A DNA stretch of 64,000 bases. Source: Paroceanicella profunda (lineage in GTDB: Bacteria; Pseudomonadota; Alphaproteobacteria; Rhodobacterales; Rhodobacteraceae). Under the pieces are notes generated by a model. The model was given only the letters and a program-made list of their open reading frames with translations, ran no database searches and was not told the DNA's origin. The stretch lies in NCBI RefSeq assembly GCF_005887635.2, contig NZ_CP040819.1, forward strand, positions 1 to 64,000, given 5' to 3'. A program made the position numbers and the translations under genes. Shown here in pieces: positions 1-64,000 of the stretch (position 1 is the first letter of the stretch; the number at the start of each line of letters is the position of its first letter).

Positions 1-63
1 CACCCCGATGTCCAGAGGCGCCCCGGCCCGACGCGCCCCGGCGATGACGAGATCGAATTCCAT
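1..63 (-). CDS. Amidohydrolase-like protein, N-terminus only (cut by window edge)
   Basis: Only the first 21 codons are inside the window, reading leftwards from an ATG at 63. The start MEFDLVIAGAR followed by a short Ala/Gly stretch and LDIGV has the look of the first beta strands of cytosine deaminase, dihydroorotase and related metal-dependent amidohydrolases, which begin DLVIRGARL...VDIGI. A GGGGGAG Shine-Dalgarno-like stretch lies just upstream of the ATG. No catalytic residue is visible because the gene runs off the edge. The family call is inference from a very short segment; the reading frame and ribosome site are what is seen. Confidence 0.45.
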   Translation of the reverse strand, partial: MEFDLVIAGARRAGAPLDIGV

Positions 64-535
64 GCGGCTCCCCCTGCTGCCCGCCCCCTTGATGGCACGG
101 CCGCGCGCGGTGAGAAAGCCCCGGCCGCGCAGGCAGGTCCCCGCCCGACGGAGAGCGGAGCGCATCGGTCTTCCAGCCTGCACCCAGCAACAGTGCGGGA
201 GGGGATACGCGCGGCAGCGGGACGTCAGGCCGCGCCGACGGACCGCGGGGCGTGGTGCGCCGGACGGCGGGCGCATCGGGCCCCGCGTGCATCGCCGTCG
301 CACTGCGGGAGGGGCGCCGGGGACAGGGCGATGCACCGCCCGGCGGCGGGGCGCGCTGGTGCGTCGCCGGTGGGGGCGGAGGCAGTGGCGGGCTCTGCTG
401 CGGCGGGGCGCTCGATACAGAGGGCGCGCTGCGCGGGCGCAGGATGCCGGGAGCAGGAGCGCCCGGCGGCCGGGCCGGGACACCGGATCGCGCGGATGCG
501 GGAGGCGCCGGGGCGGCGCCGCGGAGCCGGATCGT
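64..535. other. Intergenic stretch without a convincing gene
   Basis: About 470 bases of very GC-rich DNA between the divergent-edge amidohydrolase-like start and the 3' end of the IclR gene. Open frames here are arginine/alanine/proline-rich and lack ribosome sites, as expected from high GC alone. No terminator, repeat or RNA gene was recognised. Confidence 0.5.
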
Positions 536-1336
536 TCAGGCGCGGGGGCCGAGGCGGGCGCGCAGTTCCTCGGTCACCTCGGTGGCGGCCTCGCGCACCA
601 GGCGGGCCCAGAGCTGCATGCGGCCCTCGTCGGCGCGGAAGATCGGCCCGGTGACGGAGAGGCCCGCCGCCCGGCTGCGCCCCGAGGAGGGGATGGGCGC
701 GGCCACGCAGCGGATGCCGGGGCCATGTTCCTCGCGGTCGAAGGCCACGCCCTCCGCCCGCACGCGGGCCAGTTCCTCCAGCAGCGGGCCGGGCCCGGTG
801 TGGGTGTTGCCGGTGAAGCGCTCGAAGTCGAGGCGCGCGACCACGGCCGCGACCTCCTCCGCGTCGAGGGTGGAGAGCGCGGCCTTGCCCACGCCGGTGC
901 AATGCAGGGGGGCGGTGTTGCCGATCTGGGAATGCATCCGCACCGCCTTCCGGCTCTCGACCTTGTCGAGATAGACCATCGAATCGCCGCTGAGCACCGC
1001 GAGATGCACGGTCTCGCCGGTGGCGTCGTGAAGGCGGCGCAGGTAGGGCTCGGCCACGGCGCGGAAGGCGTTCTCCGCCCAGGCGCGCGAGGCGAATTTC
1101 AGCAGCCGCAGCCCCAGGGAGTAGGAGTGCCCGCGGTCGATGGTCACCAGCCCCTCGGCGGCGAGATTGGTCAGCTGCCGGTGCAGGGTGCCGCGCGGCT
1201 GGCCGGAGACGTTCAGAATGTCGGTGAAGCGCATCGGCCCTTCGGCCGAGGCAATGATCTCGAGCACGTCGACGGCCTTGCCGAGGGTTCCGGTCTGCCT
1301 CTCCGAGCCGAATTCGCCCGGTATGCGTCGTCCCAT
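536..1336 (-). CDS. IclR-family transcriptional regulator
   Basis: 266-residue regulator, normal length for the family. Residues about 12-75 form the winged helix-turn-helix (LGKAVDVLEIIASAEGP, then RGTLHRQLTNLAAEGLV). Residues about 85-265 form the GAF-like effector domain, with the typical VHLAVLSGDSMVYLDK strand and the LHCTGVGKA segment. The ATG at 1336 was chosen because upstream codons are low complexity and not IclR-like. It is divergent from dgoK-dgoA, so it probably controls that sugar-acid pathway, binding near the repeats at 1528-1564. The effector (for example a keto-deoxy sugar acid) is inference. Confidence 0.9.
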   Translation of the reverse strand: MGRRIPGEFGSERQTGTLGKAVDVLEIIASAEGPMRFTDILNVSGQPRGTLHRQLTNLAAEGLVTIDRGHSYSLGLRLLKFASRAWAENAFRAVAEPYLRRLHDATGETVHLAVLSGDSMVYLDKVESRKAVRMHSQIGNTAPLHCTGVGKAALSTLDAEEVAAVVARLDFERFTGNTHTGPGPLLEELARVRAEGVAFDREEHGPGIRCVAAPIPSSGRSRAAGLSVTGPIFRADEGRMQLWARLVREAATEVTEELRARLGPRA

Positions 1337-1499
1337 CGTCGCCCCACCCCCGTTTGCGGACCGCCCGGTCCAGCAGCCCCCACCACCTGCCCGTGCGCCC
1401 CGCCGAAACGCGTCCTCGCAGACCGCGCCTCCCGGGCGGAGCCAGGCTGCGCGGACATCGCGCGCCCCCGGGCCAGGGCCCCGACACGCGCCCGGTCGC

Positions 1500-1529
1500 T
1501 TGACAGGCACCACACGGGCTTTCTATCGT
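1500..1529 (+). promoter_or_regulatory. Putative sigma70 promoter for dgoK-dgoA
   Basis: A consensus -35 TTGACA at 1500-1505 and a -10-like TATCGT at 1524-1529 are separated by 18 bases. It points towards dgoK and immediately precedes the repeated TTCCGGATA elements, an arrangement suited to repression. Not experimentally known. Confidence 0.55.
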
Positions 1530-1564
1530 TCCGGATAACAGAAGTCAATTCCGGATAGTGGAAC
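1528..1564. promoter_or_regulatory. Putative IclR operator: two TTCCGGATA direct repeats within an inverted GTTCC/GGAAC
   Basis: TTCCGGATA occurs at 1529-1537 and again at 1549-1557, exactly 20 bases apart (about two helical turns). The block is flanked by GTTCC (1528-1532) and GGAAC (1560-1564), giving an outer dyad. It overlaps the downstream edge of the putative dgoK promoter in the iclR-dgoK divergent region, so it is the best candidate binding site for the neighbouring IclR protein. Confidence 0.55.
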
Positions 1565-1604
1565 TCCCCGACGGGCGATTCCTCCGGGCGAAGGGACAGC
1601 GACC

Positions 1605-1658
1605 ATGGTGAGGGCAGGCAGCGGGCTGACGCAAGCGGCACGGGGCGAGACGGCATGA
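1605..1658 (+). CDS. Possible 17-codon leader ORF coupled to dgoK
   Basis: An ATG at 1605, preceded by an AGGGA ribosome-site-like stretch, opens a 17-codon frame whose TGA at 1656-1658 overlaps the dgoK ATG (1655-1657) as ATGA. The dgoK start itself has only a weak ribosome site, so translation of the mini-ORF could feed ribosomes to dgoK. The peptide (MVRAGSGLTQ...) resembles nothing known and may have no function of its own. Confidence 0.35.
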   Translation: MVRAGSGLTQAARGETA

Positions 1659-2581
1659 GCGGGGCGTTCTGCGCCGCGGTGGACTGGGGCACCTCGAGCT
1701 TCCGGCTCTGGCTGCTGGACGCGTCCGGCGCGCCGCTGGCCGAGCGCCGCAGCGACCAGGGCATGTCCGGGCTCACCGGCGGCGGCTTCGGCACGGTGCT
1801 GGAGAGCCACCTCGCGGCGCTCTCCGCGCCCGCGGACCTGCCGGTGGTGGTCTGCGGCATGGCCGGGGCACGGCAGGGCTGGATCGAGGCACCCTATGTC
1901 GACACGCCGGCCGCGCTGGACAGGGTGGCGGACCACTGCGTGCGCCCGGAGCACGCGGCGCGCGAGGTGCGCATCCTGCCCGGCGTCGCGCAGCGCGACC
2001 CGGCCGCGCCGGACGTGATGCGCGGTGAGGAGACCCAGCTTCTGGGCGCCTTCGCCGGGCAGGACGGCGCCGGGCTCGCCTGCATGCCCGGCACGCATTC
2101 CAAGTGGGTACGGCTGTCGGGCACCCGGATCGACGGTTTCTCCACCGTGATGACCGGCGAGATGTTCGCCGCCCTGGGGCATCACACCATCCTCTCGCAT
2201 TCGCTCGCGGAGCCCGAGGGCGAGGCGGCCGCGGCGGCCTTCGCGGCGGCGGTCCGGCGGGCGCTGGCCCGCCCGGAGGCCCTGGTGTCGGAGTTCTTCC
2301 GCATCCGCGCCGGCGGCCTGCTGGGCTTCGCCGCGCCGGGCACGGGCGGTGGCACGCTTTCCGGCCTGCTGATCGGCGCGGAGATCGCCGCCGCCCGGGC
2401 ACTGGCCGGCCTGCCGGAGGAGGTGACGCTGATCGCCTCCGGCGCGATCGCGGAGCGTTATGGCACGGCACTTGCCCTTGCCGGCTGCACCACCCGGCGC
2501 ATAGATGCAGACGGGGCCGCGCGGGCGGGGCTCTTTGCCGCCGCCACGCGCCTGTGGCCCACCCGGAACCGGAGAGACTGA
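1655..2581 (+). CDS. dgoK: 2-dehydro-3-deoxygalactonokinase
   Basis: 308-residue sugar-acid kinase of the DgoK family, which phosphorylates 2-keto-3-deoxy-D-galactonate at C6 with ATP in the cytoplasm. The N-terminal DWGTSSFRLWLL segment (residues about 10-21) is the family's phosphate-binding strand. GEETQLLGAF, PGTHSKWVRL and TGEMFAALG in the middle, and the C-terminal GLLIGAEI...ASGAIAERY segment, are all characteristic. Length is normal. Three bases separate it from dgoA, which takes the product to pyruvate and glyceraldehyde 3-phosphate. Together with the divergent IclR gene this forms a DeLey-Doudoroff-type galactonate module; no galactonate dehydratase gene lies nearby. Confidence 0.93.
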   Translation: MSGAFCAAVDWGTSSFRLWLLDASGAPLAERRSDQGMSGLTGGGFGTVLESHLAALSAPADLPVVVCGMAGARQGWIEAPYVDTPAALDRVADHCVRPEHAAREVRILPGVAQRDPAAPDVMRGEETQLLGAFAGQDGAGLACMPGTHSKWVRLSGTRIDGFSTVMTGEMFAALGHHTILSHSLAEPEGEAAAAAFAAAVRRALARPEALVSEFFRIRAGGLLGFAAPGTGGGTLSGLLIGAEIAAARALAGLPEEVTLIASGAIAERYGTALALAGCTTRRIDADGAARAGLFAAATRLWPTRNRRD

Positions 2582-2584
2582 AGC

Positions 2585-3220
2585 ATGACCCAGAGCACCC
2601 CCTGGCCCGCGCCCCGGCGCCCGCTTGTCGCCATCCTGCGCGGCGTCGGCCCGCAGGAGATCGAGGGCATCGCCGCCGCGCTGATCGAGGCCGGGTTCGA
2701 GGCGCTGGAAGTGCCGCTGAATTCGCCGGACCCGTTCCGCTCCATCGAGCTGGCCCGGCGTCTCGCGCCCGACACTTGCCTCGTCGGCGCGGGCACGGTG
2801 CTGGAGCCGGCGCAGGTGGACCGGCTGCACGGCGCCGGCGGCACCCTGGTGGTGAGCCCGAACGTGGAGCCGGCGGTGATCCGCCGCGCCACCACGCTGG
2901 GCATGGTCACCATGCCCGGGGTGTTCACCATCACCGAGGCCTTCACGGCACTGAAGGCCGGGGCCTCGGCGCTGAAGTTCTTCCCCGCCAGCGTGCTGGG
3001 GCCCTCGGGCATCCGGGCGCTGCGCGCGGTGCTGCCGGCCGATGCGGTGGTGGGCGCGGTGGGCGGCGTGTCGGAGACCGATTTCGCGGCCTATGTGGCG
3101 GCCGGAACCGGCGCCTTCGGCCTCGGCTCCAGCCTCTACAAGCCGGGCTTCACCGCCGAGGAGGTGGGCGTGCGCGCCCGTGCCGCCGTGGCCGCCTGGG
3201 ACGCCCTCTCCGAGGGCTGA
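2585..3220 (+). CDS. dgoA: 2-dehydro-3-deoxy-6-phosphogalactonate aldolase
   Basis: 211-residue class I aldolase of the KDPG/KDPGal family, which cleaves 2-keto-3-deoxy-6-phosphogalactonate to pyruvate and glyceraldehyde 3-phosphate. The first strand has the family's LVAILRG motif, with ALEVPLNSP carrying the catalytic glutamate. LVGAGTVL, VSPNVEP and LKFFPAS follow, the last holding the Schiff-base lysine. GAVGGVS and FGLGSSLYKPG bind phosphate. It follows dgoK by three bases, so the two are co-transcribed. KDPGal rather than KDPG specificity is inferred from the dgoK neighbour and sequence flavour. Confidence 0.92.
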   Translation: MTQSTPWPAPRRPLVAILRGVGPQEIEGIAAALIEAGFEALEVPLNSPDPFRSIELARRLAPDTCLVGAGTVLEPAQVDRLHGAGGTLVVSPNVEPAVIRRATTLGMVTMPGVFTITEAFTALKAGASALKFFPASVLGPSGIRALRAVLPADAVVGAVGGVSETDFAAYVAAGTGAFGLGSSLYKPGFTAEEVGVRARAAVAAWDALSEG

Positions 3221-3257
3221 GCCATCGGCGCGCCGGCCGGGTGCGCCTGCGCCGGCG

Positions 3258-3525
3258 GGCCGTGCGCCGGGAATGACGGCCAAGGCAAGGCCACGGACGG
3301 ATTCGGCCCCCCGCCGGGTTCGCGCGCTCGGGAGCCCGCGCGCCCGGGCGGAGGGCCGTGCGCCAGGCATGACAGCCGAAGGCGGGGCACGGACGGCTTC
3401 GGCCCGCCCGGGCCGGGTTCGCGCGTTCGGGAGCCCGCGCCCGGGCGGAGGGCTGTGCGCCAGGCATGACAGCCGAAGGCGGAACACGGACGGCTTCGGC
3501 CCGCCCCGCGCACCGGCCGGGTACG
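3258..3525. repeat. Three tandem copies of a 96-97 bp intergenic repeat after dgoA
   Basis: The word C(C/T)GTGCGCC recurs at 3260, 3356 and 3453, periods of 96 and 97 bases. Each is followed by G(A/C)ATGACxGCC, a segment ending CACGGACGGxTTCGGCCC, and (in the first two copies) a GGGTTCGCGCGxTCGGGAGCCCGCGC stretch that can fold into a hairpin. Copies 2 and 3 are closer to each other than to copy 1. Apparent ORFs across it on both strands are Arg/Pro-rich by-products of the repeat. Confidence 0.75.
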
Positions 3526-3878
3526 CTCGCCCGGGCGGAGTGCCCCGCTGGCGCTGTCGGATCGACGGGACCTTCCGGACGCAACCGGGCAGGCGGCCCG
3601 CCCGGGCATGGCCAGGGAGACCTGCTCCGGCCTCTCGTCAGCCTCCGTCCGTGGTGCAGGCTGCACCGCTGCACGCGCCGGCCGCGTGACGGGCCCGCTT
3701 CGGAGCCGCGACACTTTCGGGTCTGGATTGGATACGATCTTGACATCGTTTTGCATACACAGCACAAGCGGGTGGACAGAAACGCCCTCCGGCGCGCCCC
3801 TAGCGCCGCTCCGGGCGCGGCCGGTCTTCCGCAGTCCCGCGGCAGGTCGCCGCGTCGGGACAGACAGAAGGACCCGCC
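3526..3878. other. Upstream region of the flavin reductase-like gene
   Basis: No gene is supported here. Near 3728-3760 the composition drops to AT-richer DNA with TTGACA at 3740-3745 flanked by CGAT and ATCG half-sites, a plausible regulated promoter region for the gene at 3879. No good -10 hexamer at standard spacing could be fixed, so the promoter is only suggested. Confidence 0.35.
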
Positions 3879-4541
3879 ATGAGTGCAGACGCCCCGCGCC
3901 GCCGCTTCGACTTCGACACGCTGAGCCCGCTCGAGCGCTACAAGCTGCTCATCGGCTCGGTCGTGCCGCGCCCCATCGCCTGGGTGACCACGGTGGACCC
4001 GGAGGGCCGGGTGAACGCCGCGCCCTACAGTTTCTTCAACGTGCTGTCGCATGACCCGGCACTGCTGGCGCTCGGGGTGGAGAACCACGCCGACATGCGC
4101 CGCAAGGACACAAGCAACAACATCCGCCTCACCCAGGAATTCACCGTGAACATAGTGGACCACGCGCTGGTGGAGGCGATGAACGTCACCGCGGTGCCCT
4201 TCCCGCCGGAGGTGGACGAACTGGCCGCGGCCGGGCTCACCGCCGTTCCGGGCGCGCGCGTGGGCTGCCCCTACATCGCCGAGGCGCCGGTGGCGCTGGA
4301 GTGCCGCAACTACACCACGCTGTCCATCGGCCGCTCACGCGAGATCGTGCTGGGCGAGGTGCTGGCGATGCACATCCGCGCGGACCTGGTGAACGAGCGC
4401 CTGCACGTGGACCCGGCCGGGCTGGACGCGGTGGGCCGCCTGGGCGGACAGGGCTATTCCACCCTGCGTGACCGGTTCGACCTGCCCTCGATGAGCCTCG
4501 CGCGGTGGCAGGAAAGCCTCGCCGCGACCGAGGAGAGCTGA
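3879..4541 (+). CDS. Flavin reductase-like FMN-binding protein
   Basis: 220-residue protein of the flavoredoxin/flavin reductase-like split-barrel family (DIM6/NtaB type), cytoplasmic, binding FMN and probably NAD(P)H-linked. Diagnostic segments are IGSVVPRPIAWVTTVDPEGRVNAAPYSFFNVLSHDP near residues 25-62 and KDTSNNIRLTQEFTVNIV, followed by VALECRNYTTLSIG and IVLGEVLAMHI. An AGAAGGA ribosome site precedes the ATG. It is a single-gene unit convergent with the binding-protein gene beyond the heptamer array. The substrate cannot be told; relatives feed reduced flavin to monooxygenases or act in aromatic and sulfur metabolism. Confidence 0.85.
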   Translation: MSADAPRRRFDFDTLSPLERYKLLIGSVVPRPIAWVTTVDPEGRVNAAPYSFFNVLSHDPALLALGVENHADMRRKDTSNNIRLTQEFTVNIVDHALVEAMNVTAVPFPPEVDELAAAGLTAVPGARVGCPYIAEAPVALECRNYTTLSIGRSREIVLGEVLAMHIRADLVNERLHVDPAGLDAVGRLGGQGYSTLRDRFDLPSMSLARWQESLAATEES

Positions 4542-4629
4542 GCCCGGGGGCCTGCCATCTGTGGCGCTCAGCCGGGGGCAGCCACTGGCCACCTGCCGCA
4601 GGCGGCACTCGCCCGATAGGGGTCGCCTT

Positions 4630-4748
4630 CCGTCTGCCGTCTGCCGTCTGCCGTCTGCCGTCTGCCGTCTGCCGTCTGCCGTCTGCCGTCTGCCGTCTGC
4701 CGTCTGCCGTCTGCCGTCTGCCGTCTGCCGTCTGCCGTCTGCCGTCTG
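4630..4748. repeat. Perfect heptanucleotide array, 17 copies of CCGTCTG
   Basis: The 7-mer CCGTCTG is repeated 17 times without a mismatch, 119 bases in all, between two convergent genes (3' ends at 4541 and 4758). It ends 9 bases before the stop of the binding-protein gene. Seven is not a multiple of three, so every frame cycles through the repeat; the ORFs it creates (QTADGRR-type) are artefacts. There are no spacers, so it is not a CRISPR. Confidence 0.97.
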
Positions 4749-4757
4749 CCGGGAGGA

Positions 4758-6308
4758 TCATTCCGTGCGCAGGTTGGCGCGCCAGCGTTCGGTGAACAGG
4801 GCCTTCTTCTGCCGGTCGGTGGCGGCGAGCAGGGCGGCGGAGAGCGGGATCAGCCGCAGGATGGAGGCGGCGCCGTCCGGCATGTCCAGATCCGCCTCCT
4901 CCGGGTCTCCGAAGCGCACGATCAGCCGGGAGCGGATGAGCGCGGCGCGCCCCGCGTCCGACAGCATGAAGTCCAGCAGGGCCGCCGCCGCGCGGCCATG
5001 CGGGGCCTGCCGCGGGATGAAGGCGGCGCGCGACAGCACCAGCGTATAGTCCTGCGGGGCGACCACCGCGAGGTCCGGGTTCTCCTCCGCGCGGGCCAGC
5101 GCGTAGGAGCCGAGGATGTTGTAGCCGATCAGCAGCCGCCCGGAGGCCACCGCGTCGGCGATCTCCAGCGAGCAGCAGGTGGCGATGGCCCCGGTGCGCC
5201 CGAAGGCCTCCAGCAGGCTGCCGAAGGTGGTGGCCTGCTGCGCATCGGCGAAGGCGAAGAGATAGCCCAGCCCGGAGGCCTCGATGTCATAGGTGCCCAC
5301 CCGCCCGGCGAAGCGGGTGTTCGCCGGGCGCAGGAGGTCGATGAGGTCGAATCGCGAGCGCGGCGCCTCCTCGGGGGAGACCAGCCGGCGGTTGTAGATG
5401 ATCACCGCCGGCTCACGCGTGACACCGAAGAGCTCGTTGCGCCAATTCTCCGCCAGCGGCAGGGCGGTGGTGGCCTCGGAGAGATGCGGTTGCGCGCAGC
5501 CGTCGTTCACCAGCTTCACCTGCTGGTCCACCGCCGAGCTGATGACGAGATCCGCCACCGGCGCCCGGCCGGCGCAGCCCGCCGCCGTCTCCGCCCCCAG
5601 CGGGTTCGAGCCCCATTGCTCATAGCGCACGCCCAGGTCGGCGCGGGTGGCGAGGAAGGCGCGCAGCAACGGCGCGAAGGCGCCGATGTCCGCCGCCCCG
5701 CGCACCACCAGCCAGCCCTCCGGCGGCGCCACGCCGAACTCGGCCACCGCCTCGGGCACCGAGGGCGTCGGCGCGCCCCGCCCGATCGGCCCGCGCGCCG
5801 CCTCCGGCACGGCGGCGTCCCGCGCCCCTCCGGCGTGCGGGCCATCAGGGGACGGGGCGGTGCCCCCCTCCCGTGCATCCTGCGGCGCTGCCGGACCCTG
5901 CTTGCCGCTTGGCGAGCCTTCCTCCCCTGCGTCTCGCGGCGCCACCGGGGCTTGCGTGCCGCGCGGGGCGGCGGCCTCACCCGCGCTTCGCGGCGCCGCC
6001 AAACCCTGCGTGCGGTTCGGCGAGCCCTCCTCCCGCGCGCCCTGCGGCGTTGCCGGGCCTTGCGTGCCGCTTGGCGAGCCTTCCTCCCCGGCGTCCCGCA
6101 GCGCCGCCGGGCCTTGCGCGGCGCGCGGCGCGGCGGCCTCACGCGCGCCGGTGGGGGGCGAGGCGCCCTGCCCTGCGGCGGGAGTGACGGGGGCCGCGAC
6201 GCCCCGGGCCGGCAAAGCCGTCTCCTGCGCGGGACCCGGGCGCGGCAGGGCCCAGAGCAGGGCGGCGAGGCCGAGCGAGCAGGCGCGGAGTGTCCGGCCG
6301 AAAGTCAT
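4758..6308 (-). CDS. Periplasmic solute-binding protein with an N-terminal repeat region
   Basis: 516-residue exported protein. Residues 1-28 are a signal peptide (ACSLGLAALLWALPRPGPAQ). Residues about 30-185 are Ala/Pro/Gly-rich with five 18-residue repeats. Residues about 190-516 are a type 2 periplasmic binding fold resembling ferric/anion ABC binding proteins (VVRGAADIGAF, SSAVDQQVKLVNDG, GREP-type TREPAVIIYNRRL, IGYNILGSYALAR). It is the third gene of tctD-tctE-this, about 110 bases after the kinase, with no ABC permease next to it. It may therefore act as a ligand sensor for the kinase rather than a transport component; that role is inference. The fold call is fairly sure, the ligand unknown. 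Confidence 0.75.
   Translation of the reverse strand: MTFGRTLRACSLGLAALLWALPRPGPAQETALPARGVAAPVTPAAGQGASPPTGAREAAAPRAAQGPAALRDAGEEGSPSGTQGPATPQGAREEGSPNRTQGLAAPRSAGEAAAPRGTQAPVAPRDAGEEGSPSGKQGPAAPQDAREGGTAPSPDGPHAGGARDAAVPEAARGPIGRGAPTPSVPEAVAEFGVAPPEGWLVVRGAADIGAFAPLLRAFLATRADLGVRYEQWGSNPLGAETAAGCAGRAPVADLVISSAVDQQVKLVNDGCAQPHLSEATTALPLAENWRNELFGVTREPAVIIYNRRLVSPEEAPRSRFDLIDLLRPANTRFAGRVGTYDIEASGLGYLFAFADAQQATTFGSLLEAFGRTGAIATCCSLEIADAVASGRLLIGYNILGSYALARAEENPDLAVVAPQDYTLVLSRAAFIPRQAPHGRAAAALLDFMLSDAGRAALIRSRLIVRFGDPEEADLDMPDGAASILRLIPLSAALLAATDRQKKALFTERWRANLRTE
5868..6140 (-). repeat. In-frame 54 bp minisatellite inside the binding-protein gene
   Basis: Residues about 57-147 of the encoded protein consist of five diverged units of about 18 residues, patterned E-(E/A)-(G/A)-(S/A)-P-x-x-x-Q-(G/A)-P-x-(A/T)-P-x-(D/S/G)-A-(G/R). 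Example units are EEGSPSGTQGPATPQGAR and EAAAPRGTQAPVAPRDAG. The repeat lies between the signal peptide and the folded domain, so it would form a flexible periplasmic spacer. Confidence 0.8.
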
Positions 6309-6415
6309 CCTGTTTCCCTTCGAAGGAGGCCAGGGGCCGCGCGCGCGCTCCCGTCGCGTGCCGCGGGGGCCACGGGCGCCGCCCGTTCCGGACACGCCGT
6401 CCGGACGGCGCGCGG

Positions 6416-7840
6416 TCATGCTCCGGCCTCCGGCGGGCCGGGCACGGCGGGCAGCACGAGCGCGGCTTCGAAACCGCCTTCGGCGCCCCGGGCGAAGGCC
6501 AGCCGGCCGGAATGCGCCCGCGCCACGGCATGCACGATGGCAAGGCCCAGGCCGGCGCCGTCCGGCGTGACACCGGCGGCGCGCGAGAAGCGGGCGCCGG
6601 CATCGCGCCAATGGTCCTCGGGCGGGCCGGCGCCACGATCTCGCACCCCGATGGTCGCGGTGCCGGGCGCCGCCGCGCTCACACGCAGGGTCACCGGCAG
6701 GATGCCGTGGCGGAAGGCGTTGTTCACCAGGTTCTTGCAGGCCTCGGTGAGCGAGAGCGCGTCGCCCTGCACCCAGACCGGGTCCTCCGGCAGATCGAGC
6801 GCGAGGTCCGCGCCGCTGGAGAACAGGTCGTGGTCGCTCTCCTCCGCGGTGCGGATCGCCACCGTGCGCAGGTCCGTGAGACCGGTGGGTTCCGCCTCCG
6901 CGCGGTGGATGATCAGCGCGTGGTTCAGGAGCTGGTTGGTGAGGCGCGAGAGGCCCACCGCCCGGTCGCGGATGCGCGCGACGACGGCGCGCATCTTCTC
7001 CGGGTCCTCCTCCTCGGCGGCAAGCTCGGCCAGCGCGCGCAGCGCCGCGACCGGGGTGCGCACCTGGTGGGAGGCATCCGCGATGAGGCTGCGCATGCCC
7101 CGCACCTGGTCGTCCAGCCGGGCCATGAAGCGGTTGATGGCGGTGACGATGATCGCGGTCTCGCGCGGCAGGTCCACCTTCAGCGGGGTGAGGTCGCGCG
7201 GGTCGCGCCGCGACAGGGCGTCCTCGATGCGGCGCAGCGGGCGCAGGGCGGAGCGGATGGCGAAGATGGCGAGGCCGACCATCAGCACCCCGGCCACCCC
7301 CAGCACCAGCAGCGCCTTGCTGGTGATGTCCCAGGCCAGCGCGTCGCGCGCGCGCATCGTGTGGCCGATGATCACGTCGATGGTGCCGGAGAAGGCGCGC
7401 TCGGCGAAGCGGCGGCGCACGGAGACGTAGCGCGCGCGCTCGCCGCGGAACTCGCCGTTGTAGAACACCGTGTCGGCCTCCGCCCGCGGCGGGCGGGCAA
7501 CCTCGTCGTAGCCGGTGAGGGTGGCGCCGTCCGGGCCCACCACCCGCCAGGCCACCCGGTCCTCCGGCGCCAGCGCCATCAGCTCGAAGGCCGGGACGGG
7601 GATGTCCACGATCACCGTGCCGTCCTGGATGCGGATCGCCGCGGCGATCTGGTTCGCCGCCCCGACCAGCAGCCGGTCGAAGGCCTCGTGCGCCGCATCC
7701 CGCCCGTAGGCCAGCGCGGCGAAGGTGACCATCACCCCGCCGCCCGACAGGATGAGCGCGATCGCCAGCGCGAGCCGGGTGCCGATGGAGGACACCCGGG
7801 GGCGCAGCGTCAGGGGGGCGGCCTCACGCATCCGCGACAA
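6416..7840 (-). CDS. tctE: Sensor histidine kinase, TctE-like
   Basis: 474-residue membrane kinase. Transmembrane segments at about 21-45 and 174-197 enclose a periplasmic sensor region of the TctE N-terminal type. A HAMP-like linker is followed by the H box DASHQVRTP with H258 as phosphoacceptor. The N box is NLVNNAFRHG, and the G boxes GVRDRGAGPP and DGAGLGLAIVHAVA complete the ATPase domain. Its start overlaps the end of tctD, so the pair is translated together. It probably senses tricarboxylates (citrate-like) and controls the divergent tctCBA genes through TctD. The ligand is inferred from context and family. Confidence 0.88.
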   Translation of the reverse strand: MSRMREAAPLTLRPRVSSIGTRLALAIALILSGGGVMVTFAALAYGRDAAHEAFDRLLVGAANQIAAAIRIQDGTVIVDIPVPAFELMALAPEDRVAWRVVGPDGATLTGYDEVARPPRAEADTVFYNGEFRGERARYVSVRRRFAERAFSGTIDVIIGHTMRARDALAWDITSKALLVLGVAGVLMVGLAIFAIRSALRPLRRIEDALSRRDPRDLTPLKVDLPRETAIIVTAINRFMARLDDQVRGMRSLIADASHQVRTPVAALRALAELAAEEEDPEKMRAVVARIRDRAVGLSRLTNQLLNHALIIHRAEAEPTGLTDLRTVAIRTAEESDHDLFSSGADLALDLPEDPVWVQGDALSLTEACKNLVNNAFRHGILPVTLRVSAAAPGTATIGVRDRGAGPPEDHWRDAGARFSRAAGVTPDGAGLGLAIVHAVARAHSGRLAFARGAEGGFEAALVLPAVPGPPEAGA

Positions 7841-8495
7841 GCTGGTATCCCAGCCCGCGCAGGGTGCGGATCGACACCCGGCTGCCCTCGATCTTGCGCC
7901 GCACCCGGGCGACGTAGATCTCGATGGCGGTGAGGCCCACCTCCTCCTCGTCGAAGGGGAACATGCGCTCGAAGATGCGCTCCTTCGACATCACCCGGCC
8001 GCGGTTCGCGATCAGCACCTCGAACAGGCTCAGCTCGCGGCGGGTGAGCGCCACGGGCCGGCCGGCCGCGGTGAGGGTGCGGCCCGCGGGGTCGAAGGCG
8101 AGGTCGCCGAAGGTGATCTCGCCGCCGCGGTCCGGGGTGGCGCGGCGGGCCAGCGCGCGCACCCGCGCCTCCAGCTCGCGCAGGTCGAACGGCTTCACGA
8201 GGTAGTCGTCCGCGCCGATGTCGAGGGCGGCGATGCGGTCCTCCACCTCGAAGCGGGCGGTGAGCATGAGCACCGGTGTCGCGTCGCGCCGGCCGCGCAT
8301 GTCGCGCAGCAGCTCGGTGCCGGAGCCGTCGGGGAGGTTTATGTCCAGGATCGCGACATCGTAATCCTGCACGGCCAGCGCGTCGCGGGCCTGCGCGAGG
8401 GTGCCGGCATGGTCCACGGCGGCACCGCGCCGCGCGAGGCTGGCAACGATGGCCTCGGCGACGTCCCTTGTATCCTCGAGAAGCAATACGCGCAT
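7824..8495 (-). CDS. tctD: OmpR-family response regulator, TctD-like
   Basis: 223-residue regulator with a receiver domain (residues 1-115; acidic pocket LLLEDTRD, phosphoacceptor D51 in ILDINLPDG, switch lysine in YLVKPFD). A winged-helix DNA-binding domain follows (about 128-222; LTRRELSLFEVL, IEIYVARVRRKI, IRTLRGLGYQL). The ATG at 8495 has a GGAGGAG ribosome site and starts exactly at the receiver fold, unlike longer frames. It is first in the tctD-tctE-binding protein unit and divergent from tctC across 284 bases, where it presumably binds. Confidence 0.92.
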   Translation of the reverse strand: MRVLLLEDTRDVAEAIVASLARRGAAVDHAGTLAQARDALAVQDYDVAILDINLPDGSGTELLRDMRGRRDATPVLMLTARFEVEDRIAALDIGADDYLVKPFDLRELEARVRALARRATPDRGGEITFGDLAFDPAGRTLTAAGRPVALTRRELSLFEVLIANRGRVMSKERIFERMFPFDEEEVGLTAIEIYVARVRRKIEGSRVSIRTLRGLGYQLVADA

Positions 8496-8779
8496 CTGGC
8501 TCCTCCGCGCCTCATGGGCGGCCTGGCGGGCGGTGACCATAGACCAGAGCTGACGGCAGGTGAAGCTGAACACATTCCGTTCTGAAAGGTTGGCGAAAGC
8601 TTTGCGCGATACCCGCTCTGGTCCCGGCTCCGCGCTGTGATGTCGCGGGGCCCGCGGCCCGGGCGGCCGGGGGGACTTCCCCGCACCGCGCCCGAAGCCG
8701 CCCCCCGCGAAGCGCAGACCGCGCTTCGGCCTGCGCCTGCGCCTACGCCTGCAAACGAGAAAACAAACGGAGGATCCCG

Positions 8780-9769
8780 ATGTTTACTTCGCCTTTCCTG
8801 CGCCGCAGCCTTGCCGCGTTCGCCGTGCTGTGTTCCGCCACGGCCCCTTCCCTCGCCTTCGAGCCGTCCAATGCCGAGTGCATCGCCCCCGCGAACCCGG
8901 GCGGCGGCTGGGACTTCACCTGCCGCCAGGTCGGCAAGGCCATGCAGGACCTCGGCCTCGTGCCCGGCACGGTTCAGGTGACCAACATTTCCGGCGGCGG
9001 CGGCGGCGTGGCCTATTCCGCGGTGGTGACCAAGCGCAACGATGATTCCGACCTGATCGTCGCCGCCTCCTCGGCCACCTCCACCCGCCTCGCCCAGGGC
9101 GCCTACCCGGGCAACACCATGGACCAGGTCCGCTGGCTCGCCTCCGTGGGCGCGGATTACGGCATCATCGCCGTGGCCAAGGACAGCAAGATCACCACGC
9201 TTCCCGAGCTGATGGACATGATCAAGGCCGACCCGCGCTCGGTGGCCGTGTCCGGCGGCTCCGCCGTGGGCGGCTGGGACCACCTGAAGGTGCTGATGGC
9301 CGCGCGCGCCGCCGGCATCCAGGATGTCCGCTCCATCAAGTACGTGGCCTTCAACGGCGGCGGCGAGGCGGTGACCCAGCTTCTGGCCGGCTCCGTGCAG
9401 GCCTTCACCGGCGACGCCTCGGAGGCCAAGGGCTTCGTGGATTCCGGTGACATCAAGGTGATCGCGGTGCTGGCGCCGGAGCGGCTGGAGGGCGACTTCG
9501 CCTCCTTCCCGACGGCGAAGGAGCAGGGGATCGACGTTGTCGGCGCCAACTGGCGCGGCTTCTACGCCCCGGGCGGCATGTCCGACGAGGCCTACGACTA
9601 CTGGGTCGACGCGATCGGCAAGGTCTACGATTCCGAGGAGTGGAAGCAGACCATGGCCAACAGCGGCCTCGCCCCGCTCGACCTGCGCGGCAAGGCGTTC
9701 GAGGAGTTCGTGGCCGAGTCCGTGTCCTCGATCTCCGACATCTCCCGCGAAATCGGCCTGATCAAGTGA
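8780..9769 (+). CDS. tctC: Tripartite tricarboxylate transporter substrate-binding protein
   Basis: 329-residue periplasmic binding protein of the TctC/Bug family. A signal peptide covers residues 1-26 (ending PSLAF). The mature protein shows the family fold and motifs: IAPANPGGGWDFTCRQV, VTNISGGGGGVAY, then VASVG-like LASVGADYGIIAV and FNGGGEAVTQLLAGSVQAFTG. It captures citrate-like carboxylates and hands them to TctAB. A GGAGGA ribosome site precedes the ATG. A large hairpin separates it from tctB, probably letting this subunit be made in excess. Regulation by the divergent TctDE pair is expected. Confidence 0.95.
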   Translation: MFTSPFLRRSLAAFAVLCSATAPSLAFEPSNAECIAPANPGGGWDFTCRQVGKAMQDLGLVPGTVQVTNISGGGGGVAYSAVVTKRNDDSDLIVAASSATSTRLAQGAYPGNTMDQVRWLASVGADYGIIAVAKDSKITTLPELMDMIKADPRSVAVSGGSAVGGWDHLKVLMAARAAGIQDVRSIKYVAFNGGGEAVTQLLAGSVQAFTGDASEAKGFVDSGDIKVIAVLAPERLEGDFASFPTAKEQGIDVVGANWRGFYAPGGMSDEAYDYWVDAIGKVYDSEEWKQTMANSGLAPLDLRGKAFEEFVAESVSSISDISREIGLIK

Positions 9770-9774
9770 TCGGC

Positions 9775-9835
9775 CGGCGGCGGGCGCGCCCCTCCCCTGC
9801 CGAAGCGGCGGGAGCAGGCGGGGCGCCCGCCGCCG
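9775..9835 (+). terminator. Strong hairpin between tctC and tctB
   Basis: Arms CGGCGGCGGGCG...CCCC (9775-9792) and GGGGCGCCCGCCGCCG (9820-9835) pair over about 16 bases with a 27-base loop. There is no T-run. Within an operon such a hairpin more likely acts as an attenuator or 3' stabiliser of the tctC message than as a full terminator. Confidence 0.6.
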
Positions 9836-9865
9836 CTTCGCGGACAGATCCACGGGAGACCCATC

Positions 9866-10297
9866 ATGAGTGAACGCATCTTCGGCGGCATCGGCCTCGC
9901 GCTCGCCGTCTTCTTCGTCTGGCAGGCCCGGCTCATCGAACTGAGCTTCATCTCCGATCCGGTGGGACCGCGGACCTTCCCCATCATCATCGGCGTGCTG
10001 CTGGGCCTCTCCAGCCTCGTCATCCTGCTCAAGCCCGACGTGGGGCCGCAGTGGCCCAGCCTGGCGCGGCTGTTCGAGATCGCCATGTCCGTGGCGGTGA
10101 TGGTCGCCTATGCCGTGCTGCTGCCGGAACTGGGCTTTCTCATCGCCACCGCGCTGGCCTCCGCCTTCCTCACCTGGCGGCTGGGCACCGCGCCGCTCTG
10201 GTCGCTGGTCGTGGGGGTGAGCACCTCGGTGGGCATCTACGTGATCTTCCATCTCATCCTCGGGCTGTCGCTGGCCCGCGGCCCGCTCGGCTTCTGA
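9866..10297 (+). CDS. tctB: Tripartite tricarboxylate transporter small membrane subunit
   Basis: 143-residue inner-membrane protein with about four hydrophobic segments (IGLALAVFFVWQARL, FPIIIGVLLGLSSLVIL, ISVAVMVAYAVLLPELG-type, and VGIYVIFHLILGLSLA). It carries the FISDPVGPRTFP motif typical of TctB after the first helix. Length is normal for the family. It works with TctA to form the sodium/proton-coupled permease fed by TctC. It lies between tctC and tctA, 12 bases before tctA. Confidence 0.92.
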   Translation: MSERIFGGIGLALAVFFVWQARLIELSFISDPVGPRTFPIIIGVLLGLSSLVILLKPDVGPQWPSLARLFEIAMSVAVMVAYAVLLPELGFLIATALASAFLTWRLGTAPLWSLVVGVSTSVGIYVIFHLILGLSLARGPLGF

Positions 10298-10309
10298 GGA
10301 GAGACCGTC

Positions 10310-11851
10310 ATGGACACCCTTGCCTCCCTCGGCGACGGCTTTCTCGTCGCCCTCACCTGGCAGAACATGTTTCTGGCGCTGGTGGGCTGCTTCCTCGGCA
10401 CCATCATGGGCGCGCTGCCGGGCCTCGGGCCCTCGAACGGCGTCGCCATCCTCATCCCGCTGGCCTTCACGCTGGGCCTGCCGGCCACGCCGGCGCTGAT
10501 CCTGCTCACCTCGGTCTATTACGGGGCGATGTACGGCGGGCGCATCTCCTCCATCCTGCTCAACATCCCCGGGGACGAACCGGCGCTGATGACCACGCTG
10601 GACGGCTACCCCATGGCCCAGGCCGGACGGGCGGGCGAGGCGCTGGCCCTCTCGGGCATCGCCTCCTTCGTGGGTGCGTTCTTCGCCACCTGGGGGCTGG
10701 TGTTCCTCGCCCCGCAGCTGGTGAAACTGGCACTCCTGTTCGGGCCGGCGGAGTATTTCGCGCTCTTCACCCTCGCCTTCGCCACGCTGGGCGGCATCTC
10801 CTCCAAGAACCAGGCCAAGGCGGCCTTCGCGGCGGCCCTCGGCCTCGGCATCGCCATGGTGGGCGTCGACGGGCAGACCGGCGTGCCGCGCTTCTCCTTC
10901 GGCGAGGTCCATCTCTATGACGGGATCGACTTCCTCGTCGCCATCGTCGGGCTGTTCGCCCTCTCCGAAGTATTCATCTTCCTCGAACATCGCGGTGAGG
11001 ACGAGGGCTCGAAGAAGGCGAAGGGCATCGGCATCGGCCGCATCACGCCCTCGCTGTCGATGCTGGCGCAGTGCACGCCCACCATGCTGCGCGCCTCGGT
11101 GATCGGCTTCGTGGCCGGCGTGCTGCCGGGGGCGGGCGCCTCGCTCGGCTCGTTCATCTCCTACTCGCTGGAGAAGAAGATGGTGGACCGCAAGGGCACC
11201 TTCGGCACGGGCGACCCGCGCGGCGTGGCGGCCCCCGAAGCCGGCAACAACGCCGCCGCCGGCGGCGCGCTGGTGCCGATGCTGGCGCTCGGCGTGCCGG
11301 GCTCGGGCACCACGGCGGTGCTGCTCGCCATGCTTCTGGCGCTCAACATCACCCCCGGGCCGCTCCTGTTCAGCCAGAACCCGGACGTGGTCTGGGGCCT
11401 GATCGCGGCGCTGTTCATCGCCAACTTCATGCTGCTGGCGCTGAACATCCCGATGGTGGGCATGTTCGTGCGGGTGCTGCTGATCCCGCCGCGCATCCTG
11501 ATGCCGATCGTGGCCATGGTGTCCTTCGTGGGCATCTACGGCATCTCCGGCTCCAGCTTCGACCTGCTGGTGATGGTGATCTTCGGCGTGCTGGGCTGGG
11601 TGCTGCGCAAGTTCGACGTGCCGCTGGTGCCGATCATCCTGGGCATCCTGCTCGGCAATGACATGGAGGCGAACCTGCGCCGCGCGATGACCATCTCCGA
11701 CGGGGACTGGAGCGTGCTGGTCGCCTCGCCGCTCTCCATCGTGCTGTGGACCATCGCGGTGGTGGGCTTCGTGTTGCCCATCGTCTTCGGCGGGCTGCTG
11801 CGCCGGCGGATGACCATGCGCCGCGACGCGGAGAGCTCCACCTCCGACTGA
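10310..11851 (+). CDS. tctA: Tripartite tricarboxylate transporter large membrane subunit
   Basis: 513-residue polytopic permease, usual length for TctA, with roughly 10-12 membrane spans. Conserved family segments are GCFLGTIMGALPGLGPSNGVAILIPL near the N-terminus, SVYYGAMYGGRISSILLNIPGDE, and the second half's FVAGVLPGAGASLGSFISY, EAGNNAAAGGALVPMLALGVPGSGTTAVLL. It moves tricarboxylates delivered by TctC using an ion gradient. It is the last gene of tctCBA and is followed by a hairpin at 11865-11907. Confidence 0.95.
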   Translation: MDTLASLGDGFLVALTWQNMFLALVGCFLGTIMGALPGLGPSNGVAILIPLAFTLGLPATPALILLTSVYYGAMYGGRISSILLNIPGDEPALMTTLDGYPMAQAGRAGEALALSGIASFVGAFFATWGLVFLAPQLVKLALLFGPAEYFALFTLAFATLGGISSKNQAKAAFAAALGLGIAMVGVDGQTGVPRFSFGEVHLYDGIDFLVAIVGLFALSEVFIFLEHRGEDEGSKKAKGIGIGRITPSLSMLAQCTPTMLRASVIGFVAGVLPGAGASLGSFISYSLEKKMVDRKGTFGTGDPRGVAAPEAGNNAAAGGALVPMLALGVPGSGTTAVLLAMLLALNITPGPLLFSQNPDVVWGLIAALFIANFMLLALNIPMVGMFVRVLLIPPRILMPIVAMVSFVGIYGISGSSFDLLVMVIFGVLGWVLRKFDVPLVPIILGILLGNDMEANLRRAMTISDGDWSVLVASPLSIVLWTIAVVGFVLPIVFGGLLRRRMTMRRDAESSTSD

Positions 11852-11864
11852 CCCCGGGCGCGGC

Positions 11865-11907
11865 GCCGGACACCCGGCGCCGCCCTGCCCCCCGCCGGGT
11901 GTCCGGC
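11865..11907. terminator. Perfect 15 bp stem downstream of tctA
   Basis: GCCGGACACCCGGCG (11865-11879) and its exact complement CGCCGGGTGTCCGGC (11893-11907) enclose a 13-base C-rich loop. It lies 14 bases after the tctA stop, between convergent genes, and lacks a clear T-run. The remaining DNA to 12156 holds nothing recognised. Confidence 0.65.
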
Positions 11908-12156
11908 ACGACACCGCGCAGCCCGGTCGGAGACCAGCGCGCGCGGTGCGGCGAGCGTCCGTTGCGCGACCGGATCCGGAGATCCCTGCCGCGCGGCCCC
12001 CGCCTCCATCCCGACCTGCCCCGGCCCGTGCCGCCCTGCTCCGGCGCCCCCGGAACCTGTGCTCCGCGGCGGTGCGGCCCCCCTCAGCCCGACATCCTGT
12101 CTCGCGGCCATGCCTCTGCACCCGCAGGAGGGCGCCGCGCCGTTGCGCGAACAGGC

Positions 12157-12831
12157 TCAGGCCAGCCCCAGTGCGCCCCAGAGCCAGGCCAGCACCTGCA
12201 CGCCGAACACCACCACCAGCGCGGTCCACACCGCCGCCGCCAGGCTGAGCGCCAGCGCCACGACCACCGCCGCACCGTCACGGAAGGCGAAGGCGAGGCC
12301 GAAGACGATCACCGCCAGCGCGGGGGGCTGGTTACCGAACGGGATCGGCAGCAGGATCATCACCCCCAGCGCCAGCAGCACCAGCGAGAGCAGCCGCCGC
12401 GCCACGCGCCCGGTGAGCCGGCCCAGCCGCGGCCGCATCCGGCGTTCCACCCAGGCCAGCGCGCGCGCCGCCCGGCCGGACATCGCCGTCACCATCACCT
12501 GCGGCAGCGTGCGGCGGCGCAGCCAGGCCGGCAGGGTGAGCCGCTGCGCCCCGAACAGCAGTTGCAGCGCCGCGAGGCTGATCGCGGCGCCGAACAGCAT
12601 GCCCACCGGCAGGCCCGGCGAGGGCAGCATGGCCGGGATGCCGAGCAGCGCCAGCAACAGCCCCACCCCGGCGGGGCCCATCCCGTCGACCACGGTGCCC
12701 ACGCGCACGGAGCCATCGGCGCCGGCCGCCTCGCCCAGCCGCGACAGCCGCTCGGAAACCCCGCCGGGGGGAAAGCCGGCGGCCTCTCCGGCAGCGGCCG
12801 CGCCCTGTCCTGCGCCGGTGGGATGGTCCAC
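12157..12831 (-). CDS. ExoD-family exopolysaccharide synthesis protein
   Basis: 224-residue inner-membrane protein matching the ExoD family (named for a rhizobial exopolysaccharide gene; biochemical role not settled). After a soluble N-terminus come GPAGVGLLLALLGIPAMLPSPGLPVG, the family's signature, and hydrophobic helices (MLFGAAISLAALQLLF, LLSLVLLALGVMILLPIP, ALAVIVFGLAFAFRDGAAVVVAL). The start is taken as a GTG at 12831 with a GAGGAG ribosome site, because no in-frame ATG precedes the conserved region. It stands alone, convergent with tctA. Confidence 0.8.
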   Translation of the reverse strand: MDHPTGAGQGAAAAGEAAGFPPGGVSERLSRLGEAAGADGSVRVGTVVDGMGPAGVGLLLALLGIPAMLPSPGLPVGMLFGAAISLAALQLLFGAQRLTLPAWLRRRTLPQVMVTAMSGRAARALAWVERRMRPRLGRLTGRVARRLLSLVLLALGVMILLPIPFGNQPPALAVIVFGLAFAFRDGAAVVVALALSLAAAVWTALVVVFGVQVLAWLWGALGLA

Positions 12832-13039
12832 GGAAGTCTCCTCATGATGACGGGTTGCGAGACAGCTAACCCGGCCGGACCCGCCTGCAAGGGGCGCGCG
12901 ACGCCTTGCCGCCCGTGCGCCGCCCCCTGCGCCGCGCCCCGCCGCATCCGACAGCCTCCACGCGCACGCCGTGCCCCGCGACGCGGGACATCGCCCCCGG
13001 GACACGCCTCCTCCCTGCGGGCCGGGACGCGCTGCCGGC

Positions 13040-13310
13040 GCCCAGCCCCGTCCCTGTGCCGGCCTTTCCTGCGCCTGCCCTTCCTGCCCCTGCGCCCGCG
13101 CTTCCTGGCTCTGCGCCTGTGCCTATCCTTCCTGCCTCCCCGCCCGCCTTTTCTGCGCTTCTGCCGCTACGCCTGCCCCTCCTGCCACCGCCCGGCCTCT
13201 GCCGCTGCGCCACCCCCAGCGGCTGCACCTGCACCTGCCCCTGCCACTGCGCCGGCCTCCGCGCCTGTTCCTGCGCGATCCCTGCTCCCCGCGCAGGCGC
13301 AGGCGAGGCT
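13040..13310. repeat. Pyrimidine-rich low-complexity block upstream of macA
   Basis: The plus strand is dominated by imperfect repeats of CCTGC, CTTCCTGC and CCCCTGCGC, so one strand is strongly C/T-rich. Frames through it give Pro/Ala or Gly/Arg-rich products with no ribosome site. The flanks (12832-13039 and 13311-13370) hold no gene either. Confidence 0.6.
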
Positions 13311-13372
13311 GCCACCGAGGGCCATCGCGGGAGCGCGGCGGGCCGGGCCGCTGCCCTTCACGCGCTCTCGCA

Positions 13373-13401
13373 TTGACTTGGCCCATGGGCGCACAATATC
13401 C
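13373..13401 (+). promoter_or_regulatory. Putative promoter for macAB
   Basis: TTGACT at 13373-13378 and an AATAT-containing -10 region around 13394-13401 at 15-17 base spacing lie some 210 bases before macA. A GGTACCGG palindrome follows just downstream. It is the only clear promoter-like element in this GC-rich gap. Confidence 0.5.
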
Positions 13402-13608
13402 GGTACCGGAGCGTTTCCTTTTTCCGCGCGCAGCCGTCCCGGGGCGCCGGAGCGACGGAATGCCCCTGCCGCCGCGTAGCAGGACACGTACGAACACACC
13501 CATCCGGCGCCCCTGCCGGGCCACCCCCGGGCCGGCCGGGGGCGGAACCGCCGGATACCAGCGTTGAAACCGCGCCCCTCACCGGGGGGCGCGCAGGAGG
13601 TCTTCCTC

Positions 13609-14835
13609 ATGAATGCACGCCCGACCCCCCGCCGCCGGCGCCGGCTGGTGCCGCTCCTGCTGCTGGCCGCCCTGCTGGGCGGCATCGGCTGGTACGTGAA
13701 GGCGCAGGTCTTCACCGAGGCGAGCCCCACGGTGATGAGCGCGCCTGTCACCCGCGGCGACCTGGAGCAGACGGTGCTGGCCACCGGCATCCTCAAGCCG
13801 GTGAAGCTGGTGGCGGTGGGCGCGCAGGTGTCCGGCCAGATCACCGCGCTGGACGTGCGCCTCGGCCAGGAGGTGAAGGAGGGCGACCTGGTGGCCGAGA
13901 TCGATTCGGTGACACAGGAGAACGCCCTGCGCACGGCGCAGGCCCAGCTTGCCAATGTCCGGGCCCAGAAGGCGGAGGCGCAGGCCACGCTGAAGCTGGC
14001 GCGGAGCACCCTCGCCCGGCAGCAGAAGATGGTGAAGGCCCGCACCGGCTCGCAGGCCGACCTCGACAGCGCGGAGGCCGACGTGAGCACCGCCGGAGCA
14101 CAGATCGCCGCGCTGGAGGCGCAGATCGAGGAGGCGGAGGTCGCCGTCTCCACCGCCCAGGCCAACCTCGACTACACCCGCATCACCGCGCCGATGGACG
14201 GCACCGTGCTCGCCATCGTCAGCCAGCAGGGCCAGACGGTGAACGCCGCGCAATCCACCCCGACCATCGTCATCCTCGGCCAGCTCGACACGATGACGGT
14301 GCGCGCGGAAATCTCGGAGGCCGACATCGTCAACGTGCACCCCGGCCAGCCCGTCTACTTCACCGTGCTGGGCGACCCGGGCACGCGCTATGACGCCACG
14401 CTCGCCTCCATCGAGCCTGCGCCGGAGTCCATCACCTCCGACAGCGCCATCAGCTCCTCCACCAGCGCAAGCTCCGGCAGCGCGAGCAGCAGTTCCTCGG
14501 CGATCTACTACAACGGCATCTTCGACGTGCCGAACCCGGAGGGTCGGCTGCGCACCTACATGACCGCGGAGGTGCACATCGTGCTCGGCGCGGCCGATGA
14601 CGCGCTGCTGGTGCCGTCTTCGGCGCTGAGCGGCTCGGCGGCCGGCGGCTATTCCGTGCGCGTGCTCGGCCCCGGCGGCGGCATCGAGAGCCGGAGCGTG
14701 GAGGTGGGGCTCAACAACAAGATCCGCGCCGAGATCACCTCCGGGCTGCGGGAGGGAGAGCGCGTGGTCACCTCCGAGCTCACCAGCGCCAGCGCCATCA
14801 CGCAAGGGCGCCGCGGCCCGCCGATGGGGCTCTGA
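13609..14835 (+). CDS. macA: Efflux periplasmic adaptor, MacA-like
   Basis: 408-residue membrane-fusion protein linking an inner-membrane MacB transporter to an outer-membrane channel. After a basic N-terminus, LVPLLLLAALLGGIGWYV (about 11-28) anchors it. The biotin/lipoyl-like half-motif QTVLATGILKPVKLVAVGAQVSGQI is followed by a long coiled coil (about 95-185) and the second half DYTRITAPMDGTVLAI. A beta-barrel domain comes next. Residues about 275-300 are an unusual Ser-rich insertion (SSSTSASSGSASSSSSA). The ATG at 13609 has an AGGAGG site. The gene sits 3 bases before macB. Substrate range (macrolides, peptides, siderophores) cannot be inferred. Confidence 0.9.
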   Translation: MNARPTPRRRRRLVPLLLLAALLGGIGWYVKAQVFTEASPTVMSAPVTRGDLEQTVLATGILKPVKLVAVGAQVSGQITALDVRLGQEVKEGDLVAEIDSVTQENALRTAQAQLANVRAQKAEAQATLKLARSTLARQQKMVKARTGSQADLDSAEADVSTAGAQIAALEAQIEEAEVAVSTAQANLDYTRITAPMDGTVLAIVSQQGQTVNAAQSTPTIVILGQLDTMTVRAEISEADIVNVHPGQPVYFTVLGDPGTRYDATLASIEPAPESITSDSAISSSTSASSGSASSSSSAIYYNGIFDVPNPEGRLRTYMTAEVHIVLGAADDALLVPSSALSGSAAGGYSVRVLGPGGGIESRSVEVGLNNKIRAEITSGLREGERVVTSELTSASAITQGRRGPPMGL

Positions 14836-14838
14836 ACC

Positions 14839-16809
14839 ATGTCCGAACCGCTCATCGTGCTCGAAGCGCTGCGGCGCAGCTTCCCCGCCGGCGAGGGCAC
14901 CCTCACCGTGCTGAAGGACGTCGACCTGGAAATCCGCGCCGGCGAGATGGTGGCCATCGTGGGGGCCTCCGGCTCCGGCAAATCCACGCTGATGAACATC
15001 CTCGGCTGCCTGGACCGGCCCAGCTCCGGCAGCTACCGCATTTCCGGGCAGGAGATGGGCACGCTGGAGACCGACGCGCTGGCCGCCCTGCGGCGCGAGC
15101 ATTTCGGCTTCATCTTCCAGCGCTACCACCTGCTCTCCGAGCTCACGGCGCAGGGGAACGTGGAGATCCCGGCCATCTACGCCGGCCGCCCGGCGGAGGA
15201 GCGCGAGGCCCGCGCCGCCGCCCTGCTGGCGCGGCTGGGCATGGCGGACAGGGCCGGCCACCGCCCGGGACAGCTCTCGGGCGGGCAGCAGCAGCGCGTC
15301 TCCATCGCCCGCGCCCTGATGAACGACGCGAAGGTGATCCTGGCGGACGAGCCCACCGGCGCGCTCGACACCCAAAGCGGAGAGGAGGTGCTGCGCATCC
15401 TCGAGGAGCTGAACCGCGAGGGGCGCACGGTGATCATCGTCACCCATGACATGGCGGTGGCAAACCGCGCGCAGCGCATCATCGAGATCCGCGACGGCGA
15501 GATCCTCTCCGACCGCCAGGTGGAGAAGCCCCTGCCCGGCGCGGCCGCGCCCGGCCCGGCGTCCGCCCCGCCCGCGGGCACGGCGGCGCGAAACCGCGCC
15601 GCGGCGGCGGCCGACCGGTTCCGCGAGGCCTTCCGCATGGCGCTGCTGGCGATGCAGGCGCACCGGCTGCGCACCTTCCTCACCATGCTGGGCATCATCA
15701 TCGGCATCGCCTCGGTGGTCTGCGTGGTGGCGCTTGGCGAGGGTTCGCGGCAGAAGGTGCTGGCGAACATCTCCAGCCTGGGCACCAACACGCTGGAGAT
15801 CTTCCCCGGCAAGGATTTCGGCGACCTGCGCTCCGGCCGCATCACCACGCTGGTGGTGGGCGATGCCACCGCGCTCGCCGCCCAGCCCTATGCCGCCGCC
15901 GTCACCCCCACCGTCTCCACCTCCAGCACCGCGCGCTACGGCGCCACGGAGGCGAGTGCGCTCCTCAACGGCGTGGGGGCGCAGTATTTCGAGGCGAAGG
16001 GGCTGGGGCTGCTGGAGGGCCGGCTGTTCGACACGGAGAGCGTGACCGCCCGCGCCCAGGACGCGGTGATCGACACCAACACCCGCGACACGCTGTTCAC
16101 CGCCCCTGGCGAGAGTGCCATCGGCAAGGTGATCCTGCTCGGCACGGCACCGGTGCGGGTGATCGGGGTGGTCGAGGCCAGCCAGGGCGGGTTCGGCGGG
16201 TCGAACAACCTCGCCGTCTACCTGCCCTACACCACGGTGCAGGCCCGGTTCACCGGCGACTCCACCCTGCGCAGCATCACCCTGCGCGTGGCGGATGACA
16301 CGGCGCCGGATCTCGCGGCGCAATCCGTCACCCGCCTGCTCACCCAGCGGCACGGCACGAAGGATTTCTTCATCCTCAACACCGACGACATCCGCGCCAC
16401 CATCACCTCCACCACCGAGACGCTGACGCTGCTCATCGCGGCCATCGCGCTCATCTCGCTGCTGGTGGGCGGCATCGGGGTGATGAACATCATGCTGGTG
16501 TCGGTGTCCGAGCGCGTGGGCGAGATCGGGGTGCGCATGGCGGTCGGCGCGCGGCAGGGCGACATTCTGCAGCAGTTCCTCATCGAGGCGGTGCTGGTTT
16601 GCCTGATCGGCGGCGGGCTGGGCATCGGGCTGGCGCTCGGCTTCGGGGTGCTGTTCGACATGGCGGGCACCGGCTTCTCGCTGATCTACTCCGGGTCGAC
16701 CATCGCGATGGCCTTCCTGTCCTCCAGCCTCATCGGGGTGGCCTTCGGCTACCTGCCGGCCCGCAACGCCTCGCAGCTCGACCCGGTGGCCGCCCTCAGC
16801 CGCAACTGA
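14839..16809 (+). CDS. macB: MacB-like ABC efflux ATPase/permease
   Basis: 656-residue fusion of an N-terminal ABC ATPase (residues about 5-230; Walker [10 protein letters not shown], signature [15 protein letters not shown], Walker [13 protein letters not shown]) with a MacB/FtsX-type permease. One helix lies near 275-300 ([21 protein letters not shown]), followed by a large periplasmic domain and three C-terminal helices starting at [26 protein letters not shown]. Length is standard for MacB. It drives mechanotransmission-type export together with MacA; a TolC-like partner is not in the window. Co-transcribed with macA. Confidence 0.93.
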
Positions 16810-16914
16810 GGCAGCCGCCGGGGACGCCGCGAGATGTCCGGCGGGGCCGCAGCGAGGCCGGGCGGGAGCGCGGGCCAAGGGCGTTGCCCGACGGCGCGGA
16901 GGCGCCGGGCCGGC

Positions 16915-18096
16915 TCAGCTCGCCACGGTGTTGCGCAGGCGCTTGGCCTCGTAGAGGCGGGCGTCGGCGCGGTCGACCATCTCGCGCAGGGCCTCCACGC
17001 CGTCATGGTGGACCAGGCCCACGCTCACCGACAGGCGCACGCCGCCGAAATCGGCCACGCCGTTGGCTTCCTCCACCGCAAGGCGCGCGCGCTCCGCGAT
17101 CGCCTCCGCCGCCGCCGGCGTCACCCCTGGCAGCAGCACGGCGAACTCGTCACCGCCGAGCCGGCCCAGCAGGTCTCCCTCCCGCAGGGCCGTGCGCAGG
17201 GCGGAGGCGGCGATGGAGAGGGCCGCATCGCCCCCCGCATGGCCCCGGGTGTCGTTGATGGTCTTCAGCCGGTCGAGGTCGATGGCCAGCAGCGCGACAT
17301 GCCCGCCCTTGCGCCGGCAGCGCCGCATCGCCCGCTCGGAGACCAGGAAGAAGGCTTCCCGGCGCAGCGCGCCGGTGAGCCCATCCACGCTCGCGCGCTG
17401 GCTCAGCCGCGTCACGTGCCCCCTCATGCTCCGGCCCAGCAGCCCGCCCAGCACCATCGCGAGCGCCGCGGCCACCAGCGCCGGCACCAGCACCCGCCGC
17501 TCGGAGAGCACCCCCGGCAGCGTGGGCCGCGGGGCGGCGGAAATCACGTTCACCTGTGCCCCGGTGAGCGCTCCGTCCGCCGAGACCAGCGGCATCAGCG
17601 AGATGAGCGGCCCCGCCTCGCCCCGGCGCAGCAGCGCATAGCGCCGGGCGCCGCACAGCGTGGCGATGGCCTCGGCGCCGTCGGCGTCCGCGTCCAGCCG
17701 CTGCCCGTCCACGCGGAACTCCTCCAGCCGGGCCCGGCAGGCCGCGGCATCCGGCGCGAAGACCAGCGTGTCGAGGGTGAGCGACAGGTCGGGGGACAGC
17801 AGCACCGAGCGGCGCTCGCCCGCGCCCTTCCCCGGCGGCACGCCATCGCCGAACGCGTCATAGAACGCCCCGAGGGAGGAGAGGCGGCGGGTCTCGTCCG
17901 ACCATGAATCCAGACTGATCGTCCAGGCGATCGTCACAGTTGCGAACAAAGCGATCAAGCCGCCCTTGATCGCCATGGTGAGAGGGTGAAACAGGATGGG
18001 CAGAAGGCCGCCTATCCTGTGCGGTATGTTGAGTTTCACTGTCCGCACGCCCGCTTCATGACCACGACTGTCGGATGAATGCTTATCATCTCGCAA
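16915..18096 (-). CDS. Membrane-bound diguanylate cyclase (GGDEF)
   Basis: Up to 393 residues. A first transmembrane helix (GGLIALFATVTIAWTISL, about 44-61) and a second (LVPALVAAALAMVLGGLLG, about 208-226) frame an extracytoplasmic sensor domain of unknown ligand. The C-terminal GGDEF domain (about 240-390) is intact: ASVDGLTGALRREAF, DLDRLKTINDTRGHAGGD and the active loop GRLGGDEFAVLLPG. It should make cyclic di-GMP. The start is uncertain: the frame opens with TTG at 18096, and GTG codons at 18048 and 18039 are alternatives. Single gene, facing macB. Confidence 0.88.
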   Translation of the reverse strand: MRDDKHSSDSRGHEAGVRTVKLNIPHRIGGLLPILFHPLTMAIKGGLIALFATVTIAWTISLDSWSDETRRLSSLGAFYDAFGDGVPPGKGAGERRSVLLSPDLSLTLDTLVFAPDAAACRARLEEFRVDGQRLDADADGAEAIATLCGARRYALLRRGEAGPLISLMPLVSADGALTGAQVNVISAAPRPTLPGVLSERRVLVPALVAAALAMVLGGLLGRSMRGHVTRLSQRASVDGLTGALRREAFFLVSERAMRRCRRKGGHVALLAIDLDRLKTINDTRGHAGGDAALSIAASALRTALREGDLLGRLGGDEFAVLLPGVTPAAAEAIAERARLAVEEANGVADFGGVRLSVSVGLVHHDGVEALREMVDRADARLYEAKRLRNTVAS

Positions 18097-18203
18097 CTGC
18101 GATGAACATCACGCGGTGCAACGGGGCCAGCCCCCCCGCCGCTGACGTGACGGCAGGAGGGCGGGGAGCGCTCAGGCCGGCGGCGCCGCGGGGCGCCGGG
18201 CGG

Positions 18204-18716
18204 TCACTCGATGACGGCGCAGGCGATGCGGTTGCCCGCGTCGCCCGAGGGCTGGGAGACGTAATCGTCCGTGCCGTCATGGATGACGATGGCAAGGCCG
18301 CGCACGTCGGTGTCGCCGTCCACCAGGGTCACGAACGGGTCCAGCACCTGCGCGTGCAGCACGCCGTCGGCGCCGACGTACTGGTTGGGCATGTCGCCGG
18401 CGTGCGGGCCGCCTTCCGCCAGCAGGCCGTGCTGCGCGCCCAGCGGGTTGAAGTGCCCGCCGGCGGACTTGAAGCCGGTCGCGGGGTCGCAGGTGCCGGT
18501 CTCGTGGATGTGGAAGGCCACCCAGCTGTCGGCGGGAAGCCCGGTCACCTCCGCGGAGATCAGCACGCCGGACCCGGTGGCGGTGAGCTCGGCAGAGCCG
18601 GCATCGCTGCCATCGGCGGTCACGAATTTCGCCGTCGCGTCCGCTGCGGCGGCCGGCACGGCTGCGAGACCGGCGAGGGCGCCGGAGGCGATCAGGGCGA
18701 GACATCTGCGGTTCAT
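18204..18716 (-). CDS. sodC: Periplasmic Cu-Zn superoxide dismutase
   Basis: 170-residue exported enzyme converting superoxide to peroxide and oxygen in the periplasm. Residues 1-24 are a signal peptide ending PAAAA. Metal ligands are visible in order: FHIHETGTC (HxH), SAGGHFNP, and the zinc-region PHAGDMPN, with the last copper histidine in IVIHDGTDDY. The two cysteines of the disulfide (GTC and IAC near the C-terminus) are kept. The ATG at 18716 follows an AAGGA site. It is a single gene between a GGDEF cyclase and the FNT transporter, both transcribed away or independently. Confidence 0.95.
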   Translation of the reverse strand: MNRRCLALIASGALAGLAAVPAAAADATAKFVTADGSDAGSAELTATGSGVLISAEVTGLPADSWVAFHIHETGTCDPATGFKSAGGHFNPLGAQHGLLAEGGPHAGDMPNQYVGADGVLHAQVLDPFVTLVDGDTDVRGLAIVIHDGTDDYVSQPSGDAGNRIACAVIE

Positions 18717-18955
18717 GGCTTGGTCCTTTCGGGTGCGGATCGGGTCGGGCGCAAAGCTGCCCGTGCTCCGGGATGCCCCGGGGCGGCCCGCCCCGCCGGC
18801 GGGACGGGCTGTCCCACCAGATGTGGCACGCACGCGCGCCGGCAAGCCGTGCGCCGATCACGATCGCACCCGGCAGGACCCCGCGCCGGGCCGCCACCGC
18901 TTCGAAATCGCGCCGCGCGATGCAACCTTTTGCCCGCTCGCGCGTTCCTGACCGC

Positions 18956-19885
18956 ATGTCCGACACATCCCCCCCAAAGACTGCACCCTCCCCCGCCACA
19001 GCCGCCGGCCCGAAGGCCGGCAGCCCCCCCGACCTCACCTCGGACCCCACCGGCCGCCCCGGTGCGGGCTCCGGCGAAGCCCTCGTGCGCGACGGGCGCG
19101 AGGAGGAGGAGGTGCGCGACCGCGCCCGCCTCCGCGCGCCGATCGTCTACGAGATCCTGCGCCGGGACGGGGAGGACGAGCTGGACCGCCCGATGGCCTC
19201 GCTGTGGTGGTCGGGCGTGGCCGCGGGGCTGAGCATCGGCTTCTCGCCGCTCAGCGAGGCGCTGCTGCGCAGCCATCTTCCGGACGCGGCCTGGCGGCCG
19301 CTCATCGAGAATTTCGGCTATGCCGTGGGCTTTCTCATCGTGATCCTGGCGCGCCAGCAACTGTTCACCGAGAACACCATCGCGGCGGTGCTGCCGATCT
19401 GTTCCTCGCCCACGCGCAAGGCCTTCGGCAAGATGCTGCGGCTCTGGGGCATCGTGTTCGCGGCGAACATGGTGGGCGCGGTGGTGTTCTCGGCCTTCCT
19501 GGTCTGGTCCGGGCTGCTGAGCGGCGAGGTGATGGAGGCGCTGGTCGAGATCTCGCGGGAGGCGGTGGCCCCGGGGCCGGGCGCACTGGTGATCCGCGGC
19601 ATCGCGGCGGGCTGGCTCATCGCCTCGGTGGTGTGGATCCTGCCGAGCGCGGAGAATTCGCGCATGCTGGTGATCGTGCTGATCACCTACCTGATCGGGC
19701 TGGGCGAGTTCGCCCATGTGGTGGCGGGCTCGGTGGAGGCCAGCGTGCTGGTGCTGCATGACGGGGCCTCGGTGGTCTCCAGCGTGGTCCTGTTCATCCT
19801 GCCCGCACTGCTGGGCAACATCATCGGCGGCACGGCGCTGTTCTCGCTGCTCGCCTACGGGCAGGTGCACCACGAACTCCGGTGA
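18956..19885 (+). CDS. Formate/nitrite transporter-family membrane protein (YfdC-like)
   Basis: 309 residues. The first ~75 are a soluble, Pro/Ser- and charge-rich extension ending EVRDRARLRAPIVYEILRRDGEDEL. The FNT pore domain follows with about six helices, beginning PMASLWWSGVAAGLSIGFSPLSEALL, with FGYAVGFLIVILARQQLFTENTIAAVLPI and GLGEFAHVVAGSVEA as characteristic inner parts. The sequence fits the YfdC branch rather than FocA/NirC, and its substrate is not known. No strong ribosome site is seen. It is divergent from sodC and convergent with the dehydrogenase gene. Confidence 0.85.
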   Translation: MSDTSPPKTAPSPATAAGPKAGSPPDLTSDPTGRPGAGSGEALVRDGREEEEVRDRARLRAPIVYEILRRDGEDELDRPMASLWWSGVAAGLSIGFSPLSEALLRSHLPDAAWRPLIENFGYAVGFLIVILARQQLFTENTIAAVLPICSSPTRKAFGKMLRLWGIVFAANMVGAVVFSAFLVWSGLLSGEVMEALVEISREAVAPGPGALVIRGIAAGWLIASVVWILPSAENSRMLVIVLITYLIGLGEFAHVVAGSVEASVLVLHDGASVVSSVVLFILPALLGNIIGGTALFSLLAYGQVHHELR

Positions 19886-19932
19886 CGCATGCGGGCGCCC
19901 GGCCACGTGCGGGGCGCCCGACGCGAACAGGG

Positions 19933-19954
19933 GCGGCGCCGCGGGAGGCGCCGC
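19933..19954. terminator. Hairpin between convergent genes
   Basis: GCGGCGCC (19933-19940) and GGCGCCGC (19947-19954) pair over 8 bases with a 6-base loop, in the 75 bases between the FNT gene and the dehydrogenase gene. Another GGGCGCCC inverted pair lies just before it. Likely a shared bidirectional terminator without T-run. Confidence 0.5.
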
Positions 19955-19960
19955 GCCTCC

Positions 19961-21028
19961 TCAGGCCAGCATGGCCGCGATGGCGGTGCCGCAGGCCTCG
20001 GTGGAGGCCGCGCCGCCGAGATCGCGCGTGCGCAGCGCCGGTGTCTTCAGCGCCTCGGCCACGGCCTCCATGATCGCCGCCGCAGCCTCCGGCTCGCCCA
20101 GGTGATCGAGCATCATCGCGGCGGACCAGATCTGCCCGATCGGGTTCGCGATGCCCTGGCCCGCGATATCCGGCGCCGAGCCGTGCACCGGCTCGAACAG
20201 CGAGGGGAAGCGCCCCTCCGGGTTGATGTTGCCCGAGGGCGCGATGCCGATGGTGCCGGTGCAGGCCGGCCCGAGATCGGAGAGGATGTCGCCGAAGAGG
20301 TTGGAGGCCACCACCACGTCGAACCGGTCCGGGTGGAGCACGAAATTCGCGGTGAGGATGTCGATGTGGTACTTGTCCCAGGCCACGCCGGGATAGGCCT
20401 TCGCCATTTCCACCACCCGCTCGTCCCAATAGGGCATGGAGATGGAGATGCCGTTGGACTTCGTTGCCGAGGTGAGGCGCCTGCGCGGCCGCGACTGAGC
20501 CAGCTCGAAGGCGTATTTCAGCACCCGGTCGATGCCGTGGCGGCTCATCACCGTTTCCTGGATGACAATCTCTCGCTCGGTGCCGGGGTACATGCGCCCG
20601 CCGAGCGAGGTGTATTCGCCCTCGGTGTTCTCGCGCACCACCCAGAAGTCGATGTCGCCGGCCTTGCGGCCCGCCAGCGGCGAGGGCACGCCCTCCATCA
20701 GCCGCACCGGGCGCAGGTTGATGTACTGGTCGTATTCCCGGCGGAACTGCAGCAGCGAGCCCCAGAGCGAGACATGGTCGGGCACCGTGTCCGGCCAGCC
20801 CACGGCGCCGAAGAAGATGGCGTCCGAGCCGTCCAGCCGGACCTTCCAGTCCTGCGGCATCATCTCGCCGTGCTTCACGTAATAGTCGCAGCAGGCGAAG
20901 TCGTGCCAGGTCTGGCGGACCTCGAAGCCGAAGCGCTTCGCGGCGGCCTCCAGCACGCGGATGCCCTCGGGCATGACCTCGTTGCCGATGCCGTCGCCGG
21001 GAATGACCGAAATCTGGTAGCTCTTCAT
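19961..21028 (-). CDS. Tartrate dehydrogenase / D-malate dehydrogenase (decarboxylating)
   Basis: 355-residue NAD-dependent beta-decarboxylating dehydrogenase of the isopropylmalate dehydrogenase superfamily, TtuC/DmlA branch. It oxidises and decarboxylates D-malate or tartrate, giving pyruvate or oxaloglycolate-type products. Seen: ISVIPGDGIGNEVMPEG at the start, YDQYINLRPVRLMEG substrate loop, RENTEGEYTSLGGRMY, and the C-terminal NAD region EPVHGSAPDIAGQGIANP. The ATG at 21028 has a GGAGAGG site. It may work with the TctCBA carboxylate transporter in this window, though they are 8 kb apart; this is inference. Exact substrate is unsettled. Confidence 0.9.
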   Translation of the reverse strand: MKSYQISVIPGDGIGNEVMPEGIRVLEAAAKRFGFEVRQTWHDFACCDYYVKHGEMMPQDWKVRLDGSDAIFFGAVGWPDTVPDHVSLWGSLLQFRREYDQYINLRPVRLMEGVPSPLAGRKAGDIDFWVVRENTEGEYTSLGGRMYPGTEREIVIQETVMSRHGIDRVLKYAFELAQSRPRRRLTSATKSNGISISMPYWDERVVEMAKAYPGVAWDKYHIDILTANFVLHPDRFDVVVASNLFGDILSDLGPACTGTIGIAPSGNINPEGRFPSLFEPVHGSAPDIAGQGIANPIGQIWSAAMMLDHLGEPEAAAAIMEAVAEALKTPALRTRDLGGAASTEACGTAIAAMLA

Positions 21029-21110
21029 CTGTGCCTCTCCTGCTGCGCCCGGGCTGCGGCCGGGGCGTCCTGCCTGCCACGCCGGGCGCGCCGCGGCAAG
21101 CCTCGCGGCC

Positions 21111-21989
21111 TCAGCCGAGCGCCTGGCTCGACAGGGCGTAGACCTGGGGGCCGGTTCCGGGCGCGGGCCGCACCGGGCGGAGCGCCGGGGGGCCGGCGAG
21201 CATCTGCCGGCCGCCGTCCTTGCCCGGCAGGCCCAGGGCGGTGAGCGCGGGGGAGAGCCCGCCCGCCGCGGTGCAGTCGATGCGCACGAAGCCGCCGGGG
21301 CCGTCGGCGCGCAGCGCATGCGTGGCCAGCCGCAGCGCGGTCTCGCGGTCCGGCGCGATCACGGGGCCGACCAGCGTGCCCCGGCCGAACACCCTGCGCG
21401 CGGCATAGGCGACCGGCGCCGCCTCCGGCCCCTCCACGAGGATCTCGCCATGGCGCAGCAGGGCGGCGAGCAGCCCCTCCCGCTCCAGCCCCGTCGCGGC
21501 GCGGTCCAGCGCGCAGAGCCCGGGCAGCGCCCCGGCGCCCACGCGCCGCGGCCCCTCGGGCGGCAGGCCGCGCGGCGCCGCCCCCTGATGCTGGCGCACG
21601 CCGTCCAGCGGCTCGAACCCGGCGGAGAGGTAAAGCGGCGCGCCCTCCTCGGTGGCCACCAGCCCGTAGGAGCAGGCGCCCCCGGCCATCGCCCCGGCCA
21701 GCAGCCGCCGCCCGATACCGCGCCCCTGGCGCTCCGGGTCCACGATCACCATGCTGATGCGGGCGTGGCCCGGCGCGAAGGGCGTGCGCAGGATGGAGCC
21801 GACAACCCGCTCCCCCTCCAGCGCCGCGAGCCCTTCGGACAACCCGGCGACCATCGCCCAGTCCTCCGCGCGGTGCGCCCAGCCCACGGCGCGCGACAGG
21901 GCCACGGCGCCGGCCAGCCGCGCCTCCGTCATCGCCACGAGGCGGATGTCAGCGGGAGCAGGCTGCGGCCTGGTGCGGTGTCTTTGCAT
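21111..21989 (-). CDS. GNAT-family N-acetyltransferase
   Basis: 292 residues. Residues about 15-150 are a GNAT domain with the acetyl-CoA loop VDPERQGRGIGRRLLAGAM. Residues about 155-290 form a second domain with the look of the C-terminal Acetyltransf_18-type domain found in YitH-like proteins (ALCALDRAATGLEREGLL...GEILVEGPEAAPVAYAARR). A start at 21989 is used; an AGGAG-like GGAG lies about 12 bases upstream, and an internal ATG (MTEARLAG) is also possible. Substrate unknown. Single gene divergent from the sensor kinase. Confidence 0.8.
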   Translation of the reverse strand: MQRHRTRPQPAPADIRLVAMTEARLAGAVALSRAVGWAHRAEDWAMVAGLSEGLAALEGERVVGSILRTPFAPGHARISMVIVDPERQGRGIGRRLLAGAMAGGACSYGLVATEEGAPLYLSAGFEPLDGVRQHQGAAPRGLPPEGPRRVGAGALPGLCALDRAATGLEREGLLAALLRHGEILVEGPEAAPVAYAARRVFGRGTLVGPVIAPDRETALRLATHALRADGPGGFVRIDCTAAGGLSPALTALGLPGKDGGRQMLAGPPALRPVRPAPGTGPQVYALSSQALG

Positions 21990-22125
21990 GCATTCGGTCT
22001 CCGTCCGTTCGGGCGCGCACCATCGCGGCAAAGCGCGCCGATGCCAAGAGGCCCGATGCCGCCGCCCCCTTCCCCGGGCGCCGATTTCGTGCTCTCTGGT
22101 CGGAAAAAGGGGAGGAAACCGGCCG

Positions 22126-23787
22126 ATGCATCGCAGATGGCGGCTGTCGCTCAGGATGCGGCTCGTGGCCGCAGCGGGGCTCATCGCGCTCGCCGCCCTC
22201 GCGGGGGCGGGGCTGGCCACCTGGGGCGTGGGGCGCATCGGGGCGCTCATCGCCGAGGACAAGGCCGCCGAGGCGCGGCTCGACGCGCTGGCCACGCTCT
22301 CCGCCCGGGTGGGGGAATTCGCCGTGGTCGCGGTGGAGGGGCTCACGGTGGACACCCCGGAGGAGGAGCGCCGCACCCGGCTCGCCACGCGCAGCGCCAT
22401 CGTGGACGCGGCCTTCGCCCGGGTGGCCGCCGGGCTGGACGCGGACGTGGCCGCGGGCCGCACCGAGATCGAGCAGATGCGCCGGGCCTCGCGCAGCATC
22501 GGCCTCGCGCGGATGCGCGCCACCTTCGCGGCCCTCACCCGCGACGTGGCCGACACCGGGGACAGCGACGCCCTGCGCAGCCAGCTCGACGGCTTCGCCA
22601 CCCGCTTCTCCCCCCTGCTCAACCAGGCCATCGAGGAGGACCGCCGCGCGCGCGACGACGTGGGCCGGGAGATCGGCGCGCTCGGCGCCCGCCTGCGCCG
22701 GCTGGCACTGGCCGCGGCGGTGGTTGCCGCCGCGGCGCTGGCGGGGTTCTACATCCTGCTGGTGCGGCCCCTGTCGCTGCGGCTGGAGCGGGTGGCGGGG
22801 GCGGCGGCGGCCATCGGGCGGTCCGACGCGCGGGTGCTGCCGCCGGACCGGCGCGACGAGCTGGGCCATGTGCTCGCCCAGATCAACCGCGCCGCGGCCC
22901 GGGTGCGCCGCAGCCGCGCCGCGGTGGACCGCGACACCGCCCGGCTGGAATCCCTCGTCTCCGCCCGCACCGCCGAGCTCAGCGCCGCCAATGCCCGGCT
23001 GGAGCGGGTGGACGTGGAGCGGCGCCGGTTCTTCGCCGACGTGGGGCATGAGCTGCGCACCCCGCTCTCAGTGATCCTCGCCGAGGCGGACATCGGTGCC
23101 GCCGAGGGGCCGCTGCCGGAGGAGGAGGCCCGTGCCGGGTTCCGCCTCATCGGCCAGCGCGCCCGGCGGCTGGCCCGGCGCATCGACGATCTGCTGCGCA
23201 TCGCGCGCTCGGAGAGCGGGCGCATCGACCTCGAACACGTGCCCTTCGACCTCGGCGCCGCCCTCGCCGACGCCATGGAGGACGCCCGCCCCGTTGCGCG
23301 GCGCGGCGGCGTCACCATCGACGCGGACATCGCCGCGACCCTGCGGGTGGAGGGAGACCGCGACTGGCTGCGCCAGGTGGTGGCCGGCGTGCTGGACAAC
23401 GCGGTGCGCCACGCGCCCCGGGGCAGCACGATCACCGTTGCCGCGGCCCCGCGAGACGATAGGATGGTCGCAACGATAACCGACAGGGGGGAAGGCGTGC
23501 CGATGGCCGATCAGCAGCGCATCTTCGAGCGTCACGCCCGCGGCGCGGATGCGCGGGCCGGCACCGGATTCGGCGTCGGGCTGGCGCTGGCGCGCTGGGT
23601 GATGGAGCAGCACCGCGGGGAGATCCGCCTCGACAGCCCGGTCCGCGACGGCCGCGGCACCCGGGTCACCCTCGCCCTGCCCCGCGCCGGGGAGACCGCC
23701 GGACGGGAGACGGAGGCGGCGGAGCGCGAGGGGGCCGGGCCCGGGGCGGCAGAACGCGGTGCACCGGCCGGGGAGGCCGGGCCATGA
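22126..23787 (+). CDS. Sensor histidine kinase next to the quinoprotein relay genes
   Basis: 553 residues. A transmembrane helix at about 13-33 and another near 205-225 (LALAAAVVAAAALAGFYILLV) bracket a mostly helical periplasmic sensor. HAMP and coiled coil (ARLESLVSARTAELSAANARLERV) lead to the H box DVGHELRTPLSVI with H308. The ATPase domain has VLDNAVRHAPRG, TITDRGEGVP and GFGVGLALARWV. The last ~40 residues are a charged Ala/Glu/Gly tail. A GGGGAGG site precedes the ATG. Its end overlaps the regulator start (ATGA). Signal unknown; neighbours suggest alcohol or quinoprotein metabolism. Confidence 0.88.
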   Translation: MHRRWRLSLRMRLVAAAGLIALAALAGAGLATWGVGRIGALIAEDKAAEARLDALATLSARVGEFAVVAVEGLTVDTPEEERRTRLATRSAIVDAAFARVAAGLDADVAAGRTEIEQMRRASRSIGLARMRATFAALTRDVADTGDSDALRSQLDGFATRFSPLLNQAIEEDRRARDDVGREIGALGARLRRLALAAAVVAAAALAGFYILLVRPLSLRLERVAGAAAAIGRSDARVLPPDRRDELGHVLAQINRAAARVRRSRAAVDRDTARLESLVSARTAELSAANARLERVDVERRRFFADVGHELRTPLSVILAEADIGAAEGPLPEEEARAGFRLIGQRARRLARRIDDLLRIARSESGRIDLEHVPFDLGAALADAMEDARPVARRGGVTIDADIAATLRVEGDRDWLRQVVAGVLDNAVRHAPRGSTITVAAAPRDDRMVATITDRGEGVPMADQQRIFERHARGADARAGTGFGVGLALARWVMEQHRGEIRLDSPVRDGRGTRVTLALPRAGETAGRETEAAEREGAGPGAAERGAPAGEAGP

Positions 23788-24464
23788 GCGACCTGCCGAT
23801 CCTGGTGGCCGAGGATGACGAGGACATCGCCTCCGCCCTGCAGCGCGGCCTGGGCCGGGCCGGCTTCGAGGTGGTGGTGGCCCATGACGCCGCCGCGGCG
23901 CTGCGCCTCGGCCGGGCCCGCGGCTTCTCCGCCGCGGTGATCGACGTGATGCTGGGCGACGAGGACGGGCGCGACCTGGTCCGCGCCCTGCGCCGCGCCG
24001 GGATGACCGCCCCCATCGTGATGCTCTCCGCCCTTTCGGGCGTGGACGACCGGGCCGAGGGCCTGGAGGCGGGCGCGGACGATTACGTGGCCAAGCCCTT
24101 CGACCTCGCGGACCTCGCCGCGCGCATCCGCGTTCAGGCCCGCCGCCGCGCCGGAGGCGAGCCGCGCGGCCCCGCGCTCCGCTACGACCCCGAGCGCCGC
24201 CTGGCCAGCGGCCCCACCCGCACCGTGCAGCTCACCGACCGCGAGGGCCTGCTGCTCTCGCTGCTGATGGACCAGCGCGGCCGCATCCTCTCCCGCGGGG
24301 AGATCTTCGACACGCTCTGGGCCGATACCGGGGGAAGCTCGGAGAATGTGGTCGATGTCTACATCGGCTACCTGCGGCGCAAGCTGGCACCAATGTCGGA
24401 TTTCGGCCTCGACCTGCGAACGGTAAGGGGAAGGGGGTTCGTGCTCATGGAGACTTCGGAATGA
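23784..24464 (+). CDS. OmpR-family response regulator
   Basis: 226 residues: receiver domain (1-120; acidic residues in VAEDDEDI, phosphoacceptor D54 in VIDVMLGDEDG, VAKPFD switch lysine) and winged-helix DNA-binding domain (about 130-225; LTDREGLLLSLLMDQRGRILSRGEIFDTLW, VVDVYIGYLRRKL, LRTVRGRGFVL). It overlaps both the kinase upstream and the exported protein downstream by ATGA. The four genes 22126-25588 are therefore one translation-coupled operon, an unusual arrangement that ties the regulator to the two secreted proteins. Confidence 0.92.
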   Translation: MSDLPILVAEDDEDIASALQRGLGRAGFEVVVAHDAAAALRLGRARGFSAAVIDVMLGDEDGRDLVRALRRAGMTAPIVMLSALSGVDDRAEGLEAGADDYVAKPFDLADLAARIRVQARRRAGGEPRGPALRYDPERRLASGPTRTVQLTDREGLLLSLLMDQRGRILSRGEIFDTLWADTGGSSENVVDVYIGYLRRKLAPMSDFGLDLRTVRGRGFVLMETSE

Positions 24465-25153
24465 CCAGACCTGCCATCCTCGCCCTCGTCGCGGCCCTCG
24501 CGCTCGGCACACCGGCCTTCGGCGGCGATGCCGGGGACCTGCTGTTCGATTCCGACGCGCTGGACCCGATGGCGCCCGGGGTCACCCTCACCTACGGCTT
24601 CACCCGCGAAGGCAGCGGCCCGCAGGACCGCCTCCACCCCTTCGACACCGGCAGCATCGAACTGGCGCTGCGCGAAACCCCGTCGGGCGCGGCCGGCACC
24701 ACGGGCCGCGAGGCGCTGATCACCCTCACCGAGGGCAGCCAGTCGCGCAGCTTCAACCCGTTCCCCGGCAACGGCGGCAACCCGGTGCTGATGACCTTCC
24801 TGGAATCCTCGGTCCGCGCGATGGCCGCGGTTACCGGCGGCAGCCCGTTCTACATCCGCAACCGGTTCAAGGACGTGCTGTTCCGCGGCGGCACCGCGAC
24901 GCCGATGGAGACGGAGTTCGACGGCCGGCCGGTGGCCGCGAACGAACTCACCTTCTCGCCCTTCGCCGATGACCCGAACCGCGCGCGCATGGGCGATTTC
25001 GCCGACCTGGAACTGCGCTTCATCGTCTCCGACGAGGTGCCCGGCAGCATGCTCCTGCTCTCCGCCGCGACGCCGGAGACCGCGGGCACCCCGGTCACCT
25101 ACCGCGAGCGGGTGGTGCTCGACAGTGTCGCCCCCAGCGCACAGGAGAACTGA
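24461..25153 (+). CDS. Exported protein of unknown function
   Basis: 230 residues with a signal peptide (ALVAALALGTPAFGG, about 1-22). The mature protein is rich in beta-type sequence (VTLTYGFTREGSG, GSIELALRETPSG, EALITLTEGSQSRSFNPFPGNGGNPVLMTFLE) with no recognised motif and no cysteine in the mature part. It is coupled by ATGA overlap to the response regulator and followed 3 bases later by another secreted protein. Placement beside SoxYZ-like and SoxH-like genes suggests a periplasmic role in that system. No function is assigned. Confidence 0.7.
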   Translation: MTRPAILALVAALALGTPAFGGDAGDLLFDSDALDPMAPGVTLTYGFTREGSGPQDRLHPFDTGSIELALRETPSGAAGTTGREALITLTEGSQSRSFNPFPGNGGNPVLMTFLESSVRAMAAVTGGSPFYIRNRFKDVLFRGGTATPMETEFDGRPVAANELTFSPFADDPNRARMGDFADLELRFIVSDEVPGSMLLLSAATPETAGTPVTYRERVVLDSVAPSAQEN

Positions 25154-25156
25154 GCC

Positions 25157-25588
25157 ATGACCCCTGCCCGCCCCGCCGCGCACGGTGCCGCACGACAAGC
25201 CCCCTGCCCCCCCGACGTGGCGCCTGCCGTCCGTGGCGCGCGCCGCCTTGCGGCCGCCCTCGCCGCGCTGGCTGCCCTTGCCGGGCCGGCCCTGCCGCAA
25301 GGCCCGGCCGAGCTGAACGACTACCCGACCGAGACCCGCGCCGACTATGTCTTCGCCTGCATGGCCGCGAACGGCCAGACCCGCGACATGCTGCGCCGCT
25401 GCTCCTGCTCGGTGGACGTGATCGCCTCCATCCTGCCCTTCGACCGCTACGAGGAGGCGGAAACGGTGCTCTCCGTCACCCAGATGGGCGGCGAGCGGGT
25501 GGGCGCGCTGCGCAATTCGGCGGAGGCGAAGGGGGTGGTGGCCGACCTGCGCCGCGCCCAGGCGGAAGCCGAGATCCGCTGTTTCTGA
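25157..25588 (+). CDS. Small exported cysteine-containing protein of unknown function
   Basis: 143 residues. A long basic N-terminus leads into a hydrophobic helix (LAAALAALAALAGPALPQG, about 32-50), so a signal peptide or anchor with a possibly later start. The mature part has DYVFACMAANGQT, MLRRCSCSVDVIASILPFDRYEEAETVL and a terminal IRCF, giving four cysteines that could form disulfides or bind metal. Similar small proteins are common near PQQ-enzyme genes in methylotrophic alphaproteobacteria to my knowledge, but I cannot name a family. Last gene of the kinase-regulator operon. Confidence 0.65.
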   Translation: MTPARPAAHGAARQAPCPPDVAPAVRGARRLAAALAALAALAGPALPQGPAELNDYPTETRADYVFACMAANGQTRDMLRRCSCSVDVIASILPFDRYEEAETVLSVTQMGGERVGALRNSAEAKGVVADLRRAQAEAEIRCF

Positions 25589-25603
25589 AAACGGCGGATT
25601 TCG

Positions 25604-25627
25604 GAAACCGCGATTTCGCGGTTTTCA
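25604..25627. terminator. Bidirectional terminator between convergent genes
   Basis: AAACCGCGA (25605-25613) and TCGCGGTTT (25616-25624) form a compact perfect stem followed by T on the plus strand and preceded by A-rich sequence, so it can work both ways. It overlaps the stop codon of the SoxYZ-like gene at 25625. Confidence 0.75.
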
Positions 25628-26428
25628 GCTCCGGAAGGACGGCGCCGGGAAAGCCTCCTGGAACACCTGCCCGTCCGTGTCCGTGGCGCGGATGGTGATG
25701 AAGGGCGCGCCATTGTCGGTGTAGGCGAAGCGGAACGTGGGGTCCTCGCTGATGGAGATGCCGCCCGTCATGGTGAACAGCGTGGCATCGCCCTGCTTCA
25801 CCTCCAGCGCGTTCACGAAGCGCGCGGGGATGTAGAGCTGCGTCACCTGATTGCGCTGCAGGCCGGAGTAATTCGGATGCCGCAGCATCACCTGGGCAAG
25901 CCCGCGCGCGCCGGGCTGCTCCGGCGCGAAGGCGCGCAGCCGCATCTGGCCGAGCGCGTTCTGCGCGGCCACCGAATCCTTCATCGCCGGCGCGGCACAA
26001 CCCCCGGAGGCCTTCACGTAGCGCCCGGTCATGTAGACGGTGCCATCCTCCGTCTCGGCCAGCACGCGGATGTTGGAGTATTCGTTCACGCGCACCCGGG
26101 TTTCCAGGTCCACCTGCCCCATCGCCGGGCCGAAGGAGAATTCCGCCACCACCGGCGCCGGGTTCTCGTCCACCACGAGCGTGAGCTTCACGATGCGCGC
26201 GCCGCCGGTCTGAACCACATGCACCGGCACCAGCGCCGCGTCATGCGCGCGGTAGGGCGCATCGAGGCTGAGGATGCCGGTGCCGTCCTGCAGCTCCGCC
26301 GTGCCGATGATGTCGGTGCGCAGGCTGTCCCAGCTTTCGCTGGGCTGCATCGGGCTGGCGCGCTCCTGCGCGGCGAGCGGGCTTGCGAGGGCGGCCAGCG
26401 CCGCGAGGGTGATGATGTGCTTGCGCAT
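25625..26428 (-). CDS. Quinoprotein dehydrogenase-associated SoxYZ-like carrier protein
   Basis: 267-residue exported protein that fuses SoxY-like and SoxZ-like domains. Signal peptide 1-21 (ALASPLAAQ). The SoxY-like part (about 30-150) contains the modified swinging-arm motif SGGCAAPAMKD with C144; in true SoxY a GGCGG sits at the very C-terminus, here it is internal. The SoxZ-like part (about 160-267) has LRAFAPEQ, MLRHPNYSGLQRNQ and the C-terminal ISEDPTFRFAYTDNG. This fused form is known from neighbourhoods of PQQ-dependent alcohol dehydrogenases rather than thiosulfate oxidation. Divergent from the SoxH-like hydrolase. Confidence 0.88.
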   Translation of the reverse strand: MRKHIITLAALAALASPLAAQERASPMQPSESWDSLRTDIIGTAELQDGTGILSLDAPYRAHDAALVPVHVVQTGGARIVKLTLVVDENPAPVVAEFSFGPAMGQVDLETRVRVNEYSNIRVLAETEDGTVYMTGRYVKASGGCAAPAMKDSVAAQNALGQMRLRAFAPEQPGARGLAQVMLRHPNYSGLQRNQVTQLYIPARFVNALEVKQGDATLFTMTGGISISEDPTFRFAYTDNGAPFITIRATDTDGQVFQEAFPAPSFRS

Positions 26429-26564
26429 CCGGGCCTCTCCCCTGGGTCGCATTCTGGACGGGCGGGACGCCAGTATAGGCGGAACGGCGGGGCGGACCAT
26501 CCGACATTGGTCCCATGCGCGGGCGCCCCGCCCCTGCCTAGGATCGCGGCGGGAGGACCTTGCG

Positions 26565-27605
26565 ATGCTCAGCCTGCTGCTCACCCTCTGCCTTGCCGCG
26601 CAGCCCGAGACCTGCGGCGAACACGCCCTGCCCGCGGCGCCCTGCCCGGAGGGTGCCGAGGCCGCCGCCGCCGCGTGGCTCAGCGATCGCCCTGCCCTCA
26701 CCCTCGACGGCTGGCGCTGCGGCGCCGCGCCGCCGCTGGAGGTGGGCGAGATCGCCCCTGGCGTGTTCGTCCATCCCGGGCCCGTTGCCGAGGCGTCGCC
26801 GGAGAATGGCGGCGACCAGGCGAATGTCGGCTTCATCATCGGAGGCGAGGCCGTCGCGGTGATCGATTCGGGCGGCTCCCGCGCGATGGGCGAGGCGCTG
26901 CTCGCCGCCATCCGCGCACGCACGGAGCTGCCGGTGCGCTGGCTGATTCTCACCCACATGCACCCGGACCACCTGCTGGGCACCGATCCGTTCACGGAAA
27001 TCGGCGCGCGGCTGGTGGTTCACGCCCGCCTGCCCGAAGCGCTGCGCAACCGTGCGGAGGGCTATGCGGAGAGCTGGGAGCGCCAGATCGGGCCGCGGGC
27101 CTGGCTTGCCACCCGCGTTCCCGTGGCCGGGGTGACATCGGCGCAGACGGTGCAGCCCGGGGCGCCGCTCTCGCTCGACCTCGGCAACCGGGTGCTGCGC
27201 GTGGAGGCGATGCCCACCGCGCACACCGACAATGACCTCGTCGTGACGGACACGGGCAGCGGCACGCTCTGGCTCTCCGACCTCGCCTTCCTGCGCCACA
27301 CGCCGGTGGTGGACGGCAGCGTTCTGGGCTGGCTCGCCGTCCTTGACGCGCTCTCCGCCCGGCCGGGCGCGCGCATGGTGCCGGGGCACGGGCCGGTCTC
27401 GGAGCCCTGGCCCGAGGGGCTCGCCCCCACCCGCGCCTATCTCACGGCCCTGGTGGAGGAGACGCGCGCCGCCCTGCGCGCCGGCGAAAGCATGACGGAC
27501 GCGACCCGGCACCTGGGCTCCGCTCTCGCCGCGGACTGGGCGCTGTTCCCGGCCTACAACCCGCGAAACGCGACGGCGGTCTACAAGGAACTCGAATGGG
27601 AGTGA
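26565..27605 (+). CDS. SoxH-like zinc metallohydrolase of the quinoprotein relay type
   Basis: 346-residue metallo-beta-lactamase-fold protein. A short hydrophobic N-terminus with cysteines (LLLTLCLAAQPETCGEHALPAAPC) suggests export. The zinc site is LTHMHPDHLLG, with H131, H133, D135 and H136 as ligands. AHTDNDLVV and MVPGHGPVS supply the remaining ligands. A GGGAGG site precedes the ATG. Together with the divergent SoxYZ-like carrier it matches the pair described beside PQQ-dependent dehydrogenases; no such dehydrogenase or PQQ biosynthesis gene is in this window. The reaction is unknown. Confidence 0.87.
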   Translation: MLSLLLTLCLAAQPETCGEHALPAAPCPEGAEAAAAAWLSDRPALTLDGWRCGAAPPLEVGEIAPGVFVHPGPVAEASPENGGDQANVGFIIGGEAVAVIDSGGSRAMGEALLAAIRARTELPVRWLILTHMHPDHLLGTDPFTEIGARLVVHARLPEALRNRAEGYAESWERQIGPRAWLATRVPVAGVTSAQTVQPGAPLSLDLGNRVLRVEAMPTAHTDNDLVVTDTGSGTLWLSDLAFLRHTPVVDGSVLGWLAVLDALSARPGARMVPGHGPVSEPWPEGLAPTRAYLTALVEETRAALRAGESMTDATRHLGSALAADWALFPAYNPRNATAVYKELEWE

Positions 27606-27641
27606 GCGCCATCGTTCCTTATATGTTCTCACCCGAAAAGC

Positions 27642-27675
27642 ACAAGGGCCGCGATCACCGCGGCCCTTGTTTCTT
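27642..27675 (+). terminator. Rho-independent terminator
   Basis: ACAAGGGCCGCG (27642-27653) and CGCGGCCCTTGT (27659-27670) form a perfect 12 bp stem with a 5-base loop, followed by TTTCTT. It ends the metallohydrolase gene and insulates the partition locus to the right. Confidence 0.9.
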
Positions 27676-27712
27676 GCCATGCTGGCGGGATCGGGCGCCG
27701 GCGGCGGGTGGT

Positions 27713-27806
27713 GTAACCCGTGGGTTACCCTGCCCGCCGCCTGACACCCCGGGGTAACCCATGGGTTACGGCCACCGGCCGGCCCGGCGGGTAACCCGCG
27801 GGTTAC
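27713..27806. other. parS-like centromere: three palindromic GTAACCC-NN-GGGTTAC sites
   Basis: Three 16 bp palindromes lie at 27713-27728 (centre GT), 27754-27769 (centre AT) and 27791-27806 (centre GC), spaced 41 and 37 bases. The 7 bp arms are identical in all three, and the third ends 2 bases before the parB stop codon. Site form, number and position next to parAB fit a plasmid centromere bound by ParB. Confidence 0.85.
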
Positions 27807-27807
27807 C

Positions 27808-28875
27808 CTAACTGCGCGAGCGCACCACGGCGTTGAAGGCTGCCACCGCCTCCTCCAGAACGTCGCGGTCGATATCGGCGAAATCCAGATCATCCTTGAT
27901 CCGGCACTCCCCCTTGCGCGCCGTCACCTTGGTGGAGCCCAGGTGGAACTCGTACTTCTCGCGCCCGGCGCCCTTCGCCCGCGCGGGCGCCGCAGGAACG
28001 GCCTCCGGCGTAGCGCCGAATTCCAGCAGGATCTGCGTCTGCTCGTCGACCGATTTCGCCGCCGCCAGCCGGCCACGCAGATCGGGCACAAGGTCCGCGT
28101 GGTCGCGAATGCGCCGGGCCACCTCCACCCCGAGGTTGCGCGACACCGCCTTCGGCCATTTCAGGCTGTCGCCGAGCGCGGTGAGCAGCTGCACGAAGGC
28201 GCGGATGTAGGAGCGTTTCATCTTGTGCAGCGAGGCGTAGAGCGTGCCGACCAGCGCCTCCGCCGAGCTCTCCTGAATCCCCGGGTCCGCGGCGGCGGAG
28301 ATCGCCAGCGTGGCCATCTCGGCGAAGGTGAGATCCTCGCGGATCGCGTTCTCCTCCACCATGTCGATGTAGAGCGCCGCGCGCTCCTCCGACCGGTCCA
28401 CCACCCGGGCGAGAACCGTGGCGAAGGCCGCGTCGCCGGTGTGCGCGTGGATCTGGCGCAGCGCGGTCAGCCGGCGCCAGCCCTTCTTGAGCTGAAGCGA
28501 GCCGTCGGCCTTGCGAAACAGCTCCACCGGCTCCTTCTGGCCATGCGCCAGAATCGAGGCCTTCAGCTCATCCATCTCGTCGGAACTTGCGACCGCGTCC
28601 AGGTCGAGCCTGTCGCGCGGCAGATCGTCGGTGCGCACATCTTCCAGCGCGATGCGCGACAGCACCAGCCCATCCTCCAGCGCGGCGCGGAACTCGCGCG
28701 CCTCGGCGGCATTGCGGCGGCGGGCCTCCATCTTCGCCTCGGTGGATTCCTGCAGGTTCTCCGCCGCGTCGCGCACGGCGGCGGACATCGGCCCGCTGCC
28801 CCGGTTGCGCTGCGTGCTGCCCGCGGAGGAAGGCGTGGACGGAACGTCGAAGCCGAAACGGTTTCTCGAGCTCAT
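27808..28875 (-). CDS. parB: ParB/RepB-family centromere-binding partition protein
   Basis: 355 residues. The N-terminal 80 are charged and low complexity. Residues about 85-200 form the ParB/Srx-type CTPase domain (DLDAVASSDEMDELKASILAHGQKEPVELFR, KKGWRRLTALRQIHA, MVEENAIREDLTFAEMA). Residues about 215-290 are the helix-turn-helix region (LHKMKRSYIRAFVQLLTALGDSLKWPKAVSRNLGVEVARRI), and the C-terminus is a dimer domain. Its ATG overlaps the parA stop (ATGA). It should bind the three palindromes just downstream and pair with ParA for replicon segregation. The family is clear; RepB-type naming is a matter of convention. Confidence 0.92.
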   Translation of the reverse strand: MSSRNRFGFDVPSTPSSAGSTQRNRGSGPMSAAVRDAAENLQESTEAKMEARRRNAAEAREFRAALEDGLVLSRIALEDVRTDDLPRDRLDLDAVASSDEMDELKASILAHGQKEPVELFRKADGSLQLKKGWRRLTALRQIHAHTGDAAFATVLARVVDRSEERAALYIDMVEENAIREDLTFAEMATLAISAAADPGIQESSAEALVGTLYASLHKMKRSYIRAFVQLLTALGDSLKWPKAVSRNLGVEVARRIRDHADLVPDLRGRLAAAKSVDEQTQILLEFGATPEAVPAAPARAKGAGREKYEFHLGSTKVTARKGECRIKDDLDFADIDRDVLEEAVAAFNAVVRSRS

Positions 28876-30194
28876 TGTGCCGCCCTCCGCGTTGCGGCAG
28901 ATGGCGCGGCCTCGCGCCAGCGCGCGAGCACCGTCTCCCTGAATTCCGAATAGGCCTGGTCGAAGGACAGCCGCGCGCGTTTCCACGTCTCCCGCGTCAT
29001 CTGCCGGTAGTCCTGCTCATAGACCGACATCTGGAAGCGGCCGGACTGTTCCACGGCGCGGGTCATCTCGATGGGATGGGCGCAGACATCGGCGCCGAAC
29101 ACGTTGCGAAAGGCGCCGAGCATCGCGACATGCAGGTCGTTCGAAGGCTCGAACCGTGTCATCAGCACCCGCACGTCCATGAACTGCTTGGGCAGGGTGA
29201 GGCCGGATTCCTCGGCCATCTGCGCGAAGCCGGTGGAGATGTCCTCCATCGCGTCACCGAGCTGGCCGAGAAAGCTGGTGGTGGAATCGTATTCCCAGTA
29301 GCCCGGGCCCGAGGGGATGTAGAGGATGTCCGCCGCGAAGGCCGCGTTCAGCGACTGGTAGCCGATGGCCGGCGGGCAGTCGAAGATGATCATGTCGTAC
29401 TGGTCGTCCGGCAGCTCGTCGAGATAGCGCGCCACGCAACCGAAGAACGACCAGGCCTTGTGCAGCGAGCGGTACTGCGCGGAGGCGAACTCCACGAAGG
29501 CCGCGTTCGCGCAGGAGGGGATGATGTCGATGGTCGGCCAGCAGGTGGGCTGGATGAAATCCTGCACCCGGTGCGCGCCCACGGCGACCACATCGCGCGG
29601 AAGCTCGTCGGAGGAGGGGTAGGGGCATTCCTCCGGGTCGTCATAGCTCGCCATGATCCGGTCCGCCTCGCGGCACAGGTCGCGGCACATGATGCCCCAG
29701 ACCGTGTTCTCCTCGCGCACCTCAGTGAGGCCCATGGAATGGGTCATCGTCGCCTGGGGGTCGAAGTCCACCACCAGAACGCGATAGCCGTCCAGCGCGG
29801 CGGCATTGGCGAAATGCTGGGCCACCACGGTCTTGCCCACGCCGCCCTTGAAGTTCGAGATGGCGATGCGGATCGCGCGGCCGCCCGGCCGCTCCGGCAG
29901 CAGCGACTTGCCGCGGAAGCGCACCCGGCGGCGGATCTCGTTGATCTCCTCCAGCGAATACCAGCGCTGGCGGGCGGCATCCTCGAAGGTGGTGCCCTGG
30001 GGCAGGGAGGGGTCGTCGGCGAGCTTCTTGCGGATGGTGTCCGCCGGCACGTCGAACATGAACTGGCTCATCTCCCAGATGGAGAAGGGCCGCAGCGTCT
30101 TGATCTCCTGCGGGGAGAAGGTCGCACGCCGCACGGCGGCCTGCTGCGCGAGCGAGCGCGCATTCATGGCCAGAAGATGGGAATGATCCTGCAT
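28872..30194 (-). CDS. parA: ParA/RepA-family partition ATPase
   Basis: 440-residue ATPase. The N-terminal ~100 residues are a helical DNA-binding-type extension (FSPQEIKTLRPFSIWEMSQFMF, ADTIRKKLADDPSLPQG, RWYSLEEINEIRRRVRFRG), as in plasmid RepA/ParA Ia proteins that autoregulate. The deviant Walker A motif is FKGGVGKTVVAQ (residues 115-125), followed by VLVVDFDPQATMTHSMGL and FDCPPAIGYQSLNAAFAAD. The start at 30194 has a GAGG site. It is first in the parAB operon, divergent from the replication initiator across the putative origin. Confidence 0.95.
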   Translation of the reverse strand: MQDHSHLLAMNARSLAQQAAVRRATFSPQEIKTLRPFSIWEMSQFMFDVPADTIRKKLADDPSLPQGTTFEDAARQRWYSLEEINEIRRRVRFRGKSLLPERPGGRAIRIAISNFKGGVGKTVVAQHFANAAALDGYRVLVVDFDPQATMTHSMGLTEVREENTVWGIMCRDLCREADRIMASYDDPEECPYPSSDELPRDVVAVGAHRVQDFIQPTCWPTIDIIPSCANAAFVEFASAQYRSLHKAWSFFGCVARYLDELPDDQYDMIIFDCPPAIGYQSLNAAFAADILYIPSGPGYWEYDSTTSFLGQLGDAMEDISTGFAQMAEESGLTLPKQFMDVRVLMTRFEPSNDLHVAMLGAFRNVFGADVCAHPIEMTRAVEQSGRFQMSVYEQDYRQMTRETWKRARLSFDQAYSEFRETVLARWREAAPSAATRRAAQ

Positions 30195-30209
30195 CGGAAG
30201 CTGCCTCGT

Positions 30210-30243
30210 GTTATATCTGCTCGAACTAGCAATAACGCGAAAA
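30210..30243 (-). promoter_or_regulatory. Putative parAB promoter
   Basis: Read on the minus strand, a TATAAC -10 element (plus-strand GTTATA at 30210-30215) lies 16 bases before the parA ATG region, with a small dyad TGCT-AGTTCG-AGCA just upstream. The -35 is weak, in keeping with autoregulation by the ParA N-terminal domain. Assignment is tentative. Confidence 0.4.
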
Positions 30244-30304
30244 CGACTCTCGGCCAAATGGGAAAATGCGAAATTCGCGCGTTTCCGCCCGTTGCGGCGA
30301 AAAA

Positions 30305-30530
30305 CGGGAGAAAAACGCCTTCTCCCGCCGATGAGGTGACAGTCTCCGGGCCATCTGCCAGTTTGAGGTGACACCAAACCCCCGATAAGGTGACAGACTG
30401 TGTGTCACCTATTACCTATAAACCCCATTTTTTCGATGTTTTTTGGAAAGAGCGGGAAAACCCGTTTTCCGATGTCGGTTGACAAAGAACGGGAAAAGCG
30501 GCCTAGTTTTCGAAACAAACGAGAAGTTGC
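30305..30530. other. Putative replication origin: iterons, dyads and AT-richer DNA
   Basis: Between parA and the initiator, AGGTGACA occurs directly at 30334, 30366 and 30388 and inverted (TGTCACCT) at 30403, an iteron-like set. An 8 bp hairpin CGGGAGAA/TTCTCCCG spans 30305-30327. From 30411 to 30470 the DNA is markedly AT-richer with T-runs, followed by the dyad GGAAAAC-CC-GTTTTCC and two CGGGAAAA words. No canonical DnaA box was found. These are the expected parts of an iteron-controlled plasmid origin. Confidence 0.7.
30479..30507 (+). promoter_or_regulatory. Putative promoter of the replication initiator
   Basis: TTGACA at 30479-30484 and CCTAGT at 30502-30507, 17 bases apart, lie within the origin region and point to the initiator gene. 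The resulting leader would be about 200 bases and includes a CCGGGC/GCCCGG hairpin at 30680-30698 just ahead of the start. Confidence 0.5.
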
Positions 30531-30715
30531 GAATCTGCGGATCGGAGCGGGACACGAGACATCCCGAAACCGGCCGCCAGCAGGGCAGCTCCCCCGGCTC
30601 CGAAGGGGCAGAGAAGGGGATGCTGGCAAGGTCGGTGCCGAAGGCGCGGGCTGCAGACACGCGGCACACCAGGGAACGACCGGGCCATCGAAGCCCGGCG
30701 TGGGCAGGTACAGGC

Positions 30716-31435
30716 ATGACGACGAACCGACTGACGGGCAGTTCGGCTCCGGTCCGGAAATACGACCTTCTCACGGCGCTTGCCGTGGTCGGCCTGTCCG
30801 GAGCGCCGGCGCGACGCACCACAACATTGCGGCTGATCGCGATGATCACCGCCCGGTACAACTGGCAGGCCGAGGAGATTTCCGTCGGCTGCCGCGATCT
30901 CGCCCGGCTGTGGTCGGTGGATGAGCGCACGGCCAAGCGCGAGCTGAAGCGGCTGCGTGAGGCCGGGCTGCTCCAGGTCAAGCGCCCGGCGGCGCGGGGC
31001 AGAGTGGCGGTCTACCGGCTGGACCATGCCGGGATCGACCGGCTCACCGCCGAGGGCTGGTACAAGGTGGGCACCGATTACGTGGAGCGCATGGAGGCGG
31101 CCCGGGGCGGCACGCCCGAGGCGACGGAGCCCAAGGTGGTGCCGCTGTTCCCGGCGGAGACCGACACGGGCCTGGAGGCGGGGCAGGACCCGGTCTGGTC
31201 CGGCATCTGCCGCCGCCTGCGCCAGGAGGACCCCGGGTTGTTCCGAAGCTGGTTCGCCGGCCTGCGCTTCGAGGCGCTGGAGGCCGGGGAACTGCGGCTC
31301 GGCGCGCCGTCCGCCTTCGTCGCCGGCTATGTGGACATCCATCTGCGTGACCGGCTGGAGCGGGTTGCCGCGGATGCCGCCGAGGAGCCGGTCCGGCTGC
31401 GCATCGGGGTCACTCCGGCCGCGCGCGAAACGTGA
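30716..31435 (+). CDS. DnaA-like plasmid replication initiator
   Basis: 239 residues. Residues about 15-110 are a winged-helix replication-initiator-type domain (YDLLTALAVVGLSG, LIAMITARYNWQAEEISVGCRDLARLWSVDERTAKRELKRLREAGLLQV). Residues about 160-230 resemble the N-terminal domain of DnaA (VWSGICRRLRQEDPGLFRSWFAGLRFEALE, LGAPSAFVAGYVDIHLRDRLERV), but there is no AAA+ ATPase domain. This matches the DnaA-like replicases of Rhodobacterales plasmids, usually found with a parAB pair as here. The ATG at 30716 has a weak AGG site; an ATG at 30620 in frame is an alternative. Confidence 0.82.
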   Translation: MTTNRLTGSSAPVRKYDLLTALAVVGLSGAPARRTTTLRLIAMITARYNWQAEEISVGCRDLARLWSVDERTAKRELKRLREAGLLQVKRPAARGRVAVYRLDHAGIDRLTAEGWYKVGTDYVERMEAARGGTPEATEPKVVPLFPAETDTGLEAGQDPVWSGICRRLRQEDPGLFRSWFAGLRFEALEAGELRLGAPSAFVAGYVDIHLRDRLERVAADAAEEPVRLRIGVTPAARET

Positions 31436-31478
31436 GCAGGATCCGCGCTCTGGAAATCTGGCGAATGCCAGGGGCGCT

Positions 31479-31931
31479 TCAGGTTCGCTTCCCGGTGTGG
31501 GCATGGCTGTGGGTCTCGGCAGGCTCCGGTTCCTGCGGGAGGACGTGAAGCTGGCCGTGGCGCACCCCGCGCTCGTTCGTCACCTCGTCGGCGAGGCCGC
31601 GCAGCTCCCCGGCCGGGCCCTTGAGCACCGAGACCTCCAGGCAGGTGCCGTGGTCGAGATGCACGTGCATGGTGGCGACGGACAGGTCATGGCGGTGGTG
31701 GTGGGCGGTGTTCACCCGGCGGGTGAGGTCGCGCCGCTCATGATCGTAGACATAGCTCAGCGTGGCCACGCAGGGCGTATCGTCGGCGGCATCCTCCAGC
31801 ACGTCCTGGGCGGCGGCGGCGCGCACCATGTCGCGCAGCGCCTCGGAGCGGTTCGTGGCGCCCCGGCGGGTCATCACCCGGTCGATCATCTCGACGATCT
31901 CGTCATCGAGCGAAACGGTAATTCTCTGCAT
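31479..31931 (-). CDS. nikR: Nickel-responsive regulator NikR
   Basis: 150-residue ribbon-helix-helix repressor. Residues 1-50 form the DNA-binding part (RITVSLDDEIVEMIDRVM, TNRSEALRDMVRAA). Residues about 60-135 are the ACT-like nickel domain with the high-affinity ligands in HHHRHDLSVATMHVHLDHGTCLEV. The C-terminal tail is His/Glu-rich (ETHSHAHTGK). A GGAGAGG site precedes the ATG. NikR normally represses nickel uptake genes (nikABCDE or similar) when nickel is abundant, but no nickel transporter or nickel enzyme is in the window, so it acts elsewhere or on the divergent monooxygenase gene. Confidence 0.93.
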   Translation of the reverse strand: MQRITVSLDDEIVEMIDRVMTRRGATNRSEALRDMVRAAAAQDVLEDAADDTPCVATLSYVYDHERRDLTRRVNTAHHHRHDLSVATMHVHLDHGTCLEVSVLKGPAGELRGLADEVTNERGVRHGQLHVLPQEPEPAETHSHAHTGKRT

Positions 31932-32053
31932 GCGTCCTCTCCGGCCTGGCCGGCGCCCCGCGGAGGCCGGCGATCATCGCTTCGCTATAGCACGGGGCAG
32001 GGGCGGGCGCAGCGGCTCTGGAAAAGCGTGCGTATGCACACTACTCTCTTGTC

Positions 32054-33052
32054 ATGACCCGTCTCTCGATCCTCGATCTCGCGCCTGTTCCCGACGGCAG
32101 CAACGCCGGCGCGGCCCTGCGCAACAGTCTCGACCTCGCGCGCCATGCCGAGGCCTGGGGCTTTCACCGCTTCTGGATGGCCGAGCATCACAACATGCCC
32201 GGCATCGCCAGTGCAGCCACCGCAGTCGCCCTCGCCCACGTGGCGGCGGGCACCAGGACCATTCGTGTCGGGGCAGGGGGCATCATGTTGCCCAACCATG
32301 CGCCGCTCATCATCGCCGAGCAGTTCGGCACGCTGGCCGCGCTGCATCCGGGCCGGGTGGACCTCGGCCTCGGCCGCGCACCGGGCACAGATCAGCGCAC
32401 CGCCATGGCGATGCGCCGTGACCTCATGGCCGCGGCGGAGCGTTTCCCGGATGACGTGGTGGAACTGCTGGGCCTGTTCAAGCCCGCGGAGCCGGGCCAG
32501 CCCATCCGCGCCGTGCCCGGTGCGGGGCTGGATGTCGATGTCTGGATCCTCGGCTCCAGCCTGTTCGGCGCGCAGCTGGCCGCGCTGCTGGGGCTGCCCT
32601 ATGCCTTCGCGTCGCATTTCGCGCCCGGGGCGCTGGACGATGCGGTGGCCCTCTACCGCGAGCGGTTCCAGCCCTCGGAGCGGCTGGCGAAACCCTATGT
32701 GATGGTGGCCTGCAACGTGATCACGGCGGAGACGGAGGCGCGCGCGGCCGAGCTGTTCACCTCGCAGCAGCAGGCCTTCGTGAACCTGCGCTCCGGGCGG
32801 CCCGGGCTGTTCCCGCGCCCGAAGGCCGATTACCTCTCCACCCTCGCGCCCTCGGCGCTGCGGCTGCTGGAGCACACGCTCTCCTGCTCCTTCATCGGCA
32901 CGCCGGAGCAGGCGAAGCAGAAGCTGGACGCGTTCATCGCGCGCACCGGGGCGGACGAGGTGATCGTCTCCGGCCCCGTGCATGACCACAACGCGCGGCT
33001 GCGCTCCTTCGAGCTGCTGTCGGACGTGGCGGCGCTGCCCCGCGCGGCCTGA
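32054..33052 (+). CDS. Luciferase-like flavin-dependent monooxygenase
   Basis: 332-residue TIM-barrel oxidoreductase of the LLM class, YhbW-like group. Family hallmarks are [73 protein letters not shown], and the C-terminal [19 protein letters not shown]...[12 protein letters not shown]. It uses reduced FMN and oxygen on an unknown substrate. The ATG follows CTCTTGTC with no Shine-Dalgarno stretch, so the message may be leaderless. It is divergent from nikR and ends in a strong hairpin. Confidence 0.88.
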
Positions 33053-33059
33053 CCGTGCG

Positions 33060-33093
33060 CCCCCCTCCCCGGCCGCGCGGCGGGGGAGGGGCT
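33060..33093. terminator. Hairpin after the luciferase-like gene
   Basis: CCCCTCCCC (33062-33070) pairs with GGGGAGGGG (33083-33091) around a GC-rich loop, a few bases after the stop codon at 33052. There is no T-run. Confidence 0.6.
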
Positions 33094-33180
33094 GGGGTGC
33101 GGCAAGTGCTTCCCTTGCAGGGCCCTTAGGCCGCCCATACCTCCCCGTGGTGTTCATCAACAACCGGGAGACGATTGCTC

Positions 33181-33891
33181 ATGGACGTCAACAGGCTTCT
33201 CGAAGGGTTCCTCGGCTCGGGCAGCGGTGCTGCGCGCGGCGGCACGGCGGAGCGGTCGCAGAGCTCCGGCCTGCCCGGCGGGCTTGCGGGCGGTGCGGCG
33301 GCAGGCGGGCTGATCGCCCTCGTGCTGGGCACCAAGACCGGCCGCAAGCTGGGCGGCAAGGCGCTGAAATACGGCGGCATGGCCGCGGTGGGCGGACTTG
33401 CCTACAAGGCCTATCGCGACTGGCAGGGCAACAGGGCCGCCGGCGCGCAGGAGCAGCCGGCGCGCCTGCCGGCCCCGCCCCCCGGCAGCGGTTTCGACGT
33501 GGAGAACGACAGCGACGCCGGCGGCCAGGATTTCCGCATCGCGCTCATGCATGCGATGATCTCGGCGGCGAAATCCGACGCGCATATCGACCAGGAAGAG
33601 CACGGCCGCATCCGCGACCAGATCCGCGAGCTCGGCCTGGGCGCGGAGGAGAAGGCGGCGCTGTTCGACCTGTTCTCCGCGCCCTCGGACCCCGCCTCCG
33701 TTGCGCGGCTGGCCCGCACCAGCGAGCAGCGCGCCGAGATCTACCTCGCCTCGGTGCTGGCGGTGGACCCGGACACGCCCGAGGAGCGGCGCTACCTCGA
33801 CGACCTCGCCCGGCAGCTCGACCTGCCCGCCGGCCTGCGCGACCATCTCGTCCACGAGGCCAGTGCCGCGCGGCGCGAGATGCAGGCCTGA
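33181..33891 (+). CDS. YebE/DUF533-family membrane protein with TerB-like domain
   Basis: 236 residues. Residues about 30-80 are Gly/Ala-rich and hydrophobic (GLAGGAAAGGLIALVLGTKTGRKLGGKALKYGGMAAVGGLAYKAY), typical of DUF533 proteins such as E. coli YebE. Residues about 112-234 are a helical TerB-like domain (FRIALMHAMISAAKSDAHIDQEEHGRIRDQI, LASVLAVDPDTPEERRYLDDLARQLDL). A GGGAGA site precedes the ATG. YebE belongs to envelope-stress responses in enterobacteria; no clear molecular role is known. The gene is convergent with the polyamine transporter operon, whose stop lies 4 bases away. Confidence 0.85.
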   Translation: MDVNRLLEGFLGSGSGAARGGTAERSQSSGLPGGLAGGAAAGGLIALVLGTKTGRKLGGKALKYGGMAAVGGLAYKAYRDWQGNRAAGAQEQPARLPAPPPGSGFDVENDSDAGGQDFRIALMHAMISAAKSDAHIDQEEHGRIRDQIRELGLGAEEKAALFDLFSAPSDPASVARLARTSEQRAEIYLASVLAVDPDTPEERRYLDDLARQLDLPAGLRDHLVHEASAARREMQA

Positions 33892-33895
33892 GCGC

Positions 33896-35131
33896 CTAGC
33901 CGCCGCTGCCGGGCGCGAGATTGCCCGGCGCGAAGGGCGAGGCGGGCGTCCCGCTCTCCCCGCTGCCCCCCGGTGCCAGGTTGCCGGGGGCGAAGGGGGA
34001 TGCGGGCGCGGCAGGGGAGGGGGCCTCCCCGCCGCCGGTGCCGCTGCCCGGGGCGAGATTGCCCGGGCTGAAGGGCGAGGCCGGGGCGGCGCCATCCCGC
34101 GGGGCCGTAGGGGACGCCGGGGCCGAGGGTTGCGACTGCGGCTCGGGCGCCGTGCGGTACTGCTCCTGCAGGGCGCGTTTCTCCTCCAGCACCTGTGCCT
34201 CGCAGGCCGAGGAATCCACCCGCGACCCTGCCCAGACCACGGCTCCCGCGAGCACCAGCAGCAGCAGCGCCACCGGCGCGGGGTGGATCAGGCGGCGCAG
34301 CACCGGGTGTCCGGCAATGCGGCCCGCGAGGCTGGTGCGCTGCTGCGCGGCCTCGTAGGTGAGGGCCGCGATGAGCGTGATCGCCACGATGATCACCGCT
34401 ATGGCGGAGATGGAGGGGTCGATGCCGTAGCGCACCTTGGAGGCCAGCACCGTGGTGAAGGTGCTCTCGGAGACCACGGTGAACACGGTGGTGTTGTAGT
34501 TCTCCATCGAGGCGAGGAAGGCCAGCACCGCCGCCGAGCCGATGGCCGGGGCCACGAAGGGCAGCAGGATCTTCACGAAGGCCTGGGTGGGCGTGGCGCC
34601 CATGTCGAGCGCGGCCTCGGTGAGCGTGGGGTCGAAGCGCTGCAGGCGCGAGAGGAACACCAGCATCGAATAGGCCGAGATGAAGGTGACCTGGCCGAGG
34701 ATGGTGAGGAAGAACCCGTCGTAGAACAGCGTGTTGTAGCCCGCATCCAGCGCGCCGCCCACCCGGTCCCAGAAGATCAGGGTGGAGAGGCCGATCACCA
34801 CGCCCGGCACCAGGATGGGCGCGATGAAGATGGTGTAGAGCGCGGCGCGCATCCGTGCGCCCACCTGGCTGAGCATCAGCGCCGCGGCGAGGCCGATGGG
34901 CGTGGAGACGAGGACAACCCCCAGCCCGATCAGCAGCGAGTTGCCCAGCCCGGTCAGCAGCCGGTCATCGGCCGCGAGCCGGGAGAACCATTCCGTGGTG
35001 AAGCATTCCCAGGGCGCGAGGCGCGGAAAGCCGGCGGAGTTGAACGCGGTGCCGATCATGATGACCAGCGGCCCGAACAGGTAGGCGAAGAACAGGAGCA
35101 GGTAGCCCCCGGTGAGCAGCCGTCCCTTCAT
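33896..35131 (-). CDS. PotC-like ABC transporter permease with extra helix and repeat tail
   Basis: 411 residues, against about 260-280 for ordinary PotC proteins. Residues 1-270 are the normal permease: six helices and the EAA loop EAALDMGATPTQAFVKILLPFVAPAI. Beyond that come an additional helix at about 287-305 (ALLLLVLAGAVVWAGSRV), a short charged coil (EAQVLEEKRALQEQY) and a Pro/Ala/Gly-rich tail ending in three ASPF(S/A)PGNLAPG units. Its start overlaps the end of the PotB-like gene. It should pass polyamine-like substrates with the other subunits. The tail's function is unknown. Confidence 0.88.
   Translation of the reverse strand: MKGRLLTGGYLLLFFAYLFGPLVIMIGTAFNSAGFPRLAPWECFTTEWFSRLAADDRLLTGLGNSLLIGLGVVLVSTPIGLAAALMLSQVGARMRAALYTIFIAPILVPGVVIGLSTLIFWDRVGGALDAGYNTLFYDGFFLTILGQVTFISAYSMLVFLSRLQRFDPTLTEAALDMGATPTQAFVKILLPFVAPAIGSAAVLAFLASMENYNTTVFTVVSESTFTTVLASKVRYGIDPSISAIAVIIVAITLIAALTYEAAQQRTSLAGRIAGHPVLRRLIHPAPVALLLLVLAGAVVWAGSRVDSSACEAQVLEEKRALQEQYRTAPEPQSQPSAPASPTAPRDGAAPASPFSPGNLAPGSGTGGGEAPSPAAPASPFAPGNLAPGGSGESGTPASPFAPGNLAPGSGG
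33899..34081 (-). repeat. Three ASPF(S/A)PGNLAPG-coding units at the permease C-terminus
   Basis: The last 61 codons contain three copies of a unit encoding ASPF(S/A)PGNLAPG, separated by Gly/Ser/Pro-rich spacers of unequal length, the last ending at the stop. The word GGGGGCGAAGGGGGATGCGG at 33986-34005 recurs in the C-terminal tail of the unrelated thiF gene (46922-46941). Confidence 0.85.
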
Positions 35132-36057
35132 CGTCCGATCGCTCCGATGGAGACGCGGAACACCCGCATCATGAACATCACGAAGCCCACGCAGACCACC
35201 AGCAGGATGATGGCGTAGGCCGAGCCGCGCGGCCAGTTTCCGCCCGAGTTGAACCATTGGTAGACGAGCTGGGTGAACCACAGGTTCGACGGCCCGCCGA
35301 GGATCTGCGGCGCGGCGAGCGCGCCGGCCGAGAGCATGAAGACCATGGTGCAGCCGGAGGCGATGCCGGGTTTCGCGTAGGGGATCACCACGCGGCGGTG
35401 CACCTGGGCCCAGCTCGCGCCCATGTCCCGCGCGGCCTCGAGCTGGTTCGTGTCCAGGCTCTCGATGGCGTTGTAGAGCGGGAAGATCATCAGCAGGATG
35501 TAGGCATAGCCGAGGCCGGCGTAGAGCGCGACATCGGAGCCGATGAAGTCGATCGGCGCCTCCCACAGCCCCAGCATCATGCCGGTCTCATTGAGCACGC
35601 CGGTGGCGCCGAACAGGATGCGGAAGGCGAAGGCGCGCAGGATCTCGTTCACCCAGAAGGGCACGATGAGCGCGAGGATCAGCAGCCGCGCGCCGCCGCC
35701 CCGCACGCCCTTCGCGAGCAGGAAGGCCACGGGGTAGCAGATCACCAGATCGAAGAGCGTCACGAACAGGGCCGCGATGAGGGTTTTCACCAGCACGCCG
35801 ATGTCGAGCGCGTTCCAGCCGTCGGGGTTCGCGGCCGAGCCGAGCAGGAAGTAGCGGTAATGCTCCAGCGTGTAGACATCCTCCGACCCGCCCACCTTCG
35901 AGGGCGGCAGGTTGGCGCGGAACGAGTAGTCCAGCATGGTGACCTGGGGCAGCAGCACCAGCAGGAACACCCAGATCCCCACGCAGGTGAACAGGTAGAG
36001 CGTGACGGGAATCCCGTTGCGCTCGGCGAAGGCGGAGAGGCTGCCGCGCGGCTTCAT
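35128..36057 (-). CDS. PotB-like ABC transporter permease
   Basis: 309-residue inner-membrane permease with six predicted helices; the first follows a short cytoplasmic lead (VTLYLFTCVGIWVFLLVLLPQV). The ATPase-contact EAA loop is LEAARDMGASWAQVHRRVVIPYAKPGI. LLILALIVPFWVNEILRAFAFRILFG and ILLMIFPLYNAIESLD are typical of spermidine/putrescine-type permeases. It overlaps both the ATPase gene and the PotC-like gene by four bases, so the operon is tightly coupled. Confidence 0.92.
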   Translation of the reverse strand: MKPRGSLSAFAERNGIPVTLYLFTCVGIWVFLLVLLPQVTMLDYSFRANLPPSKVGGSEDVYTLEHYRYFLLGSAANPDGWNALDIGVLVKTLIAALFVTLFDLVICYPVAFLLAKGVRGGGARLLILALIVPFWVNEILRAFAFRILFGATGVLNETGMMLGLWEAPIDFIGSDVALYAGLGYAYILLMIFPLYNAIESLDTNQLEAARDMGASWAQVHRRVVIPYAKPGIASGCTMVFMLSAGALAAPQILGGPSNLWFTQLVYQWFNSGGNWPRGSAYAIILLVVCVGFVMFMMRVFRVSIGAIGR

Positions 36058-37154
36058 CCGGCGCGCGCCAGTTCGGACGGGGGCAGGGCGGTGCCCTGGG
36101 CCGGCCAGAAGCCGAGGTCGATCTCCGCCCCCTGTTCCAGCTCCCCCGCGCCGCCGGGGCCGGCGTTGACCTGCGACACGCGCAGGCTCGCACCATCGGC
36201 GGCGCGCAGCAGCAGGTGGCGCATGGCGCCCTCGAATTCCACCTTCTCCAGCCGGGCCGAGAGCCGGTTCGGCGCCTCGCCGCCGCGCCGCAGCGCCTCG
36301 GGCCGCACGAAGACCTGCACCGGCGCGCCGGTGTCGAGCTCCGGCGCGGCGCGCACCCGCACCCTCGCACCGCCCGCGAGGTCCACCTCCGCGTAGCCGC
36401 CCTCCGGCGCCGGGGCGGCGATGCGCCCGTCAAGCACGTTGTTCTCCCCCACGAAGGAGGCGACGAAGCCGGTGGCGGGAGCGTTGTAGACCGTCGCGGG
36501 GTCCGCCACCTGCTGGATCTTGCCGCGGCTCATCACCGCCACGCGGTCGGACATGGTGAGCGCCTCGCCTTGGTCATGGGTGATGTAGATGAAGGTGAGG
36601 CCGACCTGTTTCTGGATGGCGCGCAGCTCCGAGCGCATGTGCTGGCGCAGCTTGAGGTCGAGCGCGGAAAGCGGTTCGTCCAGCAGCAGGATGTCGGGCT
36701 CCACGGCGAGTGCGCGGGCGATGGCCACGCGTTGCTTCTGCCCGCCGGAGAGCGCATCCACCCGCTTGTCGCCCTGGCCGGGCAGGGCGATCAGTTCCAG
36801 CAGCGCGTCGGCGCGGCGGCGGCGCTCCTTCTTCCCCACGCCGCGCACCTCCAGCGGGAAGGCGATGTTCTCGGCCACGCTCATCAGCGGGAAGAGGGCG
36901 AGGTTCTGGAAGATGAGCGCGGTGGGGCGTTTGTTCGGCCCGATGCCGCGCATGTCGCGCCCGCCGATCAGGAGCTTGCCGTAGGAGGGTTCCTGGAAGC
37001 CGGAGATGCAGCGCAGGATGGTGGTCTTGCCGCAGCCCGAGGGCCCGAGGAAGGAGAAGAACTCGCCGCCCTCGATGGTCAGATGCGCGTCGTCGACGGC
37101 CGTGTAGTCACCGAATTCCACGGTGACATGGGAAAGCCCGACCTCCTTGGTCAT
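36054..37154 (-). CDS. PotA-like ABC transporter ATPase
   Basis: 366-residue cytoplasmic ATPase. Nucleotide-binding domain at about 5-235: Walker A GPSGCGKTT, Q loop FQNLALFPLMSV, signature LSGGQKQRVAIARAL, Walker B ILLLDEPLSALD and H loop ITHDQGEA. The C-terminal TOBE-type domain (about 240-366) includes GENNVLDGRI and VFVRPEALRR. Length is normal for PotA. It powers the PotB/PotC-like permeases. A 132-base gap with two strong hairpins separates it from the binding-protein gene transcribed ahead of it. Confidence 0.93.
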   Translation of the reverse strand: MTKEVGLSHVTVEFGDYTAVDDAHLTIEGGEFFSFLGPSGCGKTTILRCISGFQEPSYGKLLIGGRDMRGIGPNKRPTALIFQNLALFPLMSVAENIAFPLEVRGVGKKERRRRADALLELIALPGQGDKRVDALSGGQKQRVAIARALAVEPDILLLDEPLSALDLKLRQHMRSELRAIQKQVGLTFIYITHDQGEALTMSDRVAVMSRGKIQQVADPATVYNAPATGFVASFVGENNVLDGRIAAPAPEGGYAEVDLAGGARVRVRAAPELDTGAPVQVFVRPEALRRGGEAPNRLSARLEKVEFEGAMRHLLLRAADGASLRVSQVNAGPGGAGELEQGAEIDLGFWPAQGTALPPSELARAG

Positions 37155-37187
37155 GGTGTCCTGTCCTCTTGCGCGAAAGGGAAGGGG

Positions 37188-37265
37188 CCCCGCGTCGCCC
37201 CGGGCTCTCCCGGCCGGGGCGACGCGGGGCGGTGAGGAAGGAGGTCCCGGGTCAGGCCCGGGACC
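37188..37265 (-). terminator. Two hairpins between the binding-protein and ATPase genes
   Basis: CCCCGCGTCGCCCCGG (37188-37203) pairs perfectly with 37214-37229 (16 bp, 10-base loop), and GGTCCCGGG (37243-37251) pairs with CCCGGGACC (37257-37265). Placed after the binding-protein gene in an operon, they probably protect its message or attenuate the downstream genes so the periplasmic subunit is made in excess. Confidence 0.65.
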
Positions 37266-37286
37266 CCGGAGCGCGGGGTGGCGCGA

Positions 37287-38423
37287 TCAGGCGCTCAGCA
37301 GCCGGTTCTTGAACTCGGTGCGGGCATCGGCATACCACTGCGGCTCGGCCGGCCAGGGGTTGAGCTTGGCCAGCGCGTCGCCCGGATAGGCATCCGCGAA
37401 GTTCTTCGCGTAGGTCTCGCCGGCGAAGGTGTCGGCGCCCAGCACGGGGGAATTGTAGCCGTGGTGGTCGATGGCCTCGCCCGCCAGTTCCGGCATGTAG
37501 GCGTATTTGACGAACTCGTAGACCGCGTCGGTGTTCTCCGCGCCCACCGGGATGGCCAGCCCGTCCACCCAGGCCATCGCGCCTTCCTTGGGCGCGCGGT
37601 ACATCACCGGCTCGCCGGCGGTCTTGAGCGCCAGGGGGGGGCCGTCCCAGGTCTGGCCCACGATCACGCCCTCGTTCAGCAGCCCGTTCTTCTGGCTGTC
37701 CGCGTCGTTCCAGAACAGCTTGATGTTGCCCTTGCGGGCCACGCACCAGTCGGTGATCCTGGTCCAGACGCGGGTCATCTCCTCGGGCGAGGTGTAGGCC
37801 TTCCACACGTCGCCGGCCTCCAGCTCGCCGATCGTCTCCATGTAGAGGCCGGCGCCGAGCATCATCGAGTGGTCGCGGCCCATGGTCTTTCCGGCGTTCT
37901 CTTCCTTCCACACGTCGCCGTAGGAGGGGAACTCGCCGTCCGGCGTGAACAGGTCGGTGCGCCAGGCCATGCCCTCGGTGCCCCAGATATGCGGCAGCCA
38001 GTAGTCGGTGCCCGGCTCGAAGGCCCAGTCCGTGCTGCCGATCTTCGCCATGGCCGGGTTCACCGTGTCCAGCGAGACCTTGCTCATGTCGAAGGGCTGG
38101 AGCAGCTCCATGTCCTTCCACTGCAGCGAGCGGTTGTTGGTGGGCGAGCACAGGTCGAAGCCGCGGCCGCGGGTGGCCTTGAGCTTGTTGATGATTTCCT
38201 CGTTCGAGCCGATGCCGGTGAAGTTCACCTTGATGCCCGTGCCCTCGGTGAAGGCGGAGAGGAAGGTCTCCGGCAGGTAGTCCGACCACATCAGGATGTT
38301 GATCTCGCCGGAGGAGGCCAGCGCCGCGCGGCTGACGATCGCGGGGGCGGCGAGAAGGGTGGCGCCCGCCACGCCTCCCTTCAGAACGGTGCGGCGGGTC
38401 AGGCCGTGGATGCGCTTGGTCAT
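37287..38423 (-). CDS. Polyamine-type ABC transporter binding protein
   Basis: 378 residues of the PotD/PotF-like binding-protein family. The N-terminus TRRTVLKGGVAGATLLAAPAIVSRAAL is a twin-arginine signal. The mature protein starts INILMWSDYLPETFLSAFTEGTGIKVNFTGIGSNEEII, the usual opening of these proteins; DLCSPTNNRSLQW, GTEGMAWRTDLF and MAWVDGLAIPVGAENTDAVYEFVKYAYMPE follow. It is the first gene of the operon and divergent from the MocR regulator. Putrescine/spermidine or other amines are likely ligands from family and context; the exact one is unknown. Confidence 0.9.
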   Translation of the reverse strand: MTKRIHGLTRRTVLKGGVAGATLLAAPAIVSRAALASSGEINILMWSDYLPETFLSAFTEGTGIKVNFTGIGSNEEIINKLKATRGRGFDLCSPTNNRSLQWKDMELLQPFDMSKVSLDTVNPAMAKIGSTDWAFEPGTDYWLPHIWGTEGMAWRTDLFTPDGEFPSYGDVWKEENAGKTMGRDHSMMLGAGLYMETIGELEAGDVWKAYTSPEEMTRVWTRITDWCVARKGNIKLFWNDADSQKNGLLNEGVIVGQTWDGPPLALKTAGEPVMYRAPKEGAMAWVDGLAIPVGAENTDAVYEFVKYAYMPELAGEAIDHHGYNSPVLGADTFAGETYAKNFADAYPGDALAKLNPWPAEPQWYADARTEFKNRLLSA

Positions 38424-38561
38424 GGTTCACCTCTTCCTGTCGGAATGTGCCGGGAGGGTCTGCTGCCGCCCCTTGCGTGCTGTCCTGCCGAAGACGCTAT
38501 CGCGCTGCGGCAAAACCCTGTTAGATCCACGGCGGGATTTCTATGGTGCCAGGGGCGGACG

Positions 38562-40055
38562 ATGAACCCGATGCTGCAGACCTACTTCCGTGACCGGCCG
38601 GAGCCGGGGCGCTCGCTTCAGCACCATATCCACGAGCGGCTGGTCGACGCGATCCTGGACGGAGCCCTGCCGCCGCATGAGCCGCTGCCCTCCTCGCGCG
38701 CGCTGGCGGGCATGCTGGGCGTGTCGCGCAACACCACCGTTCTGGTCTACCAGAAGCTCACCGAGGACGGATACCTGCGCCCGGTGGAGCGGCGCGGCCA
38801 TTTCATCCATGACCAGTACATCCGCCAGCACCTGCGCAAGCCCTTGAAAACGCGCACGGCATCGCTGTTCGCGCCGGAGGCCGCGCCCACGCCCTGGGCC
38901 CGGCTGCTGGTCTCCACCCCCTCGCGCAACCCCAACATCGTGAAGCCGGCGAACTGGCGCGACTTCGCCTATCCGTTCATCTACGGCCAGACCGCCGCCG
39001 ACCGGCTGTCGCTCGCCCGCTGGCGCGACGCCACCCGCCTCACCGGCACCGGCCACCACGCTCCGGTGTGGATGGTCGACCAGGTGGACGCGGACGACCC
39101 GATGCTGGTGGAGCAGATCCTGAGCCGGGTTCTGCCGCAGCGCGGCATCCTCGCCACGCCGGACCAGGTGCTGGTCACCACCGGGTCGCAGAACGCGCTC
39201 TACATCCTCGCGCGGCTGCTGGTGGCGCCGGGCCGGCGCGTGGGGCTGGAGGACCCGGGCTACGTGGACGCGCGCAACATCTTCGCCGCCGCCGGGGCGG
39301 AGCTGGTGCCGCTGCGGGTGGACGGCGACGGGCTGGTGATCTCGCCGGCGCTGCGCGGGCTCGACCTCGTCTACGTGACACCGTCCCACCAGTCCCCCAC
39401 CTCCGTCACCCTGGCGCTGGAGCGGCGGCTGGCGCTCATCGAGGCGGCGCGCACGCATGACTTCCTCGTCATCGAGGATGATTACGAGCAGGAGCTCTCC
39501 TTCCACGGCGCCCCGCGCGCGGCGGTGGCGAGCTATGACAATTCCGGCCGGGTGATCCATGTCGGCAGCCTCACCAAGACGCTGTTTCCCGGTGTGCGGC
39601 TGGGCTTCGTGGTCGCCGCGCCGGAGCTGATCGCCGAGATGCGCGCCTACCGCCGCCTCGTCACCCGCCATCCTTCCGCGCATGACCAGCGGGCGATGGC
39701 GATCTTCATCGCGGAAGGACATCTCGACGCGCATGGCCGGCGGCTGCGCGAGCGGATGTCGCGCAACTGGGGCCGGCTGATGGCGGCGCTCGCCGATTGC
39801 CTGCCGGGCGTTCACGTGACACCGACCACCGGCGGCTCCTCGGTCTGGTGCCGGTTGCCGGAGGGCATCTCGGCCTGGGACGTGAACCGCCGCGCCGCGC
39901 GCCGCGGCGTGCTGGTGGAGCCGGGGGACATCCACTACCTCGGCCCGGCGCCCGCCGGGGACCGGCTGCGGCTGGGCTTTTCCTACATCCGCACCGAGCG
40001 CATCGACCAGGGCGTGCGCCTGCTGGCCGAGGCGGTGGCCGAACTGGGCGGCTAG
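38562..40055 (+). CDS. MocR/PdxR-type regulator (GntR domain fused to aminotransferase fold)
   Basis: 497 residues. The N-terminal winged helix (about 15-85; LQHHIHERLVDAILDGALPPHEPLPSSRALAGMLGVSRNTTVLVYQKLTEDGYL) is fused to a class I aminotransferase-like domain (about 130-495). The latter carries VTTGSQNALYILARLL, EDPGYVDARNIFAAAG, TPSHQSPTSVTL and the PLP-lysine motif HVGSLTKTLFPGVRLG. Such proteins bind PLP and control amine, GABA or vitamin B6 genes. Divergent from the polyamine transporter and 137 bases before an amine oxidase gene, it probably controls both. Confidence 0.92.
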   Translation: MNPMLQTYFRDRPEPGRSLQHHIHERLVDAILDGALPPHEPLPSSRALAGMLGVSRNTTVLVYQKLTEDGYLRPVERRGHFIHDQYIRQHLRKPLKTRTASLFAPEAAPTPWARLLVSTPSRNPNIVKPANWRDFAYPFIYGQTAADRLSLARWRDATRLTGTGHHAPVWMVDQVDADDPMLVEQILSRVLPQRGILATPDQVLVTTGSQNALYILARLLVAPGRRVGLEDPGYVDARNIFAAAGAELVPLRVDGDGLVISPALRGLDLVYVTPSHQSPTSVTLALERRLALIEAARTHDFLVIEDDYEQELSFHGAPRAAVASYDNSGRVIHVGSLTKTLFPGVRLGFVVAAPELIAEMRAYRRLVTRHPSAHDQRAMAIFIAEGHLDAHGRRLRERMSRNWGRLMAALADCLPGVHVTPTTGGSSVWCRLPEGISAWDVNRRAARRGVLVEPGDIHYLGPAPAGDRLRLGFSYIRTERIDQGVRLLAEAVAELGG

Positions 40056-40192
40056 GCGCATCCGCCGGGCCCGCTGGCCGGAAATGCTAAGCCCGCCGCT
40101 CACGCGCCTGTTACACTGCCCCTCCGCCGCGCCGCGCTTCCCCGCGCCGGGTGGCGGATCCGACAGGGACATCACTCAAGGAAAGGCACGAC

Positions 40193-42196
40193 ATGACCCT
40201 TCCCGCACACCGGCGCCTCCGGCGCTTCATGGCCGGCGGCGCCCTGGCGCTTGCCGCCGCAGGGGCCGCGCAGGCCCATCCGCTGGACGGTCTCACCCCC
40301 GACGAGATCACCAGGGTCGTCGACATCCTCACCGCCGAGGGCAAGGTCACCGACGCCGCGCGCTACCCGCTCATCGAGCTGCAGGAGCCGGAGAAATCCG
40401 TGGTCATGGCCTGGACGGAGGGAGACCCGGAACCGCGCGCCGCGCTGGTGAACGTCACCACCGCGCAGGGCGTGTTCCGCGGCGTGGTCGACATCGCCGC
40501 CGGCACGGTGACGGACTGGCAACCCGCCTCCGAGGAGACCATGCTGCTGCTGGAGGAATTCGTCGGCGCGATGGACCTCGCCCTCGGCGCGCCGGCCTTT
40601 GTCGAAGGCCTCGCCAAGCGCGACCTCACGCCCGAGGACGTGTTCTGCCTGCCGCTCACCGCCGGCGCCTTCGGACTGCCGGAGGAGGAGGGCCGCCGCC
40701 TGATGAAGGTGCCCTGCTACGTGAACCCCACCTCCTCGAACTTCTACGCCAAGCCCGTGGAGGGCCTGTTTGCCGTGGTCGACCTGAAGGGTGGCGAAGT
40801 GGTCGACGTGGTCGACACCGGCGTGGTCCCCGTGCCGCAGGACGGCTGGGGCGTCACCCAGGAGGAGATCGCGGCGCGCGACGACATGGACCTGCGCCCC
40901 GAAACCCGCCCGGCCGTGCTGGGCCAGGAGGGCGGGCCGAACTACGTGATCGAGGGTTCGAAGGTCACCTGGGACATGTGGAGCTTCCGCTGGCGGGTGG
41001 ACAAGCGCCCCGGCGTGGTGCTCTCCGAGATCGGGGTGACAGACGCCGGCGCCTGGCGCGAGGTGCTCTACCAGGCGCATCTCTCGGAGGTGTTCGTGCC
41101 CTACATGGACCCCGACGAGGGCTGGTACTGGCGCACCTACATGGACAGCGGCGAATACGGCTTCGGCATCTTCCTCAGCCCGCTGCACGCCGGAGTGGAC
41201 TGCCCGGCCTATGCCACCTTCCTGCCGGCCGTGGTGCATGCCGATGACGGCGCGCCGGTGGAGATCCCCGACGCGCTCTGCATCTTCGAGCGCAACATCG
41301 GCGACCCGGTGTGGCGGCATTTCGAGATCTTCGCCCAGTCGCCGGACCAGTTCACCCCCGCCGAGGGCCGCCCGGCCACCGAGCTCGTGGTCCGCTCCGC
41401 CTCCGAGGTGGGCAATTACGACTACCTCATCGACTACGTGTTCGAGCAGAACGGCAACATGCGGGTGATGGTGGGCGCCACCGGGCTCGACGCGGTGAAG
41501 GGTGTCGCCGCCACCTCCATGGCCTCGCCGACGGCGGAGGCCGACACGAAATACGGCACGCTGATCGCGCCCAATCTCGTGGCGCCGAACCACGACCATT
41601 TCTTCAACTTCCGGCTGGACTTCGACATCGACGGCCAGGCCAACAGCTTCATGCGCACCGGGCTCGTGGCCGCGCAGATGCCCGAGGGCCTGCCGCGCCG
41701 CTCCATGTGGGTGACCGAGACGGTGATGCCGAAGACCGAGATGGAGGGCCGCTACCGCATCAACCCCTCCACGCCCGCCATGTACCACATCGCCAACATG
41801 GGCAGGGAGAGCGGCCTCGGCCATCATCCGGGTTACATGATCAACCCCGGGAACTCGGTGGCCTACTCGCCGCTGGACGTGGAGAACGACCCCCCGGCGC
41901 GCCGCAACCCCTACATCGACTACACGATCTGGACCACGCCCTATTCCGCCACCGAGCGCTACGCGGGCGGCGAATACGCCTTCCAGTCCGACGGCTCGGA
42001 CACGCTGGGCACCTGGGTGGCGCAGGACCGGCCGATCGTCGATACCGACATCGTTACCTGGTACACGATGGGCTTCCACCACGTGCCGCGCATGGAGGAC
42101 TGGCCGGTGATGCCGACGATGTGGAAGGGCATCACGCTGATGCCGTTCAACTTCTTCTCCCACAACCCCGCGATGACGGTGCGCGACCCGTCCTGA
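40193..42196 (+). CDS. Copper-containing primary amine oxidase, periplasmic
   Basis: 667 residues. A signal peptide at 1-30 (FMAGGALALAAAGAAQA) sends it to the periplasm. The catalytic domain has the topaquinone motif VGNYDY with precursor Y409. Copper ligands appear as NHDHFFNF (H467, H469) and the distal histidine in MGFHHVPRMEDW (H629 or H630). AHLSEVFVPYMDP and PLHAGVDCPAYATF are further family segments. It oxidises primary amines to aldehydes with release of ammonia and peroxide. An AAGGAAAGG site precedes the ATG. With the MocR gene and the amine ABC transporter it suggests an amine-utilisation module. Confidence 0.93.
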   Translation: MTLPAHRRLRRFMAGGALALAAAGAAQAHPLDGLTPDEITRVVDILTAEGKVTDAARYPLIELQEPEKSVVMAWTEGDPEPRAALVNVTTAQGVFRGVVDIAAGTVTDWQPASEETMLLLEEFVGAMDLALGAPAFVEGLAKRDLTPEDVFCLPLTAGAFGLPEEEGRRLMKVPCYVNPTSSNFYAKPVEGLFAVVDLKGGEVVDVVDTGVVPVPQDGWGVTQEEIAARDDMDLRPETRPAVLGQEGGPNYVIEGSKVTWDMWSFRWRVDKRPGVVLSEIGVTDAGAWREVLYQAHLSEVFVPYMDPDEGWYWRTYMDSGEYGFGIFLSPLHAGVDCPAYATFLPAVVHADDGAPVEIPDALCIFERNIGDPVWRHFEIFAQSPDQFTPAEGRPATELVVRSASEVGNYDYLIDYVFEQNGNMRVMVGATGLDAVKGVAATSMASPTAEADTKYGTLIAPNLVAPNHDHFFNFRLDFDIDGQANSFMRTGLVAAQMPEGLPRRSMWVTETVMPKTEMEGRYRINPSTPAMYHIANMGRESGLGHHPGYMINPGNSVAYSPLDVENDPPARRNPYIDYTIWTTPYSATERYAGGEYAFQSDGSDTLGTWVAQDRPIVDTDIVTWYTMGFHHVPRMEDWPVMPTMWKGITLMPFNFFSHNPAMTVRDPS

Positions 42197-42202
42197 CCCG
42201 CC

Positions 42203-42229
42203 CCCCGGGCCGCCCCGCGCGGCCCGGGG
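42203..42229 (+). terminator. Hairpin after the amine oxidase gene
   Basis: CCCCGGGCCGC (42203-42213) and GCGGCCCGGGG (42219-42229) form a perfect 11 bp stem with a 5-base loop, directly after the stop codon. No T-run follows. The rest of the gap to 42558 contains no recognisable gene or repeat. Confidence 0.65.
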
Positions 42230-42558
42230 CCCGGTCCCCCTGAAGACGCTCCGCGCCCCGGGGCCGGAACCCCCGCCTCATCCGGGCGGGCCCCCCGCTT
42301 CGCCCGCGCACGCCGCCCCGGTGGGGGTGCGGGCACCGTGCGCGCGGGCTGCACTTCGCGCCATCCCGCCCCGGCGACGGGCCCTGTGCGGCAGGGGGCG
42401 GCGTCCGGACCAGCCACGGGTACGGCCCGGGGCGCCGCGCCGTCGCGAAGCTGCCCCGTCGCGAGGGGACACCGCCCCCGGTGCCCGAGATTGACCGGCC
42501 GGCCGGCCCTCCCGTAGGCTCGGGATCTCCACTCACCCGTCCCGGGGGGCCCCGCGCG

Positions 42559-43551
42559 ATGTCCGACCTCATGACCCTTCCCGGCGCGATCGACGCCCGC
42601 GTGCTGGCCGGCCTCGCACGGGAGTTCCGCGCCGCCGGGCTGGACATGGCGGCGCTGCGCGCCCGCGCCGGCGTGGACCGGCTGGAGGCGCCGGAGGCGG
42701 GCGGCGCGCATGACCTCGACACGTTCGTGCGGCTGCTGGAGGCGGCCGGGGATGCGGGCGACCGTCCGGGCTTCCTGTGGCACTGCGGCCGGGCCTTCGC
42801 CCGCAATTCCGCCGCCGGGCTGTTCCCGATGCTGCACGCCGGTCTGCGGCTGGGCACCGCGCTGGGGGCCGTGGTCGGCGAGATCGGGCGGCTCCAGTCC
42901 GGCGCCGTGGTGCGGCTGAGCCACGAGGCCGGGCTCGCGACCATCGAGTATCGCGTGCTCGATCCCGCGATCTGGCCCCGGGCGCGCGACGTGGAATTCA
43001 CCTTCGGATTTCTGGACGGGCTGGTGCGCTCGGCCGGGCCCGTGGTGCCCGAGGCGGTGGTGTTCGAGCATGACCCCCACGGGCGCCTGGGCCGCATCGA
43101 CCGGGTGGCCGGGCTGCCCTGCGTCTATGGCGGCGGCAGCAACTACCTCGCCTATCCCGACGCCGCGATGGAGCTCAGCCTGCGCCCCGGCGCCCTGGCC
43201 CGGGGCGGGCCCGGCGGCGTGGCCAGCCCGCCGCGCGAGGCGGCATTCGCCGGCACCCTGCGCGCGGCCCTGCTGGAGGCGCTGGGACGCGCGCCGGTGA
43301 GCCAGGCCGCCGTGGCCGCCGGGCTGGGCCTCTCGGACCGCAGCCTGCGCCGTCGGCTGGAGGCGGAGGGGCTGAGCTTCCGCACCGAGCTCGACCGCGC
43401 CCGCAGCGCCGTGGCGCGCGAGTACCTGCGCCGGGGGGAGATGCCGCTGAGCGAGATCGCCCAGAGGCTCGGATACCGCCACCTCTCGGATTTCTCCCGC
43501 GCGTTCCGCCGTGTGGAGGGCATCGCGCCCAGCCGGTTGCGGAAGCGTTGA
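42559..43551 (+). CDS. AraC-family transcriptional regulator
   Basis: 330 residues. The N-terminal ~200 form an arabinose-binding-domain-like region of the OruR/AdpA-less type (LAREFRAAGLDMAALRARAGV, then LRLGTALGAVVGEIGRLQ). The C-terminal AraC double helix-turn-helix spans about 230-328: LLEALGRAPVSQAAVAAGLGLSDRSLRRRLEAEGLSFRTELDRARSAVAREYL and LSEIAQRLGYRHLSDFSRAFRRVEGIAPSRLR. The start at 42559 follows GGGGGG. It stands alone; the upstream amine oxidase or downstream thi genes are possible but unproven targets. Confidence 0.88.
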   Translation: MSDLMTLPGAIDARVLAGLAREFRAAGLDMAALRARAGVDRLEAPEAGGAHDLDTFVRLLEAAGDAGDRPGFLWHCGRAFARNSAAGLFPMLHAGLRLGTALGAVVGEIGRLQSGAVVRLSHEAGLATIEYRVLDPAIWPRARDVEFTFGFLDGLVRSAGPVVPEAVVFEHDPHGRLGRIDRVAGLPCVYGGGSNYLAYPDAAMELSLRPGALARGGPGGVASPPREAAFAGTLRAALLEALGRAPVSQAAVAAGLGLSDRSLRRRLEAEGLSFRTELDRARSAVAREYLRRGEMPLSEIAQRLGYRHLSDFSRAFRRVEGIAPSRLRKR

Positions 43552-43577
43552 CACGAAGCGCCGGGCGTGGTGCCTGC

Positions 43578-43640
43578 GGCTCCCGGCTCCCGGCTCCCGG
43601 CTCCCGGCTCCCGGCTCCCGGCTCCCGGCTCCCGGCTCCC
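43578..43640. repeat. Perfect heptanucleotide array, 9 copies of GGCTCCC
   Basis: GGCTCCC is repeated nine times without error over 63 bases, starting 27 bases after the AraC stop. It lies between the convergent ends of the AraC gene (43551) and thiX (43715). No spacers are present. Frames across it code for SRLPAPG-type repeats and are artefacts. Confidence 0.97.
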
Positions 43641-43714
43641 GGCGCTGCGCGTCAGCGGCTCGGGGCGAGGGCACGCGGGCGCGGCGGGCGGGAGGCCCCC
43701 GGACGTAGCGGCTG

Positions 43715-44506
43715 TCAGTCCAGCCGCCTGCACAAGAGCCCCACGGCAAGCCGCGTCGCGAGGGTGAGCACCACCAGCACGAAGAGGGCCGCGAACATCA
43801 GGTCGATCCGCGCCCGCCCGTTGGCCAGCAGCATCAGGTAGCCCAGCCCGCGCGAGGCGCCGACCCATTCGCCGATCACCGCCCCGATGGGCGCATAGAC
43901 CGCCGCCAGCCGCAGGCCGGAGGCGAGGGAAGGCAGGGCGGCGGGAATGCGCAGGTGCCACATCACCCGCCCGGGCCGCGCCCGCATGGTGCGGGCAAGG
44001 TCCAGCCAGCCCGGATCCGTGCGCAGCAGCCCGTCGAGAAACGCCGAAGCGACGGGGAAATAGACGATCAGAACCGCCATCGCCACCTTCGGCAGCATCC
44101 CGTAGCCGAACCACAGCGTGAGCAGGGGCGCCAGCGCGAAGACCGGCACCGCCTGGCTCAGCACCAGCAGCGGCATCGCCAGCACCCGCGCCCGGCGCGA
44201 GAAGGCCAGCCCCACCGCCGTGGCCGCGCCCAGGCCCGCGCCCAGCACGAGCCCGGCCAGCACCTCCCACAGCGTGGCCAGCCCGTGCCCCGCGATCAGC
44301 CTTGCATTGCCGGCGAGCGCCCGCACCACCGCCAGCGGCCCCGGCAGGATGAAGGCCGGCGGCGCCGCCACCCAGACCACCCCCTGCCAGAGCGCGAGGA
44401 TCGCCAGCCCGGCGACACAGGCCGGCGCCACCCGCCGGACGAGAGCCGGCGCGGCGCCGGGCGTGTGCGGGTGCGCGGGCACCAGCGGCTCCGCCGGCGC
44501 GCTCAT
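43715..44506 (-). CDS. thiX: ABC transporter permease of the thiamine-pyrimidine uptake system
   Basis: 263-residue permease with six helices and the EAA-type loop TMRARPGRVMWHLRIPAALPSLASGLRLAAVYAPIGAVIGEW. WVAAPPAFILPGPLAVVRAL and LGLGAAT-type AGLVLGAGLGAATAVGLAFS fit the SsuC/ThiX group. It is the last gene of the riboswitch-controlled thi operon and overlaps thiZ by four bases. With ThiY and ThiZ it probably imports a thiamine pyrimidine precursor (such as formylaminopyrimidine) that TenA can process; the substrate is inferred from context. Confidence 0.87.
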   Translation of the reverse strand: MSAPAEPLVPAHPHTPGAAPALVRRVAPACVAGLAILALWQGVVWVAAPPAFILPGPLAVVRALAGNARLIAGHGLATLWEVLAGLVLGAGLGAATAVGLAFSRRARVLAMPLLVLSQAVPVFALAPLLTLWFGYGMLPKVAMAVLIVYFPVASAFLDGLLRTDPGWLDLARTMRARPGRVMWHLRIPAALPSLASGLRLAAVYAPIGAVIGEWVGASRGLGYLMLLANGRARIDLMFAALFVLVVLTLATRLAVGLLCRRLD

Positions 44507-45246
44507 GCCGGTGCGCCGGCGGAGCCGCTGGTGCCGAGCAGGGCGCGGAACAGGCTGCCCTGGGCGGTGAGGGTGTCCGGCGCGTCCGGTGCCCGGGGCG
44601 GCGGGGCGTCGGGCAGCGGCATCTCGGTGAGGGCACCGTCCCCGAGCATCAGCAGCCGGTGGGCGAGGCGCAGGGCCTCGCCGGGCTCATGGGTCACCAG
44701 CAGCACCGTGCGCCCGGCGAGCAGTCGCGCCGCGAGGTCCTGCATCCCGGCGCGGGTGCGGGCGTCGAGCGCGGAGAAGGGCTCGTCGAGCAGCACCACC
44801 GGGCAGTCCTCCATCAGCGTGCGCGCCAGCGCCACCCGCTGGCGCTGCCCGCCGGAAAGCGCGCCGGGCCGGGCGTCCTCGCGCCCCTCGAGCCCGACGG
44901 CGGAAATGAGCGCCCGGGCCCGCGCCATGTCCGGCCGCGTGCCTCTCAGCCGGGGCCCGAGGGCGACGTTGCCCAGCACGTCCAGCCAGGGGCAGAGCAG
45001 GTCCGTCTGGGCCATGTAGGCGATGCGCCCCTGCGGCCCCGCGCCATCGCTGAAGGAGACACCGCCCTCCAGCCGCACCGCGGTGTCGAGCCCGGCGATG
45101 AGCCGCAGCAGGGAGGATTTTCCCGCGCCGGAGGGGCCGAGCAGGCAGGTCCAGCGCCCGGCCGGCAGCGCGAGGGTGAGCGGGCCGAACAGCGTCTGCC
45201 CGCCCAGCAGGCCGCGGCCCGACAGGGTGATGCCCGGCGCGGTCAT
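44503..45246 (-). CDS. thiZ: ABC transporter ATPase of the thiamine-pyrimidine uptake system
   Basis: 247 residues, a short SsuB/ThiZ-type ATPase. Walker A is GPSGAGKSS, the Q loop MAQTDLLCPWLDV, the signature LSGGQRQRVALARTL, Walker B VVLLDEPFSALD and the H loop VTHEPGEALRLAH. The serine in place of the final Walker A threonine is a common variant. It overlaps thiX and tenA by four bases each. It energises the ThiX permease. Confidence 0.9.
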   Translation of the reverse strand: MTAPGITLSGRGLLGGQTLFGPLTLALPAGRWTCLLGPSGAGKSSLLRLIAGLDTAVRLEGGVSFSDGAGPQGRIAYMAQTDLLCPWLDVLGNVALGPRLRGTRPDMARARALISAVGLEGREDARPGALSGGQRQRVALARTLMEDCPVVLLDEPFSALDARTRAGMQDLAARLLAGRTVLLVTHEPGEALRLAHRLLMLGDGALTEMPLPDAPPPRAPDAPDTLTAQGSLFRALLGTSGSAGAPA

Positions 45247-45938
45247 GCCGGCCCGCCGCGCAGGCCCATGTCCCAGAACGCGGCCTCCAGCCGTGTGGCG
45301 GTCGAAAAGCGCGCGGTGAGGGCCTGCCAGCGCGGCAGCTCCTGCGCTCCCGGCCCGAGGCGCCGGGCGATGGCGGCATCGGTGAGGGCGCCCACCGCGC
45401 GGCAGGTCTGCTGGTAATCGGCGCCTGAATAGGTGTCGATCCAGCCGCGGTAGGGGGCATCGGGTGGTGCCATGGCCGCCAGCCGCGCGCCGATCTCGCC
45501 GTATCCCAGCACGCAGGGCGCGAGGGTGGCCAGCAGGTCCAGCAGGTCGCCGGACCAGCCGGCCTCCAGCACGTAGCGGGTGTAGGCGAGGGTTTCCGGC
45601 GCCTCGGGCGTCGCGATCAGCGTGGCCTCGTCAATGCCCTCGGCGGCGCAGGTCTCCACGTGCAGGGCGGTCTCGCCATTGGCCAGCGCGTCGAGGGTGC
45701 GCGCGGCGAGGCGCATCTCGTCGAGATGCTCCGCCTTCGCCGCCGCCAGCGCCCAGGCCCGGGCGAAGTGGAACAGGAACACGTAGTCCTGCCGCAGGTA
45801 GTGCAGGAAGGCCGGCCGGGGCAGGCTGCCGTCGCCCAGCCCGGTGACGAAGCGGTGGCCGGTGTAGGCCGCCCAGTCCGGGCCAGCGGCGGCGCGCCAG
45901 GCACGAAAGGCGGTGCCGTAGTCGGGGTGCGGGCTCAT
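45243..45938 (-). CDS. tenA: TenA-family aminopyrimidine aminohydrolase
   Basis: 231-residue all-helical TenA protein. Recognisable parts are FVTGLGDGSLPRPAFLHYLRQDYVFLFHFARAWALAAAKAE, VLGYGEIGARL and the C-terminal YRGWIDTYSGADYQQTCRAVGAL with the catalytic cysteine region. TenA hydrolyses degraded or salvaged thiamine pyrimidines to hydroxymethylpyrimidine. It sits between the putative pyrimidine binding protein and the ABC subunits, overlapping both by four bases, which makes salvage rather than protease regulation the likely role. Confidence 0.92.
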   Translation of the reverse strand: MSPHPDYGTAFRAWRAAAGPDWAAYTGHRFVTGLGDGSLPRPAFLHYLRQDYVFLFHFARAWALAAAKAEHLDEMRLAARTLDALANGETALHVETCAAEGIDEATLIATPEAPETLAYTRYVLEAGWSGDLLDLLATLAPCVLGYGEIGARLAAMAPPDAPYRGWIDTYSGADYQQTCRAVGALTDAAIARRLGPGAQELPRWQALTARFSTATRLEAAFWDMGLRGGPA

Positions 45939-46885
45939 TGCGCGGGTTCCCCGACCGCGCCGGTGTCGACCGCGAGGCGGGAGACCGGCAGGGTGCCGTC
46001 GATCAGCCCGGCCCCGGCCATGAACGCCTCGAAACGGGCATAGCGCCCGGCGTCCAGCGCGGCGGGGCGCAGGGCCAGCCGCGGCACGGTGTCGGCCCAG
46101 GCGCGGGCGTTGAGCGCGTCGTCCAGCTCCGGCGCGGTGGCGGCGAAGATGCGGAAGCTCTCCTGCGAGTGGTTCACGATGAACTGCACCGCCTTCTCGG
46201 TGGCGGCAAGGAAGCGCGAGATCACCGCCGCGTCCATCCGCTCCGGGTTGGCGACGTAGATCAGCTCGTCATAGGCCGGCACGCCCGCCTCCTCCGGGTA
46301 GAAGCAGCGGCCGGGCACGTTCTCCAGCGCCATCTGATTCAGCTCGAAATTGCGGAAGGCGCCGATCACCGCGTCCACCTGCCCCGACATCAGCGCGGGC
46401 GAGAGCGACCAGTTCACGTTCACCATCTCCACGTCATCGGCCGTGAGCCCGCCGGAGCCCAGCATGGCGGTGAGCAGCGCGCTCTCCACCCCGGAGACGG
46501 AGAAGCCCACGCGGCGGCCCTTCAGGTCGGCGATGCTGCCGATCGGCCCGTCCGCCTTCACCAGCAGGCAGTTGAGCGGCGTGGCCACCAGCGTGCCCAC
46601 CCGGATGAGCGGCAGGCCCTCATGCACCTGCAGGTGCAGCTGCGGCTGGTAGGAGACCGCGATATCGGCCCGGCCGGCGGCCACCATCTTCGGCGGGTCC
46701 GAGGGGTCGGCCGGGGCGATGGTCTCCACCTCCAGGCCCTCGTCGGCGAAATAGCCCTTCTCCTGGGCGATGACGATGGGCCCGTGGTCGGGGTTCACGA
46801 ACCAGTCCAGCATCACCGTGAGGTGGTCCGCCGCGGCGGCGGGGCCGGCGGCGAGCAGGGCAAGGGCGAGGGCGAGCGGTTTCAT
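45935..46885 (-). CDS. thiY: NMT1/ThiY-like pyrimidine-precursor binding protein
   Basis: 316-residue periplasmic binding protein with a signal peptide at 1-19 (ALALALLAAGPAAAA). NMT1/THI5-like features are VMLDWFVNPDHGPIVIAQEKGYFADEGLEVETIAP, ADIAVSYQPQLHLQV, LKGRRVGFSVSGVESALLTAML and GRCFYPEEAGVPAYDELIYVA. A GGAGAAA site precedes the ATG. Gene order thiF-thiY-tenA-thiZ-thiX and the riboswitch upstream argue for uptake of a thiamine pyrimidine such as formylaminopyrimidine. Confidence 0.9.
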   Translation of the reverse strand: MKPLALALALLAAGPAAAADHLTVMLDWFVNPDHGPIVIAQEKGYFADEGLEVETIAPADPSDPPKMVAAGRADIAVSYQPQLHLQVHEGLPLIRVGTLVATPLNCLLVKADGPIGSIADLKGRRVGFSVSGVESALLTAMLGSGGLTADDVEMVNVNWSLSPALMSGQVDAVIGAFRNFELNQMALENVPGRCFYPEEAGVPAYDELIYVANPERMDAAVISRFLAATEKAVQFIVNHSQESFRIFAATAPELDDALNARAWADTVPRLALRPAALDAGRYARFEAFMAGAGLIDGTLPVSRLAVDTGAVGEPAQ

Positions 46886-46904
46886 GGGGCGTTTCTCCGG
46901 TGTG

Positions 46905-48107
46905 TCAGGTCTTGTCGCCCCGGGGGGCGAAGGGGGATGCGGAAGCGGCCTCGGGGCCGCCTGCGGGGGCTGGCGATGCGGGGCCCGGCCCGGCTGGGGC
47001 GCGCGCGCTGAACGTGTCCTGCCCGGCGCTCTCGCCGGGGGGGCGCCGGCCCGCGCCTTCACCGGGGGTGCCCTGAGCCGCGCGCCCGTCTTGGGCTCCC
47101 GGACCGGCGGCCTCACCGAGGGGTGCTTGCCCCGCGCCTTCGCCGAGGGCGACGAGGGCGATCTCGCCCTCCCAGCGCGCGGCGAGGCGGTTCGCCGCCT
47201 GCCAGGAGCGCAGGCCGGAGCGGCAGCAGAGCACCGCGCGCTGGCCCGGCCCGGGCAGCGGGCCGCCGGGGCCGAGATCGGGCACGCCGAGGCGCAGCGC
47301 GTCGGGGGTGGCGGGCAGGGGGGCTTCCTCCGCCCCGCGCAGGTCGACCACGAAATCGCCGGGGGCGATGGCGGCGGGGGCGATGAAGCGGGGCGCGCGC
47401 GCGGGCTCCGGCGCGCCGTCGAAGCGGAAGCCGCCGAAGCGCAGGGCGCCGCCATCCCAGCTCACCAGCCGGCCAAGGGGGGAGGGGCTGAGGCCCAGCA
47501 CATGGCTGAGCGCGAGCTGGGCGAGGAGCGAGCCCACCACCCCCACCGCCGGCCCCAGCACGCCGGCCGTGGCGCAGGAGGCCATGCGCTCCGGCAGGTC
47601 GGGAAAGACCGCGCGCAGCGAGGGCGCGCCGGCGCAGAAGCCGCCCGCGTAGCCCGAGAGCCCGAGCACCGAGCCGCTGATGAGCGGCAGGCCGCGCGCG
47701 AGGCAGGCGTCGGAGGCGGTGTAGCTGGCCGCGAAACTGTCCGCGCAGTCGATCACGAGGTCGACACCGTTGAGCGCCGCCTCCACCGTGCCGGGGTCGA
47801 TGCTGCCGACCACGGGGGTGACCAGGCAGTCGGGGTTCAGCGCCGCGCAGACTTCCGCCGCGGCCTCGGCCTTGAAGCGGCCGCGATGGGCGGCGGAGAA
47901 GATCACCTGGCGGTGCAGGTTGCCGGTCTCCACCCGGTCGGGATCCCAGAGGGTGATGCGGCCGAGGCCGGCGCCGGCGAGGTAGTGCAGCACCGGCGCG
48001 CCGAGGCCGCCGGCGCCGATCACCAGCGCATGGGCGGCGCGGATGCGGGCCTGGCCGGCTTCCCCCACCTCCGGCAGGATCTGCTGGCGGGCGTAGCGGG
48101 CAGTCAT
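46905..48107 (-). CDS. thiF: ThiF-like adenylyltransferase fused to a rhodanese domain
   Basis: 400 residues in three parts. Residues 1-245 are a ThiF/MoeB/HesA E1-like domain (YARQQILPEVGEAGQARI, VIGAGGLGAPVLHYLAGAG, WDPDRVETGNLHRQVIF, VIDCADSF). Residues about 255-320 are a compact rhodanese domain with the persulfide loop LCCRSGLRS (C295). Residues about 320-400 are a Gly/Ala/Pro-rich tail ending ASPFAPRGDKT. It adenylates ThiS, and the rhodanese part probably supplies sulfur, replacing a separate sulfurtransferase. It overlaps thiE by ATGA. One CxxC-type zinc site seen in MoeB relatives is not obvious. Confidence 0.88.
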   Translation of the reverse strand: MTARYARQQILPEVGEAGQARIRAAHALVIGAGGLGAPVLHYLAGAGLGRITLWDPDRVETGNLHRQVIFSAAHRGRFKAEAAAEVCAALNPDCLVTPVVGSIDPGTVEAALNGVDLVIDCADSFAASYTASDACLARGLPLISGSVLGLSGYAGGFCAGAPSLRAVFPDLPERMASCATAGVLGPAVGVVGSLLAQLALSHVLGLSPSPLGRLVSWDGGALRFGGFRFDGAPEPARAPRFIAPAAIAPGDFVVDLRGAEEAPLPATPDALRLGVPDLGPGGPLPGPGQRAVLCCRSGLRSWQAANRLAARWEGEIALVALGEGAGQAPLGEAAGPGAQDGRAAQGTPGEGAGRRPPGESAGQDTFSARAPAGPGPASPAPAGGPEAASASPFAPRGDKT

Positions 48108-48703
48108 CGCGTGGCCTCCACCCAGGCGGCGAGCCGCGCCTCGGGGTCGGCGTTCAGCGTGATGTCGGTGACGACGGAGACGATGTCCGCCCCGGCGGCG
48201 AAGGCGCCCGGCGCGCGCTCCACGCTCATGCCGCCGATGGCGACGAGGGGGGTGGCGCCCACGCGGGCCTTCCACTCGGTGAGGCGCGCGAGCCCCTGTT
48301 GCTCCCAGCGCATCTTCTTCAGGATGGTGGGGTAGACCGGGCCGAGGGCCACGTAATCCGGGGCGAGGGACAGGGCGCGCTCCAGCTCCGCCTCGTCATG
48401 GGTGGAGAGGCCGAGACGCAGGCCGGCGCGGCGGATGGCGGGCACGTCGGCCACGTCGAGGTCCTCCTGTCCGAGGTGGACGAAATCGCAACACTCCTCG
48501 ATGGCGATCTGCCAGTGGTCGTTCACCACCAGCACGGCTCCGGCGGCGGCACACAGGTCGCGCGCGGCGCGGATCTCGGCGCGCAGGGCCTCGGGGGCCA
48601 TGTCCTTCACGCGCAGCTGCACGAGGCGCATGCCCAGGGGCAGCATGCGGGCGATCCAGGCGGCGCTGTCGAAGATCGGGTAGAACCGGTCGAGCGTGCT
48701 CAT
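48104..48703 (-). CDS. thiE: Thiamine phosphate synthase
   Basis: 199-residue TIM-barrel enzyme joining hydroxymethylpyrimidine pyrophosphate to thiazole phosphate. Typical segments are [61 protein letters not shown] and [11 protein letters not shown] followed by [11 protein letters not shown]. It lacks long extensions. It overlaps thiG and thiF by four bases each. The usual first-strand Tyr/Thr region is present though divergent ([10 protein letters not shown]), as in the alphaproteobacterial branch. Confidence 0.93.
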
Positions 48704-49479
48704 GCGAGGAAGGCCCTCCCGATCAGCGGGGTGGAGGGGGCGGCCATGTCGCGCGGCTCCATCGGGTCGGCGGCGAAGGCGGCACGCCCGGCCTCGACGG
48801 CGAGCGCCATGGCCCGGGCCATCGCGGCCGGGTCTCCCGCCTTCGCCACGGCGGTGTTCAGCAGCACCGCGTCATAGCCCATCTCCATCGCCTGTGCGGC
48901 GTGGGAGGGCAGGCCGATGCCGGCGTCGACCACCATCGGCACCTCGGGGAACTGCGCGCGCAGGGCCCGCAGGCCCGGCAGGTTCGTGAGCCCCAGGCCC
49001 GAGCCGATGGGCGCGCCCCAGGGCATCAGCACCTCGCAGCCGGCGGCGAGCAGGCGCTCGGCCACCACCAGGTCCTCCGTGGTGTAGGGGAACACGCGGA
49101 AGCCTTCGGCGGTGAGGATCTCCGCCGCCTCCACCAGCGCGAAGACATCGGGCTGCAGCGTGTCGGTATGGCCGATCACCTCGAGCTTCACCCAGGGCGT
49201 GCCGAACATCTCGCGGGCCATGTGGGCGGTGGTGACCGCCTCCTTCACCGTGTGGCAGCCGGCGGTGTTGGGCAGGATGCGGGTGCCCATGCCCTCCACC
49301 AGCGCCCAGAAATCCTGGCCGGCGAGCCCGCCCGGCCCCCCCGCCTCGCGGCGCAGCGACACGGTGGCCACCCCGGCGCCGCTGGCGCGGAAGGCCTCGG
49401 CCATGATGGCGGGGGAGGGGTATTGCGCGGTGCCCAGCATCAGCCGGCATTCCAGCGTCTCTCCGTAGAAGCTGCGCAT
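48700..49479 (-). CDS. thiG: Thiazole synthase
   Basis: 259-residue (beta/alpha)8 enzyme that builds the thiazole phosphate from deoxyxylulose phosphate, dehydroglycine and ThiS thiocarboxylate. Seen: [41 protein letters not shown], the Schiff-base lysine region [15 protein letters not shown] (K98) and [15 protein letters not shown] followed by [32 protein letters not shown]. It sits 2 bases after thiS and overlaps thiE. The dehydroglycine source should be ThiO, since thiH is absent. Confidence 0.96.
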
Positions 49480-49481
49480 GT

Positions 49482-49679
49482 TCAGCCTCCCTGCATCGGG
49501 GCCAGGACCTCCAGCGCGCAGCCGGGGGCGAGGCGCGTGTCGGGGCGGGCGGGGGCGGGCACGAAGGCGCCGTCGAGTGCTGTGGCCACACGGGCGTCGG
49601 CGTAGCCGAGCTCGGTGAGGGCCTCGTCGAGGCGGCTGGCGCGGATCTCGCGCGGCTCACCGTTCAGAAAGATCTTCAT
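49482..49679 (-). CDS. thiS: Sulfur carrier protein ThiS
   Basis: 65-residue ubiquitin-like protein. It begins [12 protein letters not shown], has [10 protein letters not shown] in the helix, and ends MQGG, the Gly-Gly tail that ThiF adenylates and that becomes a thiocarboxylate. Its start lies inside the end of thiO (23-base overlap), and 2 bases separate it from thiG. Confidence 0.95.
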
Positions 49680-50646
49680 CCATCATCTCCGGTCGGGTGG
49701 TGTGGAACAGGTGGTCGGCGGCCATGCGCGCCATGGCGGGCGACAGCAGGAAGCCGTGCCGGTAGAGGCCGTTCACGTAGAGCGTGGCGCCCCGGCGGCG
49801 CAGGCGCGGCAGGTTGTCGGGAAAGGCGGGGCGGGCGTCGACGCCGATTTCCAGGATCTCCGCCTCGCCGAAGGCGGGGTGGAGGGCGTAGGCCGCGCTG
49901 AGCAGCTCCAGCATGGAGCGCGCGGTGATGCGCCCGCGCTCCGAGCTTTCGATCGAGGTGGCGCCGAGCATGTAGACCCCGTCCCCCCGCGGCACGATGT
50001 AGAGCGGGATGCGCGGGTGCAGCAGCCGCACCGGGCGCGAGAGGCTCACGTCCGGGCAGCGCAGCACCAGCATCTCGCCCTTCACGCCGCGCAGGTCCGG
50101 CAGGGCGTCGCGTGCGGCGAGGCCGCGGCAGTCGATCACCGGGCCGGGGCCCGGGTCCTCCCCCTGGCCGATCCGCACGCCCGCGGCCTCCAGCCGGGCG
50201 CGCAGCGCGTCGAGGGCGGCGCGCGGGGCGAGGTGTCCCTCCCCGGCGAAGAACAGCCCGCGCCGGAAGCGTCCGGCGAGGTCGGGCTCCAGCGCCGCGA
50301 CGCCGGGGGCGTCCAGCGCCGCGTGCCTGGTGCTGCGGCGGGCGAACCGGTCCAGCTCGCCGCCGTCGCGCCCGAGGGCGAGCACCAGAGTGCCGGCCCG
50401 GGTCACACCGCCGGCGTGGCTGTCCCACCAGTCGAGCGCCTCCCGGCCGAGGCGCAGCACCGGCTCCTCCGCGCTCTCCGCCTCGCACCAGGGCGCGAGC
50501 ATGCCGCCGGCCCACCACGAGCAGCCGTGCGGGCCGGGCGGGCCGGTGCGGTCCAGAAGGGTGACGGCGCCGCCCCGGCGGGTGATCTCGCTGGCCACGG
50601 TGAGCCCGGCCACCCCGGCCCCCAGGATGGTGACCTCGACGCTCAT
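49657..50646 (-). CDS. thiO: Glycine oxidase ThiO
   Basis: 329-residue FAD-dependent D-amino acid oxidase-type enzyme that converts glycine to the iminoacetate used by ThiG. The dinucleotide motif is VTILGAGVAGLTVASEITRRGGAVTLLDR, followed by CSWWAGGMLAPWCEAESAEEPV, a ThiO signature, and the C-terminal VNGLYRHGFLLSPAMARMAADHL. The ATG at 50646 is used; frames starting farther upstream run into the leader and riboswitch. First gene of the thi operon, oxygen-dependent route in place of ThiH. Confidence 0.93.
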   Translation of the reverse strand: MSVEVTILGAGVAGLTVASEITRRGGAVTLLDRTGPPGPHGCSWWAGGMLAPWCEAESAEEPVLRLGREALDWWDSHAGGVTRAGTLVLALGRDGGELDRFARRSTRHAALDAPGVAALEPDLAGRFRRGLFFAGEGHLAPRAALDALRARLEAAGVRIGQGEDPGPGPVIDCRGLAARDALPDLRGVKGEMLVLRCPDVSLSRPVRLLHPRIPLYIVPRGDGVYMLGATSIESSERGRITARSMLELLSAAYALHPAFGEAEILEIGVDARPAFPDNLPRLRRRGATLYVNGLYRHGFLLSPAMARMAADHLFHTTRPEMMDEDLSER

Positions 50647-50860
50647 CGCGCGCGGGCCTGCGGGCCGGCGCGCAGCGGGCGGGCACATGTCATCTCCCGC
50701 CAGCCCGAAGTGCGCTGACAGCCCGCGAGGCCGGCATGCGGCCCGGGAAGGCATGAGTGCGGAAAACCTGTCATCGCCGTCTCTCCTTTGCGCGGTCCGG
50801 GCCGGCAAGGGAGGCGGTGACGCGGGGCTCTCCCCCTCGGGGGGCGCCTCGCTCAAAACC
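50647..50860 (-). other. thi operon leader between riboswitch and thiO
   Basis: About 210 bases separate the riboswitch from thiO. Read on the minus strand, just after the aptamer lies CCCCC-CGA-GGGGG within a Gly/Pro-rich segment, a candidate expression-platform hairpin. No conserved gene is recognised in this leader. Confidence 0.5.
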
Positions 50861-50960
50861 CGTTCCCTACGCCGGCATTGCCCGGATCAGGTTCGATGGG
50901 TTGATGCGCGGCTCGCATCTCTCAGCCCGGCTACGGGCACCCCAACGGATGAAGGGAACG
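50861..50960 (-). promoter_or_regulatory. TPP (THI-box) riboswitch
   Basis: On the minus strand the aptamer shows the full THI-box core: closing helix P1 CGTTCCCT (50953-50960) with AGGGAACG (50861-50868), GGGGTGCC, GGGCTGAGAGATG, ACCCATCGAACCTGATCCGGG and AATGCCGGCGTAGGGA. These are the conserved pyrimidine- and pyrophosphate-binding segments. It lies upstream of thiO and so controls the whole nine-gene thi operon by thiamine pyrophosphate. Confidence 0.97.
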
Positions 50961-50986
50961 ATAGTCACCTTCCCCCGCGCTTGCAA
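50957..50986 (-). promoter_or_regulatory. Putative thi operon promoter
   Basis: Reading leftwards, TTGCAA (50981-50986) and a GACTAT/CTATCG -10 region around 50959-50966 at about 14-16 base spacing directly precede the riboswitch P1 helix. Confidence 0.45.
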
Positions 50987-51046
50987 CAGGGCAGGGGAAG
51001 ATGTGATGGACGTGCTTGACAGGCCGGCCGGACCCGGATGGCTTTC

Positions 51047-51165
51047 GAAGCCCGAAGCCCGAAGCCCGAAGCCCGAAGCCCGAAGCCCGAAGCCCGAAGC
51101 CCGAAGCCCGAAGCCCGAAGCCCGAAGCCCGAAGCCCGAAGCCCGAAGCCCGAAGCCCGAAGCCC
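51047..51165. repeat. Perfect heptanucleotide array, 17 copies of GAAGCCC
   Basis: GAAGCCC is repeated 17 times without mismatch over 119 bases, between the thi operon promoter and the 3' end of the VOC gene (51312). The copy number and length equal those of the CCGTCTG array at 4630-4748, although the unit differs. The SPKPEAR-type ORFs it creates are artefacts. No spacers. Confidence 0.97.
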
Positions 51166-51311
51166 CCGGCCTGGCGGATGATCGGCCGGGGGGCGTGCAG
51201 TCGGCACAGCCGGGGGTGGTCGAACCAGCCCCCCGGGCGGCGCGCCGCTTTCTGCCTGTGCCGCGCGCGCATCCCCCGTCGCGGGAAGACGGCCGGGCGG
51301 GGGCCTTCGCG

Positions 51312-52103
51312 TCAGCGCCTGGCGGCGTGGAGGGCGAAGAGGGCGCCCTGCGGGTCGCGCGCCTGCACCACCCAGGTGTCTCCCGGCACCTGGTGCGGGC
51401 CCATCAGCACCGTGCCGCCGCCGGCCTCCAGCCGGGCGACGGCGGCGTCGATGGCGTCAACGGCGAAGTAGAACTGCCAGCGCGGGCCGGGCATTTCCGG
51501 CGTGCGGGTCATCATGCCGCCGGGAAGGTCATCCTGCTGGAGGAAGATCTGGTAGCCGCCCATCGCGCCCATGTCCATCAGCCGGTCGCGGCGCCAGCCG
51601 AACAGGGTCTCGTAGAAGCCGAACACCGCGGGCATGTCGCCGGCGTAGAGCTCGTGCCAGGCCACGGTGCCGGGCTCCCCGGCCTCGGGCGCCGGTGGCA
51701 TGCGGCCCTCCGCGGGGGTGAACAGGCAGAACCCCGCGCCCTGCGGGTCCGCCACCACGGCGAAACGGCCGACGCCCGGAATGTCCTCCGGCGGGCGCTG
51801 CACGGTGCCGCCCTCCTGCGCGAGGCGGCGGGCCATCGCGTCCACGTCCGCCACGCCCAGGTAGCCGCACCAGAAGGGCGACATCCCGGCGGCCTCGGGC
51901 GGGATGCCCATCAGCCCGGCGCGGTCTCCCCCCGCGGAGGCGGCGACGAGATAGGTGAAGCCGGGCATGCCGGCATCGCGCAGCTTCCAGCCGAGAACAT
52001 CGGCATAGAAGGCCTGCGCGGCGGGAAGGTCGTCGGTCATGAGTTCGTACCAGACGAAACGGGCGGCTGAGGAGGTCACGGCGCGGTCTCCGATAAGGGG
52101 CAT
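51312..52103 (-). CDS. Double VOC-domain (glyoxalase/bleomycin resistance-like) protein
   Basis: 263 residues with two vicinal-oxygen-chelate modules: about 14-130 (FVWYELMTDDLPAAQAFYADVLGWKL ... FAVVADPQGAGFCLF) and about 145-262 (VAWHELYAGDMPAVFGFYETLFGW ... TWVVQARDPQGALFALH). Such tandem VOC proteins bind a metal in relatives, but the substrate here is unknown. Its ATG shares one base with the stop of the serine hydrolase gene (TGATG), so the two are coupled. It is the last gene of the DUF899-hydrolase-VOC unit. Confidence 0.87.
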   Translation of the reverse strand: MPLIGDRAVTSSAARFVWYELMTDDLPAAQAFYADVLGWKLRDAGMPGFTYLVAASAGGDRAGLMGIPPEAAGMSPFWCGYLGVADVDAMARRLAQEGGTVQRPPEDIPGVGRFAVVADPQGAGFCLFTPAEGRMPPAPEAGEPGTVAWHELYAGDMPAVFGFYETLFGWRRDRLMDMGAMGGYQIFLQQDDLPGGMMTRTPEMPGPRWQFYFAVDAIDAAVARLEAGGGTVLMGPHQVPGDTWVVQARDPQGALFALHAARR

Positions 52104-53257
52104 CAGGCCCGGGGTGGCAGGGCAAGGTCGTGAAAGCGGTCGAAGGCGGCGACATCCTGCGGGCTGGTCATCATGCGCTGGGTGAGCAGGATGGAAACTG
52201 TGCCGCTGGCGGGGTGGATGCGGAAACTGGTGCCGTAGCCGCCCTCCCAGCCCAGGCGGCCGTCGCGGCCCACGCCGATGCCGAAGCCCCAGCCGCCCTG
52301 CTCCCAGAAGCCGGGAAAGAACGGCGAGCGGGCCTTCTGCTGCGGGGTGATCTGGTCCGTCAGCATCGCGGCCACGGCGGCCTCCGGCAGCACGCGGCCG
52401 CGCGGCCCGGCGCCGCCGTCGAGCAGCATGCGCGCGAAGCGGTCGAAGTCCCGCACGCAGGACACCAGCTCGCAGGGGAAGGCGGGCGGCGCGGCATGGG
52501 CCCCGCCCCGCGCCGCGTCCTGCAGGTCCAGGCGGCCGTCGGGGCCCGGGGCCCAGGCCAGGCAGAGCCGGTCGATCTTCCCGGGCGGGACGTGGAAACC
52601 GGTGTCCTCCATGCCCAGCGGGTCGAGGACATGCCGGCGCAGCACTTCCTCCAGCGGCGCGCCGGCCAGCCGGGCCAGCAGCACCGCCAGCACCTCGAAC
52701 CCGGTGTGATAGGCCCAGGCCTCGCCGGGCGCGTGGCGCAGGGGCAGGGCGCCGAGCGCGGCCATCCAGGCCTCCGGCGACAGGGTGACCGGGCCCGGCC
52801 CCGGCGCCAGCCCGGCAGCCGCGAGCGCCGCCTGCATCGGGCAGGCGCCGGGCGGCGCCATGATCGCGCCCTGGCCGAAGCGCAGGGTGAGCAGGTCGCG
52901 CAGGGTGATGTCGCGCGGGCTGGGCCGCGTGTCGGTGAGCGGCCCGTCCGGGTGGCGCAGCACCCGCGGCGCGGCAAGCTCCGGCAGCCAGGGCGCGACC
53001 GGGTCATCGAGGCCGATCCGCCCCTCGGCGACCAGGCAGAGCGCCGTGGCGGCAAGGATCGGCTTGCTCATCGAGGCGATGCGGAACAGCGTGTCCGGGC
53101 GCATCGGGCTCTGCGCGTCGGCCATCCCGGCGCAGAGGGTGATGTCAGGCCCTTTCGCGCGCGAAACATGGCCCACGGCCCCGACCAGGCGCCCGGAGGC
53201 GACGCCATCCTCCAGCAGCGCCGCCAGCGCGGTCCGGGACGGCGCGTCAGCCGCCAT
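52103..53257 (-). CDS. Serine beta-lactamase-like hydrolase
   Basis: 384 residues of the class C beta-lactamase/esterase-like family. The nucleophile motif is SMSK (S62, K65) in LFRIASMSKPILAATAL, and the second motif is YHTG with Y in place of the YxN pattern. LRDLLTLRFGQG and PLGMEDTGFHVPPGK are typical of this family, as is the C-terminal LGWEGGYGTSFRIHP. No signal peptide is apparent, so it is probably a cytoplasmic esterase-like enzyme. The start at 53257 overlaps the DUF899 gene by 11 bases; an ATG at 53296 would add 13 residues. Confidence 0.87.
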   Translation of the reverse strand: MAADAPSRTALAALLEDGVASGRLVGAVGHVSRAKGPDITLCAGMADAQSPMRPDTLFRIASMSKPILAATALCLVAEGRIGLDDPVAPWLPELAAPRVLRHPDGPLTDTRPSPRDITLRDLLTLRFGQGAIMAPPGACPMQAALAAAGLAPGPGPVTLSPEAWMAALGALPLRHAPGEAWAYHTGFEVLAVLLARLAGAPLEEVLRRHVLDPLGMEDTGFHVPPGKIDRLCLAWAPGPDGRLDLQDAARGGAHAAPPAFPCELVSCVRDFDRFARMLLDGGAGPRGRVLPEAAVAAMLTDQITPQQKARSPFFPGFWEQGGWGFGIGVGRDGRLGWEGGYGTSFRIHPASGTVSILLTQRMMTSPQDVAAFDRFHDLALPPRA

Positions 53258-53975
53258 GGCAGCAGGCGGCCGCCGGGCCCTGCGCGTATTCGTCATGCCG
53301 GCGCACCCAGTCCATCCCCGCGGTCTCGTTGCGGCCCTTCGGGGCGAGGTCCAGCATCATGTAGGTGCCGACCAGCTCCTCGGAGCCGCGGGCATAGCTG
53401 GAGTAGCTGTGCAGCACGCTGCCGTCCTCCGCCCGTTCGAAGGCGCTGAGGCCCGGCATCTCCGGGCCCGCGGTCTCACGCGGGGTGGCGCGGAAGTTGT
53501 AATCCACCGTGCCGGAGGCGAGCTCTTCCTCGGTGAAGCTCACGCCGAAGTCGCGGTTGAAGTCCGACCCGGCGGAGGAGGCCCAGGGGAAGGCCCAGCC
53601 CATGCGGGCGCGGTAGGCCTCGATCTCGGCCAGCGGCGCGGAGGACACCGCGGTGAGGCTGACGTCATGCGCCTGCAGGTGCGGCAGCATGGCGTCGAAA
53701 TGGTCGGCGAGGAACGAGCAGCCGGTGCAGCCCGCCTCCCAACCCGGCGCCAGCATGAAATGGCAGACCATGAGCTGGCTGCGCCCGGCGAACAGGCCGG
53801 CGAGGTCGGTCACGCCGGCGCGGGTTTCGAAGCGGTAGGGTTTCGCGATGCGCACCCGCGGCAGGGCGCGGCGCTCGGCCGCGAGGGCGTCGCGCTGGCG
53901 GGTGAGGGCCTTCTCACCGGCGAGCAGCGCCTTGCGTGCCACCAGCCAGTCTTCCCGCGTGGAAATACGTGTCAT
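53247..53975 (-). CDS. DUF899-family thioredoxin-like protein
   Basis: 242 residues. Conserved DUF899 features are WLVARKALLAGEKALTRQRDALAAERRALP, LMVCHFMLAPGWEAGCTGCSFLADHFD (with a CTGC pair like a redox motif), VSSAPLAEIEAYRARMGW, DYNFRATPRETAGPEMPGLSAF and YSSYARGSEELVGTYMMLDLAPKGRNE. The C-terminus ends CCHGG. GGGAGG precedes the ATG. It is the first gene of a three-gene unit divergent from marR and probably repressed by it. The fold resembles thioredoxins; the function is unknown. Confidence 0.9.
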   Translation of the reverse strand: MTRISTREDWLVARKALLAGEKALTRQRDALAAERRALPRVRIAKPYRFETRAGVTDLAGLFAGRSQLMVCHFMLAPGWEAGCTGCSFLADHFDAMLPHLQAHDVSLTAVSSAPLAEIEAYRARMGWAFPWASSAGSDFNRDFGVSFTEEELASGTVDYNFRATPRETAGPEMPGLSAFERAEDGSVLHSYSSYARGSEELVGTYMMLDLAPKGRNETAGMDWVRRHDEYAQGPAAACCHGG

Positions 53976-54037
53976 GGGCGTCGAGCCTCCCTGGAGATGC
54001 ACCCGGTGGGCCCGGGCCGCTTTGAGCTTGCTGATTC

Positions 54038-54053
54038 ATATTGATATCAATAT
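54038..54053. promoter_or_regulatory. Perfect 16 bp palindrome, probable MarR operator
   Basis: ATATTGATATCAATAT is a perfect dyad in the 87-base divergent gap between DUF899 (start 53975) and marR (start 54063), only 10 bases before the marR ATG. It is the only AT-rich stretch in a very GC-rich region. Size and position fit a MarR dimer site that controls both directions. Confidence 0.8.
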
Positions 54054-54062
54054 TGTTTGCTC

Positions 54063-54509
54063 ATGTCAAAACCGGACCCCATTCCCTTCGAAACCACGCT
54101 GCGCGTGCGCGACACCTGCCTGTGCCTGCACGTGCAGCGCGCCGCCCGCGCGCTGGCCCGGCGCTTCGACGAGGCGCTGCGCCCGCATGGGCTGACCAAC
54201 GGGCAGTTCTCGCTGCTGATGTCGCTGAACCGGCCGGAACCGCCGTCGATGCGCCCGGTCGCGGAGCTTCTGGCGATGGACCAGACCACGCTCACCGCGG
54301 CGCTGAAGCCGCTGGTGCGGCGGGAGCTGGTGGAGGTGAGGGTGGGCGAGACGGACCGGCGCAGCCGGCTGCTCCTGCTCACGCCCGCCGGCCGGGACAC
54401 CCTGCGCGCGGCGCTGCCGGCCTGGGAGGCCGAACACGCCGCGCTGGAAGCCGGCTTGCCGCCCCCCGGCGCCCGCGCGCTGCGTGCGGGTCTCGAAGCC
54501 TGCGCATGA
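54063..54509 (+). CDS. MarR-family transcriptional regulator
   Basis: 148-residue winged-helix regulator. Dimer helices at the N-terminus (DTCLCLHVQRAARALARRFDEAL), the DNA-binding helices NGQFSLLMSLNRPEPPSMRPVAELLAMDQTTLTAALKPLVRRELVEV and the wing ETDRRSRLLLLTPAGRDTL are clear. The N-terminal CLCL pair could be redox-sensitive, a guess supported by the redox-like DUF899 partner. The start at 54063 is the only ATG before the conserved region. DNA after its stop contains degraded copies of its 3' end. Confidence 0.9.
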   Translation: MSKPDPIPFETTLRVRDTCLCLHVQRAARALARRFDEALRPHGLTNGQFSLLMSLNRPEPPSMRPVAELLAMDQTTLTAALKPLVRRELVEVRVGETDRRSRLLLLTPAGRDTLRAALPAWEAEHAALEAGLPPPGARALRAGLEACA

Positions 54510-54810
54510 CAGGCCGGGGACCTGCGCGCGCCGCCGCCGGCGCGGGAGGCCGAACACGTGGCGCCAGAGGCCGGGGGTTTCGTGCGGGGCTGAATGCTCG
54601 CGCATGACGGGACGGGCCACCCTGCGTGCAGCATTGCCGGCCCGGGAGGCCGGGCAGGCGGCGCCGGAGGCCGGGTAGCCACCGCCCGGCCTCCGGGGAC
54701 TGCGCGCGCGGCGTTTCCGGCCCGGGAGGCCTAACACGCATCGCTGGAAGTCGGGTTGCCGCCGCCCGGCGCCGGGACGCTGCGCGGGGGGCTGGAGGCC
54801 TGCGCGCGGC
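54393..54810 (+). repeat. marR 3' end followed by three decayed copies
   Basis: The last ~115 bases of marR (coding LRAALPAWEAEHAALEAGLPPP...) are echoed three times downstream. The anchor GGGAGGC occurs at 54424 (inside marR), 54544, 54644 and 54724, in each case after a CTGCGxGCxGC... segment. It is followed by a cGAACACGyxGCGC or similar segment and GAxGCCGGG. Spacings fall from 120 to 100 to 80 bases. The copies carry stops and indels, so they code for nothing. No other gene was found up to 55013. Confidence 0.65.
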
Positions 54811-55013
54811 GGGGGCGCGCGGATGCCCGGACGCGCGCGCTTGAGATGCGGGGCGCGGCGGGGTATGAGCGATGGAGCCGGCCGGCTCCGCGCCGTCCCG
54901 CCCGCCCTTCCGCCCCCCGCCGAGCGGCTGACCCGAGCCTCGCGACCGCCCGCCGTGGCGCGCCTTGCTCCGGATCACGCCGCCAGCCAGGGCCACCGCC
55001 CCGGAGAGCCCCG

Positions 55014-56762
55014 ATGCTTGCGCGTTTCTTTTCCTATTACCGGCCCTACCGAGGGCTGTTCTGTCTCGACTTCGGCTGTGCCGTGCTGGGCGGCCTGCTG
55101 GAGCTGAGCTTCCCCATGGCGGTGCAGGTGTTCGTCGACAAGCTGCTGCCGCAGGGGGACTGGGCGCTGATCCTGCTCGCCTCCGCCGGGCTGGTGGCGC
55201 TCTATCTCTTCAATGCCGGGCTGATGGTGGTGGTGACCTACTGGGGCCACATGCTGGGCATCAACATCGAGACCGACATGCGCCGCCGCGCCTTCGACCA
55301 CATCCAGAAACTCTCCTTCAGCTACTTCGACGAGCGCAAGACCGGCCACCTGGTGGCGCGCATCACCAAGGACCTCGAGGAGGTGGGCGAGGTGGCCCAC
55401 CACGGGCCCGAGGACATCTTCATCGCGATCATGACCTTCGTGGGCGCCTTCGTGCTGATGTTCCTGGTGAACCGGGAACTGGCGCTGATCACCGCGGTGG
55501 TGGTGCCCACCACGGCCTTCGTGGCCATGCGCTACGGCGCGCGGATGACCCGGACATGGCAGGCCATCTACGGCCGGGTGGGGGAGTTCAACGCCCGGGT
55601 GGAGGAAAACGTGGGCGGCATCCGCGTGGTGCAGGCCTTCACCAACGAGAACCACGAGCGCGCGCTCTTCGCCGTGAACAACCGCAACTACCGGCGCACC
55701 AAGCTCGATGCCTACCGGGTGATGGCGGCCAGCATGACGCTGAACTACCTGGCGATGCGCCTCACCCAGACGGCGGTGATGGTGGCGGGCACCTGGTTCG
55801 TGATCGGCGGAACGCTGAGCGCGGGGGAGTTCGTGGGCTTCCTGCTGCTGGTGGGGGTGCTGTTCCGGCCGATCGAGAAGATCACCACGATGATGGAGCT
55901 CTACCCGCGCGGCATCGCCGGCTTCCGGCGCTACTGCGCGCTCATCGACACCGAGCCGGACGTGGTGGACCGCCCGGACGCCCGGGAGGCGCCGGCCTTC
56001 CGCGGCCGCATCCGGTTCCGCGACGTGCATTTCGCCTACCAGCCCGGGCGGCCGCAGCTCAACGGCATCGATTTCGAGATCGCCGCCGGCGAGACGGTGG
56101 CCTTCGTCGGGCCGTCGGGCGCGGGCAAGACCACGATCTGCTCCCTGCCGCCGCGCTTCTACGATGTCACCTCCGGGGCGATCGAGATCGACGGGATGGA
56201 CATCCGCGACATGACCCTCGTCTCGCTGCGCCGGCAGATCGGGGTGGTGCAGCAGGACGTGTTCCTGTTCGGCGGCACGCTGCGCGAGAACATCGCCTAC
56301 GGCCGGCTGGGCGCGAGCGACGCGGAGGTGCTCGAGGCGGCGCGGCGCGCCCGGCTGGAGGAGACCATCGCCGGGCTGCCGGACGGGATCGACACGCTGG
56401 TCGGCGAGCGCGGGGTGAAGCTCTCCGGCGGGCAGAAGCAGCGCATCTCGATCGCGCGGATGTTCCTGAAGGACCCGGCGATCCTGATCCTGGACGAGGC
56501 GACCTCCGCCCTCGACAGCGTGACGGAACGGGCCATCCAGGCCTCGCTCGCGGAGCTCTCCGCGGGGCGGACCACGCTCATCGTGGCCCACCGCCTCACC
56601 ACCATCCGCGACGCGGACCGGATATTCGTGATCGAGGCGGGGGAGGTCCGGGACTCGGGCAGCCACGCCGAGCTGCTGGCGCGCCCCGGCCCCTACCGCC
56701 AGCTCAGCGCGCAAACCCCCGGGGAAGGCCACGTCGCCGACGGAGCCACCGCCCCGGCCTGA
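55014..56762 (+). CDS. ABC exporter (fused permease-ATPase)
   Basis: 582-residue half-transporter. Six helices at about 15-310, with the intracellular-loop motif DMRRRAFDHIQKLSFSYFDERKTGHLVARITKDLEEV. The ATPase domain (about 335-570) has Walker A GPSGAGKTT, Q loop VVQQDVFLFGGTLRENIAYG, signature LSGGQKQRISIARMF, Walker B ILILDEATSALD and the H loop IVAHRLTTI. It resembles the lipid/drug exporter group (MsbA/YfiBC-like) and should act as a dimer. Walker A is followed by CSLPPRFYDV where relatives have LLPRFYDV. A GGAGAG site precedes the ATG. Substrate unknown. Confidence 0.92.
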   Translation: MLARFFSYYRPYRGLFCLDFGCAVLGGLLELSFPMAVQVFVDKLLPQGDWALILLASAGLVALYLFNAGLMVVVTYWGHMLGINIETDMRRRAFDHIQKLSFSYFDERKTGHLVARITKDLEEVGEVAHHGPEDIFIAIMTFVGAFVLMFLVNRELALITAVVVPTTAFVAMRYGARMTRTWQAIYGRVGEFNARVEENVGGIRVVQAFTNENHERALFAVNNRNYRRTKLDAYRVMAASMTLNYLAMRLTQTAVMVAGTWFVIGGTLSAGEFVGFLLLVGVLFRPIEKITTMMELYPRGIAGFRRYCALIDTEPDVVDRPDAREAPAFRGRIRFRDVHFAYQPGRPQLNGIDFEIAAGETVAFVGPSGAGKTTICSLPPRFYDVTSGAIEIDGMDIRDMTLVSLRRQIGVVQQDVFLFGGTLRENIAYGRLGASDAEVLEAARRARLEETIAGLPDGIDTLVGERGVKLSGGQKQRISIARMFLKDPAILILDEATSALDSVTERAIQASLAELSAGRTTLIVAHRLTTIRDADRIFVIEAGEVRDSGSHAELLARPGPYRQLSAQTPGEGHVADGATAPA

Positions 56763-56831
56763 CCGCCCCGGCCCCGCGGAGCGGCACCGCCCGGCAGACC
56801 GGAGCCCGTCGGGACGGCTGGCCACGTCCCT

Positions 56832-56850
56832 CGGGGGCATCGAGCCCCCG
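56832..56850 (+). terminator. Hairpin downstream of the ABC exporter
   Basis: CGGGGGC (56832-56838) and GCCCCCG (56844-56850) pair perfectly with a 5-base ATCGA loop, 70 bases after the stop. Further GC-rich dyads follow up to about 56900; the rest of the gap to 57188 shows no gene. Confidence 0.5.
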
Positions 56851-57188
56851 TCGGGCCGTCCGCGGCCCCGGCGGGGGCCGCGCGCGTGACTGCGCGGGCG
56901 CCGGCCGCGCCCCTGCGGAGATGCCCCGCAGATCGGGGGAGGATCGGACAACGGGTGTCGAGGGGCGCGGATTCCTGACACGCCGGGGCCGATGCTCCGG
57001 AGCCCGTCAGCGGGACGCGCCCTGTTCGACGCGCCGGCGCCCGCGCGCATCGGCCACGGCATCGCGGCGGCGGCGGACCTTCGCCGGAGGATCCGTGGGG
57101 CCTGAAGCGCGGACGCTTCCGCCGCTGATTGCGGCGGACTGAACATCCGTTGTCGTTCGCGAAACCATCGAAAAGCAGGAGACCGGAA

Positions 57189-57641
57189 ATGGCCCGACCC
57201 CGGCCCCCGTTTGAGGGCTCCTGCCTCCGTGGTGCCGTACGGGTCGGGGCAACCGTGGCCCCTCTCCTGACCTTCGCCTGCCACTGCCGGGACTGCCGGA
57301 AACTGTCCGCGAGCGCGTCCGCGCTCACCGCCGTTTTCCCGGGCGACAGTTCTTCCTGCATCGGAGACTTGACCGAGGGCGGCCTGTTTTCCAGTGGACG
57401 AAGGCATGTCTTCTGCAGGTCATGCCTGAATTTCATCTGTTCGCCGATTGCTGGCGCCGACCAGCGCATCAACCTGCGCACGTCGATACTGAACGATGCC
57501 GCACCGTTCGGGCCGTTCGTCGCATTGAGGACCGGCGAGAAGCTGCCCTGGGCGCATGGTCCCGCTGGTCACAGCTTCTCGCAATATCCTGCCGGCCCGG
57601 ACGACCTGCAGGCGCTCATGAACCGCTGTGCGGATCAGTGA
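57189..57641 (+). CDS. GFA/CENP-V-like zinc-fold protein with altered cysteines
   Basis: 150 residues. The layout GSCLRGAVRVG ... FACHCRDCRKLSASASALTAVFPG ... FCRSCLNFICSPI ... LPWAHGPAGHSFSQYP is that of the GFA (glutathione-dependent formaldehyde-activating) family. The family's first pair CxCGxV is here CLRG, so residue 14 is Arg in place of the second Cys, and the usual FCxxCGS/T is FCRSCLN. Some zinc ligands are therefore missing. An AGGAGA site precedes the ATG at 57189. Composition is less GC-rich than neighbours, suggesting transfer or relaxed selection. Function is doubtful. Confidence 0.75.
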   Translation: MARPRPPFEGSCLRGAVRVGATVAPLLTFACHCRDCRKLSASASALTAVFPGDSSSCIGDLTEGGLFSSGRRHVFCRSCLNFICSPIAGADQRINLRTSILNDAAPFGPFVALRTGEKLPWAHGPAGHSFSQYPAGPDDLQALMNRCADQ

Positions 57642-57865
57642 CCTCCGATCGCAGGCCACCCCCGGTGTGACGTGGACCAACCGGTATCGCCTGCTCCGGT
57701 GGATGGGGAGGCCGGCACGCACCGTTCGGGGTTGGTCCCTGCACCGGGCACGAATGCTGCCTGACCTGCCTGCACGCGATCCGGGCGGGCGGCGCGACGC
57801 GATGGCCCGGATCGGCGGACATCCGGTACGGTGCGGGGGCGCAGGTCAGCCAGGGGGCTCGCCGC

Positions 57866-58885
57866 TCACAGGACGCAGCGGTTTCGGCCTCCGCGTTTCG
57901 CGCGGTAAAGGCAGACGTCTGCGGCGGCAAGCCATTGCGCGGCCGAGGTGAAATCCGGCTGGCAGCGGGCGAGGCCGAAGCTGGCGGTGATCGCGACGCC
58001 CGGCGCGTCGGGCACCCGCATCTGCGCCACGGCGGTGCGCAGGCGTTCGGCGATGGCGAAGGCCTCCTGCGCGCTGTCCTGGCGCAGCAGCACGCCGAAC
58101 TCCTCACCGCCCAGCCGGCCGATCGTGTCGCCCCGGCGCAGCCCGGTGTCCACCGTCGCGCAGAGGGCCGCGAGCACCGCGTCGCCCGCGCCATGGCCAT
58201 GCGTGTCGTTCACCGCCTTGAAATGGTCGATGTCGAGCAGCACCAGCCAGGACGGCGGCCCGCCCCGGGCGGCATCGGACAGCGCGAGGTCCAGCTGCTC
58301 CTCGAAGGCGCGGCGGGTGCGCGTGCCGGTGAGACTGTCGCGCGCCGCGATGAGGCGCAGCTCCATCTGCGCCACCACCAGGTCCGCGAACCCGTGCAGG
58401 ATGGCGATCTGCTCGCCGGAGAACCGGACCGGCCGGGTGTCGATGACGCAGAGCGCGCCGACGTTGTACCCGTCCGGGCTCTGCAGCGGCGCGCCGAGAT
58501 AGGCGCGGATGCCCGGCGGCCCGACGACCATCGGGTGGTCGGCAAAGCGCCGGTCGCAGAACGTGTCCTCGATCACCAGGGCCTCGCGGCTGCGGATGGT
58601 GTGCTGGCAGAAGGTGATTTCGCGGGGCATCTCGGACGGCTCGGTGCCCTGGCAGGACTTGCACCACTGCCGGTCGCTGTCGATCAGGTTCATCAGCACC
58701 ATGGGCGCGTGATAGATGGTGCGGACCAGCGCGGTGATCTGCTCGAACCCGGCCTCCGGCAGGGTGTCGAGAATCCGGTAGCGGTGCAGGGCCGCCAGGC
58801 GCGCGGGTTCGTCGAGCAATGTCGTATCGGTTGACAGGGCGTCCCTCCTCCGTTCCTCCCGGACCGGCGCGGGCACACCGGGCAT
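57866..58885 (-). CDS. GAF-GGDEF diguanylate cyclase
   Basis: 339 residues, no membrane helix. Residues about 25-175 are a GAF domain (YRILDTLPEAGFEQITALVRTIYHAPMVLMNLIDSDRQWCKSCQG, FCQHTIRSREALVIEDTFCDRRFADHPMV, YLGAPLQSPDGYNVGALCVID). Residues about 182-335 are an intact GGDEF domain with the GGEEF variant (DIDHFKAVNDTHGHGAGDAVLAAL, GRLGGEEFGVLLRQ). It should produce cyclic di-GMP in response to a cytoplasmic signal. The ATG at 58885 is used. A strong AGGAGG site instead precedes a CTG at 58837, so the first 16 residues are doubtful. Confidence 0.87.
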   Translation of the reverse strand: MPGVPAPVREERRRDALSTDTTLLDEPARLAALHRYRILDTLPEAGFEQITALVRTIYHAPMVLMNLIDSDRQWCKSCQGTEPSEMPREITFCQHTIRSREALVIEDTFCDRRFADHPMVVGPPGIRAYLGAPLQSPDGYNVGALCVIDTRPVRFSGEQIAILHGFADLVVAQMELRLIAARDSLTGTRTRRAFEEQLDLALSDAARGGPPSWLVLLDIDHFKAVNDTHGHGAGDAVLAALCATVDTGLRRGDTIGRLGGEEFGVLLRQDSAQEAFAIAERLRTAVAQMRVPDAPGVAITASFGLARCQPDFTSAAQWLAAADVCLYRAKRGGRNRCVL

Positions 58886-59179
58886 CGTTCCTGGCGCGGT
58901 CCGCTGCAGGGCAGTCGGACAGTCGCGCCGGAGGGCATATCACACGACCAGTGCCCGAACTGTAAACCGCCCTGTCAACGGCTGACAACTCTGTGCGGCG
59001 CCGCAGCCGCCGCGCCACCCCGCCGGGGAACCGCTCGTCCGGCCCAGCCGATACAGGCGGTATCCGGAGGCATCCGGAAATATCCATGCGTTTCAACACA
59101 GTGAGCGCGCATTTTCCCCCCACTTGCCTCTATGCATGTATTTGACTGTTGTCACAGGATGAAGCGGCAAGGAGGCCCC

Positions 59180-59902
59180 ATGACGCGGCTGTATCTCAAA
59201 CTCGCCGAACAGCTCAGGGCGGAATTCCGCTCCGGCGCGCTGCGTGACGGCGACGCGGTGCCCTCGGAGGCCCAGCTCCGCCAGGCCTATGGCGTGAGCC
59301 GCACCACGGTGCGCGCCGCCCTCGCCCTGCTGGAGGAGGAGCGGCTGATCGAGCGGCGCCAGGGGGTGGGGGCCTTCTACCGCTCCGGGCGCATCGCCAA
59401 GCACCTGTCGCGCGAGCTAGATTTCCACACCGAGGGCCGGGCGCATGGCCAGAGCCCGGCCACCCGGGCGCTCGCCTTCGCCGCGCGGCCTGCCAGCCTG
59501 TCCGAGCGCACGGTGTTCGGGCCGGAGGCGCGGGGCGGCGTGGTGGAACTGCGCCGGCTGCGCCTGCTCAACGGCACGCCCAGCGTGTACCAGACCTCCG
59601 TGCTCTGCCACCCCGGGCTGGAGGCACTGGCGCGGCCCGATTTCGAGAACGTGTCCATGTACCGCCTGCTGGAGCGCCGCTTCGGCCTCAGGATGACCGA
59701 CATGCAGGAGACGCTGGAGGCCGCGGTGGCGAGCCCGGAGGTGGCGCGCATCCTTGGCATCGAGCCCGGCGCGCCGCTGTTCAACACCAACCGCATCGCG
59801 CGCGATGCCGCGGGGCGGGTGGTGGAACTCTCCCACAACGCCGTGCGGGCCGACCGCTACTATTTCACCTTCGAAGGCTCGATCGCGGAGTTCGCCCGAT
59901 GA
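59180..59902 (+). CDS. GntR-family (HutC/UTRA) transcriptional regulator
   Basis: 240 residues. The N-terminal winged helix (about 1-70: LYLKLAEQLRAEFRSGALRDGDAVPSEAQLRQAYGVSRTTVRAALALLEEERLIERRQGVGAFY) is joined to a UTRA ligand domain (about 85-235: ELRRLRLLNGTPSVYQTSVLCHPGLEAL, YRLLERRFGLRMTDMQETLEAAVASPEVARILGIEPGAPLF, RADRYYFTFEG). AAGGAGG lies ahead of the ATG. It overlaps the kinase gene by four bases and leads the sugar operon, which it most likely regulates in response to a phosphorylated sugar. Confidence 0.92.
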   Translation: MTRLYLKLAEQLRAEFRSGALRDGDAVPSEAQLRQAYGVSRTTVRAALALLEEERLIERRQGVGAFYRSGRIAKHLSRELDFHTEGRAHGQSPATRALAFAARPASLSERTVFGPEARGGVVELRRLRLLNGTPSVYQTSVLCHPGLEALARPDFENVSMYRLLERRFGLRMTDMQETLEAAVASPEVARILGIEPGAPLFNTNRIARDAAGRVVELSHNAVRADRYYFTFEGSIAEFAR

Positions 59903-61437
59903 CCGCCGACCGTTCCGCTCCCCGCCCCTGCGCGCCCGGCCATGTCCTGTGCCTGGACCTCGGCGGGTCCTCGCTGAAGGCCGGACTGTTCGACCCGGAC
60001 GGCCGGCAGGCCGCGCTCGCCGCCGTTCCCGTCTCCTTCGAGGAGGACAGGGCCGGGCGCTCCGAGCAGGACCCCGGCCAATGGTGGCGCGCGCTCGCGC
60101 TGGCGGTGGAGGACCTCGCCGCCCGGCCGGACTGGCCCGGCCCCCCGGCCTGCATCGCGATCTGCGGCTTCACCCGCACCCAGGTGTTCCTGGGGCGGGA
60201 CGGCCGCGCGGTGCGCCCGGCGATCAGCTTCCGCGATTCCCGCGCGCTCGGCCCGGCGCAGGCCGCCCTCGCGCGGCCCGACGTCCGGGCGCATGCGGAT
60301 GCGGGCGATCTCAACCCCTTCCACCCGCTGGCCCGGCTGCTGTGGCTCGCCCATCATGAGCGCGAGGCCTGGGAGCAGGTGCGCCTGGTGGTGGAGCCGA
60401 AGGACTACCTGAACCTGCGCCTCACCGGGCAGGCCGCCTCGGACCCGATCTCGCTGCACTGGCTGGCCCGGGCGATGGCCGGCGGCGCGGCCTCGCTCGC
60501 CGCGGCCTGCGGCCTCACGCCCGGGCGGCTGCCGCCGGTGGTGCCGGCGGGCGGCATCGTGGGGCGGGTGCAGCCGGGCCTGCCGGGCGCGCTCGGCGGC
60601 CTTGCCGGGGTGCCGGTGGCCCAGGCCTCGACCGACACCTGGACGGCCGTGGCCGGGCTGGGCGGGCTGCGCGCCGGGCGGGCCTACTGCATCTCGGGCA
60701 CCTCCGAGGTGGTGGGGCTGATGGCGGCCACGCCGGGGCGCGCCGAGGGGCTCATCACCATGGAATGGGGCGAAGGGCTGTGGCAGATCGGCGGGCCGGG
60801 GCAGAACGGCGCCGCGCTGCTGCCCTGGATCACCGACCTGCTCTCGCCGGGCCCCGCGCCCTTCGCCGAGCGGCTGGAGCGGCTGCTCGCCGCGCGGCCC
60901 TGCGGCAAGCCGCTCCTCTTCGCGCCCTGGCTGAACGGCGAGCGCACCCCCTACTGGGACCGCGACCTGCGCGGCGCCTTCCTCGGCCTCACGCCGGAGC
61001 ACGGGGCCGGCGACATGGTGCGCGCGGTGATGGAGGGCGTGGCGCTGGCGAACCGCGACGTGCTCTCGCGCGCGGAGGCGGCGGCCGGGCAGGAGGCGGG
61101 AGACTTCCGCATCGCCGGCGGCGGCGCGCGCTCCGCGCTCTGGAACCGCATCCGCGCCGACATGCTGGGGCGCAGGGTGGTGGCCTCCGCCGACGCGGAG
61201 CTGGGCCTGCTCGGCTGCCTTGCGGTGGCGCGCGTGGCCCTGGGGCAGGCGCCGGACTTCGCCGCCGCCGCCGACGCCCTCCCGCGCGCCACCGAGAGTT
61301 TCGCGCCCGACCCCGCCCGCCGGGCGCGGGCCGACGCGCTGTTCAGGACCTACCGCGAGGCACGCGACGCGCTTGCCCGCGCCTCCCACGCGCTGGCCGC
61401 CATCGGCCGCGAGGATTTCAGTGACCCTTCAGAATGA
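59899..61437 (+). CDS. FGGY-family carbohydrate kinase
   Basis: 512 residues, normal for the family. The first phosphate-binding strand is VLCLDLGGSSLKAGLFD. RAVRPAISFRDSRAL, VVEPKDYLNLRLTG and QASTDTWTAVAGLGGLRAGRAYCISGTSEVVG are typical FGGY parts, the last containing the catalytic Asp region. The C-terminal domain has PWLNGERTPYWDRDLRGAFLGLTPEHG, FRIAGGGARSALWNRIRADMLG and ELGLLGCLAVA. It is probably xylulose- or pentulose-kinase-like, but the sugar cannot be told. It overlaps gntR (ATGA) and lies 16 bases before the BtpA-like gene. Confidence 0.9.
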   Translation: MTADRSAPRPCAPGHVLCLDLGGSSLKAGLFDPDGRQAALAAVPVSFEEDRAGRSEQDPGQWWRALALAVEDLAARPDWPGPPACIAICGFTRTQVFLGRDGRAVRPAISFRDSRALGPAQAALARPDVRAHADAGDLNPFHPLARLLWLAHHEREAWEQVRLVVEPKDYLNLRLTGQAASDPISLHWLARAMAGGAASLAAACGLTPGRLPPVVPAGGIVGRVQPGLPGALGGLAGVPVAQASTDTWTAVAGLGGLRAGRAYCISGTSEVVGLMAATPGRAEGLITMEWGEGLWQIGGPGQNGAALLPWITDLLSPGPAPFAERLERLLAARPCGKPLLFAPWLNGERTPYWDRDLRGAFLGLTPEHGAGDMVRAVMEGVALANRDVLSRAEAAAGQEAGDFRIAGGGARSALWNRIRADMLGRRVVASADAELGLLGCLAVARVALGQAPDFAAAADALPRATESFAPDPARRARADALFRTYREARDALARASHALAAIGREDFSDPSE

Positions 61438-61453
61438 GGAGCCGGGGCCAGAC

Positions 61454-62254
61454 ATGAAGACCCTGTTCGAAAGCCGCTACAACACGCCGAAATTCCTGAT
61501 CGGCATGGTCCACACCCTCGCCCTGCCGGGCGCGCCGCTCTACGACCGCACCGGCGGCATGCGCCGGATCGTGGCCCAGGCGAAGGCCGAGGCCCGCATC
61601 CTGCGCGACGCCGGCTTCCACTCGGTGATGTACTGCAACGAATCCGACATGCCCTACGAGAGCGTGATGCAGCCCCAGACCATCGCCGCCATGACCGAGG
61701 TGATCGCCGAGGCGCAGGACGGGCTGGGCCTGCCGCATGGCGTGAACATGCTCATCGACCCCGTGGCCTCGGTGGCCATCGCCCATGCCACGGGGGGCGA
61801 GTTCGTGCGCTGCTTCCTCACCGGCTCCTACGTGGGTGACCTCGGCGCCGTGGTGCCGGACGGGGCGCGCGCCCTGCGCCTGCGCGCCGAGCTTGCCGCG
61901 GAGAACATCGCGCTCATCTGCAACGTGACCCCCGGCTTTTCCATCAACCTCGACACGCGGCCGGTGCCGAACGCCGCCTCCGGCGCCGTGTTCCTCGGGC
62001 TGGCCGACGCGGTCTGCGTCTCCGGCCCCGCCGCGGGGGTGGAGGCCGATCTCGCCGCCATCGAGGCGGTGGCCGCGAAGGTGCCGGACACGCCGGTCGT
62101 CGTCGGCACCGGGGTGTCGGCTCAGAACATCAACCGGCTCGCCACCGCGGCGGATGCCTTCATCATCGGCACCTCGATCAAGATCGACCAGCAGACGCTG
62201 AACGCCGTCGACCCCGCCCGGGCCGACGCCCTCGTGCGGGCCATGGCGGCATGA
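61454..62254 (+). CDS. BtpA/SgcQ-family TIM-barrel protein
   Basis: 266 residues. FLIGMVHTLALPGAPLYDRTGGMRRIVAQAKAEARILRDAGFHSVMYCNESDMPY and GVNMLIDPVASVAIAHATGGEFVRCFLTGSYV are the hallmark regions. DAVCVSGPAAGVEADLAAIEAV and VVVGTGVSAQNINRLATAADAFIIGTSIK resemble the phosphate-binding end of TIM barrels. Family members are E. coli SgcQ (uncharacterised sugar operon) and cyanobacterial BtpA (photosystem I biogenesis), so no reaction is established. Between a sugar kinase and an SDR it may act as a sugar-phosphate aldolase or isomerase. That is inference. Confidence 0.88.
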   Translation: MKTLFESRYNTPKFLIGMVHTLALPGAPLYDRTGGMRRIVAQAKAEARILRDAGFHSVMYCNESDMPYESVMQPQTIAAMTEVIAEAQDGLGLPHGVNMLIDPVASVAIAHATGGEFVRCFLTGSYVGDLGAVVPDGARALRLRAELAAENIALICNVTPGFSINLDTRPVPNAASGAVFLGLADAVCVSGPAAGVEADLAAIEAVAAKVPDTPVVVGTGVSAQNINRLATAADAFIIGTSIKIDQQTLNAVDPARADALVRAMAA

Positions 62255-63042
62255 GCGGGCCGGTCTGCCTCGTCACCGGCGCGGGGGGCGGCATCGGGCG
62301 CGCGAGCCTCGCCGCCCTCATCGAGGGCGGCTGGCGCATCGCCGCCACCGACCGCCCCGGCGCGGAGTTCGCGCAAGGCGACGCCCTCGCCTTCTTCCCG
62401 GCCGACCTTGCCGACCCCGCGGCGCCCGAGGCGGTGGTGGAAGCGGTGCTGGCGCGGTTCGGCCGGCTCGACGGGCTGCTGCACTGCGCCGGCACCTCCC
62501 ATGTCGCCGCCTTCCCCGAGCAGGACGATGCGGGCTGGGACCGGGTGATCGACATCAACCTCTCCGCCGCCCACCGGGTGGCGCGGGCGGTGGGCCGGCA
62601 CCTCATCGCCCAGGGCACCGGCGGGGCGGTGGTGATGATCTCCTCGCTCGCCTGGATGAGCGGCGGGGCGAACCCGGCCTACGGGGCGGCGAAGGGCGGG
62701 GTGAACACCCTCGTCTTCAACATGGCCCAGGCGCTGGGGCCGCACGGGGTGCGGGTGAATGCCATCGCCCCCGGCATCATCGCCACCGAGATGGTGCGCG
62801 GCGCCTTCCCGGGCGAGAAATTCGCCCGGCTGGAGCGCGCCGCCTCCGCCCGCACGCCGCTGCGCCGGCTCGGCCGGGCCGAGGACGTGGCCGATGTCGC
62901 CGCCTTCCTGATGTCGGAAAGGGCGGGATTCGTGACCGGCAGCGTGATACCGGTGACCGGGGGGCTGGAACTGGTGCCGCCGATCGGCATGATCGAGGAC
63001 GGGTCCGGCGCGACGCGTGCGGGCGAGGGGAGTTCGGGGTGA
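62251..63042 (+). CDS. Short-chain dehydrogenase/reductase
   Basis: 263-residue classical SDR. Cofactor motif VTGAGGGIGRASLAALIEGG at the N-terminus, acidic ATDRPG after strand 2 favouring NAD, and LHCAGTSHVAAF, ISSLAWMSGGANPAYGAAKGGV with the Ser-Tyr-Lys triad. The C-terminal part is VNAIAPGIIATEMVRGAFPG and FVTGSVIPVTGGL. It is overlapped by four bases at both ends (btpA-like stop and the permease GTG), which places it firmly in the sugar operon. Likely oxidises or reduces a sugar or polyol intermediate. Confidence 0.92.
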   Translation: MSGPVCLVTGAGGGIGRASLAALIEGGWRIAATDRPGAEFAQGDALAFFPADLADPAAPEAVVEAVLARFGRLDGLLHCAGTSHVAAFPEQDDAGWDRVIDINLSAAHRVARAVGRHLIAQGTGGAVVMISSLAWMSGGANPAYGAAKGGVNTLVFNMAQALGPHGVRVNAIAPGIIATEMVRGAFPGEKFARLERAASARTPLRRLGRAEDVADVAAFLMSERAGFVTGSVIPVTGGLELVPPIGMIEDGSGATRAGEGSSG

Positions 63043-63974
63043 AAGCGGTCATCGGGAAATACGGCACGGCGCTGGCCGGGCTGGCGGTGCTGATCGTGCT
63101 GGTGATCTTCGCGCGCAACTTCGCCTCGGTGGCGAACCTCACCAACGTGCTGAAGCAGACCAGCTTTCTGGCCATCCTCGCGGTGGGGTTCACCTTCGCG
63201 CTGATCACCTCCGAGCTGGACCTGTCCTTCGCCAACATCTGCTCGCTGGCGGCGGTGGTCTGCGGCGGGATGATCCATGGCGGCATCGCCTGGCCGCTCG
63301 CGGTGCTGGCGGCGCTGGCCGTCGGCACGGCCGGGGGGCTGCTGAACGGGCTCATCGTCACCCGCGCCAAGGTGCCCTCGCTCATCACCACGCTGGGCAC
63401 GGCCTCGGTGGCGAACGGCATCGCCTTCATGCTCACCGGCGGCGTGGCCTTCGTGGGGCGGTGGGACGCTGGATTCCTCGCCCTCGGGCGCTCCAGCATC
63501 GCCGGCGTTCCGGTGCTGATCTTCTTCATGGCCGCCGTGGTGGCGCTCGGCTGGCTGGTCAGCCGGCAGACCCGCATGGGCCGCCACATGCAGGCCACCG
63601 GCGAGGCCGAGGAGGCCGCGCGCCGCGCCGGCATCGCCACGCGGCGGATGAAGGTGATCGGGCTCAGCCTCTCGGGCATCACCGCCGGCATCGCCGCGGT
63701 GCTGCTGGTGGCGAGCCTCTCCTCCGCCGCGCCGCAGATGGCGGGGGACTACCTGCTCAACGGCATCGCCGCGGTGCTGCTGGGCATGACCATGTACGAC
63801 CCCGGCCGCCCCAACATCGCCGGGACATTCACCGGCGCGCTGATCATCGCGGTGCTGGGCAACGGGCTCGTGCTGCTGGGCGCACCCTATTACCTTCAGG
63901 ATATCGTGCTGGGCGTGATCGTGATCGGCTCGGTGAGCCTCTCGGCCAGCGTGCTCAAGAAGGCGGCCCTCTGA
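63039..63974 (+). CDS. RbsC-like sugar ABC transporter permease
   Basis: 311-residue permease of the ribose/xylose type (BPD_transp_2 family) with about eight to ten helices. FLAILAVGFTFALITSELDLSFANICSLAAVV contains the family's GxxxVxxxGGIDLS-like signature in a variant form (ITSELDLS). GLLNGLIVTRAKVPSLITTLGTASVANGIAFML and AGIATRRMKVIGLSLSGITAGIAAVLLVA are also typical. It starts with GTG inside the SDR stop (GTGA). The matching ATPase and binding protein should lie beyond the right edge, where 26 bases remain with no gene start visible. Confidence 0.92.
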   Translation: MKAVIGKYGTALAGLAVLIVLVIFARNFASVANLTNVLKQTSFLAILAVGFTFALITSELDLSFANICSLAAVVCGGMIHGGIAWPLAVLAALAVGTAGGLLNGLIVTRAKVPSLITTLGTASVANGIAFMLTGGVAFVGRWDAGFLALGRSSIAGVPVLIFFMAAVVALGWLVSRQTRMGRHMQATGEAEEAARRAGIATRRMKVIGLSLSGITAGIAAVLLVASLSSAAPQMAGDYLLNGIAAVLLGMTMYDPGRPNIAGTFTGALIIAVLGNGLVLLGAPYYLQDIVLGVIVIGSVSLSASVLKKAAL

Positions 63975-64000
63975 AGGCCGCCCCTGCCCGGGGAAACCAC

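Follow-up and report, generated by a model that had tools for sequence, protein, structure and literature searches.

The 2007 survey of long simple sequence repeats, those with units of 5–11 nt, is reportedly that of Mrazek et al. As described in the relevant parts of PMC4679880 and PMC4692102, repeats of this class show an excess of heptamers, which are the commonest unit in the 5–11 nt range, as well as a preference for intergenic DNA, and slippage has been proposed as their origin. Arrays inside genes have unit sizes divisible by three. In the account given in PMC4679880, heptanucleotides are the top 5–11 nt category in most surveyed genomes, and four Burkholderia and one Xanthomonas are among the ten richest genomes of an earlier survey. 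The original prediction had held that a period of 7 is unusual in proteobacteria, a claim left unsupported by these surveys. For the seven-base preference, the accounts cited here go no further than guessing that it reflects how much DNA the polymerase holds. The arrays described below share the heptamer excess and the intergenic preference, and slippage is proposed for them too; heptamers outnumber hexamers (19 vs. 9), and all four in-gene arrays are hexamers. They differ in that their lineage is not among the examples named in those accounts, and in that a convergent-gene bias and a unit-size threshold have been measured. Heptamer-rich repeats are already known in Xanthomonas, Burkholderia, and cyanobacteria, and the best reading is that the present arrays are of a known kind.

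Some heptamer families have been described individually. The GGGNATC and GGGGA(C/T)T repeats of Xanthomonas and Nostoc also have a period of 7, are mostly non-coding, and are scarce between divergent genes (PMC4692102). However, those repeats have a single G-quadruplex motif in common, occur preferentially as four copies, and are found mostly between aligned ORFs, whereas here all 19 sampled units differ from one another, only two of the 19 arrays have 4.x copies (range 4–50), and convergent spacers dominate. A link to the STRR repeats of heterocystous cyanobacteria had also been raised. It finds no support, as neither GGGNATC nor GGGGA(C/T)T (PMC4692102) occurs among the 19 sampled units; the comparison with those repeats covers the Nostoc motif only, and the present host is an alphaproteobacterium. 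The TAACTGA repeats of marine Beggiatoaceae and cyanobacteria, as reported in PMC4679880, are likewise intergenic heptanucleotide direct repeats but lie upstream of start codons; here this unit is absent among the 19, and 12 of the 19 arrays separate genes that converge. The typing VNTRs of Xanthomonas citri (7 bp or less) are also short-unit tandem arrays whose number is expected to change. Their variability is demonstrated in the account in PMC4045669, whereas the present arrays have been read from one genome per species. They would lend themselves to typing strains of a deep-sea bacterium.

The window analysed here is a stretch of 64,000 nucleotides at the start of plasmid pD4M1A of Paraoceanicella profunda D4M1 (genome G000, contig C2). 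Gene limits around the arrays were obtained with a codon-usage gene caller, and the sister species was compared via the short-read draft SM1341, in which long arrays may be lost. The three arrays first noticed in the window are present, error-free, and intergenic, with spans slightly longer once partial copies are counted, and none overlaps a called gene. Array 1 (CCGTCTG × 17.4, positions 4630–4751) lies between two genes that converge on it, a flavin reductase-like gene (3879–4541, plus strand, Pfam PF01613) and an extracellular solute-binding protein gene (4758–5810 by its called limits, minus strand, with PF13343 and PF13531 on the ORF 4758–6611), and sits 6 bp beyond the stop codon of the minus-strand gene. 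Array 2 (CGGCTCC, AGCCGGG class, × 9.6, 43577–43643) is likewise flanked by converging genes, encoding an AraC-family regulator (42559–43551 by its called limits, plus strand, with PF12833 and PF12625 on the ORF 42481–43551) and an ABC transporter permease (43715–44506, minus strand, Pfam PF00528). Array 3 (CGAAGCC, AAGCCCG class, × 17.1, 51046–51165) is located in a codirectional spacer, which is adjoined by the stop codon of a glyoxalase-family gene (51312–52103, minus strand, Pfam PF00903). It starts 59 bp upstream of the −35 box of a putative sigma-70-type promoter of the thiamine operon (TTGCAA-N17-TATCGT, 50958–50986, minus strand), which has the counterpart TTGCAA-N17-TAACCT in SM1341 and a TPP riboswitch downstream (50847–50954, minus strand, Rfam RF00059, 80.6 bits). 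A stricter promoter scanner reported no promoter at this site. The putative promoter, present in both species, is left intact by array 3.

The window arrays belong to a genome-wide class. A sample of 1,646,386 bp in 27 pieces (30% of G000) was searched for perfect arrays of at least 4 copies and period 6–9; repeats of 2–3.99 copies were counted as seeds, and one order-3 Markov copy of each sampled piece served as the chance control. The sample contains 19 distinct arrays of period 7, 9 of period 6, 5 of period 8, and 1 of period 9, while no perfect array of at least 4 copies was found for period 5 or periods 10–12. The control gave no array of period 6–9 at this threshold, placing the window arrays far beyond chance, and the genome scan called for by the original prediction bears out a period-7 class. 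The differences among all 19 units and the copy numbers of 4.3–50.1 are as expected under independent expansions.

Two-copy seeds show no period preference, and seeds of 2–3.99 copies exceed the simulation 1.62–1.73-fold at each of periods 5–8. The expanded fraction, on the other hand, changes with unit size, from 0/718 at period 5 and 5/210 at period 6 to 19/88 at period 7, 5/27 at period 8, and 1/6 at period 9. The difference between periods 6 and 7 is significant (p = 2e-7), and that between 7 and 8 + 9 is not (p = 0.80), although the plateau past period 7 rests on few cases; at periods 10–12, 0/7 seeds are expanded. This pattern looks like a threshold near 6–7 and not like a special status of 7. 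An active process that builds 7-mers, another of the early suggestions, is unsupported, since periods 6, 8, and 9 also occur and the pattern is threshold-like.

We consider it likely that these are young simple-sequence arrays produced by replication slippage and tolerated where no promoter is hit, with no dedicated system involved. A spacer would first acquire a short duplication in tandem, 6–9 nt and most often 7 in size, and DNA polymerase slippage, gaining or losing whole units, may be the expansion step. Slippage is fast compared with point mutation, so the arrays would remain perfect while drifting in length and unit. Mismatch repair has a loop-size cut-off and may act as the size filter, removing small loops and sparing loops of about 6–7 nt, so that 5-nt units would be blocked from expansion and units of ~7 nt and up would expand efficiently. 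A simpler, testable account of the seven-base preference is thereby suggested, in which seeds become rarer with unit length (~3-fold per added base), only units of ~6–7 bases and up expand, and 7 is the point where the two trends meet and their product peaks. Of the two halves of this argument, seed supply is the weaker and the threshold the stronger, because the array units do not resemble a random draw of present-day seeds, which have a higher GC content (6.04 vs. 5.25 of 7) and a greater tendency to form hairpins (p = 0.0003).

The latter trend is opposite to that expected of hairpin-driven expansion, which was rejected. Period-7 units also have less structure than their letter-permuted versions (printed p of 0.000, 4000 draws) and than GC-matched background (p = 0.046), but not than unmatched background (p = 0.41). 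Selection for G-quadruplexes has no clear support: three consecutive G or C occur in 11 of the 19 units against 38% in the background (p = 0.069). For the four repair genes searched, loss was discarded as well: the two genomes of the genus each have full-length mutS, polA, and recJ, as G000 does mutL.

The arrays are strongly biased towards converging genes: of 170 convergent spacers 23 carry arrays, compared with 8 of 637 codirectional and 1 of 190 divergent ones (p = 1e-10 against codirectional, p = 3e-7 against divergent). The proposed explanation is that between converging genes an array would harm neither a promoter nor a reading frame, and that arrays mostly survive there for this reason. 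Alternatively, convergent transcription might itself drive expansion, with opposing RNA polymerases or read-through opening the DNA at facing gene ends, and the bias would then be mutational, not selective. The excess is indeed strong even though chance seeds are nearly even among the spacer classes (1.36 per kb convergent, 1.17 codirectional, and 0.95 divergent). However, 6 of 9 arrays in codirectional spacers are closer to a gene 3′ end than to the next start, and array 3 avoids the putative shared promoter, both of which fit tolerance too. Transcription as the driver seems unlikely, and we infer that tolerance accounts for where the arrays lie. This bias offers a cheap means to tell tolerance from function.

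Function would be expected if the arrays were contingency loci whose copy number switches the expression of flanking genes. The arrays are perfect and probably unstable, and array 3 lies upstream of the putative promoter of a riboswitch operon, as such a role might suggest. Against it, none of the 19 heptamer arrays is inside a called gene and 12 lie between converging stops; the four in-gene arrays are the hexamers, and the gene call around one of these is weak and only 41 codons long. In the window, array 3 starts 59 bp past the −35 box, arrays 1 and 2 lie between converging stops, and no array interrupts a reading frame or the spacing of a promoter. The neighbouring genes (transport, reductase, glyoxalase, and regulator) form no evident surface-antigen set. 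Judged from gene context, switching of this kind would be highly improbable.

Clustering of arrays along the replicons is not significant (p = 0.17–0.35 and 0.36–0.52 under two nulls). Dispersed intergenic repeats occur in 6 of 32 array-bearing spacers and in 21 of 839 others (p = 0.0003). Within convergent spacers only, the counts are 4/23 with an array and 9/134 without (p = 0.10), or 3/23 and 2/134 when only repeats that have at least three partners are counted (p = 0.02). A modest link of the arrays with dispersed intergenic repeats is compatible with these counts.

Either the arrays arose more recently than the sequences flanking them, or they are homogenised faster. Of the period-7 TRF rows, 17/19 are 100% matched, and perfect arrays stand next to diverged flanks, which fits the recent expansion or ongoing slippage originally put forward. 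The arrays at C2:522614 and C2:578049 have a common abutting flank of 61 bp at 88.5%, on one side only, and each is internally perfect while 1 base in 7 differs per unit between them. Array 2 has the same unit as the array at C1:420734–420843 and shares with it a one-sided flank (23 bp, 91%) whose final 16 bases are identical. In both pairs the shared flank runs to the exact array edge. At C1:3018608 the unit changes in a block, from the AGCCAAG to the AGCCAGG class.

The one-sided flank sharing in the two pairs is unexplained by simple slippage in place and counts against the slippage account. It is what would be seen in a small satellite-like system, where arrays are copied between sites, take a short flank along, and are homogenised afterwards. 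In line with such copying, a 14-base flank word of the array 2 pair is found nowhere else in the sample, and 10-mers common to at least two flank sets exceed background (521 vs. 381, sd 61). However, the two-set excess comes partly from arrays within one spacer, there is no excess over background of 10-mers common to at least three flank sets (68 vs. 58.7, sd 18.7), and independent expansion from a repeated seed accounts for the pairs too; copying as the explanation of the arrays is very unlikely. A single flank motif for all arrays was sought and was not found at three or more loci. A satellite-like system in which each copied array, with its short one-sided flank, was later swept whole to a new unit is also unlikely. 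Under this reading, the paralogous arrays C2:522614/C2:578049 and the orthologous pair C1:2092122/SM1341 would each remain internally perfect and yet show one or two fixed base differences per unit.

Slippage would be expected in other Paracoccaceae too, yet no array was found in 11 family genomes (392.5 kb) or at 79 related loci (1.49 Mb), which counts against the preferred slippage account. The sister species has no array at any of the three syntenic window sites. Its draft does carry one 80-bp heptamer array, orthologous to that at G000 C1:2092122, and the two units agree at 5/7 positions (chance level 0.18 on one strand, 0.30 on either), a similarity that is suggestive only. Heptamer density is lower in SM1341 (1 in 480 kb vs. 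19 in 1.64 Mb, p = 0.04), although a short-read draft can lose long arrays, and for short arrays alone the densities do not differ (p = 0.36). Hidden arrays at SM1341 contig ends were considered, and 0 of the 9 ends examined carry a heptamer array.

The D4M1 genome was assembled from PacBio plus Illumina reads, according to the record in PMC7002103, with Velvet (k = 17) and PacBioToCA. Correction of this kind can smooth repeats, and the contig ends are untrimmed, which raises the question of whether copy numbers or perfection are assembly artefacts. The start of contig C2 (1–6755) repeats its own end (579773–586520) as an untrimmed circular overlap, at 99.69% match with 0 mismatches and 21 gap bases. 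Array 1 recurs there at C2:584407–584528, again with 17.4 copies; this is the redundant end of the same contig and not another, independent CCGTCTG locus. As array 1 lies within a 4,106-base gap-free part of the overlap, both consensus ends agree on its count, with reads possibly common to both. Moreover, the sister draft also has its 80-bp heptamer array, and the arrays vary in unit and length and favour one gene orientation. They are almost certainly not artefacts, and an assembly collapse at 119 bp is ruled out by arrays of up to 351 bp. The matching 119-bp length and exactly 17 copies of two window arrays had been taken as a possible signal, which the wide range of copy numbers does not support. 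A tie among three draws has a probability of ~0.10 under a log-uniform copy-number model. One more array of 17.0 copies was found outside the sample, and some integer of at least 10 recurs three times in 21% of draws with n = 20 arrays; the shared 17 looks like a coincidence.

Both Tandem Repeats Finder and inspection of the raw sequence showed that the three heptamer arrays described as error-free in the original prediction are real and perfect. Array 1 (CCGTCTG, 4630-4751) has 17.4 copies, array 2 (CGGCTCC class, 43577-43643) has 9.6, and array 3 (CGAAGCC class, 51046-51165) has 17.1. Their neighbours were identified with Pfam and a purpose-written codon-usage gene caller (1,438 genes, 83% coding in the sampled sequence), and gene limits are therefore our own calls and not the deposited annotation. 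Array 1 lies between convergent flavin reductase and solute-binding protein genes, and array 2 between convergent AraC regulator and ABC permease genes. Array 3 is in a codirectional spacer, where a glyoxalase-family gene precedes a thiamine operon that carries a TPP riboswitch. A putative promoter near array 3, TTGCAA-N17-TATCGT (50986-50958, minus strand), was not reported by a stricter promoter scanner and has the counterpart TTGCAA-N17-TAACCT in the sister species Oceanicella sp. SM1341. With its start 59 bp upstream of the -35 box of this putative promoter, array 3 would illustrate tolerance. Elsewhere in the window, imperfect tandem repeats have units of ~97 bp (3253-3506) and ~80–100 bp (54483-54786).

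Strain D4M1 is described as a Mariana Trench piezophile sequenced with PacBio RS and Illumina (PMC7002103). Its genome totals 5,468,583 bp, divided among seven contigs, C1 to C7 (4,039,866; 586,520; 288,677; 189,758; 137,471; 114,056; and 112,235 bp). In PMC7002103, the chromosome is 4,417,125 bp in the text and 4,039,866 bp in Table 1; the contig has 4,039,866 bp. C2:1-6755 is duplicated at C2:579773-586520 with 99.69% identity, 0 mismatches, and 21 gap bases; the 586,520-bp plasmid pD4M1A (C2), of which the window is the first part, has an untrimmed 6.75-kb end overlap. As a result, its stated size is too large, and the overlap genes and array 1 appear twice, array 1 with 17.4 copies both times. 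Array 1 lies within the 4,106-base gap-free part of the overlap, and the equal count at the two ends, whose consensus may share reads, supports 17.4 copies.

The original prediction also proposed a genome-wide heptamer system, and a wider scan found 19 distinct period-7 arrays in 1,646,386 bp of D4M1 (27 merged pieces, covering C2 in full, 560 kb of C1, and portions of C3–C7). Perfect arrays of at least four copies number 9 at period 6, 20 at period 7 (19 once the C2 overlap copy is removed, two of which abut in one spacer), 5 at period 8, and 1 at period 9. A Markov control with one order-3 copy per piece gave no arrays of this kind. Two further heptamer arrays lie outside the sample, at C1:2092122-2092240 (17.0 copies) and C1:420734-420843 (15.7 copies of the array 2 unit). 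Counting the overlap copy, and the abutting pair as one, 17 of 19 period-7 Tandem Repeats Finder rows have 100% matches and the remaining two have 99% and 96%; no older degraded heptamer arrays exceed the score limit in the sample. No two of the 19 sampled units are the same. Nowhere else in the genome are there three exact copies of the array 3 unit, and for the array 1 unit they recur only in the C2 overlap. Inside a called ORF, C5:29277-29402 holds a block of ACGGAC hexamers directly followed by one of CGGAGG, possibly an in-frame variable region.

The arrays are strongly biased in location. The 38 distinct arrays of period 4–60 comprise 24 in convergent, 9 in codirectional, and 1 in divergent spacers, with 4 inside called genes, all hexamers. 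Arrays occupy 23/170 convergent, 8/637 codirectional, and 1/190 divergent spacers (Fisher, convergent excess, 3e-7 versus divergent and 1e-10 versus codirectional). Median lengths of spacers without arrays are nearly equal (convergent 239 bp, divergent 244.5 bp). Seeds, the perfect runs of 2–3.99 copies, are nearly even at periods 6–9 (per kb of spacer, convergent 1.36, codirectional 1.17, divergent 0.95), which places the origin of the bias at expansion or retention. Some Microcystis repeats are located between stop codons (PMC4679880). Among the matches listed for tandem repeats together with convergent genes, judged by titles and abstracts, there is no bacterial report of convergent-gene bias, a weak negative.

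The period itself appears to be set at expansion. Observed over simulated seeds are 1.62, 1.65, 1.63, and 1.73 at periods 5, 6, 7, and 8 (array-masked spacers against an order-2 simulation), and this similar excess indicates seeds without preference for 7. A 2007 study is cited for a bacterial heptamer excess and its explanation by polymerase contact (excerpts of PMC4692102). In D4M1, the expanded fraction, counting runs of at least 4 copies that also reach 20 bp, is 1/1,320 at period 4 (which needs five copies for this length), 0/718 at 5, 5/210 at 6, 19/88 at 7, 5/27 at 8, 1/6 at 9, and 0/7 at 10–12. Period 6 differs from 7 (p=2e-7), and 7 does not differ from 8 and 9 pooled (p=0.80; small numbers). 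Six period-5 runs in spacers reach three copies and none four, and no spacer heptamer run lies between three and four copies. The pattern reads as a loop-size threshold and not as the polymerase contact of seven offered in 2007, reportedly by Mrazek et al. Loops no larger than ~3–4 bases are corrected by MutS-dependent repair and bigger ones escape it, and mismatch repair would be a natural candidate for such a threshold. D4M1 mutS and mutL are both full length. Above the family cut-off, MutL is matched in 59/61 genomes; the family genomes G031 and G052 have weak matches only (E 7e-4 and 1e-4, respectively), although G052 consists of 7 contigs with a completeness rating of 100%. A weakness is that the units of arrays have a lower GC content and less structure than the seeds seen today, so arrays may start from fresh duplications instead of chance seeds.

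The arrays at C2:522614 and C2:578049 (28.4 and 28.9 perfect copies, units one base apart) have 61 bp of left flank in common at 88.5%, up to the array edge, with no detectable match between right flanks. Array 2 and C1:420734 have the same unit and, on one side only, an abutting 23-bp flank at 91% with the last 16 bases identical; a 14-base word of this flank has no other occurrence in the sample. At C1:3018608, AGCCAAG x 22.7 changes to AGCCAGG class x 5.7 in one spacer. Because perfect arrays stand on diverged flanks and the unit switches at C1:3018608, the arrays either postdate their flanks or are homogenised at a faster rate than the flanks diverge. The sole feature not expected from plain slippage is the sharing of flank on one side, and a repeated seed, expanded independently, would account for it with no movement of arrays.

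In SM1341, arrays are absent from the sites syntenic to the three window arrays, with the flanking aligned blocks ~47, ~15, and ~8 bp apart. Its scan (480 kb, 24 stretches) gave a single heptamer array, CCGCTCA x 11.4; in D4M1, the syntenic spacer holds ACTGGTC x 17.0; the units agree at 5/7 positions, with a chance level of 18% on one strand. No array of period at least 6 with at least 4 copies was found in 11 other family genomes (20 stretches, 392.5 kb) or in 1.49 Mb from 79 named loci, most of them from Rhodobacterales. Many of the compared sequences come from short-read drafts, and all 79 loci represent one gene neighbourhood, which leaves the size of the contrast with D4M1 uncertain. The D4M1 class is apparently lineage-enriched.

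The D4M1 arrays are a real, genome-wide instance of a known phenomenon. In an earlier survey described in PMC4679880, heptanucleotides outnumbered the other categories in most genomes, and four Burkholderia, two cyanobacteria, three Actinobacteria, and Xanthomonas were among the ten richest. Elsewhere in the literature, some 6–9 bp repeats are enriched in prokaryotic phyla (PMC12699852), and Xanthomonas and Nostoc heptamers have one quadruplex motif (PMC4692102). Worth keeping are the comparison of seeds with expansion, the bias towards convergent spacers, and the finding of perfect arrays beside diverged paralogous flanks.

Dispersed intergenic repeats were also observed. A ~165-bp element with complementary stretches GCCGCGCCCGACCCT ... 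AGGGTCGGGCGCGGC occurs at L040:1085-1250 (C2:505085-505250), L244:5905-6072, and C1:18115-18279, among other places. It has 29 matches in D4M1 and 45 in SM1341 (40 candidates scored per genome), and matches, many partial, in 21/41 family genomes, D4M1 included. A 901-base stretch with one copy gave nothing above the Rfam gathering score. A second repeat of ~90–115 bp sometimes adjoins this element (L245 ~891-982; C1:18349-18445; C1:1202307-1202396; C2:469410-469507; C2:200379-200452). A third, of ~90–140 bp, is found at C2:273493-273630, C2:504808-504946, and the left flank of C1:2002403. Its SM1341 copy (L219) is without a heptamer array, and all three D4M1 sample copies are within ~312 bp of one.
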